DNA from: Flammeovirga sp. SJP92
GTDB lineage: Bacteria > Bacteroidota > Bacteroidia > Cytophagales > Flammeovirgaceae
DNA: 64,000 nucleotides
Assembly (NCBI RefSeq): GCF_001583495.1
Contig: NZ_LQAQ01000093.1
Location: 62,001-126,000 of the forward strand
Direction: 5' to 3'
In this document: positions 1-64,000 of the stretch, in pieces
Numbering within the stretch: the stretch's first letter is position 1
How the letters are laid out: every line of letters begins with the position of its first letter
Position numbers and translations under genes: made by a program
Notes under the pieces: model-generated
The model's input: the letters and a program-made list of their open reading frames with translations, nothing else
The model's database searches: none
What the model was told of the DNA's origin: nothing

Positions 1-137
1 AAGTTACTTTTTGTCCACATTTCAAGATTTTGACTATAAGCTTCCTGATCAAAATTAACGGTATACAACTCGTTCTTTTCATTACATGAAAACAATAGAA
101 ATGCGAAAGCAAACGTGAGTAATAGTAGGTTTTTCAT
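1..137 (-). CDS. Lipoprotein, N-terminal part only (runs off the window)
   Basis: The reading frame starts at ATG 135-137 on the minus strand and leaves the window at base 1 without a stop. The 45 visible residues begin MKNLLLLTFAFAFLLFSCNE, a lipoprotein signal peptide with lipobox LFSC and the acylated cysteine at residue 18, so the product should be membrane-anchored and exported. The short mature stretch (ELYTVNFDQEAYSQNLEMW) is not enough for me to assign a family. A near-consensus Bacteroidota -7 box (TACCTTTA) lies at 178-185, about 40 bp upstream. The lipoprotein call is firm; the function is unknown. Confidence 0.75.
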   Translation of the reverse strand, partial: MKNLLLLTFAFAFLLFSCNEKNELYTVNFDQEAYSQNLEMWTKSN

Positions 138-177
138 CTTTTTCAAAAGAGTTTAGTTAAGTTTTTAAATGTTTCTG

Positions 178-185
178 TAAAGGTA
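178..185 (-). promoter_or_regulatory. Putative -7 box for the partial lipoprotein gene
   Basis: TACCTTTA on the minus strand is one base off the Bacteroidota -7 consensus TAnnTTTG. It lies 41 bp upstream of the lipoprotein start. No clear -33 TTTG was found. Confidence 0.35.
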
Positions 186-275
186 TATTTATTTCATTGA
201 TAATGATACTTTTCCTATCAATTTGAATACAAAAAAAATCACTACTGTTACTACATTTTATTATTTACAAAGCAT

Positions 276-371
276 AAAAAAAACAGCCCACAAATTGCAG
301 GCTGTATTTCCTCATTTTTAATTGCTAAATATTTTTTCAATGAACTTATGTCCATCTTTTATTCTACATTG
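276..371 (-). ncRNA. Putative small RNA cassette 1 (promoter-like box plus intrinsic terminator)
   Basis: On the minus strand a weak promoter-like box (TACATCTTTG, 378-387) is followed about 90 nt later by a hairpin with stem CAGCC/GGCTG (284-304) and a run of eight T (276-283), a typical intrinsic terminator. The last part before the hairpin (AATATTTAGCAATTAAAAAT) is shared with cassette 2. No long ORF fits; a 16-codon ORF beginning MRKYSLQ runs through the terminator. The small RNA reading is inference from promoter-terminator spacing and repetition. Confidence 0.4.
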
Positions 372-533
372 ATAGCACAAAGATGTACATTACTTTTTAA
401 TTTGAATTCCAAAAAACAACAGATCGTTTTCGAAAAACAACATTCTCATTTAATAATCAGTATTATTCTGGGTATCCATGATATAAGTTTCAAAAAATCA
501 CCTATTACTAGTATCAATAAATTTATATTACAT

Positions 534-706
534 AAAAAAACAGTCTACAAACTGTAGACTGCATTTCCTCATTTTTAATTGCTAAATATTTTTATTGATA
601 TACTATCTTCTATTGACTCCACAAATGTCTGCATAATAATGGAGAAGCGATTTTAAAATTTATCATCTTCATTTCGAAAAACAACACACTTTTTACTGTT
701 GAAGAA
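534..706 (-). ncRNA. Putative small RNA cassette 2 (promoter plus strong terminator)
   Basis: A perfect TAnnTTTG box (TACTTTTG, 713-720, minus strand) is followed by about 170 nt ending in a perfect 8-bp terminator hairpin CAGTCTAC/GTAGACTG (541-561) and seven T (534-540). An internal stem CTCCA/TGGAG is also possible. The 3' region matches cassette 1 almost base for base outside the hairpin, while the terminator stem differs by paired changes. A 14-codon ORF starting MRKCSLQ overlaps the terminator. Confidence 0.45.
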
Positions 707-760
707 CTAAGACAAAAGTATTTAATATTAATTCCCATTTATGGTGAGTACTTAAAAACA

Positions 761-897
761 AAAAAACAGCCTACAAAAAGTAAGCTGTTTTTCCCATTTT
801 TAACTGCGTGTAATCTAATTCCATCTTGAATAGAAATAAATTACGTAGTGACTGTCTGATTCACTAAAGACTTTATTTTACTACTACTATCTTGATT
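761..897 (-). ncRNA. Putative small RNA cassette 3 (promoter plus terminator)
   Basis: The minus strand has a perfect -7 box TACCTTTG (904-911) and, about 110 nt beyond the expected start, a hairpin CAGCTTAC/GTAGGCTG (767-787) followed by T-rich sequence (761-766). The stretch before the hairpin (GCAGTTAAAAATGGGAAA) is a diverged version of the one in cassettes 1 and 2. The transcript would run convergent to nothing and away from the AraC gene, so it is not simply that gene's terminator. Confidence 0.4.
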
Positions 898-976
898 GTG
901 ATACAAAGGTAGTAACATTGACCACAACGCTATATCAAAAAGTGATTAAAAACTAACAGATAATAATTATTAGCAT

Positions 977-1951
977 TTATTCAGGCATTTCCGACCTTAG
1001 TTTTGACGGAGAAATAGAGAACTGTTTTTTAAAACCGTCTGAAAAATGTGCCGAATTACTAAAACCTAAATCCAATGCAATTTCAGTGATCGCATCTTTT
1101 GAATTCACTATCCGATTATAAGCTTCTGCGTATCTTTCTTTCATCACAAATTGATGTATTGGGAGCCCTGTTACCTTTTTAAAGTTTTGCCTCAATTTCG
1201 TTACACTTTGTGCAAACATTTTTGACAACTCTTCAATCTTCGGAGGATTAACAAATTCTTTTTCCAGCAATTTTTTAATCTCCAAAATCACTTCATAATC
1301 ATCATGCAGCAACCCCACTTCTTCCCCATCTTCATTTTCTTTGATAAGCTGAGTAAACAGCAAAGCCAATAATTCTATCGCTTTCGCTATTGACAATACC
1401 TTGTGGCCATAATCTTTGTCTCTTAAAACAAGAATTTCATGAAGGTTTTTCTCCATCAAAGAAGTGATTGGCTTAGCAATCACCCACGGTTCTTTACTTT
1501 TAAAAAGCTGATCCAATTGAGAAAAACGCCCATTGGCAATTTTTTGCCAATCTTCGATCCGCACCCGAATGGCTATCCATCGCACCACTTCTCCTTTCAA
1601 CAGTTTGATTTCAATTGGCGTTTCTGTATTGGACAACAATACGCCATTTTGATGATTTGGACCAACGCTCAGGTTATTTCTTTTTGGTAAATTGAATTCA
1701 GAATTGATGATAAAACGTACCATCAGAAGAGGTGCTGTATTCTGTTCAACTGAAATGATAGTATCTTCTTTGAAGGCAACTTCATTGATTCCTAAAGACA
1801 CTCCAAAAATATCATGATAAAAAGTGGTTGTGATGTTAACATCTTCATGCTCTACTCTCAAATGTTCACCATCCCAATGACCTCCAAATTCATCTGCAAA
1901 ATACTGGTACAATTCAGTGGTCTCGTGTTCTTTTATAGTATATTTCTTCAA
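977..1951 (-). CDS. AraC family transcriptional regulator
   Basis: The 324-residue protein has a C-terminal AraC-type double helix-turn-helix at about residues 225-322, with the typical signatures EELSKMFAQSVTKLRQNFKK and ITEIALDLGFSNSAHFSDGF ahead of FSISPSKLR. The N-terminal 200 residues are a ligand or effector domain I cannot assign further; there is no signal peptide or membrane segment. It is transcribed away from a pair of small membrane-protein genes, and the 77-bp gap between them contains the palindrome at 1968-1983, a plausible autoregulatory or shared operator. What it senses is unknown. Confidence 0.85.
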   Translation of the reverse strand: MKKYTIKEHETTELYQYFADEFGGHWDGEHLRVEHEDVNITTTFYHDIFGVSLGINEVAFKEDTIISVEQNTAPLLMVRFIINSEFNLPKRNNLSVGPNHQNGVLLSNTETPIEIKLLKGEVVRWIAIRVRIEDWQKIANGRFSQLDQLFKSKEPWVIAKPITSLMEKNLHEILVLRDKDYGHKVLSIAKAIELLALLFTQLIKENEDGEEVGLLHDDYEVILEIKKLLEKEFVNPPKIEELSKMFAQSVTKLRQNFKKVTGLPIHQFVMKERYAEAYNRIVNSKDAITEIALDLGFSNSAHFSDGFKKQFSISPSKLRSEMPE

Positions 1952-1967
1952 ATTCTTTTTCCTACAT

Positions 1968-1983
1968 TGTAACTTTTGTTACA
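1968..1983. promoter_or_regulatory. Palindrome in the divergent promoter region of the AraC gene
   Basis: TGTAACTTTTGTTACA is a 6-bp perfect inverted repeat with a 4-bp spacer. It lies 17 bp upstream of the AraC start on one side and 45 bp upstream of the membrane-protein gene on the other, where a regulator could control both. AraC proteins often prefer direct repeats, so a different binder is possible. Confidence 0.35.
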
Positions 1984-2028
1984 CAATATACCATTTCAAA
2001 AGCGTATTTTTACAGAAAAGAAATTCCA

Positions 2029-2220
2029 ATGAAGTTATTACAGACTTACAAATTTCACTTGATCGGCTTACTTGTTGGTGCATTGTTAGGCTACCTTTAT
2101 TACAGTCAAATCGGCTGTTTGAGTGGCACTTGTGCTATCACTTCTAAACCGATCAACAGTACGCTATACGGAAGCGTAATGGGTATTTTGATCATTGATT
2201 TATTTAAAAAGAAAAAATGA
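2029..2220 (+). CDS. Small membrane protein, DUF6132-like
   Basis: This 63-residue protein has two hydrophobic segments (about residues 11-26 and 45-57) separated by a short loop with the motif GCLSGTCAITSKP, then a lysine tail. The two-cysteine loop with ITSKP is what I associate with the DUF6132 family of small inner-membrane proteins of unknown function in Bacteroidota. Its stop overlaps the start of the next gene by 4 bp (ATGA), so the two are translationally coupled and probably work together. Function is unknown. Confidence 0.7.
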   Translation: MKLLQTYKFHLIGLLVGALLGYLYYSQIGCLSGTCAITSKPINSTLYGSVMGILIIDLFKKKK

Positions 2221-2432
2221 ATATTAAATCTTTAAAACATAATTGGCCAATTACGAGGATATTATGGTTAGTGCTAGGTGTGGCGATTCTTATACCATCA
2301 ATAATGGATAAAGACATTGTTGGGATAGTAATAGGTGCATTTCTGAGTATTGTTATGGGTATAATGAAAGTAGGTTGCAGATCTGCAAAAAGCTGTTGTG
2401 ATGGTGGAAGTGATAGTTGTGGGTGTAGCTAA
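2217..2432 (+). CDS. Small membrane protein with cysteine-rich tail (DUF2892/YgaP-like)
   Basis: This 71-residue protein has two transmembrane helices (about residues 13-29 and 32-49) followed by a short tail containing CRSAKSCCDGGSDSCGCS, with five cysteines in the last 18 residues. The layout resembles the DUF2892 membrane module found with rhodanese and sulfur-handling proteins; the cysteine tail suggests metal or thiol chemistry, which is inference. It overlaps the preceding DUF6132-like gene by 4 bp and converges with the SDR gene, whose stop overlaps its own by 4 bp. Confidence 0.65.
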   Translation: MNIKSLKHNWPITRILWLVLGVAILIPSIMDKDIVGIVIGAFLSIVMGIMKVGCRSAKSCCDGGSDSCGCS

Positions 2433-3277
2433 AAATCGCTTACTTTTTGATTAAAAAAATCTTCTAAATGTTGTTCTCCATATTGGTCCGCTATAATATC
2501 AAACGCCATCAATGTGAGGAAAAATTCAATGGGACCATATACTTTAGAAGAAGTAAAAGTTCTTATAACAACAATGATCATTCTTCGAATCCAATCTGGA
2601 AGATGGACAATTTTCACTTTTTTGTTCCAAGCTTTTAAAGCCAAAGCTGACAATTCATTTTGAGTAAAAATATCAGGACCACCAACTACTACTTCCTTTT
2701 CATTGGTATCCATTTTATCCACACATACTTTGGCCAAATCTTGACCATGAATAGGATTGAGTTTGAAATTTCCATTCCCAAACAGATAAACCGTTCCTCC
2801 TTTGGCCATTTCTAAGAAATCAGTCATATCTGAGAAAAAACCGTTGGGACGCATGATAGTGTAATCTAAACCAGAGCTTTTCAAAGCATCTACAAATTTC
2901 TCTTTGGCTTCAAAAATTTTCAAGAAACGAAGTTGATCTCCGCCAATCGCTGAAACATACAAAAAGGATTTCACATGAGTTTGTTTCGCTTCATTTAGCA
3001 AATTCATATTTCCCTGAAAATCTACATCCATATACGTCATTCCATCTTTCTGACGAGTGATACCAATAGTAGAAAATACCCAATCGATATTATCTGTAAT
3101 ACCTTGTAGAGATTTAGGTTGAGTAACTTCACCTATAAAAAAGTCATCGATTCCATTAAACAGCTCTTTTTGATGCTCTTTTCGGATTAAAACTCTAACC
3201 TTGTGATCTCTTTTTTGGAGCTCTTTCACTAAGTATTGACCTAAATACCCAGTGGCTCCTGCGACTAAAACATTCAT
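2429..3277 (-). CDS. NAD(P)H-binding SDR family protein (NmrA/NDUFA9-like)
   Basis: The 282-residue protein starts with a Rossmann fold (MNVLVAGATGYLGQYLVKEL), and GATGYLGQ is the dinucleotide-binding glycine motif of atypical SDRs. The middle carries YVSAIGGDQ where extended SDRs have their YxxxK region, followed by the typical RPNGFFSDM stretch. Such proteins act as NAD(P)H-dependent reductases or redox sensors; no substrate can be named. A -7 box (3305-3312) and an Fnr-like palindrome (3334-3349) lie upstream. The palindrome overlaps the stop codon of the adjacent Crp/Fnr regulator gene, so that regulator probably controls this one. Confidence 0.8.
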   Translation of the reverse strand: MNVLVAGATGYLGQYLVKELQKRDHKVRVLIRKEHQKELFNGIDDFFIGEVTQPKSLQGITDNIDWVFSTIGITRQKDGMTYMDVDFQGNMNLLNEAKQTHVKSFLYVSAIGGDQLRFLKIFEAKEKFVDALKSSGLDYTIMRPNGFFSDMTDFLEMAKGGTVYLFGNGNFKLNPIHGQDLAKVCVDKMDTNEKEVVVGGPDIFTQNELSALALKAWNKKVKIVHLPDWIRRMIIVVIRTFTSSKVYGPIEFFLTLMAFDIIADQYGEQHLEDFFNQKVSDF

Positions 3278-3304
3278 GATTTAAGTTGTTTTTTTTTGAT
3301 ATTC

Positions 3305-3312
3305 CAAAGGTA
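3305..3312 (-). promoter_or_regulatory. -7 promoter box of the SDR gene
   Basis: TACCTTTG on the minus strand matches the Bacteroidota -7 consensus TAnnTTTG. It is 28 bp upstream of the SDR start codon, giving a short leader of about 20 nt. Confidence 0.55.
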
Positions 3313-3333
3313 ATACCTCACTTTATGAATGCT

Positions 3334-3349
3334 CTTGACGATCGTCAAG
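3334..3349. promoter_or_regulatory. Fnr/Crp-like operator, perfect 16-bp palindrome
   Basis: CTTGACGATCGTCAAG is a perfect palindrome whose core TTGAC-N4-GTCAA resembles the Fnr box TTGAT-N4-ATCAA. Its centre is about 33 bp upstream of the -7 box, close to the -41.5 position used by class II Crp/Fnr activators. It overlaps the 3' end of the neighbouring Crp/Fnr gene. Confidence 0.55.
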
Positions 3350-3926
3350 AATGCTCCTTCCTGTAAATTCTTGCTTTTATTCTGCTCAATGTTTCTGGTG
3401 ATACACCTAAAAAGGAAGCGATATATTGTTGCGGGACTCTTTGAACTAAGTCGCCTTTGGTTTTCAACAAGTCTTGATAGCGCTCTTCTGCGGATTTTGT
3501 GATAAAAGAAGCCAATACTTTTTGATAAGTGATCAACTCATTTTCTGTTGCCACCCTGGCTATAATTTCTAGTTTTGGAAAGACGTCAATTAGTTTTTCA
3601 ATATTCGTTTTCGTAAAAATATAAATTTCAGAATCTTCTAAAACCTGATAATTTTCTATAGCAGGAACATTATAAGTATAGCTTTCTCCTGCACAAATAA
3701 ACTGTCCTTCTGTATAAAAGAAAGCTGTTTTGTCATTTCCATCAACATTATAAAACAGCCTTACACAACCTTTGGTCACAAAATAGATTTCATCAGAAAT
3801 TTTTCCTTCTGTAAAAATCATTTCCCCTTTAGCATAAGTTCTTTTGAAAATTGCCTGTTCTAATGTTTTCTGCTCTGATGAAGTGAGAGAAGTATAAGTT
3901 TGTAATTGATTTAGTAACTGTTCCAT
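3345..3926 (-). CDS. Crp/Fnr family transcriptional regulator
   Basis: The 193-residue protein has an N-terminal cyclic-nucleotide-binding-type beta barrel (about residues 20-110, with the motif AKGEMIFTEGKISDEIYFV) and a C-terminal winged helix (about 135-190) with recognition region PQQYIASFLGVSPETLSRI. No cysteine cluster for an Fe-S centre is visible at the N terminus, so it is not a classical oxygen-sensing Fnr. It sits directly upstream, on the same strand, of the SDR gene, and the Fnr-like box at 3334-3349 lies between them. That gene is the best candidate target. Confidence 0.85.
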   Translation of the reverse strand: MEQLLNQLQTYTSLTSSEQKTLEQAIFKRTYAKGEMIFTEGKISDEIYFVTKGCVRLFYNVDGNDKTAFFYTEGQFICAGESYTYNVPAIENYQVLEDSEIYIFTKTNIEKLIDVFPKLEIIARVATENELITYQKVLASFITKSAEERYQDLLKTKGDLVQRVPQQYIASFLGVSPETLSRIKARIYRKEHS

Positions 3927-3969
3927 ATCTTACTTTTAATGAAAATAAGGTACAACAACAATTTCACAC

Positions 3970-4006
3970 AAAAAAAGAGCAACAATAAATTTCTTTATCA
4001 TTGCCC
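3970..4006 (-). terminator. Intrinsic terminator of the small lipoprotein gene
   Basis: On the minus strand a 13-bp stem (3977-4006, including four G-T pairs; GGGCAATGATAAA with TTTATTGTTGCTC) is followed by a run of T (3970-3976). Confidence 0.65.
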
Positions 4007-4040
4007 TTCTAAGCTATATATTTGATATCTGAATGACAGA

Positions 4041-4211
4041 TTAATTGTTATCTTCTTCAATTGGATTTTCTGGAAGCGGAACACCAAAACCTGGGTCTAC
4101 TTCCTCATAAACTGGGTGTTCTGGTTTAGGATCAATTGGTTCAATATCGTTACTTTCAGAACATGAGAACATAAACATCGCTAAAACTGCAGGTATAATA
4201 AACTTTTTCAT
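4041..4211 (-). CDS. Small lipoprotein, 56 residues
   Basis: This short gene starts at ATG 4209-4211 and ends with TAA. The N terminus MKKFIIPAVLAMFMFSCSES is a lipoprotein signal with lipobox MFSC, cysteine at residue 17. The mature part is proline- and acid-rich (IEPIDPKPEHPVYEEVDPG) and without cysteine. A strong terminator 35 bp beyond the stop (3970-4006) supports an independent gene. I do not recognise a family; similar proline/acid-rich small lipoproteins are common in Bacteroidota but uncharacterised. Confidence 0.65.
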   Translation of the reverse strand: MKKFIIPAVLAMFMFSCSESNDIEPIDPKPEHPVYEEVDPGFGVPLPENPIEEDNN

Positions 4212-4445
4212 AATAGTATATTTGTTTTAATGTAGACAATAATAATTTGTAGTAACTCTCTCTTTTTAAATCACTTGTAAGAGTTGTTACAGTATATAAA
4301 AACGCCTTTCTCACCGCTTCGATTTCCCAAAAAAGGTCAAAAAGTATCCCAAAAAGACCAAACCTGTTTTTATCTCATTTCTCAGTCCATTTTCAAAACC
4401 TTTACTGTTTAGAACTATTTAGTTTCAAGCATTTACACTGTTGTG

Positions 4446-4453
4446 TATCTTTG
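4446..4453 (+). promoter_or_regulatory. -7 promoter box of the aminotransferase gene
   Basis: TATCTTTG matches TAnnTTTG, with a TTTC about 20 bp upstream in the -33 position. It lies 17 bp before the start codon. Confidence 0.5.
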
Positions 4454-4469
4454 TGAAAAATAGAACTAC

Positions 4470-5675
4470 ATGGATATTTCAAATAAATCGAATAAAGATA
4501 TATTCTTTGAACATCAGGCACAGACTTCTCCTTATCCATTAGGGATTGAGGTGGATTATGCCAAAGGTGTTTATTTATATGATAAAGAAGGGAAGTCGTA
4601 TATGGACTTGATTTCGGGGATTGCAGTCAACAACTTGGGGCATGGTCATCCAAAATTGATTAAAGCGATCAAGGAACAAGTAGACAAATACTTATTTGTA
4701 ATGGTATATGGCGAGATGGTACAGAAACCTCAGATTGAGCTGACTAAAAGCCTTTTGTCTGTTTTACCAGATCAACTCAACAGTACCTACTTTGTCAATT
4801 CGGGAACGGAGGCCAATGAAGCAGCATTAAAATTAGCTAAAAGATATACGGGAAGAACGGAATTATTGAGTTTCAATAGATCTTACCATGGCAATACGCA
4901 CGGTTCATTGAGTGTTTCTGGAAATGAGGTGAAGAAGAATGCGTTCCGTCCACTTTTGCCAGATGTTCGCTTTATTAATTTTAATGTAAAAGAAGACCTA
5001 CAATATATTACAGAGAAAACGGCAGGTGTCATCGTTGAACCTATCCAAGGGGATGCTGGTGTTCGTATTCCTGATATTGAATACATGCAGGCTCTTCGTG
5101 ATCGATGTACTGAAGTAGGTGCTCAATTGATTTTTGATGAGATCCAAACAGGTTTCGGCAGAACGGGTAAGTTCTTTGCCTTCGAACACTTTGGCGTTGT
5201 TCCAGATATTTTGACTATCGCGAAAGGAATGGCTGGTGGAATGGCCATGGGTTGTTTTGTTTCTTCTGCTGAAAAAATGAAAGTCCTATCACATGATCCT
5301 ATTTTAGGTCACATTACTACTTTCGGTGGTCATCCGGTTTGTTGTGCGGCATCTAATGCGGTGATTAATATTCTAAAGGAAGAAAAGATCATTGAAGACG
5401 TTGATCGTAAAGGACAAATCATTGAAGATCGATTGAAATCACATCCAGCGGTAAAAGAAATTCGTCGTAAGGGTTTGATGTTTGCCATCGATATGGAAAG
5501 TTTTGAGTTAGTCAATAATGTAGTGACCACTTGTATTGAAAAAGGAGTGATCACGTATTGGTTCCTTTCTACCCCTTATGCTTTTAGAATTGCTCCTCCA
5601 TTGACCATCACCGATGAAGAAATTCATAAGGCGTGTGATACGATTTTGGAAGCGATTGATGTGCATTATTCGTAA
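4470..5675 (+). CDS. Class III PLP-dependent aminotransferase (acetylornithine aminotransferase-like)
   Basis: The 401-residue cytosolic enzyme matches the usual class III length. It shows the substrate-phosphate motif NSGTEANEAALKLAKRYTGR (about 111-130), the cofactor aspartate motif IFDEIQTGFGRTG (about 222-234), and the Schiff-base lysine in LTIAKGMAGG (Lys252). The reaction is transfer of an amino group to 2-oxoglutarate, with PLP. Sequence layout is closest to acetylornithine/ornithine or 4-aminobutyrate aminotransferases, and Bacteroidota often annotate such stand-alone copies as aspartate aminotransferase family; the donor cannot be fixed from sequence alone. It is transcribed alone, with its own promoter and palindromic repeats downstream. 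Confidence 0.85.
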   Translation: MDISNKSNKDIFFEHQAQTSPYPLGIEVDYAKGVYLYDKEGKSYMDLISGIAVNNLGHGHPKLIKAIKEQVDKYLFVMVYGEMVQKPQIELTKSLLSVLPDQLNSTYFVNSGTEANEAALKLAKRYTGRTELLSFNRSYHGNTHGSLSVSGNEVKKNAFRPLLPDVRFINFNVKEDLQYITEKTAGVIVEPIQGDAGVRIPDIEYMQALRDRCTEVGAQLIFDEIQTGFGRTGKFFAFEHFGVVPDILTIAKGMAGGMAMGCFVSSAEKMKVLSHDPILGHITTFGGHPVCCAASNAVINILKEEKIIEDVDRKGQIIEDRLKSHPAVKEIRRKGLMFAIDMESFELVNNVVTTCIEKGVITYWFLSTPYAFRIAPPLTITDEEIHKACDTILEAIDVHYS

Positions 5676-5693
5676 ATAACCAGGTGTTTTTTG

Positions 5694-5911
5694 GTGGTTC
5701 AGCGGGGCACGTAGGGGCAGACCTATGTGTCTGCCCGCTGTAGGTTTAGTTTTATATATAGTGTATATAATATGTTTTCTCGTGGTTCGGCGGGCAGACA
5801 TGTAGGGGCAGACCTATGTGTCTGCCCACTGTGGGTTTACGTTTTATATATAAATGTATATAATATGTTTTCTGGTGGTTCAGCGGGCAGACACGCAGGT
5901 CTGCCCCTACA
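5694..5911. repeat. Tandem palindromic repeat, family C (about 2.4 units of roughly 91 bp)
   Basis: Two full units and one partial unit each carry the perfect hairpin GGGCAGAC-CTATGT-GTCTGCCC, next to a TGGTTC(A/G)GCGGG edge and an AT-rich spacer containing TATATATA. A single related element with a compensated stem (GGGCGGTC/GACCGCCC) is at 34541-34585. The block separates the convergent aminotransferase and nucleotidase genes and may also help end transcription. Confidence 0.7.
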
Positions 5912-6593
5912 GGTGATTCAATATTTCATCTAATTTCCTGACCTCAACGTCTGCTTCTGATTCACCGTTTCCAAAATAAATCGTTTTTAGACCGAAATCT
6001 TTCGCACCTTTTATATCCGTCACTGGATTATCCCCTATCATCACTGATTCTTCTTTTGAGGCACCTGCTTGGTCTAAGGCATATTGGAAAATTGCAGGGA
6101 ATGGCTTTTTGGCTCCGCATGACTCTGAAGTCACGACTACCTCAAAGTACTTACCCAAACCTGTAGAGGATAATTTGATGGCTTGTGTTTTATCAAAGCC
6201 ATTGGTGATAATATGTAATGCATATTTCTCTTTTAATGCTTCTAATAAAGGTATCGTCCCTTCCATCAGATGGGGTTTTGTAGGGCAGATTTCTAAATAT
6301 TCATCACCGATATTGGGTGGGCAGTGTTTTACATCGATACCTAATTTTTCAAATACCATAGGGAATCTTCTTAATCGGATATCCTCTTTGGTGACTTTAT
6401 CAAAATTATAAAGGGCCCATAATTCGTGATTCGTCGTTTTATAGGCTACTAAATACTCTTCTACAGAAGTACCCAGTTTTCCGATTTCATATTTTTCAAA
6501 TAATGCGATTAAGGTCTCTTCCGAGTTCTTTTCAAAGTCCCAAAGGGTGTGATCTAAATCGAAGAATATATGTTTGATCTGTTCTTTATTCAT
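5907..6593 (-). CDS. yjjG: YjjG family pyrimidine nucleotidase (HAD superfamily)
   Basis: The 228-residue HAD hydrolase has motif I FFDLDHTLWDF (about residues 10-20), a helical cap, motif II HIITNGFDKT, the conserved lysine in CGAKKPFP and motif IV MIGDNPVTDIKGA. DLDHTLWDF with this cap is typical of the YjjG family, which dephosphorylates non-canonical pyrimidine nucleotides and acts in nucleotide-pool cleaning. It is cytosolic and has no signal. The C terminus ends inside the last family C repeat unit, so the final few codons come from repeat sequence. Confidence 0.8.
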   Translation of the reverse strand: MNKEQIKHIFFDLDHTLWDFEKNSEETLIALFEKYEIGKLGTSVEEYLVAYKTTNHELWALYNFDKVTKEDIRLRRFPMVFEKLGIDVKHCPPNIGDEYLEICPTKPHLMEGTIPLLEALKEKYALHIITNGFDKTQAIKLSSTGLGKYFEVVVTSESCGAKKPFPAIFQYALDQAGASKEESVMIGDNPVTDIKGAKDFGLKTIYFGNGESEADVEVRKLDEILNHL

Positions 6594-6831
6594 TGCTATA
6601 TATTAAGGTGTAGACTTTCAATAAAGCATTAATTATGCAGTTTTGTTCTACTTTACGATTAAATATCTTAAATAATTTGATGATTTTAATCTATGAAATG
6701 AATTTCAGAATGTTTGGTTTAACGACAATTTTGAGGGTTTTCTAAGAATTTTTAACAATAGAATTTTAAAATGACCTAATTTAATTTCTTTTAGTGTTAT
6801 TTGAACACTAATTTTTTAACTACACTTTTAT

Positions 6832-6839
6832 TACCTTTG
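6832..6839 (+). promoter_or_regulatory. -7 promoter box of the E2 gene
   Basis: TACCTTTG is a perfect TAnnTTTG match 47 bp upstream of the start codon. The rest of the gap from 6594 is AT-rich and shows no other feature. Confidence 0.55.
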
Positions 6840-6886
6840 CACAAAATCATTGTTTTCAAGAAAGACACAAGATCAACTAAATATAT

Positions 6887-8206
6887 ATGGCACAAGTAGA
6901 AATGGTTCTTCCTGCAATGGGAGAAGGCGTTATGGAAGCCACAGTTTTAGAATGGCTAAAACAAGAAGGAGACACAATTACATTGGATGAGTCTGTAGTG
7001 GAAGTAGCTACTGATAAAGTAGATACGGAAGTTCCAGCAACAGTGGAAGGTGTAATCAAATCAATCTTAGTTCAGAAAGACGATGTCGTTCAGATTGGTT
7101 CTCCAATAGCTATTGTTGAAACGGAGGGCGGAGACGATGCTCCTGCTGAAGAACCCCTAAAAGATGTTGAGGAAGTGGCACAGACAATTATGTCTGATAT
7201 CAATCAAGCAGCTTCTTTTCCAACTGAAATTAGTGCAAAAAGTGGAAATAGATTCTATTCTCCATTAGTAAGAAATATTGCGAAGACTGAAGGTATTTCA
7301 CAAGAAGTTTTAGATTCAATTCCAGGTACTGGAAAAGATGGCAGAGTGACTAAAGATGACATCTTGTCATTCATTAAAGATGGAGCACCTCAATCTGCTT
7401 CTGCAAAAACAGCAGCTCCAGCTCCTGTAGCTCAAACTTCTGCTCCGGCACCAGCTCCAAAGGCTGTTACGCCTCCTCCAGCTGTTGCTTTAGACAATGG
7501 AGATGAAGTGATCGAAATGGACCGAGTGCGTAAGATGATTGCCGATAGAATGGTAAGCTCTAAGCACACTGCTCCTCACGTGACTTCTTGTGTGGAAGCT
7601 GACTTGACAAATGTTGTGCTTTGGAGAAACAAACACAAGGAAAGCTTTAAGAAGAAAGAAGGTGCCAACCTTACTTTTATGCCGATCATTATCTCTGCGA
7701 TTGCCAAAGCGATCAAAGAATATCCAATGATCAACGTACAAGTGGATGGTAGCAATATCGTAGTGAAAAAGGATATCAATATTGGTATGGCTGTAGCAAT
7801 GCCAAACGGTAACCTTATTGTTCCTGTCATCAAAAATGCGGACCGCTATAGTTTAAGCGGATTGGCCATTAAGATTCAGGACTTATCAATCCGTGCTAGA
7901 GAAAACAGATTGAAGCCAGACGAATTACAAGGTGGTACTTACACAGTATCTAACATTGGTTCATTTGGTAACACAATCGGTACGCCTATCATTCTTCAAC
8001 CACAAGTGGCGATTATGGCTGTAGGCACAATCAGAAAGAAACCTGCTGTTATTGAGACGCCACAAGGTGATACAATCGGTATTCGTCAATTTGCTTACTT
8101 CTCTCACTCTTATGATCACCGTGTAGTAGATGGTGCTCTTGGAGGTATGATGGTAAGAAAAGTTGCAGATATATTAGAAGGCTGGGATCTAAACCAAGAA
8201 GTTTAA
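6887..8206 (+). CDS. 2-oxoacid dehydrogenase E2 (dihydrolipoamide acyltransferase)
   Basis: The 439-residue protein has the full E2 architecture: a lipoyl domain (residues 2-77) with the lipoylated lysine in ATDKVDTEVP (Lys44), an E3/E1-binding domain (about 122-165, SPLVRNIAKTEGI), an Ala/Pro-rich flexible linker (about 170-200) and a catalytic domain (about 207-436) ending in the active-site motif SYDHRVVDGALGG. It transfers the acyl group from lipoamide to CoA in a pyruvate or branched-chain 2-oxoacid dehydrogenase complex. E1 and E3 genes are not adjacent, so the substrate is undecided; the single lipoyl domain would fit a branched-chain-type E2. Confidence 0.9.
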   Translation: MAQVEMVLPAMGEGVMEATVLEWLKQEGDTITLDESVVEVATDKVDTEVPATVEGVIKSILVQKDDVVQIGSPIAIVETEGGDDAPAEEPLKDVEEVAQTIMSDINQAASFPTEISAKSGNRFYSPLVRNIAKTEGISQEVLDSIPGTGKDGRVTKDDILSFIKDGAPQSASAKTAAPAPVAQTSAPAPAPKAVTPPPAVALDNGDEVIEMDRVRKMIADRMVSSKHTAPHVTSCVEADLTNVVLWRNKHKESFKKKEGANLTFMPIIISAIAKAIKEYPMINVQVDGSNIVVKKDINIGMAVAMPNGNLIVPVIKNADRYSLSGLAIKIQDLSIRARENRLKPDELQGGTYTVSNIGSFGNTIGTPIILQPQVAIMAVGTIRKKPAVIETPQGDTIGIRQFAYFSHSYDHRVVDGALGGMMVRKVADILEGWDLNQEV

Positions 8207-8207
8207 G

Positions 8208-8362
8208 CTGTTGAGCATTTAAAATTGGGATAAGTTGGATTATTATTTTTAAGTCTAATCAAGGCAGAATTGAAGAGCATAGCCGAAGCTACGTGATGAT
8301 ATTCTAACGCAGAGTAGGCTAAAAAAGAAAATCCAATACTCACGATTTTAATTGTTCAATAG
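8208..8362. repeat. Imperfect long inverted repeat downstream of the E2 gene
   Basis: Arms of about 45 bp (starting GCTGTTGAGCATTTAAAATT at the left, and its imperfect reverse complement ending GTTCAATAGCT at the right) enclose a centre with GCATAGCCGAAGCTACGTGA. The transcript would fold into one long hairpin. I see no ORF in it. Confidence 0.45.
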
Positions 8363-8400
8363 CTGAAGTAGTATTATTCCAAGTTTTCAAATTCTAAAAA

Positions 8401-8434
8401 GAGGTGTTTTCTATAATGAAGACACCTTTTTTTT
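8401..8434 (+). terminator. Intrinsic terminator
   Basis: Stem AGGTGT/ACACCT (8402-8407 and 8422-8427) is followed by eight T. It closes the E2 transcription unit. The next 300 bp, up to the regulatory region at 8751, are AT-rich with nothing recognisable. Confidence 0.6.
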
Positions 8435-8750
8435 CATTTATGAACACTACTCTGAAAAGCTGTATCCAAAAGCGGACACTTTTATGAAATCCATAATTAA
8501 ACTACCATTAAATAGCCTAACATTGCAATATAAATAATTATTCAACTTAAAAAATATACATATTTCAAAAATTAGATCATTTCTTACAGTTCTGCTAACA
8601 AACAACACCAATCAATATGCACTCCCATTCCATTATCGAAATAATTACACAAAAAACAATGGTGATCATGATCATTTATTCTGATTTTTTATTGACCTAG
8701 GTCAACATTCAGAATATTATTCTGTAATAAAAAGAGTAATTCGTACGTTT

Positions 8751-8870
8751 ATGAACACATTGTTCATTAAAAGCACTGTTTTAAGTATGTATTTTACACT
8801 TAAAACACCCAAACCAGCAGCAAACAAACTCTATAACAGCAAGTTAACTTCTTTTGGCACATGATTAGTA
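8751..8870 (+). promoter_or_regulatory. Enhancer-like inverted repeat and -24/-12 (sigma-54-like) promoter of exported paralog 1
   Basis: An inverted repeat TGAACA-N3-TGTTCA (8752-8766) lies 97 bp upstream of TTGGCAC-N7-AGTA (8854-8870). The GG and the downstream G are exactly 12 bp apart as in sigma-54 promoters, although the -12 element has GT in place of GC. TACACTTAAAA sits 36 bp after the palindrome centre. The same arrangement occurs at 16302-16420 and 60362-60480. Confidence 0.5.
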
Positions 8871-8923
8871 TTATTCTAAGCATCAGACAAAAAAATAATT
8901 GCACTTTAAAATATATAGCTGTT

Positions 8924-9313
8924 ATGAAAACTTTAAAATATTTCTTCGCATTCATCTTCGTAGCACTTGTTTCTTTAAATACAACATTTGCAACTAACAC
9001 AGACAACGAAGACGAGATTACGAAACTAAGAGCTTCAGTAGAAAACGCTGACAATTGGTCTACGTATGCTGATGCAGCAGAAAGATGTATTGAGTTAAAG
9101 ACTAACCTTAGCGAAGCTTACGTATGGTTAGAAACAGCAATTCAGATGGCTCCTAACGCTAGAAACTACGAGTTGAAAGGAGATTATCTAAAACTAAATG
9201 GTGCTAAAGACATGGCTGTAGAAGCTTACAGACAAGCCATTTTGAAAGGATTAAACGACGATACTTTTGACATCCAAAATGTTCAAAAGAAATTGTTGAA
9301 GCTAACAAGATAA
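8924..9313 (+). CDS. Small exported TPR-like helical protein, paralog 1 of 4
   Basis: The start was set at ATG 8924 because it gives a signal peptide (about residues 1-22, ending TTFA) matching the other three paralogs; an upstream in-frame ATG at 8861 would start inside the promoter. The 129-residue product is all-helical in appearance: TNTDNEDEITKLRASVENA, then AAERCIELKTNLSEAYVWLE, then a TPR-like repeat LKGDYLKLNGAKDMAVEAYR. One cysteine lies in AAERCIELK, conserved in all four copies. It resembles the helical C-terminal segment of some DUF2911 proteins, a loose resemblance only. Function unknown; periplasmic location inferred. Confidence 0.75.
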   Translation: MKTLKYFFAFIFVALVSLNTTFATNTDNEDEITKLRASVENADNWSTYADAAERCIELKTNLSEAYVWLETAIQMAPNARNYELKGDYLKLNGAKDMAVEAYRQAILKGLNDDTFDIQNVQKKLLKLTR

Positions 9314-9362
9314 GTAGTTAGCAAAAAGATATAAAATAATTAATTGAATTGAGCTAGTATTA

Positions 9363-9396
9363 AATGCTGTTGGAGCTTTCCGACAGCATTTTTTTG
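9363..9396 (+). terminator. Intrinsic terminator of exported paralog 1
   Basis: Perfect stem AATGCTGT/ACAGCATT (9363-9370, 9383-9390) followed by a T run. Confidence 0.7.
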
Positions 9397-9594
9397 TTTG
9401 TCTATAGTGTGATGATAAATCAGATCAACTATAAATAAAGGTTCACATCAATGATGTTTTATTTGTTACATTGTTTTTCATTTGTAAAACATTGATTCAT
9501 AATTAAATTTATACTTTTTAAAACACTTAAAGTAAGATGACTCTTTTCAAAACTTTTTGACAAGAGATGTTGCGAACTATTATTTTATCAAATC

Positions 9595-12500
9595 ATGAAA
9601 TTAAAATACTTTTTATTTTTGGGATGCTTCATAGTGTTTCATTTCAACTATGCTCAAGAAATCACTAAACTAAATGATGAGCACAATACTTCAACAAACA
9701 ATCTTACAACCGAAGATGGAAGGCTGGAAGAAAATAACTTCCAAAAACAGATTCAAAAAGACTCAGCAGAAATCGATTCAAAAGCACAAAAAATTAAATC
9801 GTTTACTGCAAATGAAAAACATGATCAGATAATATCTTCGTATTATAATGATTTTTTACGAAAAGAACAGTTGAATCATTTTCAATTGAAGTATGGAATA
9901 GATACGATTGATATTTCAAGTAGAGAAAGAGGTACTAACCCAACTAAACTGACTTTCTCTGAAACCAAACTCCCTAATCAACTTACTAATTCATTTATTG
10001 AACATGTAAAATTGGGGAAAGAAAAACTTTTAAAAGATAGACAAAACTGGATTAGAACGCACCTTACGTACAACAGCCAACTATTAGAAGATGAGCAGAA
10101 AGTTTTTAATATCTTATCTGAAGAAAATATAGATATTAATAAAAATGAAGTGATTGGAAAAAGTGGCTCAAGATTACTCATAGAAGATGATATCGTACTT
10201 CTATTTGACTCGACGATCTGGTACAAGATTATTTCTTCAACAGATTCAATCCCAACTCAGAAGATGTATAGAACATTCAATAGTAACAATGATCAAATCT
10301 CTTATCAAAATTATGTACTCGATGAAGAAGATAATTGGTATATCAATGACGAAGCTGCATTTGAGTATAATGACGATGGACAATTAATTAATAGTAATAA
10401 TAAGGCTATTAGAGAAGGAAAGCTTGTTACAGTTTCTATATCAAAATTCACATGGAAAAGTGAATTAGAAGGTATTGAAGAAAGGTATGAATATGACGAT
10501 TTTACTCAACAAATAGAAAAAAAATATAGGAGAGAATTCAAGTATCATAGTCTTTCTAATCCAATCGAAATAAATATTGATTATGAATACAATAGCTTTT
10601 ATGATTTTGATGCAAATTTACAAGAATATTTAGGATCCCTTAAAGATGAATATACTTATGATGATAATAACAACTTAATCTCTAGAAAACATTATTATTG
10701 GAGTAAACAAACTACGGATTGGGTTCTTTCTGATTTTATTGAGTATGAAATAGATAATAATGGCCGACTAATTTCAACAATTGAAAGTTATAGTAATGCA
10801 CTAATTACTAATTTAAAAAAAAGAAATAAAGAGGTCGTCAACTATGATAATAATGGAAATCAAATCTTATATGGACGATATAAATGGAATGAGTCTCAAC
10901 AAGATTGGATAGGTTTACAAAAATCAACATCTGTTTACAATGATCAAAACCAAGTTTTATCAAGAATATATTTCTCTTGGTCATCTGAAAAGAAGAAATT
11001 TATACCAACTAATAAGAATACTTATAATTACACTAATGAAAAGCAAACTTTAGTTGAAAATGAGGTTTATGATCAAATAGATGAGAGCTGGAATAAAAAT
11101 TACAAATATATCTATGCTTTTGATGAAAATGGGTATAACACTAAAATAGAATATTATGTTGGTAACAATAATAATGAATGGAAACTAGTAAGCACCGATA
11201 CTTCTACTTATGATGAAAAAGGACGTTTAATTTCTAAAATTGATTTCCGTGAAGACGAAGGATATCAATTCAATATCAGTTATGATTATACTGATGACAA
11301 TATGACCAAAGAAATTATTCAAGAATGGGATCAAGATCTAGAGAAATGGGTTAATCAACAACAATATTATTATACTACAATAGTTAAAGATAATGCTTCA
11401 ACATGGATGATGAGTGACTGGAATAATGAAAAGGAGCAATGGGAATTTAATCGTAGAATTGATTTAACTTATGATAATGATGGAAATGAAACCTCTAAAA
11501 AAACATATACCGGAGCTATAGATAACTGGGAGAAAAATGGATATACAACTTATGAATATGATGAATATGGTAGTGTAACAAAAAAACAGGAATTTAAACT
11601 AATGGATAATGATTGGTCCAATGAAGCTTATTCTACAGATATTTTTCAATTTGATTATAAAGGTAGAATCCTTTTAGAGGAAAGAATTATTCCATCGAAT
11701 CCAGATATCAGCTATAAATTTGAATATGAATATGCACCTTTTAAGGATTATGAAACCGTTAAAATTCACTTATACGGTCTTCCCAACAACTACACCTCAG
11801 GCAACAAAATAGAACAAAAATATTATAATTCTTATATGCTATATGAGTATATCAATAATTATAAATGGGACGGAAAAGAATGGAAAGGTAATTATAGACA
11901 TGAATATGCTTACAACGATTTAGATAATTTTATATTTAGTAAAACACTATATAATTTTGACGATGAACAAAATATGACTGGAAATCAATATTTCTATAAA
12001 TACGATACCTCCGGAAATACTGTACATAGTCTATCTCAAGAATTCGAAAATAAAAAATGGATCAATGTTTCAGAAAGAGAGTATGAATATAATGAAAACA
12101 ACAATAAAATATTAGAATTATCTTTTTCAAACTGGGATGATGATAAAAAAGAATACACTCAAGGTTATAGAACTACGAATGTATATAATGAAGATAATGA
12201 TTATATTAAAACTACTACACAAAAATATAATAATGGAAGTTGGTCAAACTCGAATAAGAAAGAATATGAATATATAGATAAAAATATATTTAACATTACA
12301 GATTATTCTTATAAAGAGGATTATTGGTTAAAAAATAGTCTGTGGGAGTATAAGTACGATGAAGAGTTATTTATTGAAAAAGAGACTTACCATAATATTA
12401 CTTATGCAGGAGAAACTGAAATATCAACAAAAACAACTGAAAGAATAACCTACTTCGCTTCCCCCAAAAAAAGATCAAGACTGAAAGAATACTATAAAAC

Positions 12501-14250
12501 TCTTTTAAATAGTTCAACTAATATTCACGAAATCTGTAATCAATTTGAAACATTCAGGAGCACTTATAATCTAAAAGAGGAGTTTGATGGTTATGTTACT
12601 CAAGATCATTCTTTATTTATAAAAGAAGACTCTGTAAATAATAATCTTACCTCTAGAACTTACTATTCAAATAATGGTTCATATAATTCTCCTAATTGGG
12701 TTCCTATCGAAAAGTATGAATATGAAAACTCCAACGGAGTCCAATCGGGAATTACTCAATATATTTATAATGGATCTACATTTGATGCCGTCATAAAATA
12801 TAACCAAACCTACTCTGAGGAAGATGAAGTATACACCTTTTTTAAATATGAATACAAAAATGGCGTCTTTGAAAATAAAACTAAGAACGAATATCAGCTA
12901 GACAACGAAAATCAGTATATATTTCTAGCTACATATCATTGGGATAGTACTCATGAAAAATGGAAAGGTTCTTTGAAAAAAGAATATGAACAGTCAGCCA
13001 ATGAGAATTGGTCTTCATACGCTCAATACATTTGGAATTATAAAAGTGATGAATGGATTGGAGAATATAAAAAAGTTGATAAAGGAAATAGAATTGAATA
13101 TGCTGAGTGGGATTTTAATAACAAACGTTGGTTATTTACCCACAGTGAAACAACAACTCAGAAAGGGGAACAAACTATTTATGAAAATGATGTTTGGTTT
13201 AAAAACGAATGGATACCAAACTATAAAACTACAACCTCTGAAATTTCAGGTAAAAAAGTAATAGAAACGTTAAGGTGGATTAATCAAAAATGGAATAAAT
13301 CAGCCAAAATAACTAGCTATAAAAATGTAAATGGTTTTATAGTTACTGAGTCTGCTGAAGGCATTAATGGTGAATGGAAAAATAAATCAAAAGTAATAGA
13401 AATTAAAAATATGTCTGTAGATACACCAAAAAGAGAGGGCTGGCTTACAGAAACAGAATATTTCTATTGGATAGAGCAAGAATGGAAAGAAATTGAAATA
13501 ATAGAAATTCTTAGTGGTCGGGTTGAAAACTTTTATATTGCCTTTTTTGAATTTGATAAAGCCGAAAATAAATATTTACCTTCACATAAATATGATCTAT
13601 CGTATAAATATACATGGAATAACGAGCTTGAAGATTGGCTTGGTATCAGATCAAATTCAAACACAATCTCAAACATTACTAAAAAATGGAACAACGACAC
13701 TCAACAATGGGAACTCTATGAAAGAAAATCAGACTTCTACTCTCCTGTCATTACTTTCAATATCCCAGAGTCCATTCCATTTAATCTAACAAACCCTACT
13801 TATACATTGGATATTGTCACTACTGCACCTGGCTTGAGTGTCACATCTTCTGTTGAATCAGTTGAGTTCGATGGTTTAGAATTAAAGTACAAAGAGAGTG
13901 GTGTCGTTGATTTAGTGATATCTACTCCTGCAGGGGTCACCTCTGATGGAACTCCTTATACTGCCCGTGAGTTGAATACAAGTTTCACTATTGAGGAAGC
14001 TTTGAGTATTGATGATGTTGTTTTAGAATCTCAAATTATTGCTTACCCTAACCCTGCTTCAGATTTTGTAAAAATAATGGCACCTTCTGGAACTGTTATT
14101 TCATCTATTGAAGTGATTACAAACCAAGGAGCTAAAATAGATACTATAAATGCTTCTATCATTGATGTGAGAGGATACAGTAATGGTATATATTTTTTAA
14201 GAATAAATACCAACAAAGGAATCATCTCAAAACCATTTATTGTAAAATAA
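9595..14250 (+). CDS. Giant secreted repeat protein with T9SS sorting tail (1551 residues)
   Basis: A signal peptide (about 1-20, ending NYAQ) leads into roughly 1,250 residues of degenerate repeats, about 40 residues each, built around a tryptophan turn and tyrosine-rich strands (W...W...YEYNENNN, TYDDNGN). These look like YD/RHS-type or MORN-type beta repeats. An Ig-like segment follows at about 1380-1470, then a type A T9SS C-terminal domain (about 1480-1551) with the signature YPNPASDFVKI and ending KPFIVK. It should be exported across the outer membrane by T9SS and anchored or released. It is very rich in Asn, Lys and Tyr. No enzyme motif is seen; adhesion or a structural role is a guess. 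Confidence 0.75.
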   Translation: MKLKYFLFLGCFIVFHFNYAQEITKLNDEHNTSTNNLTTEDGRLEENNFQKQIQKDSAEIDSKAQKIKSFTANEKHDQIISSYYNDFLRKEQLNHFQLKYGIDTIDISSRERGTNPTKLTFSETKLPNQLTNSFIEHVKLGKEKLLKDRQNWIRTHLTYNSQLLEDEQKVFNILSEENIDINKNEVIGKSGSRLLIEDDIVLLFDSTIWYKIISSTDSIPTQKMYRTFNSNNDQISYQNYVLDEEDNWYINDEAAFEYNDDGQLINSNNKAIREGKLVTVSISKFTWKSELEGIEERYEYDDFTQQIEKKYRREFKYHSLSNPIEINIDYEYNSFYDFDANLQEYLGSLKDEYTYDDNNNLISRKHYYWSKQTTDWVLSDFIEYEIDNNGRLISTIESYSNALITNLKKRNKEVVNYDNNGNQILYGRYKWNESQQDWIGLQKSTSVYNDQNQVLSRIYFSWSSEKKKFIPTNKNTYNYTNEKQTLVENEVYDQIDESWNKNYKYIYAFDENGYNTKIEYYVGNNNNEWKLVSTDTSTYDEKGRLISKIDFREDEGYQFNISYDYTDDNMTKEIIQEWDQDLEKWVNQQQYYYTTIVKDNASTWMMSDWNNEKEQWEFNRRIDLTYDNDGNETSKKTYTGAIDNWEKNGYTTYEYDEYGSVTKKQEFKLMDNDWSNEAYSTDIFQFDYKGRILLEERIIPSNPDISYKFEYEYAPFKDYETVKIHLYGLPNNYTSGNKIEQKYYNSYMLYEYINNYKWDGKEWKGNYRHEYAYNDLDNFIFSKTLYNFDDEQNMTGNQYFYKYDTSGNTVHSLSQEFENKKWINVSEREYEYNENNNKILELSFSNWDDDKKEYTQGYRTTNVYNEDNDYIKTTTQKYNNGSWSNSNKKEYEYIDKNIFNITDYSYKEDYWLKNSLWEYKYDEELFIEKETYHNITYAGETEISTKTTERITYFASPKKRSRLKEYYKTLLNSSTNIHEICNQFETFRSTYNLKEEFDGYVTQDHSLFIKEDSVNNNLTSRTYYSNNGSYNSPNWVPIEKYEYENSNGVQSGITQYIYNGSTFDAVIKYNQTYSEEDEVYTFFKYEYKNGVFENKTKNEYQLDNENQYIFLATYHWDSTHEKWKGSLKKEYEQSANENWSSYAQYIWNYKSDEWIGEYKKVDKGNRIEYAEWDFNNKRWLFTHSETTTQKGEQTIYENDVWFKNEWIPNYKTTTSEISGKKVIETLRWINQKWNKSAKITSYKNVNGFIVTESAEGINGEWKNKSKVIEIKNMSVDTPKREGWLTETEYFYWIEQEWKEIEIIEILSGRVENFYIAFFEFDKAENKYLPSHKYDLSYKYTWNNELEDWLGIRSNSNTISNITKKWNNDTQQWELYERKSDFYSPVITFNIPESIPFNLTNPTYTLDIVTTAPGLSVTSSVESVEFDGLELKYKESGVVDLVISTPAGVTSDGTPYTARELNTSFTIEEALSIDDVVLESQIIAYPNPASDFVKIMAPSGTVISSIEVITNQGAKIDTINASIIDVRGYSNGIYFLRINTNKGIISKPFIVK

Positions 14251-14273
14251 GGTTTTGATATTTCTCTAGTTTA

Positions 14274-14316
14274 AAAAAGTTCGATTGGATGTTTTTCAAT
14301 CGAACTTTTTCTTTTT
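14274..14316 (+). terminator. Intrinsic terminator of the giant repeat protein
   Basis: 14-bp stem AAAAAGTTCGATTG/CAATCGAACTTTTT with a 9-nt loop, then a further T-rich tail. Confidence 0.75.
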
Positions 14317-14331
14317 AAATATGAAATGCTC

Positions 14332-14575
14332 TGTAAACTAAATTTTCGTTATTTATTACATTTAGAAATCAGGAGATTTCTGATGATTTGAAGGGCACGA
14401 ATGACGCTTAACATTCGCGCCAGTGGGTAGGAGTGGAATTTAGATTTTGACTTCTAAGCCTAGATTTTTTGCTTCGTTTTTCATCAATGGAAAAATGAAG
14501 AGGAAGTAAGCTTGGAAGTAGAACATAAAAAGCTTGTAAAAATGTCGATTGAAAGTTGACAATGATTTAGTTTAG
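14332..14575 (+). mobile_element. MITE-like composite element, short copy (with REP-A at its left end)
   Basis: The left end is TGTAAACTAAATTTTCG; the right end ends TTTAGTTTAGAG, roughly its inverted repeat. The interior holds a REP-A copy (14363-14422) followed by a shortened form of the body seen in full at 46807-47188, including TTTTTTGCTTCGTTTTT. No ORF. The rest of the gap, to 14740, is AT-rich promoter sequence. Confidence 0.55.
14363..14422 (+). repeat. REP-A copy
   Basis: Stem 1 AGAAATC/GATTTCT and stem 2 CGAATG/CATTCG. The usual CGC is missing between the stem 2 arms, shortening the loop. Confidence 0.7.
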
Positions 14576-14739
14576 AGAGTAATACTAACATTTCATAAAA
14601 TATAGAGTAAAAACCACACTTAAACCTTAACAAGTCTTATTTAACCAACTGATTAACAGAAATTAAATATACATTTTCAACTTTTAAATGAACATGACCG
14701 TGTATATAATCGAAATAAAAACACTAAAATTATACAGTC

Positions 14740-15138
14740 ATGAAATCATTAAAACACACTTTAGTTATCGCATTAATTGCTACATTTTCAGTGGGTTCTT
14801 TATTTGCAGGTCCTGCAGACAATGAAGATATTGAAATTAAATTATTGCGTGAATCGGTTGAGAATGCTTCTGCTAATGATTGGGCGGCCTACTCAAAAGC
14901 AGCTGAAAGATGTATTCAGATGCAGAGTAATTTGAGTGAGGCATATGTGTGGATTGAAAAATCTATTGAAATTGATGAAAATAGTGCAACTTTAGAAGTG
15001 AAGGGAGATTACCTCGCTTTAAATGGATTAAAAGATATGGCGATTGAAACCTATAATAAAGCAATTTTGGAAGGAATGTCTGAAGGAAAAGATATTGAAA
15101 AATTGCAATGGAAAGTTTTAAAGTTATCACGCCGTTAG
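14740..15138 (+). CDS. Small exported TPR-like helical protein, paralog 2 of 4
   Basis: This 132-residue protein has a signal peptide ending near LFAGPAD (about 24), then the family core: DNEDIEIKLLRESVENA, AAERCIQMQSNLSEAYVWIE and the TPR-like VKGDYLALNGLKDMAIETYN, ending KLSRR. It is about as close to paralogs 3 and 4 as to 1. Unlike them it lacks the TTGGCA -24 element upstream and has only a half site (TGAACATGACCG, 14689-14700) 40 bp before the start, so it is probably under different control. A strong terminator follows at 15162. Function unknown. Confidence 0.75.
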   Translation: MKSLKHTLVIALIATFSVGSLFAGPADNEDIEIKLLRESVENASANDWAAYSKAAERCIQMQSNLSEAYVWIEKSIEIDENSATLEVKGDYLALNGLKDMAIETYNKAILEGMSEGKDIEKLQWKVLKLSRR

Positions 15139-15161
15139 AATATTATAAAAATATAAAATTA

Positions 15162-15195
15162 CAGCCTTCAGGAATTTAAACTGAAGGCTTTTTTT
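15162..15195 (+). terminator. Intrinsic terminator of exported paralog 2
   Basis: Stem AGCCTTCAG/CTGAAGGCT followed by seven T. The same stem is reused after paralogs 3 and 4. Confidence 0.75.
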
Positions 15196-15215
15196 GTTCT
15201 CAATAACCGCTATTA

Positions 15216-15791
15216 TTATTCGAATATTAACTGCTTATTGGTTGGAATAATTTCAAACAACTCATCCCAGTAGTATTCATTCCATAGGAAAGACAATGTT
15301 TCATTTCTCAAATCTGGAATATCATTGTCTCCTTGCGTCATAAGGCTCAGGATTGCTACTTCGCTTTGGTCATCAAAAATGACACTCATAGTTTCTCCTT
15401 TCACTCCTCTATGGTCTGCATCTATTAGCGTATGATTCAATTCATGAGCCAGTAACTTTAATCCTACTCCATAATCAATATCAAAAGAACGACGCTGCAT
15501 TTCTCTCCATACTTTTGAATTGTTGTAAACGGTCAGCTTACGGCAATAAAAGCAAGCTTTGGCCAATACTTCCGGATCATTGCTTTCTTCCACAAAAACA
15601 TCAATGGATTTGTGATGTAAAAGTATTCCTCTTTTGGAAGCCTCTTCTAGATATTTGTCTACATAAGGTTTCAATAGCACTGCTTCATCGCTGTTGTAAC
15701 GGACCTCTAAATCTTCAGGTGCTACGTTAAAATCAATCAGGCTACAAGAAGCCAATAACAGAGATAATAGGGTGTAGATAGTAGTTTTCAT
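15216..15791 (-). CDS. Putative zinc metallopeptidase lipoprotein
   Basis: The start was placed at ATG 15789-15791 because it gives a clean lipoprotein signal MKTTIYTLLSLLLASCSLID (lipobox LASC, cysteine 16); the longer frame back to 16010 adds 73 residues without signal-like character. The 191-residue product contains the zinc-binding HExxH as LLAHELNHTLID (about residues 121-132) in the order seen in gluzincin-like putative zinc-binding metallopeptidases of Bacteroidota. CFYCRKLTVY supplies a cysteine pair. It should be an exported, lipid-anchored protease. Substrate unknown; the third zinc ligand could not be fixed. Confidence 0.6.
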   Translation of the reverse strand: MKTTIYTLLSLLLASCSLIDFNVAPEDLEVRYNSDEAVLLKPYVDKYLEEASKRGILLHHKSIDVFVEESNDPEVLAKACFYCRKLTVYNNSKVWREMQRRSFDIDYGVGLKLLAHELNHTLIDADHRGVKGETMSVIFDDQSEVAILSLMTQGDNDIPDLRNETLSFLWNEYYWDELFEIIPTNKQLIFE

Positions 15792-16301
15792 TTCACGTGT
15801 CGAGTTAGTTGTTGTATAGGGTAAACCTTTTACTTTGTGTATATAAACACTCCATGTAAGGACTTGTTTAAAAATATAATTAAAAAAAGTCAGAAAAGCT
15901 TGAAATCTGACATTTTTCAGAGCACTGCAATCCATTTTAATCTCCTCTTTTTTGAAGGATGAAATGGTCAATTCATAGTCAAATTTGATGCATTTTTCAA
16001 AAGCGTACACTTTACATTAATAAAAAACGAACATCATAAACAATTAATGATTTGATAAAAAATATTGATATAAAAAATTAATATTTACACATTTACTAAA
16101 AAAACACTCTATTAATTATAAATTTAATAATTATCATCTTTTCTTTTTAATAAGTGGTAAAAAAGGAAGGAAGAGCCAAAACCACTCACAGAATAATAAC
16201 AACGTATTTTACATATAAATCAAAATATAATTTCAAACAAATGTAAATAAACAACTTAGAACAGAATTATATTTCGATAAATTCATTAAAAATGACCGTT
16301 T

Positions 16302-16420
16302 ATGAACATATTGTTCAAATATGAAATAAAAATTATGTATAAAATACACTTAAAAATACAAAACAACGACATAAACAACTAATTAGCAACAAGTTAACCA
16401 ATCTTGGCAAGCCTTTAGTA
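16302..16420 (+). promoter_or_regulatory. Enhancer-like inverted repeat and -24/-12 promoter of exported paralog 3
   Basis: TGAACA-N3-TGTTCA (16303-16317) is followed by TACACTTAAAA 35 bp from its centre and by TTGGCAAG-N6-AGTA (16404-16420), 96 bp from the centre. The GG-to-G spacing is 12 bp and the start codon lies 54 bp downstream. The flanking AT-rich region from about 16030 is homologous to that before paralog 4. Confidence 0.5.
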
Positions 16421-16471
16421 TATAGTAAAGCATAATTCAATGATACAAGAAAACACAAAACATATATAGTC

Positions 16472-16870
16472 ATGAAATCTTTAAAACAACTTCTAGTTCT
16501 AGCGTTATTTGCAATCATCACTGTAAATCCTACATTCGCTAATCCGACTGATAACGAAGATAACGAGATTGACAAATTGCGTGCAGCTGTTGAAAATGCA
16601 ACAGCTACTGACTGGGCTGCTTATGCTAACGCTGCTGACAGATGTATTGAATTGAAAACAAACTTAAGCGAGGCTTATGTGTGGATTGAAAAATCAATCG
16701 CAATCAATGAGAACGCTGAAAACTTAGAGATAAAAGGTGATTACTTAGCATTAAATGGTGCTAACGAAATGGCCATCGAAACATATAACAAAGCGATCTT
16801 GGCAGGCATGTTTGCTGGAGAAGACGTTTCTAAATTACAGAAAAAAGTATTGAAATTGAATCGTCGCTAA
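16472..16870 (+). CDS. Small exported TPR-like helical protein, paralog 3 of 4
   Basis: This 132-residue protein has a signal peptide (about 1-23, ending TFA) and the family core DNEDNEIDKLRAAVENA, AADRCIELKTNLSEAYVWIE, IKGDYLALNGANEMAIETYN and a basic end KLNRR. It is the closest relative of paralog 4 at 60531; both share signal peptide, upstream region and terminator stem, which marks a recent duplication. The conserved cysteine is in AADRCIELK. Expression probably uses the enhancer-type promoter at 16302-16420. Function unknown. Confidence 0.8.
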   Translation: MKSLKQLLVLALFAIITVNPTFANPTDNEDNEIDKLRAAVENATATDWAAYANAADRCIELKTNLSEAYVWIEKSIAINENAENLEIKGDYLALNGANEMAIETYNKAILAGMFAGEDVSKLQKKVLKLNRR

Positions 16871-16917
16871 GGTATCGCTATCACATATTAATTATACTAA
16901 CACGAACGATAGATCAG

Positions 16918-16947
16918 GCCTTCAAGTGAGAACTTGGAGGCTTTTTT
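16918..16947 (+). terminator. Intrinsic terminator of exported paralog 3
   Basis: Stem GCCTTCAAGT/ACTTGGAGGC with one G-T pair, followed by six T. Confidence 0.7.
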
Positions 16948-17065
16948 ATGTCTAAAAGCTACTATAACAAAGTATAGACTATATTTCATACTTTTTTAAG
17001 AATTCAAGATTAATCTAGTATATTGTCATACAAATTAAATAAAATATAAAACTAAATTCATTTAA

Positions 17066-19441
17066 ATGTTTTTCTCATTTATAAAACTTCAATCAACTGT
17101 ACTTTATATTTTTTTGTTCATCGCCATTACAAATGTATCTAATGCTCAAACCCAACATCCATTTTTCTTTTATGACACATTAGATTATCATCAATTTGAT
17201 GCTTTGAAAAAAGATATTGGTGATGCTCAAATCGTTTTGCTTGCTGAACCCGATCATTTTCATGGAAATATTTTCACTGCCAAAATTGAAGTAATGAAAA
17301 TGCTTCATGAAACAATGGGATTTGACATGATTATTTTTGAGAGCGGTTTTTATGGCCTCAATAAAGCTCATGAAGCAATTGAGAAAGGTGAAAATAAGAA
17401 ATGGGCTTACACTAATTGCATTTTCCCAATTTGGCATACTCAAGCTGAATTCCATCCTTTTATGGATTATGTAGTCAATAACTATGACAGTATTAAAGTA
17501 ATGGGGATGGACAATCAAATCAGTGGATTTAATATTGAAAATGCTTTTAGAGAAGACTTCTCTCCTTTTTTTAATTCTGTTACAGCGTATCAGGATTGGT
17601 ATAAATACATCGAATTTATTTCAGAATATCATTTCCCTGAGGAAGAAGATTTAGAAGGGTTCCTCCAAAAAAACAAGGAACTTAAACAAAGAATCCTTGC
17701 GTCTTCAGTTCCTCAAAAAAAAGATCTAGCTCAAACAGTTTACTTTATTTCCGAAACCGCTAAAGACTATTATTACAATAAAGTAAATTTCAAATCAATG
17801 GAGGAGTTTAAAGCCAAAGACAGTAACATCAGAGACCGTTTAATGGCTGAAAACACCCTGTACCTTATGGAAAAGTATCCTCATAAGAAAATGATTGTAT
17901 GGGGAGCTACTGGCCACTTGATGAATAGTATAAGAGGAACAAATGAGGGATTGGATGCATTTTCCCCAATGGGAAGCTACGTTAAAAAGAAGCTGAAAGA
18001 TCAAGCTTATATTTTAGGTTTTACAGGAAAAGTAAAAGGTGACGATGAACTGCCTACTATTGAAAATGAGTTTTATGCCACCTCTCGTCCTTTTGGTTTT
18101 TTGCCTCTTTCCACTTCTGAGGTGATCAACAGTTCCATGATCGGTACAGTTGACAAAGAGAATATTCAAGATGTTGCTACAGATTGGTCTAAAGTAGTAG
18201 ATGGGATCTTCTTTGTTGACGCTATGAGGGATGGTACGGCTAAATTGTATAACTGTGGAGAAAGTGTCTTTAATACTGAAATAAATATTCAAAATGACAC
18301 ACTACAGACCACCTACTCTTTTGAGCTCCAAAAAGAAGAAAAAGTAGAGATTCCAAGTCTTTTTTTCAAGGACAATGCTAGTTTCAAAAAACAAAAAGGC
18401 GTTGTATATGACAATACAACCAAAGCTATTATCCCCTATGCCAGTGTTATCACCACTGATTCCAAAAGAGGTACCGCATCAAACGAAAAAGGGCAATTTG
18501 TTATTGCCATTCCTTCTAAAAAAGACTCTATTGTGATTTCATCTATTGGATATAAAACAATCAAAATTGCTCCATCTAACAATGTTGTAGAAATCTACTT
18601 AGAGCAAAAAGTAGATGAAATGACTACATTAACTATTTCTTCTGAACCTATCACTGCGAAAGGAATTCTTAAAAAGGTAATTAAAGCAATTCCTGATAAC
18701 TACAATCAAGAGCCTCATACAAAAGTATTTTACAACGAATTTATTTATACTCCTTTGGGAACAAAGGACCAGAGGTTCTATAAAATGGATTTTGAAGTAT
18801 ATGATAAAAACGGATATAAGCCAGAAATGATGTTTCCTATGCGATATACAGGTTTTAGAAAGGTGCTCAGAGCCTCTTACTGCCCTTTAGATGCTGTACA
18901 AAATGATACCGTCTCTTATACTGTTTTAGATGCTGAAAATATGAATAAGTTTGCCTTTGGGAATTGGCTTTATGGTTCTGACATTGTCAATGTGCGAAAT
19001 AATAACTTTTTAAACAGAAGTAAAACCTCTAAATATGATTTCGAATTCTCGGATGTGATCGTCAAAGATGGAAAAGAAATTTATGTGCTAAAATTCTCTA
19101 CTGAGGAAACAAGTTTCCGTTCAACAGTTATATTGGAACCTAAAATTTTTTACGGGACTTTATATATTGATGCTGAAAGCTATGCCATTCTTGAAGCAAA
19201 ATATTCAGTGGTGCATGATGTTGAAAGACTTAGTCATTACTGGCCTTATACCAAATATCCGCTGAAAGAACTTTCTTTTAGTGATCAAAGAGTAGTTTAT
19301 AAGAAACAAGCTGACGGATTCTATTACTTAAGTGAATTTTTTGCAGAAACAAACATTCCTGATAAAGCATCATACAGCCACCTTATACTTAATGAAATTA
19401 AAATAGGAGAACGAGAAAGAGAAGAAGGTTTATCAAATTAG
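17066..19441 (+). CDS. Exported fusion: erythromycin-esterase-like domain plus carboxypeptidase-regulatory-like domain
   Basis: The 791-residue protein has a signal peptide (about 1-28, ending SNAQ). Residues about 35-330 resemble the erythromycin esterase (EreA) fold: LLAEPDHFHG, MIIFESGFYG and, near the end, RDRLMAENTLYL plus KMIVWGATGHL, where the family keeps catalytic His and Glu residues. Residues about 443-515 are a carboxypeptidase-D-regulatory-like beta sandwich (KGVVYDNTTKAIIPYASV, ISSIGYKTI). The last 270 residues match the uncharacterised tail often following that domain. A macrolide role is unlikely for an exported fusion of this kind; a cell-envelope hydrolase is more plausible but unproven. 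A strong terminator follows. Confidence 0.65.
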   Translation: MFFSFIKLQSTVLYIFLFIAITNVSNAQTQHPFFFYDTLDYHQFDALKKDIGDAQIVLLAEPDHFHGNIFTAKIEVMKMLHETMGFDMIIFESGFYGLNKAHEAIEKGENKKWAYTNCIFPIWHTQAEFHPFMDYVVNNYDSIKVMGMDNQISGFNIENAFREDFSPFFNSVTAYQDWYKYIEFISEYHFPEEEDLEGFLQKNKELKQRILASSVPQKKDLAQTVYFISETAKDYYYNKVNFKSMEEFKAKDSNIRDRLMAENTLYLMEKYPHKKMIVWGATGHLMNSIRGTNEGLDAFSPMGSYVKKKLKDQAYILGFTGKVKGDDELPTIENEFYATSRPFGFLPLSTSEVINSSMIGTVDKENIQDVATDWSKVVDGIFFVDAMRDGTAKLYNCGESVFNTEINIQNDTLQTTYSFELQKEEKVEIPSLFFKDNASFKKQKGVVYDNTTKAIIPYASVITTDSKRGTASNEKGQFVIAIPSKKDSIVISSIGYKTIKIAPSNNVVEIYLEQKVDEMTTLTISSEPITAKGILKKVIKAIPDNYNQEPHTKVFYNEFIYTPLGTKDQRFYKMDFEVYDKNGYKPEMMFPMRYTGFRKVLRASYCPLDAVQNDTVSYTVLDAENMNKFAFGNWLYGSDIVNVRNNNFLNRSKTSKYDFEFSDVIVKDGKEIYVLKFSTEETSFRSTVILEPKIFYGTLYIDAESYAILEAKYSVVHDVERLSHYWPYTKYPLKELSFSDQRVVYKKQADGFYYLSEFFAETNIPDKASYSHLILNEIKIGEREREEGLSN

Positions 19442-19458
19442 TTTCCCAAAAGAATAGA

Positions 19459-19504
19459 AATAGCGGGCCAGTAAATTCGTTTTTACTAGCCCACTATTTT
19501 TTTT
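19459..19504 (+). terminator. Strong bidirectional terminator between convergent genes
   Basis: Long stem ATAGCGGGCCAGTAAA with TTTTACTAGCCCACTAT around a TTCG-type loop, followed by eight T. It serves the gene at 17066 and, read in reverse, the hydrolase gene at 19514. Confidence 0.7.
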
Positions 19505-19513
19505 GATGCAGAT

Positions 19514-22255
19514 CTATTTATTCAAAAGAACTTTCTTCACTGTAGCATTGCCATTAACATCAAAAAACTTCAATAAATACACTCCTTTTTCTTGATCGCT
19601 GAGTGATATTTTTTCACGAGCACTATCTAAATCAACCGATAAAACTTCTCTTCCTAAAGCCGTGTAAATGGTCAAATGATGGTAATCTTCTGGCTTTTCC
19701 AGGTTGATAATCCCTGTACTTGGATTAGGGTATATTTTGAGCTGATCAGCCTGCTCTAAAAACTGTTTTCTTTGATTGCTTTGTGATAAATAATAGCTCC
19801 CTTTTTGAATAATGTAAGCGATGTCCTTTCCTGCTTGCAAGTTTTGAAGGCCAATCACAAGCTGTCGGTTACTTCCCAATACTGAAGCTTCATTTTGCAT
19901 TATTCCTGTGGTGGTATTGAAAGAAGTTACATAATAGAGTTCATTGTCTACACCACTGATGGTCATGTTCGGAGATCGTGTTGTGGTTGATTTATTGTAA
20001 AAATAAACGAACAATTTATCTCCTGCTTTTACTCCCATTTTATCAATATTATCATTGCCTGTGATGGTCAATGTCTGCTCTTGATCATTCATGGCATTGA
20101 GCATTATGTCAGAGTAAGCTGATACAGAAGTCAATTCATCATTAAAACCTTCATAAGTAAAATCTTCCCACCACCATGTCATAGGTAAAATGGGCGTTGG
20201 CTGGAATAGTGCAGTCCATAATCCTCTGTGAAATGACTTTTGGTAATCAGCCATCGTTTGTGAAGTGGGAGCTACCCAATCATCCGCAAATTCTCCTGCT
20301 ACATAAGGTTTATTGTATCGATCGGTAAGCGTTTGAATGGCTGAAATTACTCCTTCAACAGGGCCGTAAGGGTGACTTTGGATCAAATCCAAGTTGGGTT
20401 GATGAAACATATTATTGATCTCCGCCCCCGTGATACTTGTGGTTACAATATGATTGTAAGGGTCAATGGATTTCAAATAAGTACTCATCTCATTGTGCCA
20501 TGCTTCGATGTCATTGGCATTAAAGTTCTCGTCTCGAATCAGGTTGTCCACCTCATTGAATAATTCAATGGCTCCAATATTTGTATGATAACCCCATCTT
20601 GCAATGATATATCTTAATCTGTTTTTGTAAAGCTGTTTGGCACTTTCATTCGTGAAAAATGCTTTATGATCAGAGATTGGACCTCCATTACCTGAGTAAT
20701 AATTATGATCCCACCAATAATTGTTTCCTCCCCAATAGTCGGGTTCTTCTAATAGTGCTCCGTGATAATCCAAAGTCAGCATGATGTAAATTCCATTTTG
20801 AGAAGCCTGATCCAACATCCAATCCATTCGAGCAATGGCAGATAGATTGTAGGTTTCATTTCCATCGGTGTATCTTCCAAAGTCTGTCTTTTTCCATTCC
20901 AATGGAAGGTTCCAAGGGCACATCCATGTTCTAATGAAGTTGGCATTTTTACTTTTCATCTGCTGAAAGAAATAATCGTAGGTGAAAGTTTGATCATCTC
21001 CTAAATCCAAACGGGCTTCCCATGCGAAGTTCTCTCCTATTCCTCTAAACTTACGATCTGAATCAAACTTCAGATTATAAAAAGAGGCCTCATTGGTATG
21101 TAAAAAACCATCGTTGTAAGAATTGTTGACTGTAAAAGTATAAACACCGGAACGTTGTGAGTTTTGCGTTTTTTCCACATCTACCACCAGCTGATATTGT
21201 CCTGTTTCCTGGGGTGTGAATCTTCCTTTCCAAAGGGAATTTCTAGAAACACCTGAGTAATAAAAACAAGGGACTACCAACTCTTTTCCGCTAGGAGTGA
21301 TCAAGACCATATCCGTTTTGATGTTGTTGGGGTTGTAGGGATCTGAATATCGCGCATTCAATTGAATATCCACTTCCAAATCATCATAGAGGTTCATGCT
21401 TGTTTTCTGCAAACTGACAGAAGTGATAAAGTTTCCGTTACCCATGTTTTGGGTTGTAGCATTGACAGTGTTGCTTTTCCCTGATTCGTTCCCCACCAAA
21501 TCATAAGCACTGACGGTAAAAGTGTAATTGCTATTCGCATTGAGTTGTGATACCTCGAAGGAAGTGGTGTTAGAACGACCTACTTCTGTATTGTTCTTAT
21601 ATATCACATAACCTATCACTCCTACATTATCAGAGGAAGCGTTCCATTGGAGGGACACACTTTTGGAAGAGGTTTTGGTGACAGATAAACTTTGTGGTTG
21701 TGTTGGGCGAGTGGTATCAACGTTTTGTTTTGCTTTTACAAAGTCATCTAAATACCATTCAACTCCAGCAGTAGTGGAAGTATAATCAAAAGTGATGATC
21801 ATTTTTCCATAGTTTCCATTGGCTATTCCTGAGAAGTCAAACGTTAGCTCTTCCCATTGATTGGTGTTTGATGGGGTGGCATACCTCGCAACATAACTTC
21901 CTGAAGGACCGTCTTCAAACTTCATCATTATGGTTCCAACCGCCGATGTTCTGACTTTGAGTTTGTAAACAGGATAGTTCTCAAAATCAATTTCTTCTGA
22001 AAGGTTCAATGAAAGAAAATCCCATTGGTAAGCTGTAGATACAAACTTTCCTACTTGTGATGATGAGTTGACAGCATCTTGACTGGGATTGTTGACGGTG
22101 GTGTAACTTGCATTGTTACTGGCTTGAAAGTTTAAGGTGCTTTGTTCCCAATCGGAAAGGAATACTCTTTGGTGAGCGTTGATTTCTAAATTGCAAAGTG
22201 CAAGAAGAAGAGAGGTCATCAATAAAAATTGAACCTTAGTAGTAATACATTTCAT
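19514..22255 (-). CDS. Secreted DUF5060/GH5-like glycoside hydrolase with CBM-like, FN3 and T9SS domains
   Basis: The 913-residue protein has a signal peptide (1-27), a CBM-like sandwich (about 35-175), an FN3 domain (about 182-268), a DUF5060 sandwich (about 273-378), a (beta/alpha)8 hydrolase domain (about 390-735) and a T9SS tail (about 840-913, YPNPSTGIINLEKPE). The catalytic domain has GAIELFNEVDN as acid/base and YVAGEFADDW as nucleophile, the clan GH-A pattern. Proteins of this type cut plant or algal polysaccharides outside the cell; a mannan-type substrate is inferred from neighbours. The catalytic region is paralogous to the gene at 57702. It is the most downstream gene of the minus-strand Sus cluster but may have its own promoter. 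Confidence 0.8.
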   Translation of the reverse strand: MKCITTKVQFLLMTSLLLALCNLEINAHQRVFLSDWEQSTLNFQASNNASYTTVNNPSQDAVNSSSQVGKFVSTAYQWDFLSLNLSEEIDFENYPVYKLKVRTSAVGTIMMKFEDGPSGSYVARYATPSNTNQWEELTFDFSGIANGNYGKMIITFDYTSTTAGVEWYLDDFVKAKQNVDTTRPTQPQSLSVTKTSSKSVSLQWNASSDNVGVIGYVIYKNNTEVGRSNTTSFEVSQLNANSNYTFTVSAYDLVGNESGKSNTVNATTQNMGNGNFITSVSLQKTSMNLYDDLEVDIQLNARYSDPYNPNNIKTDMVLITPSGKELVVPCFYYSGVSRNSLWKGRFTPQETGQYQLVVDVEKTQNSQRSGVYTFTVNNSYNDGFLHTNEASFYNLKFDSDRKFRGIGENFAWEARLDLGDDQTFTYDYFFQQMKSKNANFIRTWMCPWNLPLEWKKTDFGRYTDGNETYNLSAIARMDWMLDQASQNGIYIMLTLDYHGALLEEPDYWGGNNYWWDHNYYSGNGGPISDHKAFFTNESAKQLYKNRLRYIIARWGYHTNIGAIELFNEVDNLIRDENFNANDIEAWHNEMSTYLKSIDPYNHIVTTSITGAEINNMFHQPNLDLIQSHPYGPVEGVISAIQTLTDRYNKPYVAGEFADDWVAPTSQTMADYQKSFHRGLWTALFQPTPILPMTWWWEDFTYEGFNDELTSVSAYSDIMLNAMNDQEQTLTITGNDNIDKMGVKAGDKLFVYFYNKSTTTRSPNMTISGVDNELYYVTSFNTTTGIMQNEASVLGSNRQLVIGLQNLQAGKDIAYIIQKGSYYLSQSNQRKQFLEQADQLKIYPNPSTGIINLEKPEDYHHLTIYTALGREVLSVDLDSAREKISLSDQEKGVYLLKFFDVNGNATVKKVLLNK

Positions 22256-22295
22256 GTGCTAGTTGATTTAAGAAGGAATTGGTGAAGGGATTTGC

Positions 22296-22449
22296 TGTAA
22301 ACTAATCTATCGTCACCTTTCGAGGTACTACTTCCAAGCTTCTTTCACCCACTGGCGCGAATGTTAAGCGAAAGCGTCATTCGTGTCCTAATGATCATCA
22401 GAAATCTCCTGATTTCTACAACAAAAAGTATAAGTAAATTAGTTGACAG
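22296..22449 (-). mobile_element. Short MITE-like element with a REP-A copy
   Basis: The left end TGTAAACTAATCTATCG and the right end TTAGTTGACA form imperfect terminal inverted repeats like those of 46807-47188. The interior is mostly the REP-A copy 22353-22417. Confidence 0.5.
22353..22417 (-). repeat. REP-A copy
   Basis: Stem 2 CGAATG/CATTCG around GTTAAGCGAAAGCGT, then stem 1 AGAAATC/GATTTCT. Confidence 0.75.
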
Positions 22450-22495
22450 TGTAAATAAGGTATTTAAGAATTGAGTTCCTAAAGTGGTTTTATGA

Positions 22496-22613
22496 TGGTT
22501 CGTGAGCCACAAGGCATTGTGGCTCTACATAACGATACCTTTTCAATTTAGCAATCCATATCAAGTGGGAGTATCCTCCTGTAGAGACGCAATGCTTTGC
22601 GTCTCACGAACCA
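22496..22613. repeat. REP-B nested palindromic element
   Basis: Outer inverted repeat TGGTTCGTGAG/CTCACGAACCA encloses two hairpins, AGCCACAA/TTGTGGCT and GAGACGCAA/TTGCGTCTC, with CTCTACA/TGTAGAG between. Related copies are at 33084 and 59792. Confidence 0.7.
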
Positions 22614-22797
22614 CTGCACGGACCACTTTTATAACCAATATCATTCTTCATAAAAGTACCAATTACATTATCTGCATTCATCCAAATCCTTAAGTAATAA
22701 TTTATTTCAGTGATGAACCATTTATACGGTTCAATGTTCCTAGTCACAAGATCTTAGAATTTAGTGCTTTAATCACATACTATTTCATTGATAATCA

Positions 22798-22810
22798 ATA
22801 CTTTTTTGAA
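22798..22810 (+). promoter_or_regulatory. Shared 13-mer ATACTTTTTTGAA
   Basis: The exact 13-mer occurs also at 31254-31266 and 57484-57496, each in a gap next to a carbohydrate gene of this locus. Candidate regulator site; T-richness makes chance possible. Confidence 0.3.
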
Positions 22811-22837
22811 GATGAAAATTATGCTCCATATTTATTT

Positions 22838-23947
22838 TTAATCATCAAGGTCTTTGAAAAGTAATGGAGCAATCATCAATAAATTTTCTCTCCAAACTTT
22901 ATAAGTATGTCCTCCAGAAGTGGATTTAAATTGATAAGAAATACCTGCTTTATCAAATAGAGCCAGCGTCTCCATCCCATTATCATAAGCATGATCTTCT
23001 TGTCCTCCTTGTGTAAAATAGAGCAACTTATTATGCTTATTAAAACTGTTTGAAATTGCTTTAACTTGTCGCTCTCTTAACGCTTTATCATCCACAATTC
23101 CTCTCGCTTTTTTCCAAGTATCACTTAACCACCATCCAGAGCTTAAAACCCCAACATAATCAAATTGATCAGGATGATACATAATCACTTCTAAAGTTTC
23201 CAACCCGCCCATAGACAGTCCAATAATTGCTCGTTGAGAAGATGTTGTTTTTACTTTATAAGTATACTCAATAAATGGAATAATATCGTTGATTAATTCG
23301 TCTTTGAATATAGGAACCCTGCCCAATATGTGTTCTGTTTCTATTGTTCCATTTGGCATTACAACCACCATCGGTTCAATTTTACCTTCAGCAAGTAGGT
23401 TGTCTAAAATGTTACCAGTACACCCTGCGTTAGACCAAGAAAGGTCATTTCCACCTCCTCCATGAATCAAATATAAAACAGGTAATTCTTCTATTGATTT
23501 TTCATACCCAAAAGGAGTCCATACATGCAGTCTTCTTGTTTCTTGTAAAGTACTCGAATAATAGTATCGTTTTGACAATGCCCCATGTTTCACATTTTCC
23601 TTTAAAGAGTAGAAATTTTCTTTCGTTTTCACCTCAAAAGTCGGTGTACTTTCTCTCATCAATGGTGATTGAGGATCAACTACTTTCATTCCATCCACCT
23701 CAAAATAATAAGTATAAATTCCATCTTCAACATTATACCAAAAGCCTTCCCAAACGCCAGTGCTATCTTTTATAAAATCTACTTTATCCCACTTATCATA
23801 CGATTTTAATTCAATGTGACTCGCATCAGGAGCATAAATTCGAAAAGCTACTTTTTTATCAGGGTAAACTTCTGTTGAAAGATAATTTTGAGCAATTAGT
23901 TGATGGAATATCAAATTAAATAAGAAGGAAATAAATATTTTTTTCAT
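22838..23947 (-). CDS. Exported CE1-like carbohydrate esterase with N-terminal Ig-like domain
   Basis: The 369-residue protein has a signal peptide (1-19, ending LIAQ), an E-set/CBM48-like domain (about 25-105) and an esterase D-type alpha/beta hydrolase (about 120-365). The nucleophile serine is in the elbow GLSMGG, LIHGGGGND supplies the oxyanion region and GGHTYKVW the catalytic histidine. CE1 and related esterases remove acetyl or feruloyl groups from plant polysaccharides. It lies between the surface lipoprotein and the DUF5060 hydrolase in the Sus-type cluster, and deacetylation of an acetylated mannan is the likely role. Confidence 0.8.
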   Translation of the reverse strand: MKKIFISFLFNLIFHQLIAQNYLSTEVYPDKKVAFRIYAPDASHIELKSYDKWDKVDFIKDSTGVWEGFWYNVEDGIYTYYFEVDGMKVVDPQSPLMRESTPTFEVKTKENFYSLKENVKHGALSKRYYYSSTLQETRRLHVWTPFGYEKSIEELPVLYLIHGGGGNDLSWSNAGCTGNILDNLLAEGKIEPMVVVMPNGTIETEHILGRVPIFKDELINDIIPFIEYTYKVKTTSSQRAIIGLSMGGLETLEVIMYHPDQFDYVGVLSSGWWLSDTWKKARGIVDDKALRERQVKAISNSFNKHNKLLYFTQGGQEDHAYDNGMETLALFDKAGISYQFKSTSGGHTYKVWRENLLMIAPLLFKDLDD

Positions 23948-24069
23948 TGGAATAGTTTTTTAAAAATAAGGCACTACCCAAAACATTGAATAGCGCCCGA
24001 TAGTATGAAATGTTTAGTTAAGAGAGACTAGACTTACTTCTCTAATCTCTCGTTCACCTTTTATTGAAA

Positions 24070-25932
24070 TTACTTATCTGTAATTCTATAGTAAACCTCT
24101 CCGATTCCATCAACATTAAATTTGATTTGGAAATCAAAATCTCCTTTAGAGTTCCAAAGGTTTGTTTTAGAATAAGTGATAGTTCCACCATCTTCTGTAT
24201 TGATCACCATATTTCCTACTGGAGCACCCCACTCTTCACCTGTTACAGTGTAAGTAAATGTACCTGATTTGATAGTATACTCACCTACATCAAATGTTCC
24301 ATCCGCTCCGTAGTCAACCGTAATTTTACCAGTGTATACCTGATCATTTTGCTCAACTTCTGAGAACGTAATTACATCGTTATCCGCTGCTTGTGAATCA
24401 CTATAACGTTGATGTCCTTGATCGTCATCACTGTTCCAATAGTAAGTGTTCAATAACACTCCTTCTCTGGCAGTCCATCTTCCTTCAGGGAAAATACCAT
24501 CAGGATCTGGCGTTGGGTCAACAGGAGTTTCACCGTCACATGGTTTAGTCCCTACAAAGTTTCTTACAAATTTGTACCAGTGAGCCTCTTGGTCACTTCC
24601 TGCAAAACCACCATTAAATTTTAATGTGAAATTATCCGCTCCGCTACCTTCTACAGCGTTTGGTACTTCAAGTTCAGTACCGTCAGTAGCAATAAATTTC
24701 ATTGTCCAGAATTCTCTACTTTCTGTATTATCTGGGTTTTGTAAGATTTTTAATTCGAATGTTCCGCTTTCAGGGAAAACTACCCAATCAGTACCGTTTC
24801 CGTTGGTAAGGATACCGTCAGCCCCTGCCAAGTATTGGAAATCACCTGATAAAATACCTGTTGATGTATCGAATGATTCATTGCTGAAACGTAAGATATT
24901 ATCATAATCATCGCAGATACCAGCATCTCCACCTGGCCAGAAACCAATGTCCTCAATTCCCCAGTCACCATTTAATGAAATTGGCGAGTACTCTGGAATG
25001 ACAGGATCTTTATCCTCTTCCTCTTCTTCATCTGGAAGTTCCGCACCTTCACGAATGATAGTATACCAAACTTTTTTACCGTAGTTTAATTCCAACTCAT
25101 TGTAATTACAATCCTGCCATCCTAATTCATAAGCTTGCGGTTCAAAAGCCAATTGGAAAATGGAGAAATCTTCAGTGTCTTCCCATTCAATTGGAAGTGT
25201 GGTTTCTGTAACTCCATCTTGGGTTAATACAATTGTATTGTTGGTTAGATTCAACACCCAATCAAATTCACCTTGAGGCATTCTTCCATAATAAGGAGCG
25301 TAATCAAGGTCAGCACCTAAACAAGCACCTTCTAATACAAATGTTTCAAACTGACTATCTGCACCAGCAGAATAAGTACCCGTACCATAAAGATTGCCCA
25401 CTTCATCCACACCAACAGTCATAAATTCTAGTTCATTGTCAGTAGCCGCACCAGCTCCAGGTAATGTCCACTCTACGTCTTTTACACCTTCCCAGCCCCA
25501 GCTTTCACCTTCGCCGATAAAGTAATGGAATTCCATAGGCTTACCTACTTTCCACTTACCCTGTAGTTTATTATCAAATGACTCTACTGTCAATACCCAA
25601 TCTCTTACATCACCTGTTTCTGAAGTCACTTGATACGTAAACGTTCCAGAAGATAAATCTACGGCTTCACCTGAAGCAGGATAAATAGTAGCACCATAAG
25701 AAACCTCTATCACAGGAGTAACACTAGTAAGATCCATACCGTCTATCACGTATATGGTAAAGTCACTTTCATTGGGTGTCCTATTTATTTCTGCAGGACC
25801 GATTTGAAGGCCATCAATAAAATAAGAAATGATGGCTCTTTCACTTGTCAAAATCTCATTGGGATTATCAGGCTGACAGCCCAACATGCCCATTAAGCAA
25901 GCGATTAGAAAGAAGTTTTTTATATTTTTCAT
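24070..25932 (-). CDS. Surface lipoprotein in the SusE/SGBP position
   Basis: The 620-residue protein starts MKNIKNFFLIACLMGMLGCQ, a lipoprotein signal with cysteine 19. Residues about 30-118 form a DUF5018-like Ig domain (TVTSETGDVRDWVLTVES-like pattern). The rest contains three related beta-rich modules (about 120-300, 315-470 and 480-620) that share the theme of GxWxx...GExG, with an acidic linker DEEEEEDKD before the second. Genes in this place after susD usually encode surface glycan-binding proteins, and this is the best guess here. No hydrolase motif is visible. It is separated from susD by 390 bp that include a MITE-like insertion. Confidence 0.65.
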   Translation of the reverse strand: MKNIKNFFLIACLMGMLGCQPDNPNEILTSERAIISYFIDGLQIGPAEINRTPNESDFTIYVIDGMDLTSVTPVIEVSYGATIYPASGEAVDLSSGTFTYQVTSETGDVRDWVLTVESFDNKLQGKWKVGKPMEFHYFIGEGESWGWEGVKDVEWTLPGAGAATDNELEFMTVGVDEVGNLYGTGTYSAGADSQFETFVLEGACLGADLDYAPYYGRMPQGEFDWVLNLTNNTIVLTQDGVTETTLPIEWEDTEDFSIFQLAFEPQAYELGWQDCNYNELELNYGKKVWYTIIREGAELPDEEEEEDKDPVIPEYSPISLNGDWGIEDIGFWPGGDAGICDDYDNILRFSNESFDTSTGILSGDFQYLAGADGILTNGNGTDWVVFPESGTFELKILQNPDNTESREFWTMKFIATDGTELEVPNAVEGSGADNFTLKFNGGFAGSDQEAHWYKFVRNFVGTKPCDGETPVDPTPDPDGIFPEGRWTAREGVLLNTYYWNSDDDQGHQRYSDSQAADNDVITFSEVEQNDQVYTGKITVDYGADGTFDVGEYTIKSGTFTYTVTGEEWGAPVGNMVINTEDGGTITYSKTNLWNSKGDFDFQIKFNVDGIGEVYYRITDK

Positions 25933-25973
25933 AAGCTTGAAATTTTGTCGAATAGATTATGTGTTTCGTCAAT

Positions 25974-26315
25974 CGTAAACTATTAAATGACGCTTTTATC
26001 AACTTTAAAGGGACTACTTCCAAACTTCCTCCTTCTTCATTTTTGCCTTGAAACAAAAACGAAGCAAAAAATTCAAGGCTTAGAAGTCAAAAGCTAAATT
26101 CCGTTCCTTTCACCTAAATGATTTTAAACTCGCTACGCTCAAACAAGAAAATCATTCTTTACGGCTCAATACATGAAATTCTTAACGCTTTTCCCTTCAA
26201 TGCCGAGGAAAGAACTACTCAACTAGGAGAGAAGTATTCCAATGGCACTAACATTAAGCAATTGCGTCATTAGTGTCCTACTAATTTTTGACGATCAGCA
26301 GGACACCTGAATAAC
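25974..26315 (-). mobile_element. MITE-like composite element, degenerate copy, between susD and the surface lipoprotein gene
   Basis: The left end is CGTAAACTATTAAATGACG. The body matches the reverse complement of 46807-47188, including the palindrome around TTGTTTC. A degenerate REP-A hairpin (26244-26278) is at the right. No ORF beyond shadows. Confidence 0.55.
26244..26278 (-). repeat. Degenerate REP-A half copy
   Basis: Only hairpin 2 is kept, with a further compensated stem CACTAA/TTAGTG around the loop ATTAAGCAATTGCGT. Confidence 0.5.
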
Positions 26316-26322
26316 AGTTATT

Positions 26323-27840
26323 TTAGTTGATTTCAGGATTCGTATCCACTTCAATTAATGGAATATCAAAATAATAAATACCTGAAGTCATTGGCTTACC
26401 GTACTGGTCTCCCAATACTTTTTCCATACTGTTGGTTCTTCTAAGGTCAAACAAACGCTTCCCTTCAAATGCCAACTCTCTACCTCTTTCTTCTAAGATA
26501 TAATCTCTGAATTCCTGAATACCCATACCACCAGCAAGTGGCGATAAACCTGCTCTTCCTCTGATTTGATCCAATAACGCATAAGTTTCTGAATTAGGTC
26601 CTATGGCTTCACAATACACCATCATAATATCTGTATATCTTAAGATTGGTGTATCACAAGTAGCTTGTTGCCCAACCATATCAGGATCTAAATATTTCAT
26701 TGGGAAAGTAGCTTGAAGTCCACCTCCAGGATAAACTAATTCTAAGTCAGCGCCATCATTTCCACCTTCAGGAATTGTAACCTTATTGACAATCATTTCC
26801 AGCGTACCTCTTCGGTCACTTTCTTCATAATTGGCGGCAAAGTCATCTTCAATCCAAAGGTGTTCCCATCCACCACCGGGAATTGTTGTTCCATTAGGCA
26901 ATACAACTTGTGGAGCACCTTCTGCCCATGGCATAAAGAGCATTGGCAACTTTGTATACTCCCCTTCAATCAAACCGCCTCTATCTGTAGCAGATACAAA
27001 AATGTGTTCTCTTGCAGTGGCTCTGTTGGATACATTCCAAGTTTCCATTAAATCATTCTCAAAAGTATATGTAGATTGATCTTGGAGCACTTTCTTTGCG
27101 TAATTCGCCGCTGATGTATAATTCTCATCTGCATTACTCACCCATTCATAACCTTGCACTCCTGTATTTTTTGCAGAAGCCATGTGTAAATAAACTTTTG
27201 ATAAAAGTGCCCATACTGCCACTTGGTTTGCTCTGCCATATACTCTTTCTGTAGAAAGAACCGCTTCAGCCTCTGTCAAATCTTTGAGGATAAAGTTATA
27301 TACTTCCTCAATAGAAGATACTCCTTTATTCACTTGATCTACTGATGACACTTGCTCTTCTCTGATGATTACCTCTCCAAAAAAGCGTACTAAATTGAAA
27401 TAGTGCAGTGCTCTCAAGAACTTCGCTTCACCTACAATTTCCTCTCTGCGTGTATCATCCATTTCTGGAGTATTCGGCACGTTTTGGATTACAGCATTAG
27501 TTCTGTTGATGGCTAAGTAAGGATAACGCCACATATCCTCCACAATCTTATTGTTATTCAACACTTCCAAACGGTCTAATGCATGTTGGTCTGCACCTGC
27601 GTCAGGCTTGATCGTTAATGTTTCCGTTGGTACTTCTGTTGCAATGATAAAGTGCCTTGAATAATACTCAATATCAGAGTTAACAGAATAAGCATATACT
27701 AGCGCAGACTCGGCATCCGCTGCTGTTTTGTAAAAATTATCATTGGATAAGAAACCGTATGGGTCCTCTTCAAGGCTGCAGCTTGAGAATGCTAATGCTG
27801 CTGCAGCCGAAAGTAATATTTTTTTGATCGCTAATTTCAT
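26323..27840 (-). CDS. SusD/RagB family outer-membrane lipoprotein
   Basis: The 505-residue protein begins with a lipoprotein signal (MKLAIKKILLSAAAALAFSS followed by C, cysteine at 21) and shows the SusD pattern: N-terminal FYKTAADAESALVYAY, TPR-like helices in the middle (EAKFLRALHYFNLVRFFG, YSLI-type repeats) and the C-terminal signature YILEERGRELAFEGKRLFDL. SusD proteins cap the SusC pore and bind the imported glycan. It begins 9 bp after the SusC stop, the standard susCD arrangement. The imported glycan is inferred to be a mannan oligosaccharide from the neighbours. Confidence 0.95.
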   Translation of the reverse strand: MKLAIKKILLSAAAALAFSSCSLEEDPYGFLSNDNFYKTAADAESALVYAYSVNSDIEYYSRHFIIATEVPTETLTIKPDAGADQHALDRLEVLNNNKIVEDMWRYPYLAINRTNAVIQNVPNTPEMDDTRREEIVGEAKFLRALHYFNLVRFFGEVIIREEQVSSVDQVNKGVSSIEEVYNFILKDLTEAEAVLSTERVYGRANQVAVWALLSKVYLHMASAKNTGVQGYEWVSNADENYTSAANYAKKVLQDQSTYTFENDLMETWNVSNRATAREHIFVSATDRGGLIEGEYTKLPMLFMPWAEGAPQVVLPNGTTIPGGGWEHLWIEDDFAANYEESDRRGTLEMIVNKVTIPEGGNDGADLELVYPGGGLQATFPMKYLDPDMVGQQATCDTPILRYTDIMMVYCEAIGPNSETYALLDQIRGRAGLSPLAGGMGIQEFRDYILEERGRELAFEGKRLFDLRRTNSMEKVLGDQYGKPMTSGIYYFDIPLIEVDTNPEIN

Positions 27841-27849
27841 TTCACTCTA

Positions 27850-30800
27850 CTATTTAAATGATACGTTTAAACCTAATGAGTAAGTAGTTGGCATAGGGTA
27901 GTTGCCCCAGTGAATACCATCTCCGCCTACTTCTGGATCAAAACCGTATTGGAAATCGGAGAATACGATAGGGTTATCAATTGAAGTATACACTCTCAAT
28001 TTATCCATCCATTTGATATTTTCACTGTTGATAGTATATCCTACGTTGATGTTTTGTACTCTTAGGAAAGAACCATCTTCAATCCAGAAATCTGAAGCTT
28101 CATAAGCTCTTGAACTGTTCAGGCTAGGATAATCATTGGTTGGGTTATCTGGTGTCCAACGTTGTAATGTTGCCGCACCGTCAAACTTTGTATTATTATA
28201 AACCTGATTTCCGTGAACACCTGTCAACAATACTGAAAAGTCCAGGTTCTTATATCTTAGTCTACTGTTGAAGCTGTAAATAAATGTTGGGTTAGGATCT
28301 CCAATCACAGTTCTGTCATTTGCATCCACAACACCATCACCATTTACATCCACATATTTGATTTCACCCGGACGTGCTCTTGATCCAGAAAGACCTGCTT
28401 CTAAACCTTCTTCATAAGTCTGAATGATACCATCCGTTTTATAACCATAGAATACACCTAGTGGCTGTCCTGGCATCAATACTGTGATCGGTGTTCTAAA
28501 TTTCTCCACTGTACCACCGTACCATACAAAGTTGTCTGAGTTTCCAATATCTATCACTTCGTTTCTGTTGCGAGAGATCATCCCTCTAACGCTCCAGTCC
28601 CACTTTGTTCTTTCTATCAAAGCTAAATCTAAACTCAATTCAACACCGGTGTTTTTGATTTCACCGTCATTCACCCACATCATATCATACCCTGAACTTG
28701 GAGCAATCTGCTCTCTTCTTAAAAGGTCAGAAGTGTATTTATGATAAACTTCAGCTGTGATCATTACTTTAGATTGGAATAAACCTAAATCAATACCAAT
28801 ATTGGAAGTTGTTGTTGTTTCCCACTTTAAATCTTGGTTGGCCATACCTTCCCAAACTTTGTATATTCCATCTGCCGAATAAGAATATACAGCAGGACCA
28901 AAACCAGTAGCAAAAGTACCATCCGCAGCAGGATTTGGATAACGGCCTGTACCGTATCTTTCATTGATTCTGTATGCTGGTAAACCTTGGTTACCTGCTT
29001 GTCCCCATGAAGCTCTCAACTTTAACTGAGAAACCACATCTGAATTTTCAAGGAAAGCCTCATTTTGTACATTCCAACCTACGGCAACAGAAGGGAAGTA
29101 ACCCCATTTTTCATTCTTACCGAATTTAGAAGAACCATCCGCTCTGATTGTACCCGTTACTAAGAAACGGTCATCATATACATAATTCAAACGTCCAATA
29201 CCTGATAGTAATAGGTTTGATTCATAAGAATTAGTAATGTCTCTATTCTCCGCTGAGTTAAGGTCCTGATTTTCTAAATTATCATTGACAAAGCCTTTAC
29301 CTGTCAAAACACTTGTTCTTACAGAATAACGTTGAGCACTCCAGCCTGCCATTGCATTGATACGGTGTTTTTCACCAAAACGTCTTGAGTAATTCAAATA
29401 AGTTTCAGACAGAAGATCAAGATCATTATAGTTTGAAATATTTCCGAACCCATTGAATTCTGCACCGCTCCAAGTCATTCCAATTGGCTCATAGTAATCA
29501 GTAATTCCATTTCCTGATTTAATATTCATGGTCGTCTTCAATTCTAAGTCTTCCATAATTTTTAAACTCAAGTACATATTGGAAATAAAGTCCTGTCCTT
29601 TATTATGATTCAACACCTCATTGGCCCATACCAAAGGATGGTAGAAATCTTGACCACTGATAAAGAAGTAAGAACCATTTTCGTTATAAGCAGGGAATAC
29701 TGGAGATCTGTTAATACCACCTACAAAGTTTGAATTCTTCTTTGTGTTATTATAAATCACATTGAAGCCACCCATCAAGTTTCTAAAAATTTTCTGATCT
29801 AAAGAGAACCTGATATTATATCTTGTATAATCATCACTAAGACTGATACCTTCTTGATTTAAATATCCTAATGAGAAGTAGTATTTTGTATTTTCACTAC
29901 CACCACTTGCCGAAAGATTGTGGTCTTGTGCTAAAGCATTTCTATAAATCATACCCGGCCAATCTGTTGAAGTACCCCAAGCACCACTAGCAATTTCTGA
30001 TACAGATGGGTAATACGTACCTTGGTATGTTTCTCCAACATAGAAAGGTTGTAAACCTGCATTTACTCTTCCTTCATTTTCAATAATAGCATATTGTGCA
30101 GGATCGCTGATTGCGTTAAACTCGTTAGGAGGTGTTGACAGAGAAACTCTTGAACTAAAATCAATTTTCATTTGTCCACTAGTACCTTTTTTAGTCGTGA
30201 TCATAATCACACCATTGGCACCTCTTGAACCGTAAATTGCTGCCGCTGAAGCATCTTTTAATACTTCAATTGATTTAATGTCACTTGGGTTAATTTGTTT
30301 TAAGTTACCTGCGTTGCCCATAGGGAAGCCGTCTACTACCAATAATGGACTACTGTCACCTTGGATAGAACTTACACCTCTTAACTTCACAGAAACATCA
30401 CTACCTGGCTGTCCTGATGAGTTGGTGATTTGTAAACCAGCCGCTTGACCTTGAAGTAACTGTTCTACGTTTGCAGCAGGCCTTTGCGGAATATCATCCA
30501 TTTGAACTTTATTCACAGCACCTGTCATATCGCTCTTTTTCATGGTACCATAACCCACTACCACTACTTCTTCTAATTGCTCTGCATCTTCATTTAAACT
30601 AACATTTACGATTGATTTTGAGCCAACGTAAACTTCTTCTGTGAAAAAGCCTATATATGAGAAGATCAAAGTTGTTTCATTATTTGGAACCGTCAATGTA
30701 AAGTTTCCATCAAAATCTGTCAACGTTCCTATTGATGTTCCTTTGATTAAAACATTGGCTCCAATCAGTGGCTCCTGTGCAGAAGTCACATTACCTTTTA

Positions 30801-30897
30801 TCACCCTCTCCTGTGCAAAAAGTGTCAGCGAGGAGAATGTCAGAATGATAGACAGAACTACTTGTAGTTTTTGTCTTGAATAGAGTATGCCTTTCAT
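27850..30897 (-). CDS. SusC/RagA family TonB-dependent outer-membrane transporter
   Basis: The 1015-residue protein has a signal peptide (about 1-28), a carboxypeptidase-D-regulatory-like N-terminal extension (about 33-105, VIKGNVTSAQEPLIGANV), a TonB box region (EVVVVGYGTMKKSDMTGAV), a plug domain (about 120-235, with the RGANGVIMITTKKG signature) and a 22-stranded barrel ending YSLGLNVSFK. It imports oligosaccharides with TonB energy and forms a complex with the SusD encoded 9 bp downstream. Transcription starts in the 493-bp gap to the divergent gene at 31391. Length is normal for the family. Confidence 0.95.
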   Translation of the reverse strand: MKGILYSRQKLQVVLSIILTFSSLTLFAQERVIKGNVTSAQEPLIGANVLIKGTSIGTLTDFDGNFTLTVPNNETTLIFSYIGFFTEEVYVGSKSIVNVSLNEDAEQLEEVVVVGYGTMKKSDMTGAVNKVQMDDIPQRPAANVEQLLQGQAAGLQITNSSGQPGSDVSVKLRGVSSIQGDSSPLLVVDGFPMGNAGNLKQINPSDIKSIEVLKDASAAAIYGSRGANGVIMITTKKGTSGQMKIDFSSRVSLSTPPNEFNAISDPAQYAIIENEGRVNAGLQPFYVGETYQGTYYPSVSEIASGAWGTSTDWPGMIYRNALAQDHNLSASGGSENTKYYFSLGYLNQEGISLSDDYTRYNIRFSLDQKIFRNLMGGFNVIYNNTKKNSNFVGGINRSPVFPAYNENGSYFFISGQDFYHPLVWANEVLNHNKGQDFISNMYLSLKIMEDLELKTTMNIKSGNGITDYYEPIGMTWSGAEFNGFGNISNYNDLDLLSETYLNYSRRFGEKHRINAMAGWSAQRYSVRTSVLTGKGFVNDNLENQDLNSAENRDITNSYESNLLLSGIGRLNYVYDDRFLVTGTIRADGSSKFGKNEKWGYFPSVAVGWNVQNEAFLENSDVVSQLKLRASWGQAGNQGLPAYRINERYGTGRYPNPAADGTFATGFGPAVYSYSADGIYKVWEGMANQDLKWETTTTSNIGIDLGLFQSKVMITAEVYHKYTSDLLRREQIAPSSGYDMMWVNDGEIKNTGVELSLDLALIERTKWDWSVRGMISRNRNEVIDIGNSDNFVWYGGTVEKFRTPITVLMPGQPLGVFYGYKTDGIIQTYEEGLEAGLSGSRARPGEIKYVDVNGDGVVDANDRTVIGDPNPTFIYSFNSRLRYKNLDFSVLLTGVHGNQVYNNTKFDGAATLQRWTPDNPTNDYPSLNSSRAYEASDFWIEDGSFLRVQNINVGYTINSENIKWMDKLRVYTSIDNPIVFSDFQYGFDPEVGGDGIHWGNYPMPTTYSLGLNVSFK

Positions 30898-31390
30898 TTC
30901 ATTAGTAATAATTGTGTTTTATCAGCAGATGAATGAGTCCCTCATCTGAGATTGAAAAAAATTCTCGTTTCGTCGTCAATACAATAGCAATAATAGTCGA
31001 CGATACACTTTTCAAAAAATCACATTCATAATAGTACAACTATTAGATAATAAAGTATCAGAATTTCATTTAACAATAAAAAAGTCCTTTAGAATCAAAA
31101 AATACTAAACAGGTAAAAAAAATACACGTAAACCACTCATTATAAATATCTTAATTATATAAAAAATTACAAACACATGTAAACACATTAAGATTTTCCA
31201 TTTTCAAATTTACTAATCATAAATTATATATAATACATTTCTATTTATGTATTATACTTTTTTGAAGTAAATTATAACTTTTATGATAGGATAAAGATAT
31301 TGCACAGGTGAAAGTTTTACAACACTATAGATATAACATTGTAAATCTTTTTGAAATGAAATTTTTTGATCGCAACGACTTATATTCTAA
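30898..31390. promoter_or_regulatory. Divergent control region of the carbohydrate locus
   Basis: This AT-rich gap lies between susC (minus) and the GH-A lipoprotein (plus). It contains the 13-mer ATACTTTTTTGAA (31254-31266) found elsewhere in the locus, and CGTCGTCAAT (30973-30982), also upstream of the GH130 gene. I see no clear TAnnTTTG box and no ORF. Confidence 0.4.
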
Positions 31391-32956
31391 ATGAAACTAT
31401 TATCACAACTTATTTTTTCTGGACTGATCGCTAGTACTTTTTGGAGTTGTACTCCTACTGAACAACATCAATATTATGCTGAAATTGAAACTGACAATTT
31501 TATAAGTCAAAACTTCATAGGCAATGGAATCCAATGGGCCGCCTATCCTCACGCAGATGGTCCTGATGCTGAATGGGGCGATATCATCACTCCTGCCAAA
31601 TGGGACACGCTGTACCAAAGACTGGATTACATGCAACCCCAAACCATGAGGGTACTTGACCAAGCCAATTGGAGATACTATAAAGGAAGAGATAAACAAG
31701 GAAATCCGATTTTTGATGTGGATAATCCTGAAATGAAAACTTTATATAAAGTACTCGACTATTGTCAATCTAGAAATGTGGATGTGGTATTTGGCGAATG
31801 GGGTACACCTTTCCATATGCACGATTTAGAAACCAAAAATGCTAAAATCAATAGACTAGAAAACGCGTATGATCCGCAGTGGATTGAGATGATTGGAAAG
31901 TACGTAGAACACCTTATTAAAGAGAAAGGATATACTTGCATCAAATATTATAATCACATCAATGAACCGAATGGTGACTGGGCTTCTACAAACGGAGATT
32001 ACTCAGAATGGAAACAAGGTGTGATTGATTTACAGAAAGAATTTGAGAAAAGAGGGTTAGACCAATACTTAACCATCACGGGACCGGGAACTGTGCCTCA
32101 ATACACAAAGAAAGGATTTGAATATACGGGTGAAGATTGGGTCACAAAAACGATCGCTGATATTGATACTATTATAGGTGCTTATGAAATCCATACTTAT
32201 TTAGGAACTGAAAGCACAAGAAATGGTACAGCGGCAGCATCTATGCACATGCTTAAAGATATGCCTGAAGTAAAGAAAACAGGGAAGCGTTTCTTTGTGG
32301 GTGAGATTGGTGTGAAGGATGATTGGGGTACAAAACAGCAAGAGTTAAATGTGGAAGCGGCAAAGAAAGATGGCTATGCTTCTATTTATGATTCTCAAAT
32401 GGCTGTATATACTTATCAGTACGGTGTTGATATGACAGATGCTGTCATTCAACTGATGAACGCCGGTGCTCAAGGTATGATCGCTTGGGATTTGGATGAT
32501 GCTATGCATACTAAAGATGACCTTGGAAAGATCAATCAACTGAAACGTTGGGGATGCTGGAACATCCTTGGGAGTGAGCTGATTGACAGACCTGAAGATG
32601 AAAATATCCGTCCTTGGTATTACCCTTGGTCGTGGTTATGTAAGTTCTTCCCGAAAGGAATGGACATCTTAAACATGAACAGCAACCTGCCTGAAGGGGT
32701 ACGTATGACAACGGGTAAATTGAGAGATAATTATACAATTATGATGGTCAATAACTCCGCTACTCCTCAAGAGGTATTTGTAAAGGCTCCTGTCAAAAAG
32801 TCTACTGTTTTAAAGCAATTGAAATACACTGACGAGCAATACAAACTGAATAAAGATATGGGTAGACCTGTATTGGAAGACATCAACTTTGATTTGAAAG
32901 AGGGTGGTCTAGTTCAGCTTCCTGCACATGCGGTGATTGTATTGAGTAGTCTATAA
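31391..32956 (+). CDS. Clan GH-A glycoside hydrolase, lipoprotein
   Basis: The 521-residue protein has a lipoprotein signal (lipobox FWSC, cysteine 20), then a (beta/alpha)8 domain (about 35-400) and a C-terminal beta sandwich (about 420-521). The acid/base is Glu192 in YYNHINEPNG, preceded by the clan-typical Asn, and the nucleophile is Glu305 in FVGEIG. This is the clan GH-A pattern, but I cannot fix the family among GH5, GH30, GH39 and relatives. As a lipoprotein it is probably on the outer-membrane surface or in the periplasm. It is divergent from susC and leads the plus-strand hydrolase and esterase series. Confidence 0.75.
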   Translation: MKLLSQLIFSGLIASTFWSCTPTEQHQYYAEIETDNFISQNFIGNGIQWAAYPHADGPDAEWGDIITPAKWDTLYQRLDYMQPQTMRVLDQANWRYYKGRDKQGNPIFDVDNPEMKTLYKVLDYCQSRNVDVVFGEWGTPFHMHDLETKNAKINRLENAYDPQWIEMIGKYVEHLIKEKGYTCIKYYNHINEPNGDWASTNGDYSEWKQGVIDLQKEFEKRGLDQYLTITGPGTVPQYTKKGFEYTGEDWVTKTIADIDTIIGAYEIHTYLGTESTRNGTAAASMHMLKDMPEVKKTGKRFFVGEIGVKDDWGTKQQELNVEAAKKDGYASIYDSQMAVYTYQYGVDMTDAVIQLMNAGAQGMIAWDLDDAMHTKDDLGKINQLKRWGCWNILGSELIDRPEDENIRPWYYPWSWLCKFFPKGMDILNMNSNLPEGVRMTTGKLRDNYTIMMVNNSATPQEVFVKAPVKKSTVLKQLKYTDEQYKLNKDMGRPVLEDINFDLKEGGLVQLPAHAVIVLSSL

Positions 32957-32979
32957 AAATACTGATATCAAAACATGTT

Positions 32980-33039
32980 TCAAGTGTTAAGCGAAAGCGT
33001 CACTTGGAACTGTCTATTGGCGAAGTCTCCCGACTTCGA
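32980..33039 (-). repeat. REP-A copy, variant C
   Basis: Stem 2 CAAGTG/CACTTG around TTAAGCGAAAGCGT and stem 1 CGAAGTC/GACTTCG: both stems differ from variant A by paired changes. Confidence 0.7.
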
Positions 33040-33083
33040 ACTAAAGGATATTAAAATGGTGAAATGTAAAGTGTTTTTTATGG

Positions 33084-33197
33084 TGGTTATTGAGCCACAA
33101 GGCATTGTGGCTCTACAGAGCAATACCTTTTCAATTTAAGCATTACTCTGATTGAAAGATTCACTGTAGAAACGAAATGCTTTACGTTTCACGAAAC
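33084..33197. repeat. REP-B nested palindromic element
   Basis: Left hairpin GAGCCACAA/TTGTGGCTC is intact. The right hairpin GAAACG/CGTTTC has changed in both arms against other copies. Confidence 0.65.
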
Positions 33198-33227
33198 ACA
33201 ACACGATCCATTTAATTACTAAACTAT

Positions 33228-34508
33228 ATGAAGAAAATACTAACACTTTTATTGTCTTTTTTTGCGATGCAAATTCATGCTCAAGATGATTTTGTAAAAG
33301 TGAAAAATGGACAATTTGTGATCAATGAAAAAGCCTATCATTACATCGGCACCAACTTTTGGTACGGTATGAACTTAGGTGCTTTTGATAAGCCTCGTTT
33401 GATACGCGAATTGGACCGACTGGAAAAAATCGGTGTAAAGAACCTGCGTGTGATGGCGCTTTCTGAAGGTGATAAAGATACGCCTTGGTGCATGCAACCT
33501 ACTGTGCAGTCTGCTCCCGGAGAGTTTAATGAGGAACTACTGAAAGGGCTTGATTTCTTATTGGTAGAAATGCAGAAAAGAGAGATGAAAGCTGTGGTTT
33601 GCTTGAACAACTTCTGGCCTTGGTCGGGTGGTTTTTCTCAATACATCAAATGGACGAAAGGGGGTAGTATTCCATTCCCTCCTCCTGCTGAAAATGGCGA
33701 TTGGCATACGTATGGAAAGTATGCGAGTCATTTTTATGAAAACGCAGAAGCACAGCAACTCTTCCAAAATGCAATTAAAAAAGTGGTCAACAGAACCAAT
33801 TCGATCACTCAAAAAGCCTACAAAAATGATCCTACAATCATGTCTTGGCAATTGGCCAATGAGCCTGAAAATATTTTAAAAGGAACACAATTGGTCACTT
33901 GGATCAATACTACGGCTAAGTTTATTAAGTCCTTGGACCAAAACCATATGGTGACAACAGGTTCTGAGGGGTATACGCCAAGCTCAAATTCTGGAACGGA
34001 CTTCGAAAAGGATCACTTATCGGAAGATATTGATTATATGACGTTCCATATCTGGGTACAAAACTGGGGGTGGTTTGATCCTCATAATGTGGAAGGTACT
34101 TATGATAATGCAGTGGCAAAAGCAAAGCAATACATTCAGCAACATATCGCCATCGGCAACAAACTGAATAAGCCTATTGTATTGGAAGAGTTTGGTATTT
34201 CTAGAGATAAAGATGATCACAGCGATATCAGTACTGTGGACATCAGAAATCAATATTACGCGACCATTTTTAATGAATTAGTGACAGCGGTTCAGAAAGG
34301 AGATAACACTTTTGTGGGTTGTAATTTCTGGGCTTGGGGTGGTGAAGGTCGCCCTTCTGCTCCTCATTCTATTTGGAAAACGGGTGACGACCTTATCGGT
34401 GATCCTCCGCATGAGTATCAGGGTTGGTACTCGGTATACCAAACAGATAAGGCGACTTTGAAAATCATTAAGAGCTTTAATAAGAAACTGAAAAAGGTTG
34501 CTTTATAG
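33228..34508 (+). CDS. Secreted GH5 endo-beta-1,4-mannanase (subfamily 7-like)
   Basis: The 426-residue enzyme has a signal peptide (about 1-18, ending IHAQ) and a single GH5 barrel. The start FVKVKNGQFVINEKAYHYIG and LRVMALSEG are typical of GH5_7 mannanases. The acid/base is Glu212 in WQLANEPEN and the nucleophile Glu321 in LEEFGISRD. It should cut internal beta-1,4-mannosyl bonds in mannan or glucomannan, probably in the periplasm since no lipobox or T9SS tail is present. It is the clearest evidence for the substrate of the locus and stands between the GH-A lipoprotein and the acetylesterases. Confidence 0.85.
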   Translation: MKKILTLLLSFFAMQIHAQDDFVKVKNGQFVINEKAYHYIGTNFWYGMNLGAFDKPRLIRELDRLEKIGVKNLRVMALSEGDKDTPWCMQPTVQSAPGEFNEELLKGLDFLLVEMQKREMKAVVCLNNFWPWSGGFSQYIKWTKGGSIPFPPPAENGDWHTYGKYASHFYENAEAQQLFQNAIKKVVNRTNSITQKAYKNDPTIMSWQLANEPENILKGTQLVTWINTTAKFIKSLDQNHMVTTGSEGYTPSSNSGTDFEKDHLSEDIDYMTFHIWVQNWGWFDPHNVEGTYDNAVAKAKQYIQQHIAIGNKLNKPIVLEEFGISRDKDDHSDISTVDIRNQYYATIFNELVTAVQKGDNTFVGCNFWAWGGEGRPSAPHSIWKTGDDLIGDPPHEYQGWYSVYQTDKATLKIIKSFNKKLKKVAL

Positions 34509-34540
34509 AGCATGAAATTTTGGTTTTTGTGGTGGTCCGT

Positions 34541-34585
34541 GGGTGGTTCTGCGGGCGGTCACATAGGACCGCCCCTACGGCATAC
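34541..34585. repeat. Single family C palindrome with compensated stem
   Basis: GGGCGGTC-ACATAG-GACCGCCC next to TGGTTCTGC, with both arms changed against the copies at 5694-5911. Confidence 0.6.
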
Positions 34586-34629
34586 GGTGCCACATATTAA
34601 ATAATAAACAATATCATCGTCAATACACA

Positions 34630-35526
34630 ATGAACTTCTTCGACATTAAAACGGGCATTTTTCTTTTATTAAACTGTACAATCATGTTGATGGGAAACAC
34701 GACACAGGGACAACACACGACGACATCTGACCCTAATTTCCATATCTACCTCTGCTTTGGACAGTCTAATATGGAAGGTTTTGCTCCTATTGAAGAAGAA
34801 GATCGACAGGTGAATCCCAGAGCCCTCGTTTTCCAAACGATGGACTGTGATAACCTGAAAAGAAAAAAAGGAGAATGGTACACAGCCGTACCTCCATTGG
34901 CCAACTGCTATTACAATGAAAAGGTGGGGTTATCACCGTCTAATAGTTTCGTCAATACTTTAGTGAAATCCCTCCCCGACAGTATTAAAGTGGGCATTAT
35001 CAATGTGGCTGTTGCGGGCTGTGACATTCGTCTTTTTGACAAGGATCAATACCAACAGTATTTCGATACTTACGATCCTGACCATTGGTTTAGAAACAAA
35101 ATTTCAGCGTATCAGAACCATCCTTATCAACACCTTGTGGACTTTGCTTTGAAAGCACAAAAACAAGGGGTGATTAAAGGAATAGTTCTCCATCAGGGAG
35201 AGACCAACAATGGCACTCCGGATCGCGAAAAATGGCCCGAATATGTTCAGAAGATTTACCTTGATTTAATCACTGACCTTGCGCTAAATAAGGAGACCCC
35301 GCTATTAGTCGGCGAATTAGTAGACGAACAGCAAGGTGGTGTGGAAGCAACAATGAATGTCGTCATACAAACTTTGCCTTCCAAATTAAAACAAGCTCAT
35401 GTTATCTCTTCTGAAGGGTGCAAAGCGCAAGACGACAACGCTCATTTTACTAGTGAAGGAGTGCGGTTATTGGGACAACGCTATGCTGAAAAAATGCTTC
35501 ATTTATTGGATGAGGAAAAAATATAG
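34630..35526 (+). CDS. Exported SASA-domain acetylesterase (CE6-like)
   Basis: The 298-residue protein has an N-terminal signal (about 1-30) and one SGNH/SASA domain. The blocks are [10 protein letters not shown] (nucleophile Ser), VAVAGCDIRLF, VLHQGETNNG and, at the end, DDNAHFTSEG with the catalytic Asp and His. Such enzymes remove O-acetyl groups from polysaccharides. The catalytic domain is closely related to the one inside the 1662-residue protein encoded next, with the same DCDNL, NPYQHLV-type and IFDKDQYQ segments, indicating local duplication. The likely job is deacetylation of mannan. Confidence 0.8.
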   Translation: MNFFDIKTGIFLLLNCTIMLMGNTTQGQHTTTSDPNFHIYLCFGQSNMEGFAPIEEEDRQVNPRALVFQTMDCDNLKRKKGEWYTAVPPLANCYYNEKVGLSPSNSFVNTLVKSLPDSIKVGIINVAVAGCDIRLFDKDQYQQYFDTYDPDHWFRNKISAYQNHPYQHLVDFALKAQKQGVIKGIVLHQGETNNGTPDREKWPEYVQKIYLDLITDLALNKETPLLVGELVDEQQGGVEATMNVVIQTLPSKLKQAHVISSEGCKAQDDNAHFTSEGVRLLGQRYAEKMLHLLDEEKI

Positions 35527-35548
35527 AAGGGCTCGTTTTTGTGGTCAT

Positions 35549-35615
35549 TAGAAATCAGGAGATTTCTGTTGATCCATAGGCCACGAATGACGCTAGCGCT
35601 TAACATTCGTGCCAG
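35549..35615 (+). repeat. REP-A copy
   Basis: Variant A, stem 1 AGAAATC/GATTTCT and stem 2 CACGAATG/CATTCGTG. It is head-to-head with the next copy. Confidence 0.75.
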
Positions 35616-35629
35616 GCTCCTTACTTACT

Positions 35630-35697
35630 AGCGCAAGAGTTAAGCGTCAGCGTCTCTTGTGCTTTTAAGATCTTTAGAAGTCTCTGACTTCTTTTAG
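35630..35697 (-). repeat. REP-A copy, fourth stem variant
   Basis: Stem 2 is CAAGAG/CTCTTG around TTAAGCGTCAGCGT and stem 1 AGAAGTC/GACTTCT. The remaining gap to 35783 is AT-rich leader. Confidence 0.7.
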
Positions 35698-35782
35698 TAA
35701 AGCTCTATTCTCTCTTCATCATTACTCGCACTCTCAAATCTATTGTTACAACGATTGCCAATGCAATCCAACCAAATTTGAA

Positions 35783-38700
35783 ATGAAAAACAATTATACT
35801 TCTATTCTTCTCCTATTATGCACTTTCCTGCTCAATAGTTTTGCTATGGCAGAAGAGGCTCCCCGCGTTTTAATTACTGACTTTGAAACAACGGATTACT
35901 TGCTTTCTCAATCTGGTGGAACGGCCGAACTAGTCGCTAACCCGCTCAAAGACGACATCAACAATTCCGACAATGTCATCAAATTTACCAATGAAAGTGC
36001 TTCCGAATGGTGGGGCCGTTTACTGGTATTGGAAGTGGAAAATCATATTGTAGCCGATGGTTTCGAAAATTTTGAGTTTATGGTGAAAGCACCCGCTCAA
36101 GGTACCATTTCCATCAAGCTAGAAAACAGCAACGGTGATCCTCAACCGAGTATCTACCAAGAAGCTCAAGTTTCAGAAGGTTGGCAAACGATCAAAGCCT
36201 CATTTGATTTAACGGACGTACCCTCTACTGCCAAATACAATAAAATTGTCATCTTCTTCAACATCAATGACCTTAACGGTGGAGATGTATGGTACATTGA
36301 TAATTTAGCGACTTACGGCACAGTAGAAAATGTTCCTTTCCCCAAACCTGTCGTTCGTAACGAAGTCACCAATTTCGAAACGGAAGATTTTAAATTTACA
36401 GCTTCTGGCGCCTCTGCATCCATCATTGACAACCCTTTAAAAAACGAGCAAAATAACTCGGAGAAAGTACTGTCTTTTACCAACTCTGCAACTGATGGTA
36501 ATTGGTGGGATAGAATGCTAATCATTGAAGTAGAAAACAGAATTGTAATTGACGGTTTTGAACATATTGAATTCAATGTCAATGCACCTGCCACTGGCTC
36601 TGTTTTTATTAAACTTGAGAAAGAAGACGATGGTACTACTGGAGATAAGCAACCGGAAACTTACCAAGAGATTCAAGTACAAGAAGGATGGCAAACGATT
36701 AAAACCGCATTGGACTTAAATAATGTTCCTGAAGGGGCAGTCTACAGTAAAATTGTGATGAGTTTTAATATCAATGACCTTACCGCTGAAAATACTTGGT
36801 TGGTAGACAACTTTGCAGTGTATGGTGATATTCAAAACGTACCTTTCCCCAAGCCTGTCGTTCGTAATGAAGTCACTAATTTCGAAACGGAAGATTTTAA
36901 ATTTACAGCTTCTGGCGCCACTGCATCCATCATTGATAACCCTTTAAAAAACGATCAAAATAACTCGGAGAAAGTACTATCTTTTACTAACTCTGCAACT
37001 GATGGTAATTGGTGGGATAGAATGCTGATCCTTGAAGTGGAAAACAGAATTGTAATTGACGGGTTTGAACATATTGAATTCAACGTCAATGCTCCTGCCA
37101 CTGGATCTGTTTTTATTAAACTTGAGAAAGAAGACGATGGGACTACCGGAGATAAGCAACCAGAAACTTACCAAGAGATTCAAGTACAAGAAGGATGGCA
37201 AACGATTAAAACCGAATTGGACCTGAATAATGTTCCTGAAGGGGCAGTCTACAGTAAAATTGTGATGAGTTTTAATATCAACGATCTTACTGCTGAAAAT
37301 ACTTGGTTGGTAGACAACTTTGCGGTGTATGGTGATATTCAAAACGTACCTTTCCCCAAACCTATTGTTCGTAGCGAAGTCACTAATTTTGAAACGGAAG
37401 ATTTTAAATTTACAGCTTCAGGTGCCACTGCTTCTATCATCGATAACCCTTTAAAAAACGAGCAAAATAATTCAGAGAAAGTACTGTCTTTTACCAACTC
37501 TGCTACTGATGGTAATTGGTGGGATAGAATGCTGATCATTGAAGTGGAAAACAGAATTGTAATTGACGGTTTTGAACATATTGAATTCAACGTCAATGCT
37601 CCTGCCACTGGATCTGTTTTTATTAAACTTGAAAAAGAAGATGATGGGACTACCGGAGATAAGCAACCGGAAACTTACCAAGAGATTCAAGTACAAGAAG
37701 GATGGCAAACGATTAAAACCGCATTGGACCTGAATAATGTTCCTGAGGGGGCAGTTTACAGTAAAATTGTGATGAGTTTTAATATCAATGACCTTACTGC
37801 TGAAAATACTTGGTTAGTAGACAACTTTGCAGTGTATGGTGATATTCAAAACGTACCTTTCCCTGTAATTGTGGAGCGAAATAAGGTGACGGATTTTGAA
37901 GGAGAAGACTTTAAATTTAATGCTTCCGGCGCCACTGCATCCATCATTGATAACCCTTTAAAAAACGAGCAAAATAACTCGGAGAAAGTACTCTCTTTTA
38001 CCAACTCTGCAACTGATGGTAATTGGTGGGATAGAATGCTAATCATTGAAGTAGAAAACAGAATTGTAATTGACGGGTTTGAACATATTGAATTCAACGT
38101 CAATGCTCCTGCCACTGGATCTGTTTTTATTAAACTTGAAAAAGAAGACGATGGTACAACTGGAGATAAGCAACCGGAAACTTACCAAGAGATTCAAGTA
38201 CAAGAAGGATGGCAAACGATTAAAACCGCATTGGACTTAAATAATGTCCCTGAAGGTGCTGTCTATAGTAAAATTGTGATGAGTTTTAATATCAACGATC
38301 TTACTGCTGAAAACACTTGGCTGGTAGACAACTTTGCCGTGTATGGTGATATTCAAAACGTACCTTTCCCTGTGATTGTGGAGCGTAATAAGGTGACAGA
38401 TTTTGAAGGAGAAGATGTAAAAGTTTCCGCTTCTGGCGCTGTAGCTTCTATTGTAGATAATCCATTAAAAAATGAGCAAAATGGATCCGATAAAGTTATT
38501 TCAATTACCAATGCACCTACAGATGGTGAGTGGTGGAATAGAATGTTGATTCTTGAAGTAGAAAATCAAATTGTGATTGATGGTCTTGAGCATATTGAAT
38601 TTATGATCCATGCTCCTGTAACAGGCAATGTGTTCTTAAAATTGGAAAAAGAAGACGATGCTACCACAGGTGATACTCAACCGGAAACCTACCAAGAGAT

Positions 38701-40771
38701 TCAAGTACAGGAAGGATGGCAAACCATCAAGGTCCCATTGAATGTCAATAATGTTCCGACTGATGCAGTTTACAACAAAATTGTGATGAGTTTTAATATT
38801 AACGACCTCACAAGCGACAAAACTTGGCTGATCGACAACTTTGGGGTTTATGGTGATGTACAAAATGTACCTTTCCCTGAACCGGAGCCAGAACCTGAAG
38901 TAGTCAAAGCACCCCAAAACCTTTACTTTACGAACATCACTGCCGATGGATTTACGCTTCACTGGACCAACGATCCTTTAGCGACTGAAGGCACCAACGT
39001 ATTTTTAGAAGAAGCAGGTACAAAGGAGAATATTTACATCACAACACTGTCTGCAGAAAACACAAGTTATAGATATGAAAATGGTAAAGACGGTGTAACC
39101 CTAAAAGGCAATACAGTTTATATTCCTAGAATCCAATCCCTGCCAGACCCAGAGCATCAAGCCTACGCTAATGGTGTAATCAACCTTGAAAACCCTGCCG
39201 GAGCGGACATCGAATTTGATGAAAAGTTCCATATTTTCTTAGCCTTCGGACAATCCAACATGGAAGGTTCGGCCCCTATTGACCCAAGCTTAGATTACCA
39301 AACTGACAGCCGTTTGAAAGTCTTCCAATCTATTGATTGCGACAACCTCAACCGTCAGAAGGAAATGTGGTACGACCTTTTCGCTCCTTCTTGCCAATGT
39401 TACACGCAGTATTCTGTAGTAGATGGTTTTGGTGCAGGTATGTTAGATGAACTTCCAGAAGGACACACAGTGGGTATCATCAATGTGGCAATTGGTGGCA
39501 CAGACATCCGTATTTTCGACAAAGACCAATACCAAAACTTTTTGAACACAAACCCTGAAGAATGGTTTAAGGAAAAAGTAGCCGGCTATGGCAACAACCC
39601 TTACCAACATTTGGTCAACTTAGCGAAACTAGCACAGAAGAGCGGTACAATTGAAGGCATTTTATTGCATCAAGGTGAAGCCAACGCAGGCAATGCAGAA
39701 TGGCCTAACTATGTCACAAAAATCTACAATGACTTAATCACAGACATTGGGTTGAATGCAGAAGAAGTGCCTCTACTTTCTGGACAGCTATCAACGGTGA
39801 CTTATACAGAGATGAACCAAATCATCGCCACACTTCCAAACTACATCGACAATGCTCATATCATTTCTTCTGAAGGTGTATCTGTATCGGAAGATAATGT
39901 ACACTTCGACAGAGCCGGAGCAGAAACATTGGGTAGAAGATATGCTACAAAAATGTTAGAACTGATCACTTTTGAAAATGAGGGTGATGGCAACGAAGGA
40001 GACGGGAATGAAGGTGACGGAAACGAAGGTGATGGGAACGAAGGTGATGGAAATGAAGGTGATGGAAACGAAGGTGATGGAAACGAAGGTGACGGAAATG
40101 AAGGTGATGGCAACGAAGGTGACGGAAACGAAGGTGACGGAAATGAAGGTGATGGCAACGAAGGTGACGGAAATGAAGGTGATGGCAACGAAGGAGACGG
40201 GAATGAAGGCGATGGTAACGAAGGTGACGGAAATGAAGGTGACGGAAACGAAGGCGATGGTAACGAAGGTGACGGAAATGAAGGTGACGGAAATGAAGGT
40301 GATGGTAACGAAGGTGACGGAAATGAAGGTGATGGTAACGAAGGTGACGGAAATGAAGGTGACGGAAACGAAGGCGATGGTAACGAAGGTGACGGAAACG
40401 AAGGCGATGGTAATGAAGGTGATGGTAACGAAGGTGACGGAAATGAAGGCGATGGTAACGAAGGTGACGGAAACGAAGGAGAAATACCTACAAGTGTTGA
40501 CGTAGAGCAAGCTCACTTCTCTTTAGATCAAAACTACCCTAACCCTGTTGTAGACATCACAAACATTAGCTTCACATTAAAGCAAGCCTCATTTGTTTCT
40601 ATCAAAGTATATCATCAATCTGGTACGCTTGTAAAAGAATTGGCTGGACGTCGCTTTAAAAGTGGAAAAAATGCCATTATATTTAATGCAGAAGGTCTTA
40701 CTGCCGGCGTATATATTTATGTTATGGAAGTAGATCGTAAAGTGATTTCGAAGCGAATGATCGTGAAATAA
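35783..40771 (+). CDS. Giant modular acetylesterase: six CBM-like repeats, FN3, SASA, NEGDG linker, T9SS tail
   Basis: The 1662-residue protein has a signal peptide (1-24), six tandem CBM-like beta-sandwich modules of about 168 residues (starting near 25, 191, 359, 527, 695 and 863), an FN3 domain (about 1035-1135), a CE6-like SASA esterase domain (about 1148-1395; [30 protein letters not shown]), 33 perfect NEGDG repeats (1399-1563) and a T9SS tail (about 1575-1662, [15 protein letters not shown]). Modules 2 to 5 are almost identical in protein and DNA, while 1 and 6 are diverged. The esterase domain is paralogous to the preceding gene. Likely a cell-surface, multivalent glycan-binding deacetylase. 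Confidence 0.85.
36355..38370 (+). repeat. Four near-identical 504-bp tandem repeats within the esterase gene
   Basis: Units start near 36355, 36859, 37363 and 37867 and encode CBM-like modules 2-5. Differences are mostly synonymous. Confidence 0.85.
39977..40471 (+). repeat. 33 tandem 15-bp units encoding NEGDG
   Basis: Exactly 495 bp. Third codon positions vary (GGT/GGC/GGA, GAT/GAC, AAT/AAC) while the peptide is invariant. Confidence 0.9.
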
Positions 40772-40849
40772 TATTCTCCCTTATCCACCCATAATTGAAA
40801 TTATGGGTCTATGGGACATCAACTGAACCACAATCAGGGATGCTAATAT

Positions 40850-40992
40850 TTCGTGCACCACGACTAAAGTCATGGGCAGGTGATACAGACTCCAATAACA
40901 CTGAAGTGTTATTTACGTAATCAACCCTCAAGATTTTAATCTTGATGAGGTTGCTGTATCACCTGCCCATAGTTTTAACTATGGTGCACGAA
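40850..40992. repeat. Family D nested palindromic element
   Basis: Outer inverted repeat TTCGTGCACCA/TGGTGCACGAA and second arms GGGCAGGTGATACAG/CTGTATCACCTGCCC enclose hairpins AATAACACT/AGTGTTATT and TCAAGATT/AATCTTGA. Only copy in the window. Confidence 0.65.
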
Positions 40993-41031
40993 ACACGAAT
41001 GACACTATCGTTTAACTTTCGCGCCATTGAG
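40990..41031 (+). repeat. Degenerate REP-A half copy
   Basis: Hairpin 2 only, with decayed arms (CGAATG versus CTTTCG). It abuts family D. Confidence 0.45.
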
Positions 41032-41044
41032 GCGGTTCCCCCCC

Positions 41045-41109
41045 TAGCGCAAATGTTAAGCGACAGCGTCATTTGTGCTTTAAGGATCATAAGAAGTCTC
41101 CGACTTCTA
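41045..41109 (-). repeat. REP-A copy, variant B
   Basis: Stem 2 CAAATG/CATTTG around TTAAGCGACAGCGT and stem 1 AGAAGTC/GACTTCT. Ends 32 bp before the next gene's start. Confidence 0.75.
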
Positions 41110-41141
41110 AAAAACAACAAACATTAAATCAAACTACTCCA

Positions 41142-42527
41142 ATGAAAAAGTACCTACTCCTTATCCTCCTCCAACTCACATTACAAGGCGCCTACGCCCT
41201 AGAACTCCCCTCCTTTTTTTCCGATGGAATGATCTTACAACAATCCGATTCTGTCAATATCTTCGGATGGGAAAAGCCTAATACCAACATACAACTCACC
41301 AGCAGTTGGGGAGCACAAGTACAAACCAAATCCAACAAAGAAGGATTTTGGACCCTAAAACTACCCACACCAAAAGGCAGTTTTGATCCCCAACAAATTA
41401 CGCTAGAAGGAAAAAATAAGATCACACTCAAAGATATTTTAATTGGTGAAGTTTGGTTGGCTTCAGGACAATCCAATATGGAATGGACTGCTTCTGCCGG
41501 ACTGAAAAACGACAGTACAGAAATCAAAAATGCCCATCAGCCTTTTGTTCGCATTTTTAAAGCAGAAAGAAATGACTCTGACCAAAAAGACACAAAAGTA
41601 AAAGGCGAATGGCTCACGATGACGCCTAAAACCATGCCTTACGTCAGCACGGTTTCCTATTACTTTGCCACAAAACTAAAAGATACTTTAATGGTACCCG
41701 TCGGCGTTATCACCACTTCTTGGGGAGGGACACCCATAGAAACATGGATTCCGAAAGGCGCCTTACAACAAGAGCAAGACCTTTGGGCTTCCTCACAAAA
41801 ACACAAACCCAACCCTTGGGGCCCCGTCCAACAAGGACTTTTATACAATGGAATGGTCGCTCCGTTTAAAGATTTCACCATCAGCGGTCTGCTTTGGTAC
41901 CAAGGCGAAGCCAATGTAGAATATCCTGAACTGTACGCCGAAAAATTACAACTCCTTGCCCAAACCTGGAGGAAACAATTTGACCGTCACCTCCCATTGT
42001 ATTTTGTACAGATTGCACCCTACAAATACGCCTCTCATATCAACGCCGGTCAACTGCGTAACGAACAAAGAAGAGCTTCAGAAATCATCGACAATGCCAA
42101 AATGCTCGTCATCTCCGACCTTGCCAACCTTGACGACATCCACCCCACCAACAAAAAGCCCGTCGGCCAACGTCTTGCCAATATCGCTCTAAAAGACACT
42201 TACGGATTGATCACCAAAGAAGTATTCTCACCCACCGTTGACCGCATTTTCACGGATTACAACGGGCACATTCATATCACTTTCAAACACGGCAAAGGCC
42301 TTCATTTCACCTCTTCAGATATCCAACATTTTGAAGTCGGCAACGCCAATACTTCCCAATTTGCTACAGCCGTTCGTATCGAAAATGATCAAATCATTCT
42401 GGTCTCACCTATCGAAAATCCGGAATGGGTTAGGTTTGCATATTCGAGTACGGCTATGCCTGGGATTGTGAATGAAGGGGAGATTGTGGTGAGTTGTTTT
42501 GGGGAGGTTTTAATAACATCATATTAA
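41142..42527 (+). CDS. Exported sialate-O-acetylesterase-like SASA protein
   Basis: The start was set at ATG 41142, giving a signal peptide MKKYLLLILLQLTLQGAYA; an earlier in-frame ATG at 41073 would begin inside a REP-A copy. The 461-residue protein has the layout of the long SASA family: a beta-sandwich (about 20-105, SFFSDGMILQQ), then WLASGQSNMEW (nucleophile Ser), WGGTPIETWIP, LLWYQGEANV and the final NLDDIHPTNK with catalytic Asp and His. The family removes acetyl groups from sialic acids or, in Bacteroidota glycan loci, from plant polysaccharides. The latter fits here. Confidence 0.85.
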   Translation: MKKYLLLILLQLTLQGAYALELPSFFSDGMILQQSDSVNIFGWEKPNTNIQLTSSWGAQVQTKSNKEGFWTLKLPTPKGSFDPQQITLEGKNKITLKDILIGEVWLASGQSNMEWTASAGLKNDSTEIKNAHQPFVRIFKAERNDSDQKDTKVKGEWLTMTPKTMPYVSTVSYYFATKLKDTLMVPVGVITTSWGGTPIETWIPKGALQQEQDLWASSQKHKPNPWGPVQQGLLYNGMVAPFKDFTISGLLWYQGEANVEYPELYAEKLQLLAQTWRKQFDRHLPLYFVQIAPYKYASHINAGQLRNEQRRASEIIDNAKMLVISDLANLDDIHPTNKKPVGQRLANIALKDTYGLITKEVFSPTVDRIFTDYNGHIHITFKHGKGLHFTSSDIQHFEVGNANTSQFATAVRIENDQIILVSPIENPEWVRFAYSSTAMPGIVNEGEIVVSCFGEVLITSY

Positions 42528-42555
42528 GATTTAAGGCTATTGCAACACCCATGTT

Positions 42556-42615
42556 TCAAGTGTTAAGCGATAGCGTCACTTGGAACTGCTCATTGGCGAA
42601 GTCTCCCGACTTCGA
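42556..42615 (-). repeat. REP-A copy, variant C
   Basis: CAAGTG/CACTTG and CGAAGTC/GACTTCG stems. It faces the copy at 42639. Confidence 0.7.
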
Positions 42616-42638
42616 AAAACATCACATTTTCATTCATT

Positions 42639-42702
42639 TCGAAGTCGGGAGACTTCGCCAATGTATCATCACAAGTGTCGCCTATCAGCTTAACACTTGC
42701 GA
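42639..42702 (+). repeat. REP-A copy, variant C, inverted partner
   Basis: CGAAGTC/GACTTCG then CAAGTG/CACTTG. Together with 42556 it makes a long imperfect palindrome. The rest of the gap to 42982 is very AT-rich with nothing else seen. Confidence 0.7.
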
Positions 42703-42981
42703 TATATAAAATGAAAAATTTTCAAAAAACAATTTTAAAATAACTTTCTAGTTTGATCTAAATCCCTAAGGATTAGTTAATGTAAATTAATAACATTGTT
42801 TAATGTTATTATTAAATTCATATTAAAATCTAATTTTTAAAAGAGCAAACATAATATCTTCTCTTTATAAAAAGAGAATAATACTATATATGATTGTGTA
42901 GAAATTTCACACATAAAATATTTAGTATACTGTATTTAATTAATACTAATGATAAAAATAGCTTTTAACTAATTGAAATAT

Positions 42982-44241
42982 ATGGAGAGAGTTACATTAA
43001 CAAAAAAAACTAGATTTGAAGTCTTTAAAAGAGATAAATTCCAATGTCAATATTGTGGTAAATCTGCACCTGATGTAGTTTTAAATGTAGACCATATTGA
43101 CCCTGTTTCAAAAGGAGGTACTAACGATATTATAAATTTAATAACAAGTTGTTTTGATTGTAATCAAGGTAAAAAAGCTCGTTTGTTATCTGATGACACT
43201 ATAGTTCAAAAGCAAAGGAAGCAATTAGTACTTTTAGAAGAAAGGAGGGAACAATTAACTTTAATGTTTGAATGGAAAAAATCTCTCAATGAATTCGATT
43301 CTGAAAAAGTACAAATGCTTACTGATTACTTCAATACTTTTATTCAACCTCATTCTCTCAATGAAATAGCTTTTAAAAGCCTTGAAAAATTAACAAGAAA
43401 ATTTACTATTGAGGATATTATAGAAGCAATTGACATTGCAATTAACAAATACATTCAAGAAAATGACGAAGGTGAAATCACATCTGAAAGCGTGCAAAAC
43501 GCCTTTAATAAAATAGGAGGTATTTGTGTATTAAAAAATAGAGGAGAAGTTGAAATAAAACTTGCCTATATCAGAGGAATTGGTGAAAATAGGTTTAACT
43601 ATTTCGACAAAAGAAGAGCTTCTATTCTTTTGAATAATTATGTTAAGGCATTAATGAATAAGGGGTGGTCGGAAGGAGAAATCATTAAAGATTTGGAAGA
43701 AGAATTGATACCAAAAACCATTGAATGTAAAAATTGGACTCAATGGAAACAACTATTAGAAGGTTGGATAAATTCAGTAGAACAATGGGAAAATAAGGAT
43801 ACAAGCAGAGTTAATGAAGAAAAGAGCTCTCCTTCTTTAGATGAAATAAAAGAAATAGCTGATTTAATTATTAATAATATTGATGGTCGAATTTTCTTAC
43901 TAATGTATTTTGGGAAGCTATTTAAAGATTTTGATGGTATAAAACTAAAAAATACTTTGCTTAAAGAGTGTAAACAATTATTAGAAGGAGATTGGAATTT
44001 TGATGAAGAGGGTGGTTTTGAAATTTTTCTAGATAGTTGTTTAAGCATTAGTTTATATGACTTCAATAAAAATAATATCAACAAAATAAGCTTATATGAT
44101 GTCCTTAAACATGAAATACTAGATAATATTGATAAGGTATTCAGAAGCATTACTCATTTCCCTGAAAATTTTAATGAAAAAGATATTCATGTAATCAAAG
44201 GACTTCTGATTGAAAAAATTGATTACTTATTAAAGTTATAA
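42982..44241 (+). CDS. HNH endonuclease domain protein
   Basis: The start was placed at ATG 42982; a TTG 9 bp earlier is also open. The 419-residue protein begins with an HNH nuclease (about residues 5-65): RFEVFKRDKFQCQYCGKSAP, NVDHIDPVSKGG and CFDCNQGK, giving two zinc-type CxxC knuckles and the catalytic His. The remaining 350 residues are helical and charged with no family I recognise; residues 75-130 look coiled. It is AT-richer than its neighbours and unrelated to the carbohydrate genes, which suggests acquisition. A defence or mobile-DNA role is possible but unproven. Confidence 0.75.
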   Translation: MERVTLTKKTRFEVFKRDKFQCQYCGKSAPDVVLNVDHIDPVSKGGTNDIINLITSCFDCNQGKKARLLSDDTIVQKQRKQLVLLEERREQLTLMFEWKKSLNEFDSEKVQMLTDYFNTFIQPHSLNEIAFKSLEKLTRKFTIEDIIEAIDIAINKYIQENDEGEITSESVQNAFNKIGGICVLKNRGEVEIKLAYIRGIGENRFNYFDKRRASILLNNYVKALMNKGWSEGEIIKDLEEELIPKTIECKNWTQWKQLLEGWINSVEQWENKDTSRVNEEKSSPSLDEIKEIADLIINNIDGRIFLLMYFGKLFKDFDGIKLKNTLLKECKQLLEGDWNFDEEGGFEIFLDSCLSISLYDFNKNNINKISLYDVLKHEILDNIDKVFRSITHFPENFNEKDIHVIKGLLIEKIDYLLKL

Positions 44242-44246
44242 AAACA

Positions 44247-44280
44247 ACCCACACTCAATCCCTCTTGAATGTGGGTACTT
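44247..44280 (+). terminator. Possible terminator after the HNH gene
   Basis: Stem ACCCACA/TGTGGGT extended by TCAA/TTGA, followed by a weak T tract. Confidence 0.4.
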
Positions 44281-44301
44281 TAAAATACAATCTATATCAA
44301 T

Positions 44302-44369
44302 AGAAGTCAGAGACTTTTGATGTCTTTTCAAGCACAAATAACACTGTCGTTTAACACTTATACTAGGGG
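44302..44369 (+). repeat. REP-A copy, degenerate variant B
   Basis: Stem 1 AGAAGTC/GACTTTT partly decayed; stem 2 weak. It borders the end of the GH43 gene. Confidence 0.55.
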
Positions 44370-45728
44370 TTACTTTTTAGAAAACAACACCCAATCCAAT
44401 TCCATCTCAGCATCTGATTCGAAAACGCATACAAGGTTGAGGGTGCCTTTAGGTTTGTGGTCCAATTTGGCTTTGACGGTTTGCCATTTATCAGTAGTGG
44501 TATCTACAAATGCTTTGGCGATTAAGGGACCATTTTTGGAGTTTTCTCTGATCTCTATCCATCCTTTTTGACCTGTATGTTTCAGCTTTAATTTTACGAA
44601 CTTTGGTTTGATGTCAAAGTGGACCGAATTGTATTGTACCCAGCTGTCTTTTTTGGCTTTGGTAATTTTCCATTCGGGAATTCCTGCTTGATGCACAAAA
44701 CCAATTTCAGCATTATGGATATGAGAATAACGATCTATTTGTATGGTGTCCGAAGCGGAAGTAAGCCCTACCCCTCTCAATGTAGGAATGACTTTTCGGA
44801 TGGAACCGTCTGCCTCAAAAAATAAACTGTCTACAGCCACCGATCTTAGGTTTCCAACTTTTGAGATGTCGTTGTGGTGGTAAAACATATACCATTGTTT
44901 TTTGTACTCTACAATAGAATGATGGTTCGTCCAGCAATCCTCAAAACGGTCCATGATTGTTCCTTTATATTCAAAAGGCCCTAACGGGTGTTTTCCTATG
45001 GCATAACCAATCTCTTCCGTACTGTTTTTTGTGTCCTTATTGTGTGGGAACGTCAGGTAATACAGTCCATTTCTTTTGAATACAAACGGACCTTCTTTGT
45101 ACTCTTGCGGAAGGTTTTCAATCGACATCGTTTCTCCTTCTATGGCTTTCATATCAGCGGTGAGTTTCACCACTTTTAGAGAATTTCCTTTTCCTCCTCC
45201 CCAATACATATACGCTTGTCCATCATCATCAATAAACGGATTGGGATCGATACCTTTCAACCCTTCAATATAATTGGGTTCAATGGTAAAAGGACCTTCC
45301 GGTTGTGTGGCTGTTGCAAGCCCAATCTGACGGAAACCACTTTTATCTGCGGGTGTATTGGGGAAGTAATAATAGTACTTTCCTTCTTTACTTGTAATAC
45401 AAGGTGCCCACATGCCGTACCCTACTTTGTTGCCCCAAGGCACGTCTTTTTGGGCGACAATCACCCCATGATCCGTGTAGTTGACCAAGTCGGTAGTAGA
45501 AAAAGCGTGGTAGTCCGTCATCACATGACCATGTCCTTCTTTGACGGCTCCTAGTTTCTCCCATTCCGGATTCCAAGGCACATCATGCGAAGGATAAATA
45601 TACAGTTTGCCGTTGTACACCCTTGCTGTAGGGTCAGCGGTGTAGATGTTGGTAATAATTGGGTTTTGCGCCAATAGTTGCATTGAAATACTAAAGAAGA
45701 GCAATAGCATTAATCCATATTTTTTCAT
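44370..45728 (-). CDS. Exported GH43 glycoside hydrolase with CBM6-like domain
   Basis: The 452-residue protein has a signal peptide (1-20, ending LLAQ), a five-bladed GH43 propeller (about 22-325) and a C-terminal CBM6-like sandwich (about 335-452). The usual GH43 acidic triad is suggested by IYTADPTARVYNG (base), KGIDPNPFIDDDG (pKa modulator) and YKEGPFVFKRNG (acid). GH43 enzymes are mainly arabinofuranosidases, xylosidases and relatives; here it would trim side chains. It is convergent with the HNH gene and transcribed alone. Confidence 0.85.
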   Translation of the reverse strand: MKKYGLMLLLFFSISMQLLAQNPIITNIYTADPTARVYNGKLYIYPSHDVPWNPEWEKLGAVKEGHGHVMTDYHAFSTTDLVNYTDHGVIVAQKDVPWGNKVGYGMWAPCITSKEGKYYYYFPNTPADKSGFRQIGLATATQPEGPFTIEPNYIEGLKGIDPNPFIDDDGQAYMYWGGGKGNSLKVVKLTADMKAIEGETMSIENLPQEYKEGPFVFKRNGLYYLTFPHNKDTKNSTEEIGYAIGKHPLGPFEYKGTIMDRFEDCWTNHHSIVEYKKQWYMFYHHNDISKVGNLRSVAVDSLFFEADGSIRKVIPTLRGVGLTSASDTIQIDRYSHIHNAEIGFVHQAGIPEWKITKAKKDSWVQYNSVHFDIKPKFVKLKLKHTGQKGWIEIRENSKNGPLIAKAFVDTTTDKWQTVKAKLDHKPKGTLNLVCVFESDAEMELDWVLFSKK

Positions 45729-45878
45729 ACTTGTGGTGTTGTTTGTTTTTATTCACTTCATAGGTAAATATCAATGAATTACGATGGGTTCAGTAGTAAA
45801 TTTATCCTTGAAATTAGGGTGCATTTTTAGTGAGAAAATTATTTTGGTTTTCATGGGTGAGATATTGAATAGTGGTTT

Positions 45879-45945
45879 TAGAAATCAGGAGATTTCTGTT
45901 GATCTGTAAGGCACGAATGACGCTGACGCTTAACATTCGCGCCAG
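45879..45945 (+). repeat. REP-A copy
   Basis: Variant A: AGAAATC/GATTTCT and CACGAATG/CATTCGCG. Otherwise the gap 45729-46090 shows only AT-rich promoter-type DNA. Confidence 0.75.
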
Positions 45946-46090
45946 TGGATCATAAAAATCATGTAGAATGATCGATTGTAAGTTTACAATGCATCAACTT
46001 ATTCAATAAATCTTTCTCTTTTTTAATTTCAATTTGCTAACTATGAGGTATTAAATTATCTCATCTATTACCATTTTAAATGAAAGAACT

Positions 46091-46549
46091 ATGGAACAAG
46101 CTATTTTAAAGAACTTAAGAACAAACCACCACATCCTCTCTAAGTTTATTGATGGATATTCTCTGGAACAATTAAACAAAATTCCGGAAGGGTTCAGAAA
46201 CAATATCATCTGGAATATTGGTCACATTATCGTGGCTCAACAAGGGCTGATTTACCGTTCTTCTGACCTGCCTATTCATGTAACGAAAGACATGGTCGAT
46301 AAATACACGAATGGAACTGTCCCTGATGGCAATGCCACACAAGATGAGGTAGACGAAATCAAAGGTTTACTTTTTAGTACTTTGGACCAACTTGAAAAAG
46401 ACTTGGAGGAAGGAATTTTTGAGCATTACAATGAAAGACAAACCAAAACGGGATTTACAATTTCTAACCTTGAAGATGCTTTGGTGTTTTGTAGTTTCCA
46501 TGAGGGAATACATTTGGGAATGATTCTTTCCATCAGGAAATTCCTTTAA
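46091..46549 (+). CDS. DinB family protein
   Basis: The 152-residue cytosolic protein is a four-helix DinB/YfiT-type fold: helix 1 with LRTNHHILSKFIDG, helix 2 with the metal-ligand motif NIIWNIGHIIVAQQ, and the last helix with FHEGIHLGMIL, giving three histidines for a divalent metal. DinB proteins are often thiol-dependent transferases, frequently induced by stress; the substrate here is unknown. It is a stand-alone gene between palindromic repeats with its own terminator. Confidence 0.8.
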   Translation: MEQAILKNLRTNHHILSKFIDGYSLEQLNKIPEGFRNNIIWNIGHIIVAQQGLIYRSSDLPIHVTKDMVDKYTNGTVPDGNATQDEVDEIKGLLFSTLDQLEKDLEEGIFEHYNERQTKTGFTISNLEDALVFCSFHEGIHLGMILSIRKFL

Positions 46550-46554
46550 TATCA

Positions 46555-46588
46555 ACACCTGTCATCTACGTGATGGCAGGTGTTTTTT
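46555..46588 (+). terminator. Intrinsic terminator of the dinB-like gene
   Basis: Stem ACACCTGTCAT/ATGGCAGGTGT with one G-T pair, then six T. The following 220 bp show nothing recognisable. Confidence 0.75.
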
Positions 46589-46806
46589 AATTTACCTAGA
46601 ACCAATATTCACATCTCATCGATAACAAAAAAGTGAATAAAAATTCATTTAATTTAACCAATATGAGATTTTTTTTATTCTTTTGTGGGGGTAAATTCAT
46701 TAATCGTTCCACTAATCCTCACAAAACTATGCTATTCGCTCACTCCCAATTAATTTCACCGCCAGGTTATTTCACTATTAAGATCTTTTGTAACTCTTCA
46801 ATGCAT

Positions 46807-47188
46807 TGTAAACTATATTTTCATCATTTACATTATTTAGAAATCAGGAGATTTCTGATGATCTGAAGGACACGAATGACGCTAACGCTTAACATTCGCG
46901 CCAGTAAGCTTTCTACTCTATTCATTGGGTAGTGCTCCCCCAGCCTTGAAGGGAAAAGCGTGAAGAATTTCATGGATTGAGCCGTTAAAAATGATTTTCT
47001 TGTTTGAGCTTTAGCGAGTTTAAAATCATTTAGGCGAGAGGAATGGAATTTAGCTTTTGCATTCAAAGCCTTGACTTTTTTGCTTCGTTTTTGTGTTAAG
47101 ACAAAAATGAAGAAGAAGGTAGTTTGAAAGTAGATCATAAAAAGCTTGTAGAAATGTCGATAGAAAGTTGACGACAATTTAGTTTACA
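46807..47188 (+). mobile_element. MITE-like composite element, full copy (382 bp)
   Basis: Terminal inverted repeats TGTAAACTATATTTTC at the left and GACAATTTAGTTTACA at the right. It holds a REP-A copy (46839-46904) next to the left end and a body with AAAATGATTTTCTTG...AAAATCATTT and TTCGTTTTTGT/ACAAAAATGAA palindromes. There is no transposase gene, so it would need one in trans. Reverse-oriented relatives are at 25974 and 55805. The remaining gap to 47461 shows nothing. Confidence 0.6.
46839..46904 (+). repeat. REP-A copy
   Basis: Variant A, inside the MITE-like element. Confidence 0.75.
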
Positions 47189-47460
47189 GCGTATTCAATG
47201 CCAGCTAAGTACTAACATTTTTTGGACAGGTAGATCACGCTGGCCAACCTTCCTGTCACCTTTATTTTATGAATGAAAAATAAATACCAATCTATGATCT
47301 AGAGCAGGCTAAACACTGTCTTCAATGTACTTTAAATAATTTAGTTCTTATTCACTAGAACAATTTAAAATGAACCGGGGATCTAAAACAGCTATAAACT
47401 TCCCCAAAAATTAAATGTAAGTCTTAAATAAACTTCTTTCTTTCATCAAAACCATAACTA

Positions 47461-50400
47461 ATGAAAAATCTATCTAAGATTGTTACACTGCTCATGTGGT
47501 GCAATCTGTTTTTGCTATGTCCAACGCTAAAAGGAGCAACTGTCAGCGAAATTAAAAAAGTCCAACTTACGGCAGAAGAACAAAAACTTTATCAATTAAT
47601 CAATGAATACCGCAACGAAAATGGTTTGCCGGATATTCCATTGTCCAAATCTCTCACTTATGTAGCCCAAAGGCACGTTTGGGACCTGGAAACCAACTTT
47701 GAATTTGGAGGAAGCTGTAATATGCACTCCTGGTCTGACAAAGGTGAAGATTGGTCAGGCTGTTGTTACATCGAACCTCAGTGTATGTGGGACAAGCCTT
47801 CAGAAATGACGCCTTACCCTGGCTATGGCTATGAAATTTCTTTTGGTGGAAGTGGTAATTACAAAGCCACTGCCGAAGGAGCTTTGCAAGCTTGGAAAGG
47901 AAGTTCGGGACACAACACGGTGATCGTGAACCAAGGGTCTTGGAAAAATATAAAATGGAATTCTGTAGGGATTGGTATTTACGAAAGCTTTGCCGTGGTT
48001 TGGTTTGGAGCGGAAGTAGATCCAGTGCAAGACGACACTAAAATTTTACCAGAAAAACCTACCGCATTAAGTGCTTCTAATATCTTTTTTGATGCATTTG
48101 ATTTATCATGGGCCAATAGTAAAGATGCCGATTCTTATGAAATTCAACGTATGGAAAGTACAAACTGGATTGATGCCGGCACTGCTGTACTACCTACTTT
48201 CTCTTTTAATAACCTAGATAGTGGCAGTGTTCAGGAAGTTAGAGTTAGAGCTGTCAATGCAGACGGCACAAGCGACTGGTCCAATTCATTATTCGTTGAT
48301 TTACTTCAAATTGAAGACTCTATTCCTAACATTCCTACCAATTTAATGGCCTCTGGAATTGATACTACTTCATTTACTTTTCAATGGAAATCAGTCGTAA
48401 ATGCGGAATCCTATATTATCCAAATTTTAAAAAGCGGTATTTGGACAGACTTAGGTAGTACAGCCAATAATAGTTATAAAGTGGAAAACCTACTTGCAGG
48501 AAGTAATCAAAAAGTAAGAGTAAAGGCCGTAAATAGTTTTGGTACAAGTGAATGGTCTTCTTCATTGTCAGTTGACTTACTTCAAATTAAAGACTTCATA
48601 CCTGCTGTTCCCACAGACTTAATAGCCACTGAAGTTGACACTACTTCATTTACTTTTAAATGGAATGCAATAGTAAATGCAGACTTTTATACTATCCAAG
48701 TTCTTGATTCTGGAATATGGGTTGATCTTGATAGTAGTGTCATCAATAATTACAAAGTGGAGAATCGCACTCCTGGAAGCAAGCAAACGGTAAGAGTAAA
48801 AGCAGTGAATAACTTCGGGTCGAGTGACTGGTCGGATTCTCTCTCTGTGGATTTATTAAAAATTGAAAATTTCCCTCCTGCTGTTCCTACAGACTTAATA
48901 GCTACTGAAATTGATACTACTTCATTTACTTTTCAATGGAAAGCAGTCGTAAATGCGGACTCCTATATTATCCAAATTCTTGATTTAGGAATATGGATTG
49001 ATCTTGATAGCACGGTCAACAATAATTACAAAATAGTAAGTTATATTCCAGGAGGTAAGGAAACGGTAAGAGTGAAAGCGGTGAATAAATTCGGGTCGAG
49101 TGACTGGTCGGATTCTCTTGCTGTCAATTTACTAAAAGTTGAAAATTTCCCTCCTGCTGTTCCTACAGACTTAATAGCCACTGAAGTTGACACTACTTCA
49201 TTTACTTTTGAATGGAAAGCAGTCGTAAATGCAGAATCCTATACTATCCAAATTCTTGATTCTGGGGTATGGTTTGATCTTGATAGCACTGCCTTTAATA
49301 AATTTACAGTGGAAAATCGTGTTCCTGGAAGCAAGCAAACGGTAAGAGTAAAAGCGGTGAATAAATTCGGGTCAAGTGACTGGTCGGATTCTCTTTCTGT
49401 CGATTTACAACAAACGGTACAACTTCCAGATACTCCAACTGATTTAGTGGCAGTCAATATTACTGAAACTGCTTTTGAACTTCAATGGACGAAAGCAAAA
49501 CTAGCTACCGCTTACCAAATTGATCGATTTGTGGATAGTCTTTGGATCCTTGAAGGATATAGTTCATCCAATACTTATTTACTAGCAAATTTAGATTCAG
49601 GAAGTACACAATCCGTTAGAGTAAAGTCCATCAATAATGACGGCGAAAGTGATTGGTCAACACCTCTAGTGGTACAATTAAAAGAGACGGTCATTAATTT
49701 GCCGGATACTCCAACAAATTTAAAAGCCAACAATATTACTTCCTCTTCATTTGATATCACTTGGTCATTGGTGGACAGTGCCCAATATGAAATTCAAATT
49801 TTAAAAGACAGCACTTGGGTTTTACAAGGTTCAACCGCTAGCAATTCTTACCTTCTCACAAATATGAAAGCAGGAAGCGTTCAACAAGTGAGAGTGCGTG
49901 CTGTAAACAATGATGGTACAAGTGAATGGTCGAGTATTTTGGTAGTTCCGCTTTTAGATGAAGTCGTTTCAATCCCTAATACACCTTCAAACCTAACTGC
50001 GACCACGGTAACAAACAACTCCATGACTATTGTTTGGAATGTTGTAGACAATGCTACAATGTATGATCTTCAAATTTGGAGAAACAGCACATGGCAACTT
50101 ATTTCAAGCAGTGCCGATACTTCTGTTGTCATCAATGATTTGGTAAGTGGAAGTACGCAGTACGTAAGAGTACGTGCCACTAACAAAACAGGTTCTAGTA
50201 GTTACAGTGATTATATTTCTGTAAAATTAGAACAGTCTGGATCTATCCCTTCAGTTCCACGAAACTTAAAAGCTTACAATGTAAATTCTACTTATTTTGG
50301 TATTTATTGGTCAACTGTTGACAATGCAGAATACTACGACATCCAAAGGTGGAATGGCCGTAATTGGGTATTAGATGGCAGTACAAACAGCTACTATTAT

Positions 50401-50793
50401 TATGTAGAAGACATGCCTTACAGAAGCACTCAATATGTGAGAATTAGAAGTAGAAACAGGTTCGGAGCAAGTGAATACACCCAATATATCACAGTCAGTT
50501 TAGGCAGATCAAACGGCAGAACATCACAGCATTTTGAGGAACCAGTAGAATCCCTTACTGAAATCAGCGTGTATCCTAACCCTGCCCCTCATACAATTAG
50601 AATAAAGAACCTTCAAGTGGAAGAAGTAGTTAAAGTACAACTTATTTCTTCTTCAGGTATTGTTCAGCAAACCATAGAGAACCTTGGGCCATTAGATGCA
50701 ATTGATGTTTCAAGATACAACAAAGGTATTTATATCTTAAAAGTATATTATAAAGACAATTCAACAAGCTTCGTGAGGTTTGTGAAACAATAA
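47461..50793 (+). CDS. Secreted CAP/SCP-domain protein with nine FN3 repeats and T9SS tail
   Basis: The 1110-residue protein has a signal peptide (about 1-25), a CAP/SCP domain (about 37-180; LINEYRNENGLPDIPLS, RHVWDLE, SSGHNTVIVN) with four cysteines, then nine FN3 domains (about 195-1010) and a T9SS tail (about 1035-1110, VYPNPAPHTIRIKNL). FN3 repeats 3-5 (DLIATEVDTTSFTF) are near-identical, including at DNA level. CAP proteins bind lipids or act on the cell surface; none is tied to mannan. The protein is probably surface displayed with the FN3 array as a stalk. Confidence 0.8.
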   Translation: MKNLSKIVTLLMWCNLFLLCPTLKGATVSEIKKVQLTAEEQKLYQLINEYRNENGLPDIPLSKSLTYVAQRHVWDLETNFEFGGSCNMHSWSDKGEDWSGCCYIEPQCMWDKPSEMTPYPGYGYEISFGGSGNYKATAEGALQAWKGSSGHNTVIVNQGSWKNIKWNSVGIGIYESFAVVWFGAEVDPVQDDTKILPEKPTALSASNIFFDAFDLSWANSKDADSYEIQRMESTNWIDAGTAVLPTFSFNNLDSGSVQEVRVRAVNADGTSDWSNSLFVDLLQIEDSIPNIPTNLMASGIDTTSFTFQWKSVVNAESYIIQILKSGIWTDLGSTANNSYKVENLLAGSNQKVRVKAVNSFGTSEWSSSLSVDLLQIKDFIPAVPTDLIATEVDTTSFTFKWNAIVNADFYTIQVLDSGIWVDLDSSVINNYKVENRTPGSKQTVRVKAVNNFGSSDWSDSLSVDLLKIENFPPAVPTDLIATEIDTTSFTFQWKAVVNADSYIIQILDLGIWIDLDSTVNNNYKIVSYIPGGKETVRVKAVNKFGSSDWSDSLAVNLLKVENFPPAVPTDLIATEVDTTSFTFEWKAVVNAESYTIQILDSGVWFDLDSTAFNKFTVENRVPGSKQTVRVKAVNKFGSSDWSDSLSVDLQQTVQLPDTPTDLVAVNITETAFELQWTKAKLATAYQIDRFVDSLWILEGYSSSNTYLLANLDSGSTQSVRVKSINNDGESDWSTPLVVQLKETVINLPDTPTNLKANNITSSSFDITWSLVDSAQYEIQILKDSTWVLQGSTASNSYLLTNMKAGSVQQVRVRAVNNDGTSEWSSILVVPLLDEVVSIPNTPSNLTATTVTNNSMTIVWNVVDNATMYDLQIWRNSTWQLISSSADTSVVINDLVSGSTQYVRVRATNKTGSSSYSDYISVKLEQSGSIPSVPRNLKAYNVNSTYFGIYWSTVDNAEYYDIQRWNGRNWVLDGSTNSYYYYVEDMPYRSTQYVRIRSRNRFGASEYTQYITVSLGRSNGRTSQHFEEPVESLTEISVYPNPAPHTIRIKNLQVEEVVKVQLISSSGIVQQTIENLGPLDAIDVSRYNKGIYILKVYYKDNSTSFVRFVKQ

Positions 50794-50800
50794 AAAAGGA

Positions 50801-50834
50801 AGAGGTGCTGTTTTGAAAACAGTGCCTCTTTTTT
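50801..50834 (+). terminator. Intrinsic terminator of the CAP/FN3 gene
   Basis: Stem of up to 14 bp, AGAGGTGCTGTTTT with AAAACAGTGCCTCT, then six T. Confidence 0.8.
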
Positions 50835-50899
50835 GATGTAAATTAATTTTGACCCTTATTCACTTTCAGATTTTCAGCTAGATGTTTGGTAGTGAACAA

Positions 50900-50964
50900 T
50901 GGCGCGAATGTTAAGCGGCAGCGTCATTCGTGTCCTGTAGATCATCAGAAATCGCCTGATTTCT
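50900..50964 (-). repeat. REP-A copy at the 3' side of the RAYT gene
   Basis: Variant A: CGAATG/CATTCG around TTAAGCGGCAGCGT, and AGAAATC/GATTTCT. It ends 11 bp from the transposase stop. Confidence 0.75.
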
Positions 50965-50975
50965 AAAAACCATAT

Positions 50976-51524
50976 TTATATAAAATCAATTTCGAGAACA
51001 GTGTATTTCTTTCCACTGTAGTGACGGGCACTGCTGTACATATATTCTTCTGGTTCATTTACTACACCACTTCGAACTGGATTATTGTGTATATAATTCA
51101 TCTTCTGATCCAATAGTTTTGGACTGCTTAATTGAATTGGAAAATTATAGTGTTGCCAAAATTGGAAGTTTTGCTTTGCAGGATTGGCTGAAGATTTAAA
51201 TAGCCATAACATCCATTTTTTCCTGCTTTCTTTTGGATTTTGCTCAATCGCTTTTCTAATATTTTGTGATGTATACTTTTTAAAATCTCTTAGGACAAAC
51301 TCTAATTTCTCGCCCCCCTCTTTGGTGGAAATAATTAGGTGAAGATGATTGGTCATTATGACATATGAATGTATCTGTAACCCTTTATTTTTTTGACAAA
51401 ATGTTAAGCTATCTATTATGATATCAATGTATTCTTTTCTTGTGAAGACATCCACCCATTCAGTAACAGTAAGCGTTACAAAATAACATTTCGTCTGATC
51501 GTTAAACTTATATTTTCTGCTCAT
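50976..51524 (-). CDS. REP-associated tyrosine transposase (RAYT, Y1/IS200-like)
   Basis: The 182-residue protein is a single-strand HUH transposase. It has the metal-binding motif NHLHLIIST (about 58-66) and the RAYT signature YIHNNPVRSGVV (about 144-155) followed by PEEYMYSSA; the catalytic tyrosine of this family lies on that C-terminal helix region. Length matches RAYT proteins (150-230). It is flanked by REP-A palindromes on both sides (50900-50964; 51612-51677 and 51698-51762), the classical arrangement for these domesticated transposases that spread REPs. No second transposase gene or terminal inverted repeats are seen, so it is not a complete IS200/IS605 element. Confidence 0.85.
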   Translation of the reverse strand: MSRKYKFNDQTKCYFVTLTVTEWVDVFTRKEYIDIIIDSLTFCQKNKGLQIHSYVIMTNHLHLIISTKEGGEKLEFVLRDFKKYTSQNIRKAIEQNPKESRKKWMLWLFKSSANPAKQNFQFWQHYNFPIQLSSPKLLDQKMNYIHNNPVRSGVVNEPEEYMYSSARHYSGKKYTVLEIDFI

Positions 51525-51611
51525 ATTTTAGTTAGTTTATGAATCGTTGTAATCTGTATTACGATGATACTAAAATATGAAATCAATGCAAAGTATATAT
51601 TCTCTTTTTTT

Positions 51612-51677
51612 AGAAGTCGGAGACTTCTTGTGATTTTTAAAGCACAAATGACGCTATCGCTTAACATTTGCGCTAGG
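51612..51677 (+). repeat. REP-A copy, variant B, 5' side of the RAYT gene
   Basis: AGAAGTC/GACTTCT and CAAATG/CATTTG. Forms a head-to-head pair with 51698. Confidence 0.75.
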
Positions 51678-51697
51678 GAAACGTACTGCTCTCAATG

Positions 51698-51762
51698 GCG
51701 CGAATGTTAAGCGACAGCGTCATTCGTGTCCTAAGGATCATCAGAAATCTCCTGATTTCTAA
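51698..51762 (-). repeat. REP-A copy, variant A, pairing with variant B
   Basis: CGAATG/CATTCG and AGAAATC/GATTTCT. Its end provides the stop codon of the DUF89 gene. Confidence 0.75.
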
Positions 51763-52901
51763 TTACTTTCCACTAATTCCATCAAACTATATTCCCCATT
51801 ATACTTCCAGCTATGATCACTTTCTGAAGGAATTTGGGAGGCTTCCAAACCTACCATCACTTCTGATTTTAATACGCGAAGCATCAAGCAGTCGGTTGGA
51901 AGGTAGTTGACTAAAGTATTGGTTTTAATGGTACATTCGTAGTCATAATCCCCTACTAATTTTCTGTAATTTAAATCCCCTTTGAAAATCAATAAATCGG
52001 ATTGACTTAAAGTTTGGTTTAACTGGGCTGGAATGTTTTTATAGTCATTGGAACTCGACCAATATTCGTGGCTTTTCAAGGTAAGCTGATTGCTTTGAAT
52101 GAGTGCCTCAATTTCTTCTGCAAAGTCTTTTAAACCTTCTTGTTGTTTTAAGGAATGCATCAAATAATTGAAGTCTGAAATCAAAGCATCTGAGACGAAG
52201 TAAGGCATTATTTTAAAATGTAATACTACTTCTTTTACATCCGTTTTAGTCAGTAGGTAATGCGATAAAATCAGATCTGCAAAAAGTTCTTCTCCTGCAT
52301 TATCCAAAATAATATCAACCTGACGACTGTTTTCTATTTTTTCAAATACTTCAGCTGAATGATCAATCAAAATACTACTAACTGAAGTTTGTGAATAAGT
52401 ATCTGAACTTTGACTTAAGTCCGCTTTATTCCCTAAAAGATCCAATTTCAACAATACACCAAAGTTATCAACAGTATGTGTGGACAACTTTTGATATTCA
52501 GCATAACATTTCTGCAGATTCTCAAAAGTCTTGGCATTAAAGTCATTTTTAATAAATGAGAAGTAATCTTCTTCAATACCGTCCTGTTTTGTCAGTTCTA
52601 ATAACTTGTGATAGAAATAGCTTTCTACTACAATAAATGGGGCATTATCCCATCGATATTGCTCTTGGGTAATCGCTTCGTTGATTTCCTTGATAAATTG
52701 ATTTTGGAGAACATTTTCCGTTTCCAATTCTTGAATTAATGGCAGTGGTGCATCAGGAATCGTCTGCTTAAATACGGATAATTTTGAATCTGAAGTCAAC
52801 TGATAATGTGCTATCAATTTTTCTACAATAGAAGCTATTCTATTTTTTACGGTGTAATACGCAAATGATGATCGGTCACTGGTATGGATCAGTTGGTGCA
52901 T
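51759..52901 (-). CDS. DUF89/ARMT1-like damage-control phosphatase
   Basis: The start was set at ATG 52899-52901; the open frame reaches a TTG 30 bp earlier. The 380-residue cytosolic protein carries the DUF89 signatures: DIILDNAGEELFADLILSHY (metal-binding Asp/Asn), LLIFKGDLNYRKLVGD and a final LRVLKSEVMVGL. DUF89 enzymes are metal-dependent phosphatases that remove damaged sugar phosphates, such as fructose 1-phosphate, formed by side reactions. It could clear stray sugar phosphates here, since GH130 makes mannose 1-phosphate, but that link is speculation. The stop codon lies within the adjacent REP-A copy. Confidence 0.8.
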   Translation of the reverse strand: MHQLIHTSDRSSFAYYTVKNRIASIVEKLIAHYQLTSDSKLSVFKQTIPDAPLPLIQELETENVLQNQFIKEINEAITQEQYRWDNAPFIVVESYFYHKLLELTKQDGIEEDYFSFIKNDFNAKTFENLQKCYAEYQKLSTHTVDNFGVLLKLDLLGNKADLSQSSDTYSQTSVSSILIDHSAEVFEKIENSRQVDIILDNAGEELFADLILSHYLLTKTDVKEVVLHFKIMPYFVSDALISDFNYLMHSLKQQEGLKDFAEEIEALIQSNQLTLKSHEYWSSSNDYKNIPAQLNQTLSQSDLLIFKGDLNYRKLVGDYDYECTIKTNTLVNYLPTDCLMLRVLKSEVMVGLEASQIPSESDHSWKYNGEYSLMELVESN

Positions 52902-53022
52902 TTTATCAAAATTATAAGTCTTTCTACACAATCCTGCTATTCAAAAGCAATAAGGGTGTAAAGATAGCCTTATTGCAGTTTTTGCGAAACGAATTCTATA
53001 TAATATGACGAATGTTTTTCGT

Positions 53023-53089
53023 TAGAAGTCGGAGACTTCTTGTGATCTTTGAAGCACAAATGACGCTGTCGCTTAACATTTGCGCTAGG
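53023..53089 (+). repeat. REP-A copy, variant B
   Basis: AGAAGTC/GACTTCT and CAAATG/CATTTG. Head-to-head with 53106. Confidence 0.75.
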
Positions 53090-53105
53090 GGAATGTACTC
53101 CCTCA

Positions 53106-53172
53106 ATGGCGCGAATGTTAAGCGACAGCGTCATTCGTGTCCTATGAATCATCAGAAATCTCCTGATTTCTA
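53106..53172 (-). repeat. REP-A copy, variant A
   Basis: CGAATG/CATTCG and AGAAATC/GATTTCT. It ends 12 bp from the AraC stop codon. Confidence 0.75.
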
Positions 53173-53183
53173 AAAAAAGCCAA

Positions 53184-54047
53184 CTACGCCGTCTGTAAAT
53201 CTGCCAATGACTTTCTAAAATCGGAAGGGGTTAGGCCTTTGAATTTTTTGAACTGACGGTTGAAATTTGACAGGTTATTGAAACCGCATTCGTAGCAGAT
53301 TTCGGCTATGTTTTTATTTGAATTGATCAGGAAGAAGGCGGCTTTGCCTAATCGGATATCGTTAAGGAATTTGATAAAGCTTTTGCCTGTTCTTTTTTTG
53401 AAGAAATGACTGAAAGCGGAATCACTCATATTGATCAAAAGCGCTGCCTCTTTGACGTCAATTGGGCGGTGGTAGTTTTCAAATATAAACTCCAAAACCT
53501 TGTTGATTCTTCGGCTTGTCTCTTGTGGATGCACGCCGATGAAACCATCAGAAGCTAGTGATCTTGTTTCTTGACTAATACCGAGTTGATGTAAAAGGTT
53601 GAAGAATAATATTACTCTTTCGAAGCCCGAACTGATCACGAGGTCTTTTAATATCAGCTTGATTCTATAGCGGTCTGTTCCTTCAAAAACGACGCCTTTA
53701 CCTGAGTTGGAAAAGAGGGTTCTGATACTTTCAAATTCATTTTTCTTTAATAAAGAATCTGAAATAATACTTCTTTTAAACTGTAAAGTAGTCACACATG
53801 GTTTGTCTGTAGATCCCTCTTCTTTCATCCATTTATGCTGAATGTTGGGGCCTAAAAACACTAAATCTTCCTGCTCATAATTTTCCACGGAATTGCCTAC
53901 AATCCTTCGTCCGTTACAACCTTCCACTAGGGTCAGTTCAAAATCATCATGCAGGTGAATAGGGTAATCAAAGTCTGCATTCAAATGATGTTGTAAGACA
54001 AATAGATTTTCGTCACTTACCGGTGTTATTTCTGGAAAAACCTTCAT
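53184..54047 (-). CDS. AraC family regulator of the carbohydrate locus
   Basis: The 287-residue protein has an N-terminal cupin (about 15-140; HLHDDFELTLVEGCNGRRIV, FLGPNIQHKW) and a C-terminal AraC double HTH (about 180-280; VKEAALLINMSDSAFSHFFK, IAEICYECGFNNLSNFNRQF, GLTPSDFRK). This is the sugar-sensing type of AraC regulator. It starts 30 bp after the stop of the sodium/solute symporter on the same strand, so the two are probably cotranscribed and the regulator likely senses a sugar or mannobiose brought in by that symporter. It is the only local candidate to control the locus. Confidence 0.85.
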   Translation of the reverse strand: MKVFPEITPVSDENLFVLQHHLNADFDYPIHLHDDFELTLVEGCNGRRIVGNSVENYEQEDLVFLGPNIQHKWMKEEGSTDKPCVTTLQFKRSIISDSLLKKNEFESIRTLFSNSGKGVVFEGTDRYRIKLILKDLVISSGFERVILFFNLLHQLGISQETRSLASDGFIGVHPQETSRRINKVLEFIFENYHRPIDVKEAALLINMSDSAFSHFFKKRTGKSFIKFLNDIRLGKAAFFLINSNKNIAEICYECGFNNLSNFNRQFKKFKGLTPSDFRKSLADLQTA

Positions 54048-54077
54048 GAGCTATATTGTTGTTTACTTTATTCTAAT

Positions 54078-55703
54078 CTAAATAAATATGACAAAAGAAA
54101 GAATAGCTAAGATTGCTAAAATTATGGCTTGCACTCTAAAGTTATGATACCATTTGCTATTTTTCAATTCTTTGGTCTCTTCATGCCATATTTCTGTTGT
54201 CCATAGGTTGCCTTTTAATTGTAATGTAGAAGGGGCTTTGGTACTTACGGAAGCGATCACACAAACTGCCACACTGATAGATACTAGAATCGGTACCATC
54301 AATAAGAAGTGGACGTCTGCTAAGAATGTTTTGTCTTTGAAAAGTAATAAACCTACAGCTGTAATGGCTCCTACTAATAATGTAGCAAAGGCTCCGTTGG
54401 CATTGGCACGCTTCCAGAATAAGCCCAAGAAGAAAATGGTCACAATTGGAGGTGCCAAGTAAGAGGCCATTTCTTGATAGTAATCTACTAGTGAGCCGAA
54501 CTTCTGGATATTTGGTGCCCATACTGCGGCAATGATCAAGATGGTTACCGAAATTACTTGTCCTACTTTTACTAGCTTTTCTTTTGAGGTGTTAGGGAAT
54601 GCATTGGAGTAAAAGTCCATTGTCAATAAGGTAGAGGCCGAATTGATGGAAGCAGATAAGGTAGAAGTCAATGCTGAAATCATAGCGGCCATGATAATTC
54701 CCATCAAGCCTACGGGCATTAAACTCATGATCAGTCTTGGATAAATCTCATTGACGTCTACTAGGTTTGTGACTTCATTACCAAACATGGATAGGGGAAC
54801 TTCTACTTCAAAAAGATTCATCAAACGAGCGCACAAGCCTGGGAAAATGAAGATGAATAATGTAAAGATATAGAGGAAACCTACAAATAAAACGCCTTTA
54901 CGTCCGTCTTCAATTGATTTTGCAGATAGCACTCTTTGTACCATCACTTGATTGTTTCCCCAGAAATAAAAACCGAGTATTGGAATACCTAAAATAATAC
55001 CTAACCAAGGGGTGGTGGCATCGTCCATTGGTCGAACTAAATGTAACCACATTCCATCACTGAAGCGGTCCATCAGTACATCCCAACCGCCAATTTCTGC
55101 AAAGGCTAAATATGAAAGGATAACAGAACCGATGATCAAAATAACGGCTTGTACTAATTCGGCATTGATGGCTGAAGATAATCCTCCAAAAATGGTATAC
55201 GAGCCTGCAATAATGGCCATGATATAAATGACTGTAGAAAGATCTGCTTCTGGGAAAATCAATCGGATAATCAATGCTCCCGAATATAATGCGGCGGCGG
55301 CATCTAAAAATACATTACCAATAATGGTGATGATAGAGAAGAAGGTCTTCGGTCTTTTGTCGTATCTTTTTTCCAAAAATTCAGGCATGGTATACACTCC
55401 TGACTTGATATAAAAAGGAAGAAAGAACATGGCAAAAAAGATCATTACCAAAATGGAAACCCATTGGTAATTGAAAACGGCTAACCCTGTTTTAAAGCCT
55501 TCGGCGGATTGGCCGATTAATGTAGTGGACGAAACCGAAGCGGCAAACAAAGATAAGCCCACTGCTTTCCATGACATATTTCTTCCTGCAAGAAAATAAG
55601 ATTCTGAATCCGAATTATTTGCATTTTTGAAAGCCCAGAAAAGTATGATTACGATATAAACAACAACAAAGCATAAGTCTATGTTGCTCATTTGGAAGTC
55701 CAT
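54078..55703 (-). CDS. Sodium/solute symporter (SSS family, sugar type)
   Basis: The 541-residue inner-membrane protein has 13-14 predicted hydrophobic segments and SSS signatures: SESYFLAGRNMSWKAVGLSL near the N terminus, the conserved SVSSTTLIGQSAEGFKTG in helix 2 and the middle GIIMAAMISALTSTLSASIN. Family members couple sodium entry to uptake of sugars or sugar derivatives. With an AraC gene 30 bp downstream and GH130 upstream, transport of mannose or mannobiose after breakdown in the periplasm is the natural guess. A -7 box lies at 55771-55778. Confidence 0.9.
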   Translation of the reverse strand: MDFQMSNIDLCFVVVYIVIILFWAFKNANNSDSESYFLAGRNMSWKAVGLSLFAASVSSTTLIGQSAEGFKTGLAVFNYQWVSILVMIFFAMFFLPFYIKSGVYTMPEFLEKRYDKRPKTFFSIITIIGNVFLDAAAALYSGALIIRLIFPEADLSTVIYIMAIIAGSYTIFGGLSSAINAELVQAVILIIGSVILSYLAFAEIGGWDVLMDRFSDGMWLHLVRPMDDATTPWLGIILGIPILGFYFWGNNQVMVQRVLSAKSIEDGRKGVLFVGFLYIFTLFIFIFPGLCARLMNLFEVEVPLSMFGNEVTNLVDVNEIYPRLIMSLMPVGLMGIIMAAMISALTSTLSASINSASTLLTMDFYSNAFPNTSKEKLVKVGQVISVTILIIAAVWAPNIQKFGSLVDYYQEMASYLAPPIVTIFFLGLFWKRANANGAFATLLVGAITAVGLLLFKDKTFLADVHFLLMVPILVSISVAVCVIASVSTKAPSTLQLKGNLWTTEIWHEETKELKNSKWYHNFRVQAIILAILAILSFVIFI

Positions 55704-55770
55704 AAGTTTTAATTTAAATCTGTATATTTCATTTCATATAATTAGCAAGGCACGGTCATTTTTACCTTGG

Positions 55771-55778
55771 CAAAAGTA
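55771..55778 (-). promoter_or_regulatory. -7 promoter box of the symporter-araC operon
   Basis: TACTTTTG matches TAnnTTTG and lies 68 bp upstream of the symporter start. Confidence 0.5.
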
Positions 55779-55804
55779 GTTGTGGTTTTAGGATCGTTCA
55801 GTGG

Positions 55805-56126
55805 ACATTTCTACAAGCTTTCTTTGATTCACTTCCAAGCTTCCTTCTTCTTCATTTTTGTCTTGAAACAAAAACGAAGCAAAAAATTCAAGGCTTAGAA
55901 GTCAAAAGCTAAATTTCATTCCTTTCGCCTAAATGATTTTAAACTCGCTAAAGCTCAAACAGTAAAATCATTTTTAACGGCTCAATCCATAAAATTCTTA
56001 ACGCTTTTCCCTTCAAGGCCGGGAGAGCACTACCAAACGATTAGGGTAGTCTTCCAATGGCGCGAATGTTAAGCGTAAGCGTCATTCGTGACCTATAGAT
56101 CATCAGAAATCTCCCGATTTCTAAAT
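55805..56126 (-). mobile_element. MITE-like composite element, reverse-oriented copy
   Basis: The body matches the reverse complement of 46807-47188 over about 250 bp, with the REP-A copy (56057-56123) at its outer end. Terminal inverted repeats are no longer clear. It fills most of the gap between the symporter and GH130. Confidence 0.55.
56057..56123 (-). repeat. REP-A copy
   Basis: Variant A: CGAATG/CATTCG around TTAAGCGTAAGCGT, stem 1 AGAAATC/GATTTCT. Confidence 0.75.
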
Positions 56127-56239
56127 ACCATTCTTGGTTCACAATCTAATTAAGGAATAGTATCACCTGAAACTGAACTTTAGTGATGTCTTCCGACTTA
56201 ACACTTACGATATAGAAATCATAAAAAAATCATTTCTTA

Positions 56240-56272
56240 AAAAAATTAAGGCCCCAGTTGAAACGGGACCCT
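56240..56272 (-). terminator. Intrinsic terminator of the GH130 gene
   Basis: On the minus strand stem AGGGTCCC/GGGGCCTT (with G-T pairs) is followed by an AT-rich T tract. It is 10 bp beyond the stop. Confidence 0.65.
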
Positions 56273-56282
56273 AATTAACACA

Positions 56283-57317
56283 TTAATCCATTACCAAAGT
56301 AGTTTCTTTCGTATTATCCTTAATGAAAGCTACTAGCTCATGGATATCGCAAGTCGCTACACCACAATATTGATCACTACCGCCATAATAAATGTACAGT
56401 GTGTCATCAACTAAAACATTTCCAGTTGGGAAGACCACGCCCCACTTATAAAGACCGCTTTTTTCCCAGTCTTCTTCAGGTTCCATGATGAAATCTTTGG
56501 TTCTGTACAAGATCTTTGTAGGATCTTCTAAGTCCAACAGGCAAGCTCCAACTCTATAGCAGTTATCCTTGTCCACACCATGATAAAGCATCACCCATCC
56601 TTCGTCCGTTTTCACAGGAGGAGTGTTGCCACCTACTTTCACTTCCCACCATTCTTCACCTTTTAATAGTAAGTCAGATTCATGCTTCCAATTGACCATA
56701 TCATCAGAAGATTGAATCCAGATTGCAGGGTATTCCGTACCATACTCCTCACCGATCCACTCTTTCGGGCGGTGTAGCATATAGTATTTGTCATTGATTT
56801 TTTCAGGGAAAATAATCACATCACGGTCATCCAATTCAGGTTTTGTGATTCTTCCTACCCTACGGAAATTCTTTAAGTCTTTAGAAATTGCTAAGCCCGT
56901 ATTGGCAATGTTTTTCTTTAATAGTTCCGGATGGAATTCATCCATTTCAGGAGCCACAACAGCATCATAACTGTATTTCCAATATTGTCCTGGAGGAAAT
57001 GCTCTGTACGCATAAGTGATATAGAAAGTATCACCAAATTTCACAATCCTTGGATCTTCCACACATCCTGAGTCAGGTCCATCTTCTGAAGGAGAAAAAA
57101 CCGGTTGATCTTGCACTCTTTTGAAGTTGAAACCATCTTCACTTTCAGCAAGACCAAAATAGATCTTATGGTCAAAATCATCTCCTGCAGCACGATACAT
57201 CATGTAAAATTTCCCCTCTTCATACCATGCACCTGGGTTACAAACCACTAAGTTTTCCCACTCGTTAGATGCATGTGGAGATAAAATTGGATTTCCTTCA
57301 AATTTTGTAAGCTTCAT
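56283..57317 (-). CDS. GH130 beta-mannoside phosphorylase
   Basis: The 344-residue protein has no signal peptide, so it acts in the cytoplasm. It is a five-bladed propeller with GH130 blocks: FEGNPILSPHASNEWENLVV, CNPGAWYEEGKFYMMYRA, DSGCVEDPRIVKFGDTFYIT (catalytic Asp) and VMLYHGVD near the end. GH130 enzymes split beta-1,4-mannosyl bonds with phosphate, releasing mannose 1-phosphate from mannosyl-glucose or mannooligosaccharides; which substrate cannot be decided from sequence. Together with the GH5 mannanase it makes the case for a beta-mannan pathway. It is divergent from the second DUF5060 hydrolase, with shared 13-mer sites between. Confidence 0.85.
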   Translation of the reverse strand: MKLTKFEGNPILSPHASNEWENLVVCNPGAWYEEGKFYMMYRAAGDDFDHKIYFGLAESEDGFNFKRVQDQPVFSPSEDGPDSGCVEDPRIVKFGDTFYITYAYRAFPPGQYWKYSYDAVVAPEMDEFHPELLKKNIANTGLAISKDLKNFRRVGRITKPELDDRDVIIFPEKINDKYYMLHRPKEWIGEEYGTEYPAIWIQSSDDMVNWKHESDLLLKGEEWWEVKVGGNTPPVKTDEGWVMLYHGVDKDNCYRVGACLLDLEDPTKILYRTKDFIMEPEEDWEKSGLYKWGVVFPTGNVLVDDTLYIYYGGSDQYCGVATCDIHELVAFIKDNTKETTLVMD

Positions 57318-57431
57318 GTTTCTTTAGGTTTAAGAGCTTATACAGTTGAAGAAATAAAACTTCAAGTAAATCTTATTCATTTCATTTCATCATCTGTTCA
57401 GATATAAAAAAGATTGACGACGACATGAATA

Positions 57432-57439
57432 CAAATGTA
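57432..57439 (-). promoter_or_regulatory. -7 promoter box of the GH130 gene
   Basis: TACATTTG matches TAnnTTTG and implies a leader of about 110 nt. Confidence 0.45.
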
Positions 57440-57481
57440 GAGGGGGGAGATGATGCAATCTTATAGGATAAAACGCAATAA

Positions 57482-57579
57482 TGATACTTTTTTGAAATTG
57501 TTAATATAAATACATTGCAATATGCTCTAAAAAGTATCTATTGATGATATAAATTCGTGCAATATTCAAAAAAGTATCA
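57482..57579. promoter_or_regulatory. Cluster of three GATACTTTTT motifs between divergent genes
   Basis: TGATACTTTTTTGAA on the plus strand (57482-57496) and its exact reverse complement (57565-57579) flank a third, weaker copy (57525-57538, minus strand). The two minus-strand copies share a following ATATTGCA. The cluster lies upstream of both GH130 and the hydrolase at 57702, suggesting shared control. Confidence 0.4.
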
Positions 57580-57701
57580 TGTTGTAACACAAAAGTAGTA
57601 GTGCAGACCCTATCTCCTATCTACCTTTACAACCGTACTAATGCAAAACAAACATTACTTTTTGTACGGGTACTTAATCTTTCATTTAATGAGTATGATA
57701 T

Positions 57702-59690
57702 ATGAAATTTTTACAGCTATTCATTTTTTTATTCTTAGCACTTCAGCTTCACATATTTGCTTCTACTGTTCAGCCTGAAATTTTAGAGGTCAACACTGAA
57801 AACACTACTATTAATACTTTTGATAAGTTTGAAGCACTTGTAAAAGTAAAGGCAGACTTTGAAAATCCTTACGATCCTCAACATATAGATGTAAGTGCAT
57901 CGATCACATTACCTGATGCGAGCACTATTAATTATCCTCTTTTCTTTTTAGAAGGTGATAGTGATAACTCTACTTGGGGATTAAGAATCGCTCCTAGAAC
58001 TTCAGGAGAATATACTTATACTATTACTGTTGTAACCGATGAGCAAAGTACAACATCCACTTCTTTCACTTTTAATGCCACAGAAAGTGAGAATCCAGGT
58101 TTCCTTCATACTGTTGACAAAAACTACAACAACTTGGTTTTTGATAATGGTGATGGTTTCAGAGGTTTTGGTTTGAATATGGGTTGGGAAGCTAGAAACA
58201 GCGAAAACCCAAAGTATACTTATGACTTCTGGTTTGATTTATTAGCATCACATCAAATCAACTTTGTAAGAACTTGGTTGAATGTACCTTGGAACTTACC
58301 GATTGAATGGAACAAAGTCGGTTCAGACCGATACAATGATTATAATGGCGTGGGCTACCACCCTGAAGGTTTGGCACGTATTGAATACATGATCGATGAA
58401 GCCGAAAAAAATGATCTGTATTTAATGCTGGCGATGGATTTCCATGGTGCACTTTGGGTCAATAATAATGACGGATGGGGAAATAATGTATGGAAAGATC
58501 ACCCTTACCAACAATTAGCTGGATGTGTAAATCCTAACGACTTTTTCACTTTTGAAGAAGCAAGAAGACTTTATAAAAACAGATTAAGATACATCGTAGC
58601 ACGTTGGGGGTACTCTACTTCGGTAGGTGCTATTGAATTTTTCAATGAAGTCGATAACACAATTATCTATGATGGTCAAAATGTAAATCCTGCTGATGTA
58701 GTAGAATGGCATGATATCATGAGTAAGTATTTGAAATCGATCGATTATCATGAGCATATTGTTACGACAAGTATCAGTCATAATACCGTGAATGGTCTTT
58801 TTGATGTTCAGGAATTAGACCTAATTCAGTCTCACCTTTATGGTTCTGTAGGCGGTATGGCTCAAAAAATTCAAGAGCTAACCAATAAGCATCAAAAACC
58901 TTATGTAGTCGGTGAAATGGGCTTGGACTTTATGCCTCCTAATAATAATGATGAAGCCAAGTGGATTAAAGATTTACAGAAAACAATGTGGTTGGGCATG
59001 TTTGAAAAAACATCAATCATTCCTATGACATGGTGGTGGGAAAACTATGAGGTTTGGAATGCTTACGACAAGTTTGAATTCTTAGCTGAATTTACGGAGA
59101 AAATGACGACAAAGAGTGACAGCGAAATTGCAGAGCTATCATTAGTCAACAGTGAAGACCTTGAAGGACAAGGAATGGTGCTCAGAAACAGACATGGCTA
59201 TGCCTTTATTCATGGAAAGGGACAAAGACTCAGAAACATCACTTTCCAAATTGATGGCCTTCCTCGTGATGAATACACTTTCTATGTCTACAATGCCTAC
59301 ACTTATGAAGAAAAAGACAGAGTGGATGTTACGGCGAGTAACTCTGGCAAGTTTTACATCGAAATCAATGAAATAAACTCAAATGAAGATATAGTACTCT
59401 ATTTTGAAAATAAAAGAGGTGATGTGACTAGTATTGATGATCAATTTAAAAATATCAACTGGAAACTATACCCTAACCCTGCTCAATCAAAGTTGAACTA
59501 CGCCATTGAGGACATGTTCAATCCTGCTAATGCTCAATTTTTCATTTATGATATGAATGGCAAATTAATGCAACAGTCTCCTCTTTCTAAAAGTGAAAGT
59601 ATCAATATTGAAAGCTTGCCGAAAGGTGTTTATGTTTTCAAAATTGTAACGGATGAAAGAGAAGACCACAAGGTGTTTATTAAGCAATAG
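57702..59690 (+). CDS. Secreted DUF5060/GH5-like glycoside hydrolase with T9SS tail
   Basis: The 662-residue protein has a signal peptide (1-20), a DUF5060 sandwich (about 25-130), a (beta/alpha)8 hydrolase domain (about 145-480), a small sandwich (about 485-560) and a T9SS tail (about 590-662, YPNPAQSKLNYAIED). Glu316 in GAIEFFNEVDN is the acid/base and Glu405 in YVVGEMGLDF the nucleophile. Its catalytic part is closely related to that at 19514, but it lacks the N-terminal CBM-like and FN3 modules. The two genes sit at opposite edges of the locus. Extracellular mannan cleavage is inferred from context. Confidence 0.85.
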   Translation: MKFLQLFIFLFLALQLHIFASTVQPEILEVNTENTTINTFDKFEALVKVKADFENPYDPQHIDVSASITLPDASTINYPLFFLEGDSDNSTWGLRIAPRTSGEYTYTITVVTDEQSTTSTSFTFNATESENPGFLHTVDKNYNNLVFDNGDGFRGFGLNMGWEARNSENPKYTYDFWFDLLASHQINFVRTWLNVPWNLPIEWNKVGSDRYNDYNGVGYHPEGLARIEYMIDEAEKNDLYLMLAMDFHGALWVNNNDGWGNNVWKDHPYQQLAGCVNPNDFFTFEEARRLYKNRLRYIVARWGYSTSVGAIEFFNEVDNTIIYDGQNVNPADVVEWHDIMSKYLKSIDYHEHIVTTSISHNTVNGLFDVQELDLIQSHLYGSVGGMAQKIQELTNKHQKPYVVGEMGLDFMPPNNNDEAKWIKDLQKTMWLGMFEKTSIIPMTWWWENYEVWNAYDKFEFLAEFTEKMTTKSDSEIAELSLVNSEDLEGQGMVLRNRHGYAFIHGKGQRLRNITFQIDGLPRDEYTFYVYNAYTYEEKDRVDVTASNSGKFYIEINEINSNEDIVLYFENKRGDVTSIDDQFKNINWKLYPNPAQSKLNYAIEDMFNPANAQFFIYDMNGKLMQQSPLSKSESINIESLPKGVYVFKIVTDEREDHKVFIKQ

Positions 59691-59791
59691 ATTTTAACAA
59701 TCATGGGTTTGTCTGCTCAACGATTCTATGCTCAATTTCAAACTTTATTTAGGTTTGGGATTGGGCATTTTTTATCTCCTAATTTTTTTTA

Positions 59792-59911
59792 GTGGTTCTG
59801 AAGCCACAAGGCATTGTGGCTCTACAAAAAACGATAACCTTTCAATTAAGTAATTCATTAAATTGAAAGATTACCCCTGTAGAGACGCAATGCCTTGCGT
59901 CTCACGAACCA
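59792..59911. repeat. REP-B nested palindromic element
   Basis: Hairpins AGCCACAA/TTGTGGCT and GAGACGCAA/TTGCGTCTC inside the outer repeat TGGTTC/GAACCA. Confidence 0.7.
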
Positions 59912-59937
59912 AAAAACGAAACATTTTTCCTCACTTG

Positions 59938-60000
59938 ATGGAATGTTAAGTGATAACATCATTCGTACTTAAAAGATCAACAGAAATCTCCCGGTTTCTG
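59938..60000 (-). repeat. Degenerate REP-A copy
   Basis: Stem 2 GAATG/CATTC around TTAAGTGATAACAT; stem 1 AGAAATC/GGTTTCT with one mismatch. From 60001 to 60361 the DNA is AT-rich and homologous to the region before paralog 3. Confidence 0.55.
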
Positions 60001-60361
60001 ACTAACATAAATACTTAATAAGTCAGTATAATGAACACCCTATTTCCATCATTTCTCAAAAACGTACACCTTACGTTAATTTTATATGAAGCTGGCATGC
60101 ATTTAATAATATCTAAAATATAAACTTAAAAAACGATGAATTTTTACAGTATTATAAATTTACGCAGTGATTTTTTACGAAAATAATAAATAACATCTAT
60201 TCTCCTTTAAAAGACTTTAAACAGGATGGCTAATAAGACACCCTTTACAGAATAAAATCAACGTGTTTAATATGAATTAAAAAATATAATTCTAAATAAA
60301 TGTAAATAAATATTCTATTTCAGAATTATATTTTGAAAAATTCCATAAAAAGTGACCGTTT

Positions 60362-60480
60362 ATGGACAAGTTGTTCAAATATGTAATAAAAACTATGTAT
60401 GATTTACACTTAAAAACCTAAAATTGACACACAACTAATTGATTTACAGATTTTTATTAATTTTTGGCAAGCCTTTAGTA
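60362..60480 (+). promoter_or_regulatory. Enhancer-like inverted repeat and -24/-12 promoter of exported paralog 4
   Basis: TGGACA-N3-TGTTCA (60363-60377, one mismatch), TACACTTAAAA 35 bp from its centre, and TTGGCAAG-N6-AGTA (60464-60480) 96 bp from it, with the GG-to-G spacing again 12 bp. The start codon lies 53 bp downstream. Confidence 0.5.
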
Positions 60481-60530
60481 TAAGGTAAAGTGTATTTAAA
60501 CGAATCAAAAAACAAAAAATATATATAGCC

Positions 60531-60929
60531 ATGAAATCTTTAAAACAACTTTTAGTTATCGCGTTAGTTTCAATCATCTCTGTTTCTGCTTCATTCGCTA
60601 ATCCTACTGACAATGAAGACAATGAGATTACAAAATTACGTGCTGCGGTTGAAAACGCTACAGCTACTGACTGGGCTGTTTATTCAGACGCTGCTGAAAG
60701 ATGTATCGAATTGAAAGCGAACTTAAGCGAGGCTTATGTTTGGATAGAGAAATCTATCGCTATCAACGAAAATGCTGAGAACTTAGAGATCAAAGGGGAT
60801 TACTTAGCATTGAACGGTGCAAAAGATATGGCAATCGAAGCTTACAACAAAGCGATCTTAGCAGGAATGCTTGCTGGAGACGATGTTGCTAAAGTTCAGA
60901 AGAAAGTCTTGAAAATGTCTCGTCGTTAA
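60531..60929 (+). CDS. Small exported TPR-like helical protein, paralog 4 of 4
   Basis: This 132-residue protein is nearly the twin of paralog 3: signal peptide (about 1-23, ending SFA), DNEDNEITKLRAAVENA, AAERCIELKANLSEAYVWIE, IKGDYLALNGAKDMAIEAYN, then a basic end KMSRR. The GDY...NG...A..AY pattern is a single TPR-like hairpin. It stands 44 kb from the other copies, on the far side of the carbohydrate locus, with upstream DNA and terminator duplicated along with it. Exported and probably periplasmic; function unknown. Confidence 0.8.
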   Translation: MKSLKQLLVIALVSIISVSASFANPTDNEDNEITKLRAAVENATATDWAVYSDAAERCIELKANLSEAYVWIEKSIAINENAENLEIKGDYLALNGAKDMAIEAYNKAILAGMLAGDDVAKVQKKVLKMSRR

Positions 60930-60973
60930 TCACACAGACATTTATTGAATACGAAGTAACTGCGAATTACTAC

Positions 60974-61006
60974 AAAGCCTTCAGGTTTACACCTGAAGGC
61001 TTTTTT
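60974..61006 (+). terminator. Intrinsic terminator of exported paralog 4
   Basis: Stem AAAGCCTTCAGGT/ACCTGAAGGCTTT, then six T. Confidence 0.8.
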
Positions 61007-61118
61007 ATATTTGAGCAAAAAATCCCGCACTATGACTAAAGACATGTACTCAGTATTTCGTCCTTTAATTCTTTTATAAGTTTCTATAAAATATCATGAG
61101 ACAATCCGCCTACCCTTA

Positions 61119-61685
61119 TTATTTTTGTATGAATACTGTCAATGACTTGGCACCGTGGGCACCTTTTACCAATGACTGCTCAATATCTGCTGTTTTTGAT
61201 GGACCTGAGATAAATACCCCATATCCGCTTTGTCTTGGTTCCACATAAGTGTAGGCCTCATGCATGTTCCAAACGACTTTTTGATAAGGCAAAACAATGA
61301 TCAAATGGGAAGCAATTGCTGTCAGTGCTCTTTGTGTTAAAGCATCACCTTCCACCCAGATAGCTCCATTTTCTGCCACACCCAATTCCCCTTCAATGAC
61401 AGAAAGGTTGAGGTCGGCCATTTCAGTGTTTTCCAACGTATCTGTATAACCCAGTTCTTGGATGGAGGAATAAACCGGTCCTTCCTCTTCTCTGGATGCT
61501 ACTAATTTTGATAACTCCGTTTTATCCTCACTGATAATCACTTCAACCCCTAATGTCTCTAATGTTTCAAAGAAGAAGCTATGTTTATCATCAGACAATC
61601 CTTCAAAAATAGGGACCATAGGCATGGCTTTAGAAGGAAGCTGAAGTTCTTTTATATTACCTAAGATTTTTTCTTTTGCTGTCAT
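61119..61685 (-). CDS. lutC: LutC, lactate utilization protein C (LUD domain)
   Basis: The start was set at ATG 61683-61685, directly after the lutB stop; 11 further codons upstream are open but overlap lutB. The 188-residue product is an LUD-domain protein with EGELGVAENGAIWVEGDA and the C-terminal FISGPSKTADIEQSLVKGAH, both typical of LutC/YkgG. LutC is the third subunit of the iron-sulfur L-lactate oxidation complex LutABC, which turns lactate into pyruvate at the inner face of the membrane. It is the last gene of the operon. Confidence 0.9.
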   Translation of the reverse strand: MTAKEKILGNIKELQLPSKAMPMVPIFEGLSDDKHSFFFETLETLGVEVIISEDKTELSKLVASREEEGPVYSSIQELGYTDTLENTEMADLNLSVIEGELGVAENGAIWVEGDALTQRALTAIASHLIIVLPYQKVVWNMHEAYTYVEPRQSGYGVFISGPSKTADIEQSLVKGAHGAKSLTVFIQK

Positions 61686-61686
61686 T

Positions 61687-63057
61687 TTATGAATTGTTTT
61701 TCTTGTACCAATCATCAAATGTCTGTGTAGGAACAGGTAGTTCCCTTTTCAATCCCCAAGTGTTCAATGGATTATAAATCAGTACTCGTGGCCCTTTCAA
61801 GAAGGTATTGCCTACTTTAGTGATCATCTTAAACAACTTAGGATTACCCATGGCTTTCCCGGCCATTTTCATACTCATCTTTTTGGCTGGATCATAATTG
61901 GTTTCTTCCATAATGATCTGTCGCCACTTATAAAGCTGTGTATGTATATCGATTTTCACAGGACAAACATCACTGCAAGACCCACAAAGAGTGGAGGCAA
62001 ACGGTAATGAACTGTGCTTCTTTAAATCTTTTCCTGGAGATAAAATAGAACCGATTGGTCCAGGAATAGTGTAAGTATAACTATGACCGCCACTTCTTCT
62101 GTAGATTGGGCAAGTGTTCATACAAGCACCACAACGGATACAATTCAGCGACTTCCTAAAGTCATCTCTTCCCAACTGTTCTGATCTTCCATTATCTACT
62201 AATACAATGTGCATTTCCTTGCCATCTTTTGGCTTATGGAAATGTGAGCTGTACGTCGTGATGGCCTGACCCGTAGCACTTCTTGCTAACAATCTTAAGA
62301 AAATACCAAGATGCTCTACTTTAGGAATTACTTTTTCAATACCCATACAAGCAATATGAACTGGTGCCAAGTTGGCTCCCATATCCACATTTCCTTCATT
62401 GGTACAAACCACAAAACCACCTGATTCAGCGACTGCAAAGTTGACACCAGTAATAGCGGCATCTGCTTTCAAAAACTTATCTCTCAAGTGTTCTCTTGCT
62501 GCCCTTGTCAAGTAAGTAGGATCTGTAGCTCCCTTTTCAGTATTCAAATGCTCATGAAACAGCTCTCCTACTTCCTCTTTTTTCTTATGGATGGCAGGCA
62601 GTACAATATGACTTGGATGCTCTTTGGCTAATTGCACAATTCGCTCTCCCAAATCAGTATCTACTACATCAATATCATACTTGTTGAGGTGAGGATTCAA
62701 ACCACATTCCTCCGTTAGCATGGACTTACTTTTCACAACGTTTTTCACATTGTGTTTTTGAAGAATAGACAATACAATTTCATTGTGTTCCTTGGCATCT
62801 TTGGCCCAGTGAACATGAATGCCGTTGGCTTTAGCTTGCTCTTCAAATTGTAATAAATATTTATCTAAATGGGATAAGGTATGTGCTTTGATTTGAGAAG
62901 CAATTTCTCTCAGCTCTTCCCATTCTGGAATACCGTGTGTGGCTTTGTCTCTTTTTTCACGAACAAACCATAGTGCTTTGTCGTGCCAAGAAACTCTTTC
63001 AGGGTTTTTGTTGAATGCTTTCGCCCCTGATGGATGATTTTTATACTGCGTTGACAT
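61687..63057 (-). CDS. lutB: LutB, iron-sulfur lactate oxidation subunit
   Basis: The 456-residue protein has an N-terminal LUD domain (about 65-285; VKSKSMLTEECGLN, AVAESGGFVVCTNEGN) and a C-terminal ferredoxin-like part with two cysteine clusters, CIRCGACMNTCP (about 306-317) and CGSCSDVCPVKI (about 357-368), for 4Fe-4S centres. It passes electrons from lactate to the chain together with LutA and LutC. The start overlaps the end of lutA by 17 bp, so translation is coupled. Length is usual for LutB. Confidence 0.92.
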   Translation of the reverse strand: MSTQYKNHPSGAKAFNKNPERVSWHDKALWFVREKRDKATHGIPEWEELREIASQIKAHTLSHLDKYLLQFEEQAKANGIHVHWAKDAKEHNEIVLSILQKHNVKNVVKSKSMLTEECGLNPHLNKYDIDVVDTDLGERIVQLAKEHPSHIVLPAIHKKKEEVGELFHEHLNTEKGATDPTYLTRAAREHLRDKFLKADAAITGVNFAVAESGGFVVCTNEGNVDMGANLAPVHIACMGIEKVIPKVEHLGIFLRLLARSATGQAITTYSSHFHKPKDGKEMHIVLVDNGRSEQLGRDDFRKSLNCIRCGACMNTCPIYRRSGGHSYTYTIPGPIGSILSPGKDLKKHSSLPFASTLCGSCSDVCPVKIDIHTQLYKWRQIIMEETNYDPAKKMSMKMAGKAMGNPKLFKMITKVGNTFLKGPRVLIYNPLNTWGLKRELPVPTQTFDDWYKKNNS

Positions 63058-63814
63058 AAGCTTTTTCTTTATCAGTAGTGGTTGATTTTACTTCTGCGGC
63101 TAATATTTCAGCCAAATGAATCACTTTGATAGGTAACTTTTCACGCTGAATAATTCCATCAAGATGCATCAAACATGACATATCTCCAGAAGTGATATAT
63201 TCCGCTCCTGATTCGATATAATCTTTTAATCTATCTGTACCCATACGTACTGAAATGTCTGGCTCTGATACACTAAAAGTACCACCAAAACCACAGCATT
63301 CATCCGCTCTTTTCGGTTGAATCAATGTCACTCCACTCACTTGTTTCACAAGCACATCTTGCTTAGAAACATCACAAGTCACTCGCTCTGAACACTGACC
63401 TAAACGCATTCCTCTCAAACCATGGCAACTTTTATGAATGGCCACTTTATGAGGAAACTCAGCTTGAAGCTCTTTTTCTTTCATTACATCATAAATGAAC
63501 TCTGTCAGATCGAAAACTTTATCAATCATCGGTTCCATTATAGGATATAAATGTGCTCCATGCTCTCTTACGTGTAAGACACAACTTGCTGAAGGCCCAA
63601 CAACGTAATCAAAATCTTTAAAATTGTCATAGAAGACTTTGAGTGCTTCCACTCCGTCTTTTTCACATCCTGAATTGGCCATTGGCTGACCACAGCATGT
63701 TTGACTCAATGGGTAGGTTACGTTTCCGTATTTCTGCAATAGCTTGAGTGTCGCTTTTGCAACTTCAGGATAGAACTGATTTATATAACAAGGTATGAAT
63801 AATCCAATTTCCAT
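63041..63814 (-). CDS. lutA: LutA, lactate utilization protein A (CCG domains)
   Basis: The 257-residue protein begins MEIGLFIPCYINQFYPEVA and contains the two cysteine-rich CCG domains, seen as SQTCCGQPMANSGC (about 38-51) and RADECCGFGGTFSV (about 189-202), each binding an iron-sulfur cluster. It is the first gene of lutABC, overlapping lutB by 17 bp. The operon allows growth on L-lactate. The 186 bp upstream to the window end show no clear -7 box or operator that I can support. Confidence 0.92.
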   Translation of the reverse strand: MEIGLFIPCYINQFYPEVAKATLKLLQKYGNVTYPLSQTCCGQPMANSGCEKDGVEALKVFYDNFKDFDYVVGPSASCVLHVREHGAHLYPIMEPMIDKVFDLTEFIYDVMKEKELQAEFPHKVAIHKSCHGLRGMRLGQCSERVTCDVSKQDVLVKQVSGVTLIQPKRADECCGFGGTFSVSEPDISVRMGTDRLKDYIESGAEYITSGDMSCLMHLDGIIQREKLPIKVIHLAEILAAEVKSTTTDKEKAYVNAV

Positions 63815-64000
63815 AACTGTTGAACTAAAGGTTAGGGTGTAAGTTTAATCAAGTGTCGAATTGTTGTTTCTATCTTTTGATAGTCAAGAGCTTGTCTGAA
63901 AAAAATCTATAATTCCAGAAGGTGGGGTTTTAATTTTCAATCACTGTATTTTTATTAAAAATCAACAACCTCACAACCCTAAAATAGAAAAATTTCAATT

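Follow-up and report, generated by a model that had tools for sequence, protein, structure and literature searches.

Predicted sigma-54 promoters and a candidate activator for a family of apparently exported TPR-like proteins in Flammeovirga

The 8.49 Mb genome of the marine bacterium Flammeovirga sp. SJP92 encodes ten paralogs of a family of small TPR-like proteins. Four of these lie in the stretch of 64,000 nucleotides analysed here (the window), and three of the four carry a GG-N10-GT element with an inverted repeat upstream. The locus raises the question of which sigma factor reads these promoters, and which protein acts on them from a distance. Sequence comparison makes it very probable that all three are RpoN promoters of a single regulon for apparently exported TPR proteins, driven by a response regulator of the type labelled L009; the regulon probably includes the regulator's own gene and a predicted small RNA. 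The features of the window are as follows.

8742..8757 (+): Copy 1, predicted enhancer dyad CGTACG-TTTA-TGAACA (YGTNCR-N4-YGNACR); score 15.4 under a matrix built from promoters of another genus
8752..8766 (+): Copy 1, inverted repeat TGAACA-N3-TGTTCA, exact; half-sites two and three of the array
8795..8804 (+): Copy 1, TACACTTAAA block, specific to a paralog group
8829..8847 (+): Copy 1, IHF-like region adjoining -24, partial match; positions conserved in the promoter comparison
8854..8870 (+): Copy 1, putative sigma-54 -24/-12 element TTGGCA-N7-AGTA (GG-N10-GT)
8924..9313 (+): Copy 1, TPR-like protein, predicted exported, 129 aa
14740..15138 (+): Copy 2, paralog of 132 aa without dyad or -24/-12 element; a natural negative control
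16293..16308 (+): Copy 3, predicted enhancer dyad TGACCG-TTTA-TGAACA, left half-site degenerate
16303..16317 (+): Copy 3, inverted repeat TGAACA-N3-TGTTCA, exact
16345..16354 (+): Copy 3, TACACTTAAA block
16379..16397 (+): Copy 3, IHF-like region, partial match
16404..16420 (+): Copy 3, putative sigma-54 -24/-12 element TTGGCA-N7-AGTA
16472..16870 (+): Copy 3, TPR-like protein, predicted exported, 132 aa
60353..60368 (+): Copy 4, predicted enhancer dyad TGACCG-TTTA-TGGACA, left half-site degenerate
60363..60377 (+): Copy 4, inverted repeat TGGACA-N3-TGTTCA, one mismatch
60405..60414 (+): Copy 4, TACACTTAAA block
60439..60457 (+): Copy 4, IHF-like region, partial match
60464..60480 (+): Copy 4, putative sigma-54 -24/-12 element TTGGCA-N7-AGTA
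60531..60929 (+): Copy 4, TPR-like protein, predicted exported, 132 aa

The preliminary description had placed TGAACA-N3-TGTTCA before Copies 1, 3 and 4; all three repeats are present, two of them exact, while that of Copy 4 departs from the pattern at one base (TGGACA-N3-TGTTCA). The TACACTTAAA block (at 8795, 16345 and 60405) and the distance of 12 bp, counted from the first G of GG to the G of the -12 element, also stand at all three promoters, although the search pattern offered with them used an N10 spacer where the real sites read TTGGCA-N7-AGTA. Across the whole genome the full combination without any mismatch is confined to two of these genes, the third carrying the mismatch. TTGGCA-N5-TTAGTAT occurs three times in 8.49 Mb, always at these genes (reversed control pattern: two occurrences). 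The exact inverted repeat is found in five places, of which two are these promoters; the other three have a best downstream sigma-54 score of at most 5.1. Other genomic copies of the exact palindromes were rejected as regulon members for want of a good downstream site, and several look coding by eye. With up to two mismatches allowed, the repeat appears seven times in the window against 6.6 expected from shuffles, which is no excess, and the weight therefore rests on the exact copies and on the combination of elements. The observation at the three promoters is real and extends far outside the window: the same layout was found again at most examined family members, both across nine genomes of Flammeovirga and outside the genus. 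The promoter set comprises 81 of 99 homolog matches (70/75 from Flammeovirga and 11/24 from others), related sequences that do not count as independent samples; matches in longer frames, the interrupted frame G005:C1:81618, G002:C11:385 and G001:C1:200928 were left out.

The proposal of a sigma-54 promoter with an upstream enhancer site is borne out at the level of sequence. The rpoN gene, on whose presence it depended, encodes the three sigma-54 domains (activator-interacting, core-binding and DNA-binding), the genome holds eight strong PF00158 proteins, and the GG-N10-G spacing is conserved among paralogs, across species and across genera. GG-N10-G[CTA] was detected in 61 of the 81 homolog upstreams, while 20 did not reach the -24/-12 threshold; all of these but two fragments that lack a start were re-examined. 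Between -60 and -76, 51 of 70 Flammeovirga family upstreams pass the -24/-12 scoring versus 1 of 239 controls (uncalled open frames of at least 200 aa from stretches around regulators and family genes), in a test that was not blind: the family was already known when the weights were broadened to GC/GT/GA, and the matrix is partly family-tuned. These data support reading the GG-N10-G elements as sigma-54 promoters.

As for the upstream site, TGAACA-N3-TGTTCA is present but is not the likely binding unit. The ‘palindrome’ of the window copies is the right-hand part of an array of three half-sites, and both the half-site spacing counts and a cross-genus matrix displace it in favour of the dyad YGTNCR-N4-YGNACR. 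Half-sites occur in 41 of 42 non-redundant promoters on a grid of about 10 bp (vector strength 0.82, period 10-10.2 bp), and in the family and small-RNA promoters they sit about 60-115 bp upstream of -24. A dyad matrix derived from another genus (six of the seven G012 promoters, picked with the relaxed Flammeovirga half-site form, hence not blind) scores at least 9 in 63 of 70 Flammeovirga family upstreams versus 6 of 239 controls; of the three best-scoring ‘controls’, coordinates show two to be family sites reached on the opposite strand and one to be the region upstream of the regulator gene itself. When dyad and -24/-12 element are scanned together over 1.64 Mb of the 8.49 Mb genome, the top nine rows are family promoters and cover eight of the ten paralogs, all ten of which lie inside the scanned sequence, 444 kb of it chosen around regulators and family genes. 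The strict dyad alone shows no genome-wide enrichment (11 sites versus 14 for its reversed control), and a half-site combined with the -24/-12 pattern gives 28 non-family rows versus 14 in the control. Upstream of Copy 2 (14740) there is neither dyad nor any GG-N10-GN, and both dyad-less paralogs likewise lack the -24/-12 element. By its sequence and position, the array appears to be the remote activator dyad typical of a regulon governed by an enhancer-binding protein.

An IHF-like element directly adjoins -24. In 18 of 61 promoters an exact copy of its sequence, WATCARNNNNTTR, lies between activator site and -24, always at the same position, where shuffling predicts about 0.7 in the whole 70-bp region; the window copies match it in part only. 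One gene of the HU/IHF family was found.

The candidate activator, encoded at G000:C83:18895-20283, has a receiver, an AAA+ domain with a GAFTDA loop and a Fis-type helix-turn-helix (PF00158, PF00072, PF02954), and a histidine-kinase gene overlaps its own. The dyad stands upstream of 11 of 19 L009-type genes (9/9 in Flammeovirga) versus none of the 43 other regulator genes examined, with 0.0014 expected per upstream in shuffles; these L009-type loci were selected after the type had become the candidate, and the set of 62 regulators is not exhaustive, being rich in relatives of L005 and drawn with a filter that missed at least one in G012 (C9:26713, L195). Eight of the 19 have no upstream dyad. 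The full complement of eight regulator genes was examined in the window's own genome only. The type is present in all 13 genomes that supplied family promoters, and also in genomes that yielded no family member; in G018 its gene starts about 3.2 kb from a family gene. All 19 proteins have GAFTDA instead of GAFTGA, a variant listed, in a passage of PMC4641369, among those said to maintain activation, with DVU2106 as a case. From this association, the L009-type protein is likely to be the cognate activator.

Alternatively, sigma-54 might be right and the array bound by another enhancer-binding protein, for instance of the L005 or L008 type, each encoded beside an Hpt-domain gene. L005 was considered for this role on account of its neighbours, since its gene seems to share an operon with those for a TPR lipoprotein and an Hpt protein; a lone half-site is found upstream of the L005 gene. 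However, that upstream region has no dyad, nor has that of any non-L009 gene in the set, and L005 was set aside when no relative above 39% identity was found in G012 or G018, both of which carry the TPR family. Matches resembling L008 come from Flammeovirga only, judged by eye among the matches listed, and Pfam HTH_8, found in L009 and L004, is absent from both L005 and L008 (L006, L007, L010 and L011 were outside that Pfam run). Another activator is therefore improbable.

The L009-type regulator would have a further target. In 9 of 9 Flammeovirga genomes the dyad, a further half-site and GG-N10-GC precede a conserved RNA-like segment of about 107 nt that ends in a terminator, a putative small RNA. 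The TTGGCA at this locus was at first taken for -24 and dropped after alignment: it holds the -12 GC, since an invariant GG sits twelve bases upstream. No Rfam match over threshold was obtained. The 5′ hairpin rests on nine sequences each folded alone, and RNAalifold on the MAFFT alignment A4, which puts the 5′ hairpins out of register, gave no covariation. Pairing with the family leaders found no support (they rank 149th to 828th of 903). The best predicted target, C61:85301, encodes a 1361-aa protein with a hydrophobic N-terminus and has a 19-nt exact match to the RNA immediately ahead of its start codon; the pairing energy is not significant (values of -25.0 or below were obtained for 8 of 60 shuffled seeds), which leaves this gene as a lead.

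The small-RNA promoter also bears on whether another sigma factor, of ECF or housekeeping type, reads TTGGCA...AGTA, the GG-G spacing being coincidence or shared descent. The window copies have GT at -12, on which ground the preliminary description had allowed for such a factor, and among the 61 promoters with an element the -12 dinucleotide is GA in 27, GT in 22 and GC in just 12. An alternative factor is not needed, because close homologs in other species carry GC where the window copies have GT; moreover, the spacing is kept across genera, the small-RNA promoter keeps GG-N10-GC behind the same dyad, and the dyad itself suggests the action of an enhancer-binding protein, and proteins of that class operate together with sigma-54. 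An alternative sigma is thus very unlikely. Equally small is the chance that the inverted repeat is a repressor operator acting on a sigma-54 or other promoter: at the L009-type gene the dyad lies about 27-93 bp from the start codon, and the highest sigma-54-like scores in its vicinity, in the window's genome, are located within the gene, two features compatible with repression at that site, but the family and small-RNA sites stand on the helical grid at the distance from -24 where, according to a section of PMC7057263, a sigma-54 activator is expected. That the conserved blocks are a mere footprint of recent duplication is scarcely credible: the proteins of Copies 3 and 4 are 83% identical, yet the elements persist as flanks diverge, in homologs with as little as about 30% protein identity and also outside the genus, the two copies that have no dyad have no -24/-12 either, the dyad recurs at unrelated places (regulator gene and small RNA), and the cross-genus matrix largely contradicts it.

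The family itself appears to have the antiparallel helix pairs of a TPR fold. An AlphaFold2 model (pLDDT 88) has helices from 25 to 131, a profile search finds TPR chains, both engineered and natural, and Foldseek returns TPR matches (best E-value 0.019, none at 0.001); Pfam TPR matches are below cut-off. The TACACTTAAA block is limited to one paralog group and, as CACACTTAAA, persists in copies that lost the sigma-54 elements. The other paralog group has a leader element, AGTGTCAAATTAATT.

Under the sigma-54 reading, the L009-type two-component regulator, presumably controlled by phosphorylation, would bind the half-sites of the dyad, often together with another, all on the same side of the helix and some 60 to 115 bp upstream of -24. 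Bending by an HU/IHF-like protein at the conserved site next to -24 may then bring the regulator into contact with sigma-54 polymerase at GG-N10-G[CTA]. The same dyad would probably serve the regulator in controlling its own gene and in activating the small RNA. Such an arrangement resembles NtrC/AtoC-type regulons in its response regulator with AAA+ and Fis-type domains, its adjoining histidine-kinase gene, and its dyad upstream of GG-N10-G promoters with an IHF-like site between. It differs in its targets (small, predicted exported TPR proteins from a family of narrow distribution, and a putative small RNA), in a -12 element that is often GT or GA, and in the GAFTDA loop. The regulator reaches the curated cut-off of none of the 25 NCBIfam families listed; its best match, full-length, is the PEP-CTERM-box response regulator TIGR02915, whose cut-off of 502.6 bits it misses with 414.7 bits. 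LuxO-Qrr and GlrR-GlmY are known cases of sigma-54-driven small RNAs. The predicted Flammeovirga RNA resembles theirs in its length of about 100 nt, in ending with a terminator and in its apparent control by an enhancer-binding response regulator that acts with sigma-54; it differs in having no Rfam match over threshold and in belonging to another phylum; a narrow literature search found no paper naming a sigma-54-driven small RNA in this phylum.

The outcome is a concrete proposal for a sigma-54 regulon in Flammeovirga, with a predicted activator, binding site and targets that include a conserved small RNA, and it would tie an uncharacterised, repeatedly duplicated family of predicted exported proteins to one signalling pathway. 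As -12 in the family promoters may be GC, GT or GA, scans with a strict consensus would miss them. There is about an even chance that this is a dedicated Flammeovirga circuit, in which one conserved two-component enhancer-binding protein would govern its own gene, a secreted TPR family and a new Qrr-like small RNA. Surface or secreted proteins would then be under dual control, at their sigma-54 promoters and, by way of the sigma-54-driven small RNA, after transcription.

The enhancer-type promoter architectures that a preliminary description had placed before copies 1, 3 and 4 of the family (genes at 8924, 16472 and 60531) are all present where it had located them, and its interpretation as sigma-54 promoters with an upstream activator site is supported at the sequence level, the architecture itself being confirmed. 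Two details need amending: the inverted repeat TGAACA-N3-TGTTCA, described before all three genes, is exact in two and reads TGGACA-N3-TGTTCA in the third, and while the window promoters do contain GG-N10-GT, the gap between the two blocks is N7 (TTGGCA-N7-AGTA). A genome-wide search for the combined repeat and promoter pattern, which had been proposed as a check, returns the exact form at two places, both window genes, the third copy having a mismatch. Over the whole 8,491,641-base genome the exact palindrome occurs at five places, and TTGGCA-N5-TTAGTAT at three, all at the window's family promoters (reversed control: two). In the window copies, an extra left half-site (CGTACG, or degenerate TGACCG) precedes the palindrome, giving R-N4-F-N3-R (F and R, forward and reverse half-sites). 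The window's paralog group also keeps TACACTTAAA (window 8795, 16345 and 60405), which persists, in the form CACACTTAAA, also where a copy has lost its sigma-54 elements. Copy 2 (14740) and its counterpart in another genome (G004) jointly lack the predicted enhancer site (YGTNCR-N4-YGNACR, hereafter the dyad) and the -24/-12 element, yet retain CACACTTAAA; this joint absence fits a functional link between the two elements.

The genome encodes RpoN, with activator-interacting, core-binding and DNA-binding domains all there. Among the upstream regions of 81 family homologs, GG-N10-G was found in 61, and in 51 of these the start codon follows the T of TGGCA at a distance of 63-75 bp. With a -24/-12 matrix whose -12 position was widened after the family had been seen, the element falls within -60..-76 in 51/70 Flammeovirga family upstreams vs 1/239 control open-frame upstreams, and within -20..-190 in 53/70 vs 18/239. 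At -12, 27 of the 61 promoters read GA, 22 GT and 12 GC, with GC occurring in close homologs of the window genes (G002, G007, G008) and in six of the seven promoters of another genus (G012). A 2025 survey gives the consensus as TGGCAC-N5-7-TTGCT and includes deviating promoters from E. coli (PMC12316311). The other 20 of the 81 upstreams score under the threshold; among 18 re-examined, ten have a dyad score of at least 10 and some a weaker GG-N10-GN, so either the -24/-12 element deviates there or the promoter has decayed. The family promoters would thus be predicted to depend on RpoN.

Half-sites (YGTYCR/YGRACR) are present in 41/42 non-redundant promoters and group around -73, -83, -93, -103 and -113 relative to the T of TGGCA, with a period of 10-10.2 bp and a vector strength (97 half-sites) of 0.82, which is only descriptive because the promoter sequences are related. 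F-N3-R is the most frequent pair in the 28 upstreams of the window's group, and R-N4-F in the remaining 53, each with 23 occurrences. According to a review, enhancer sites lie ~100-150 bp upstream, and looping is often assisted by IHF (PMC7057263). Ungapped from -24, the 42 non-redundant promoters give the consensus aacTga..a.CA...a.TTA, partly found in each group, and exact WATCARNNNNTTR stands at a single fixed position in 18/61 promoters (shuffles: ~0.7 expected over the whole region). An HU/IHF-family protein, for which one gene was found, may bend the promoter; TGATWATCA would be an alternative reading of the bases of the IHF-like site.

PF00158 has eight strong and seven weaker matches in the genome. 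The predicted activator is an NtrC-type response regulator (L009 type; G000:C83:18895-20283) made up of a receiver, an AAA+ domain and a Fis-type HTH; the adjacent, overlapping gene encodes a protein with a histidine-kinase ATPase domain. Its loop reads GAFTDA, which has been listed with the variants that would maintain activation (PMC4641369). A symmetric dyad matrix, trained on 6/7 G012 promoters with dyads chosen by a relaxed half-site pattern, scores at least 9 in 63/70 Flammeovirga family upstreams vs 6/239 controls; by coordinates, two of the three top-scoring 'controls' are family sites reached from the opposite strand and one is the regulator's upstream region. Among 62 regulator genes gathered for comparison, the dyad lies upstream of 11/19 L009-type genes (9/9 in Flammeovirga, also G009 and G027) vs 0/43 others, and these eleven upstreams score highest (12.7-18.9; next 8.9). 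In the Flammeovirga L009-type genes it stands at -91 or ~ -44 from the start codon, and is thus retained despite altered context. The L009 type occurs in 13/13 genomes that supplied family promoters, and also in genomes in which no family member was found; in G018, ~3.2 kb separate its start from a family gene. For the protein of another regulator type, L005, no match in G012 or G018 exceeds 39% identity. Related enhancer-binding regulators of the L005 and L008 types (L134:8738-11287 and L137:8992-10655 (- strand)) are each adjoined by a small Hpt-domain gene, the L005 gene coming after a TPR lipoprotein gene. The other paralog group carries a conserved AGTGTCAAATTAATT element in its upstream regions, close to where transcription would be expected to start (e.g. 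at G000:C93:570183); G010 has it too, and there one further copy precedes the L009-type gene.

In a combined scan of 1.64 Mb of the genome, which contains all ten paralogs by design, the top nine rows are family promoters (8/10 paralogs) and the tenth is the L009-type regulator's own dyad. Genome-wide, a stricter dyad by itself shows no enrichment (11 sites vs 14 for the reversed control pattern), five sites lying at family promoters and one at the regulator gene. A half-site plus -24/-12 gives 35 rows vs 14 in the control direction, seven at six family genes and 28 elsewhere.

A further strong dyad (C19:68378) lies 72 bp upstream of the base preceding the GG of a GG-N10-GC element, within a non-coding stretch ahead of a gene that presumably resembles uracil phosphoribosyltransferase. 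Behind it lies:

G000:C19 about 68475-68581 (L134:15476-15582), + strand: candidate small RNA, ~107 nt, behind dyad and GG-N10-GC

All nine Flammeovirga genomes keep the dyad, a half-site 20 bp further upstream and GG-N10-GC, followed by a conserved RNA-like segment of 103-110 nt from the inferred start. In each genome the segment folds into a 5′ hairpin of varying sequence, behind which come a core, AU-rich and near-invariant, and a terminator hairpin ending in a T-run (own-genome copy: z-score -3.2 on 104 nt). The segment gave nothing above threshold in Rfam, nor was it found in the regions of G009 and G010 that were examined. One leader (L279; G000:C61:85301, - strand) contains, directly ahead of the start codon, 19 nt that are exactly antisense to the core, with non-significant duplex energy; the protein behind it has 1361 aa and a hydrophobic N-terminus.

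Family matches number ten in the window's genome and seven to ten apiece in nine Flammeovirga genomes, the other three in-window paralogs sharing 61-83% identity with copy 4 (60531). Eight loci with the same proteins, found by name, are all Flammeovirga, one (F. aprica) 100% identical to copy 4. A broader profile (E <= 1e-10; at most 14 candidates scored per genome) matches 4/295 genomes drawn from the class, including the window's own; in the remaining three the matches lie within longer frames. The hydrophobic N-terminus resembles, by eye, a signal peptide, and the predicted fold is a compact TPR (pLDDT 88), TPR chains being matched by profile search and Foldseek (best Foldseek E-value 0.019). 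C-terminal sorting domains of type IX secretion (PF18962) are present in large neighbours of the paralogs (window 9595-14250 and 57702-59690).

Our literature search found no paper combining Flammeovirga with sigma-54, or joining small RNA, sigma54 and Bacteroidota; for Flammeovirga and small RNA it gave one, an Argonaute paper, judged from its title. Sigma-54 in Bacteroidota has already been published (PMC12316311), and the link of sigma-54 to the bacterial exterior, drawn by Francke et al. 2011 (PMC3162934), fits an exported family. Systems of this kind are already known; the regulon, its predicted activator and the candidate small RNA appear to add new examples.
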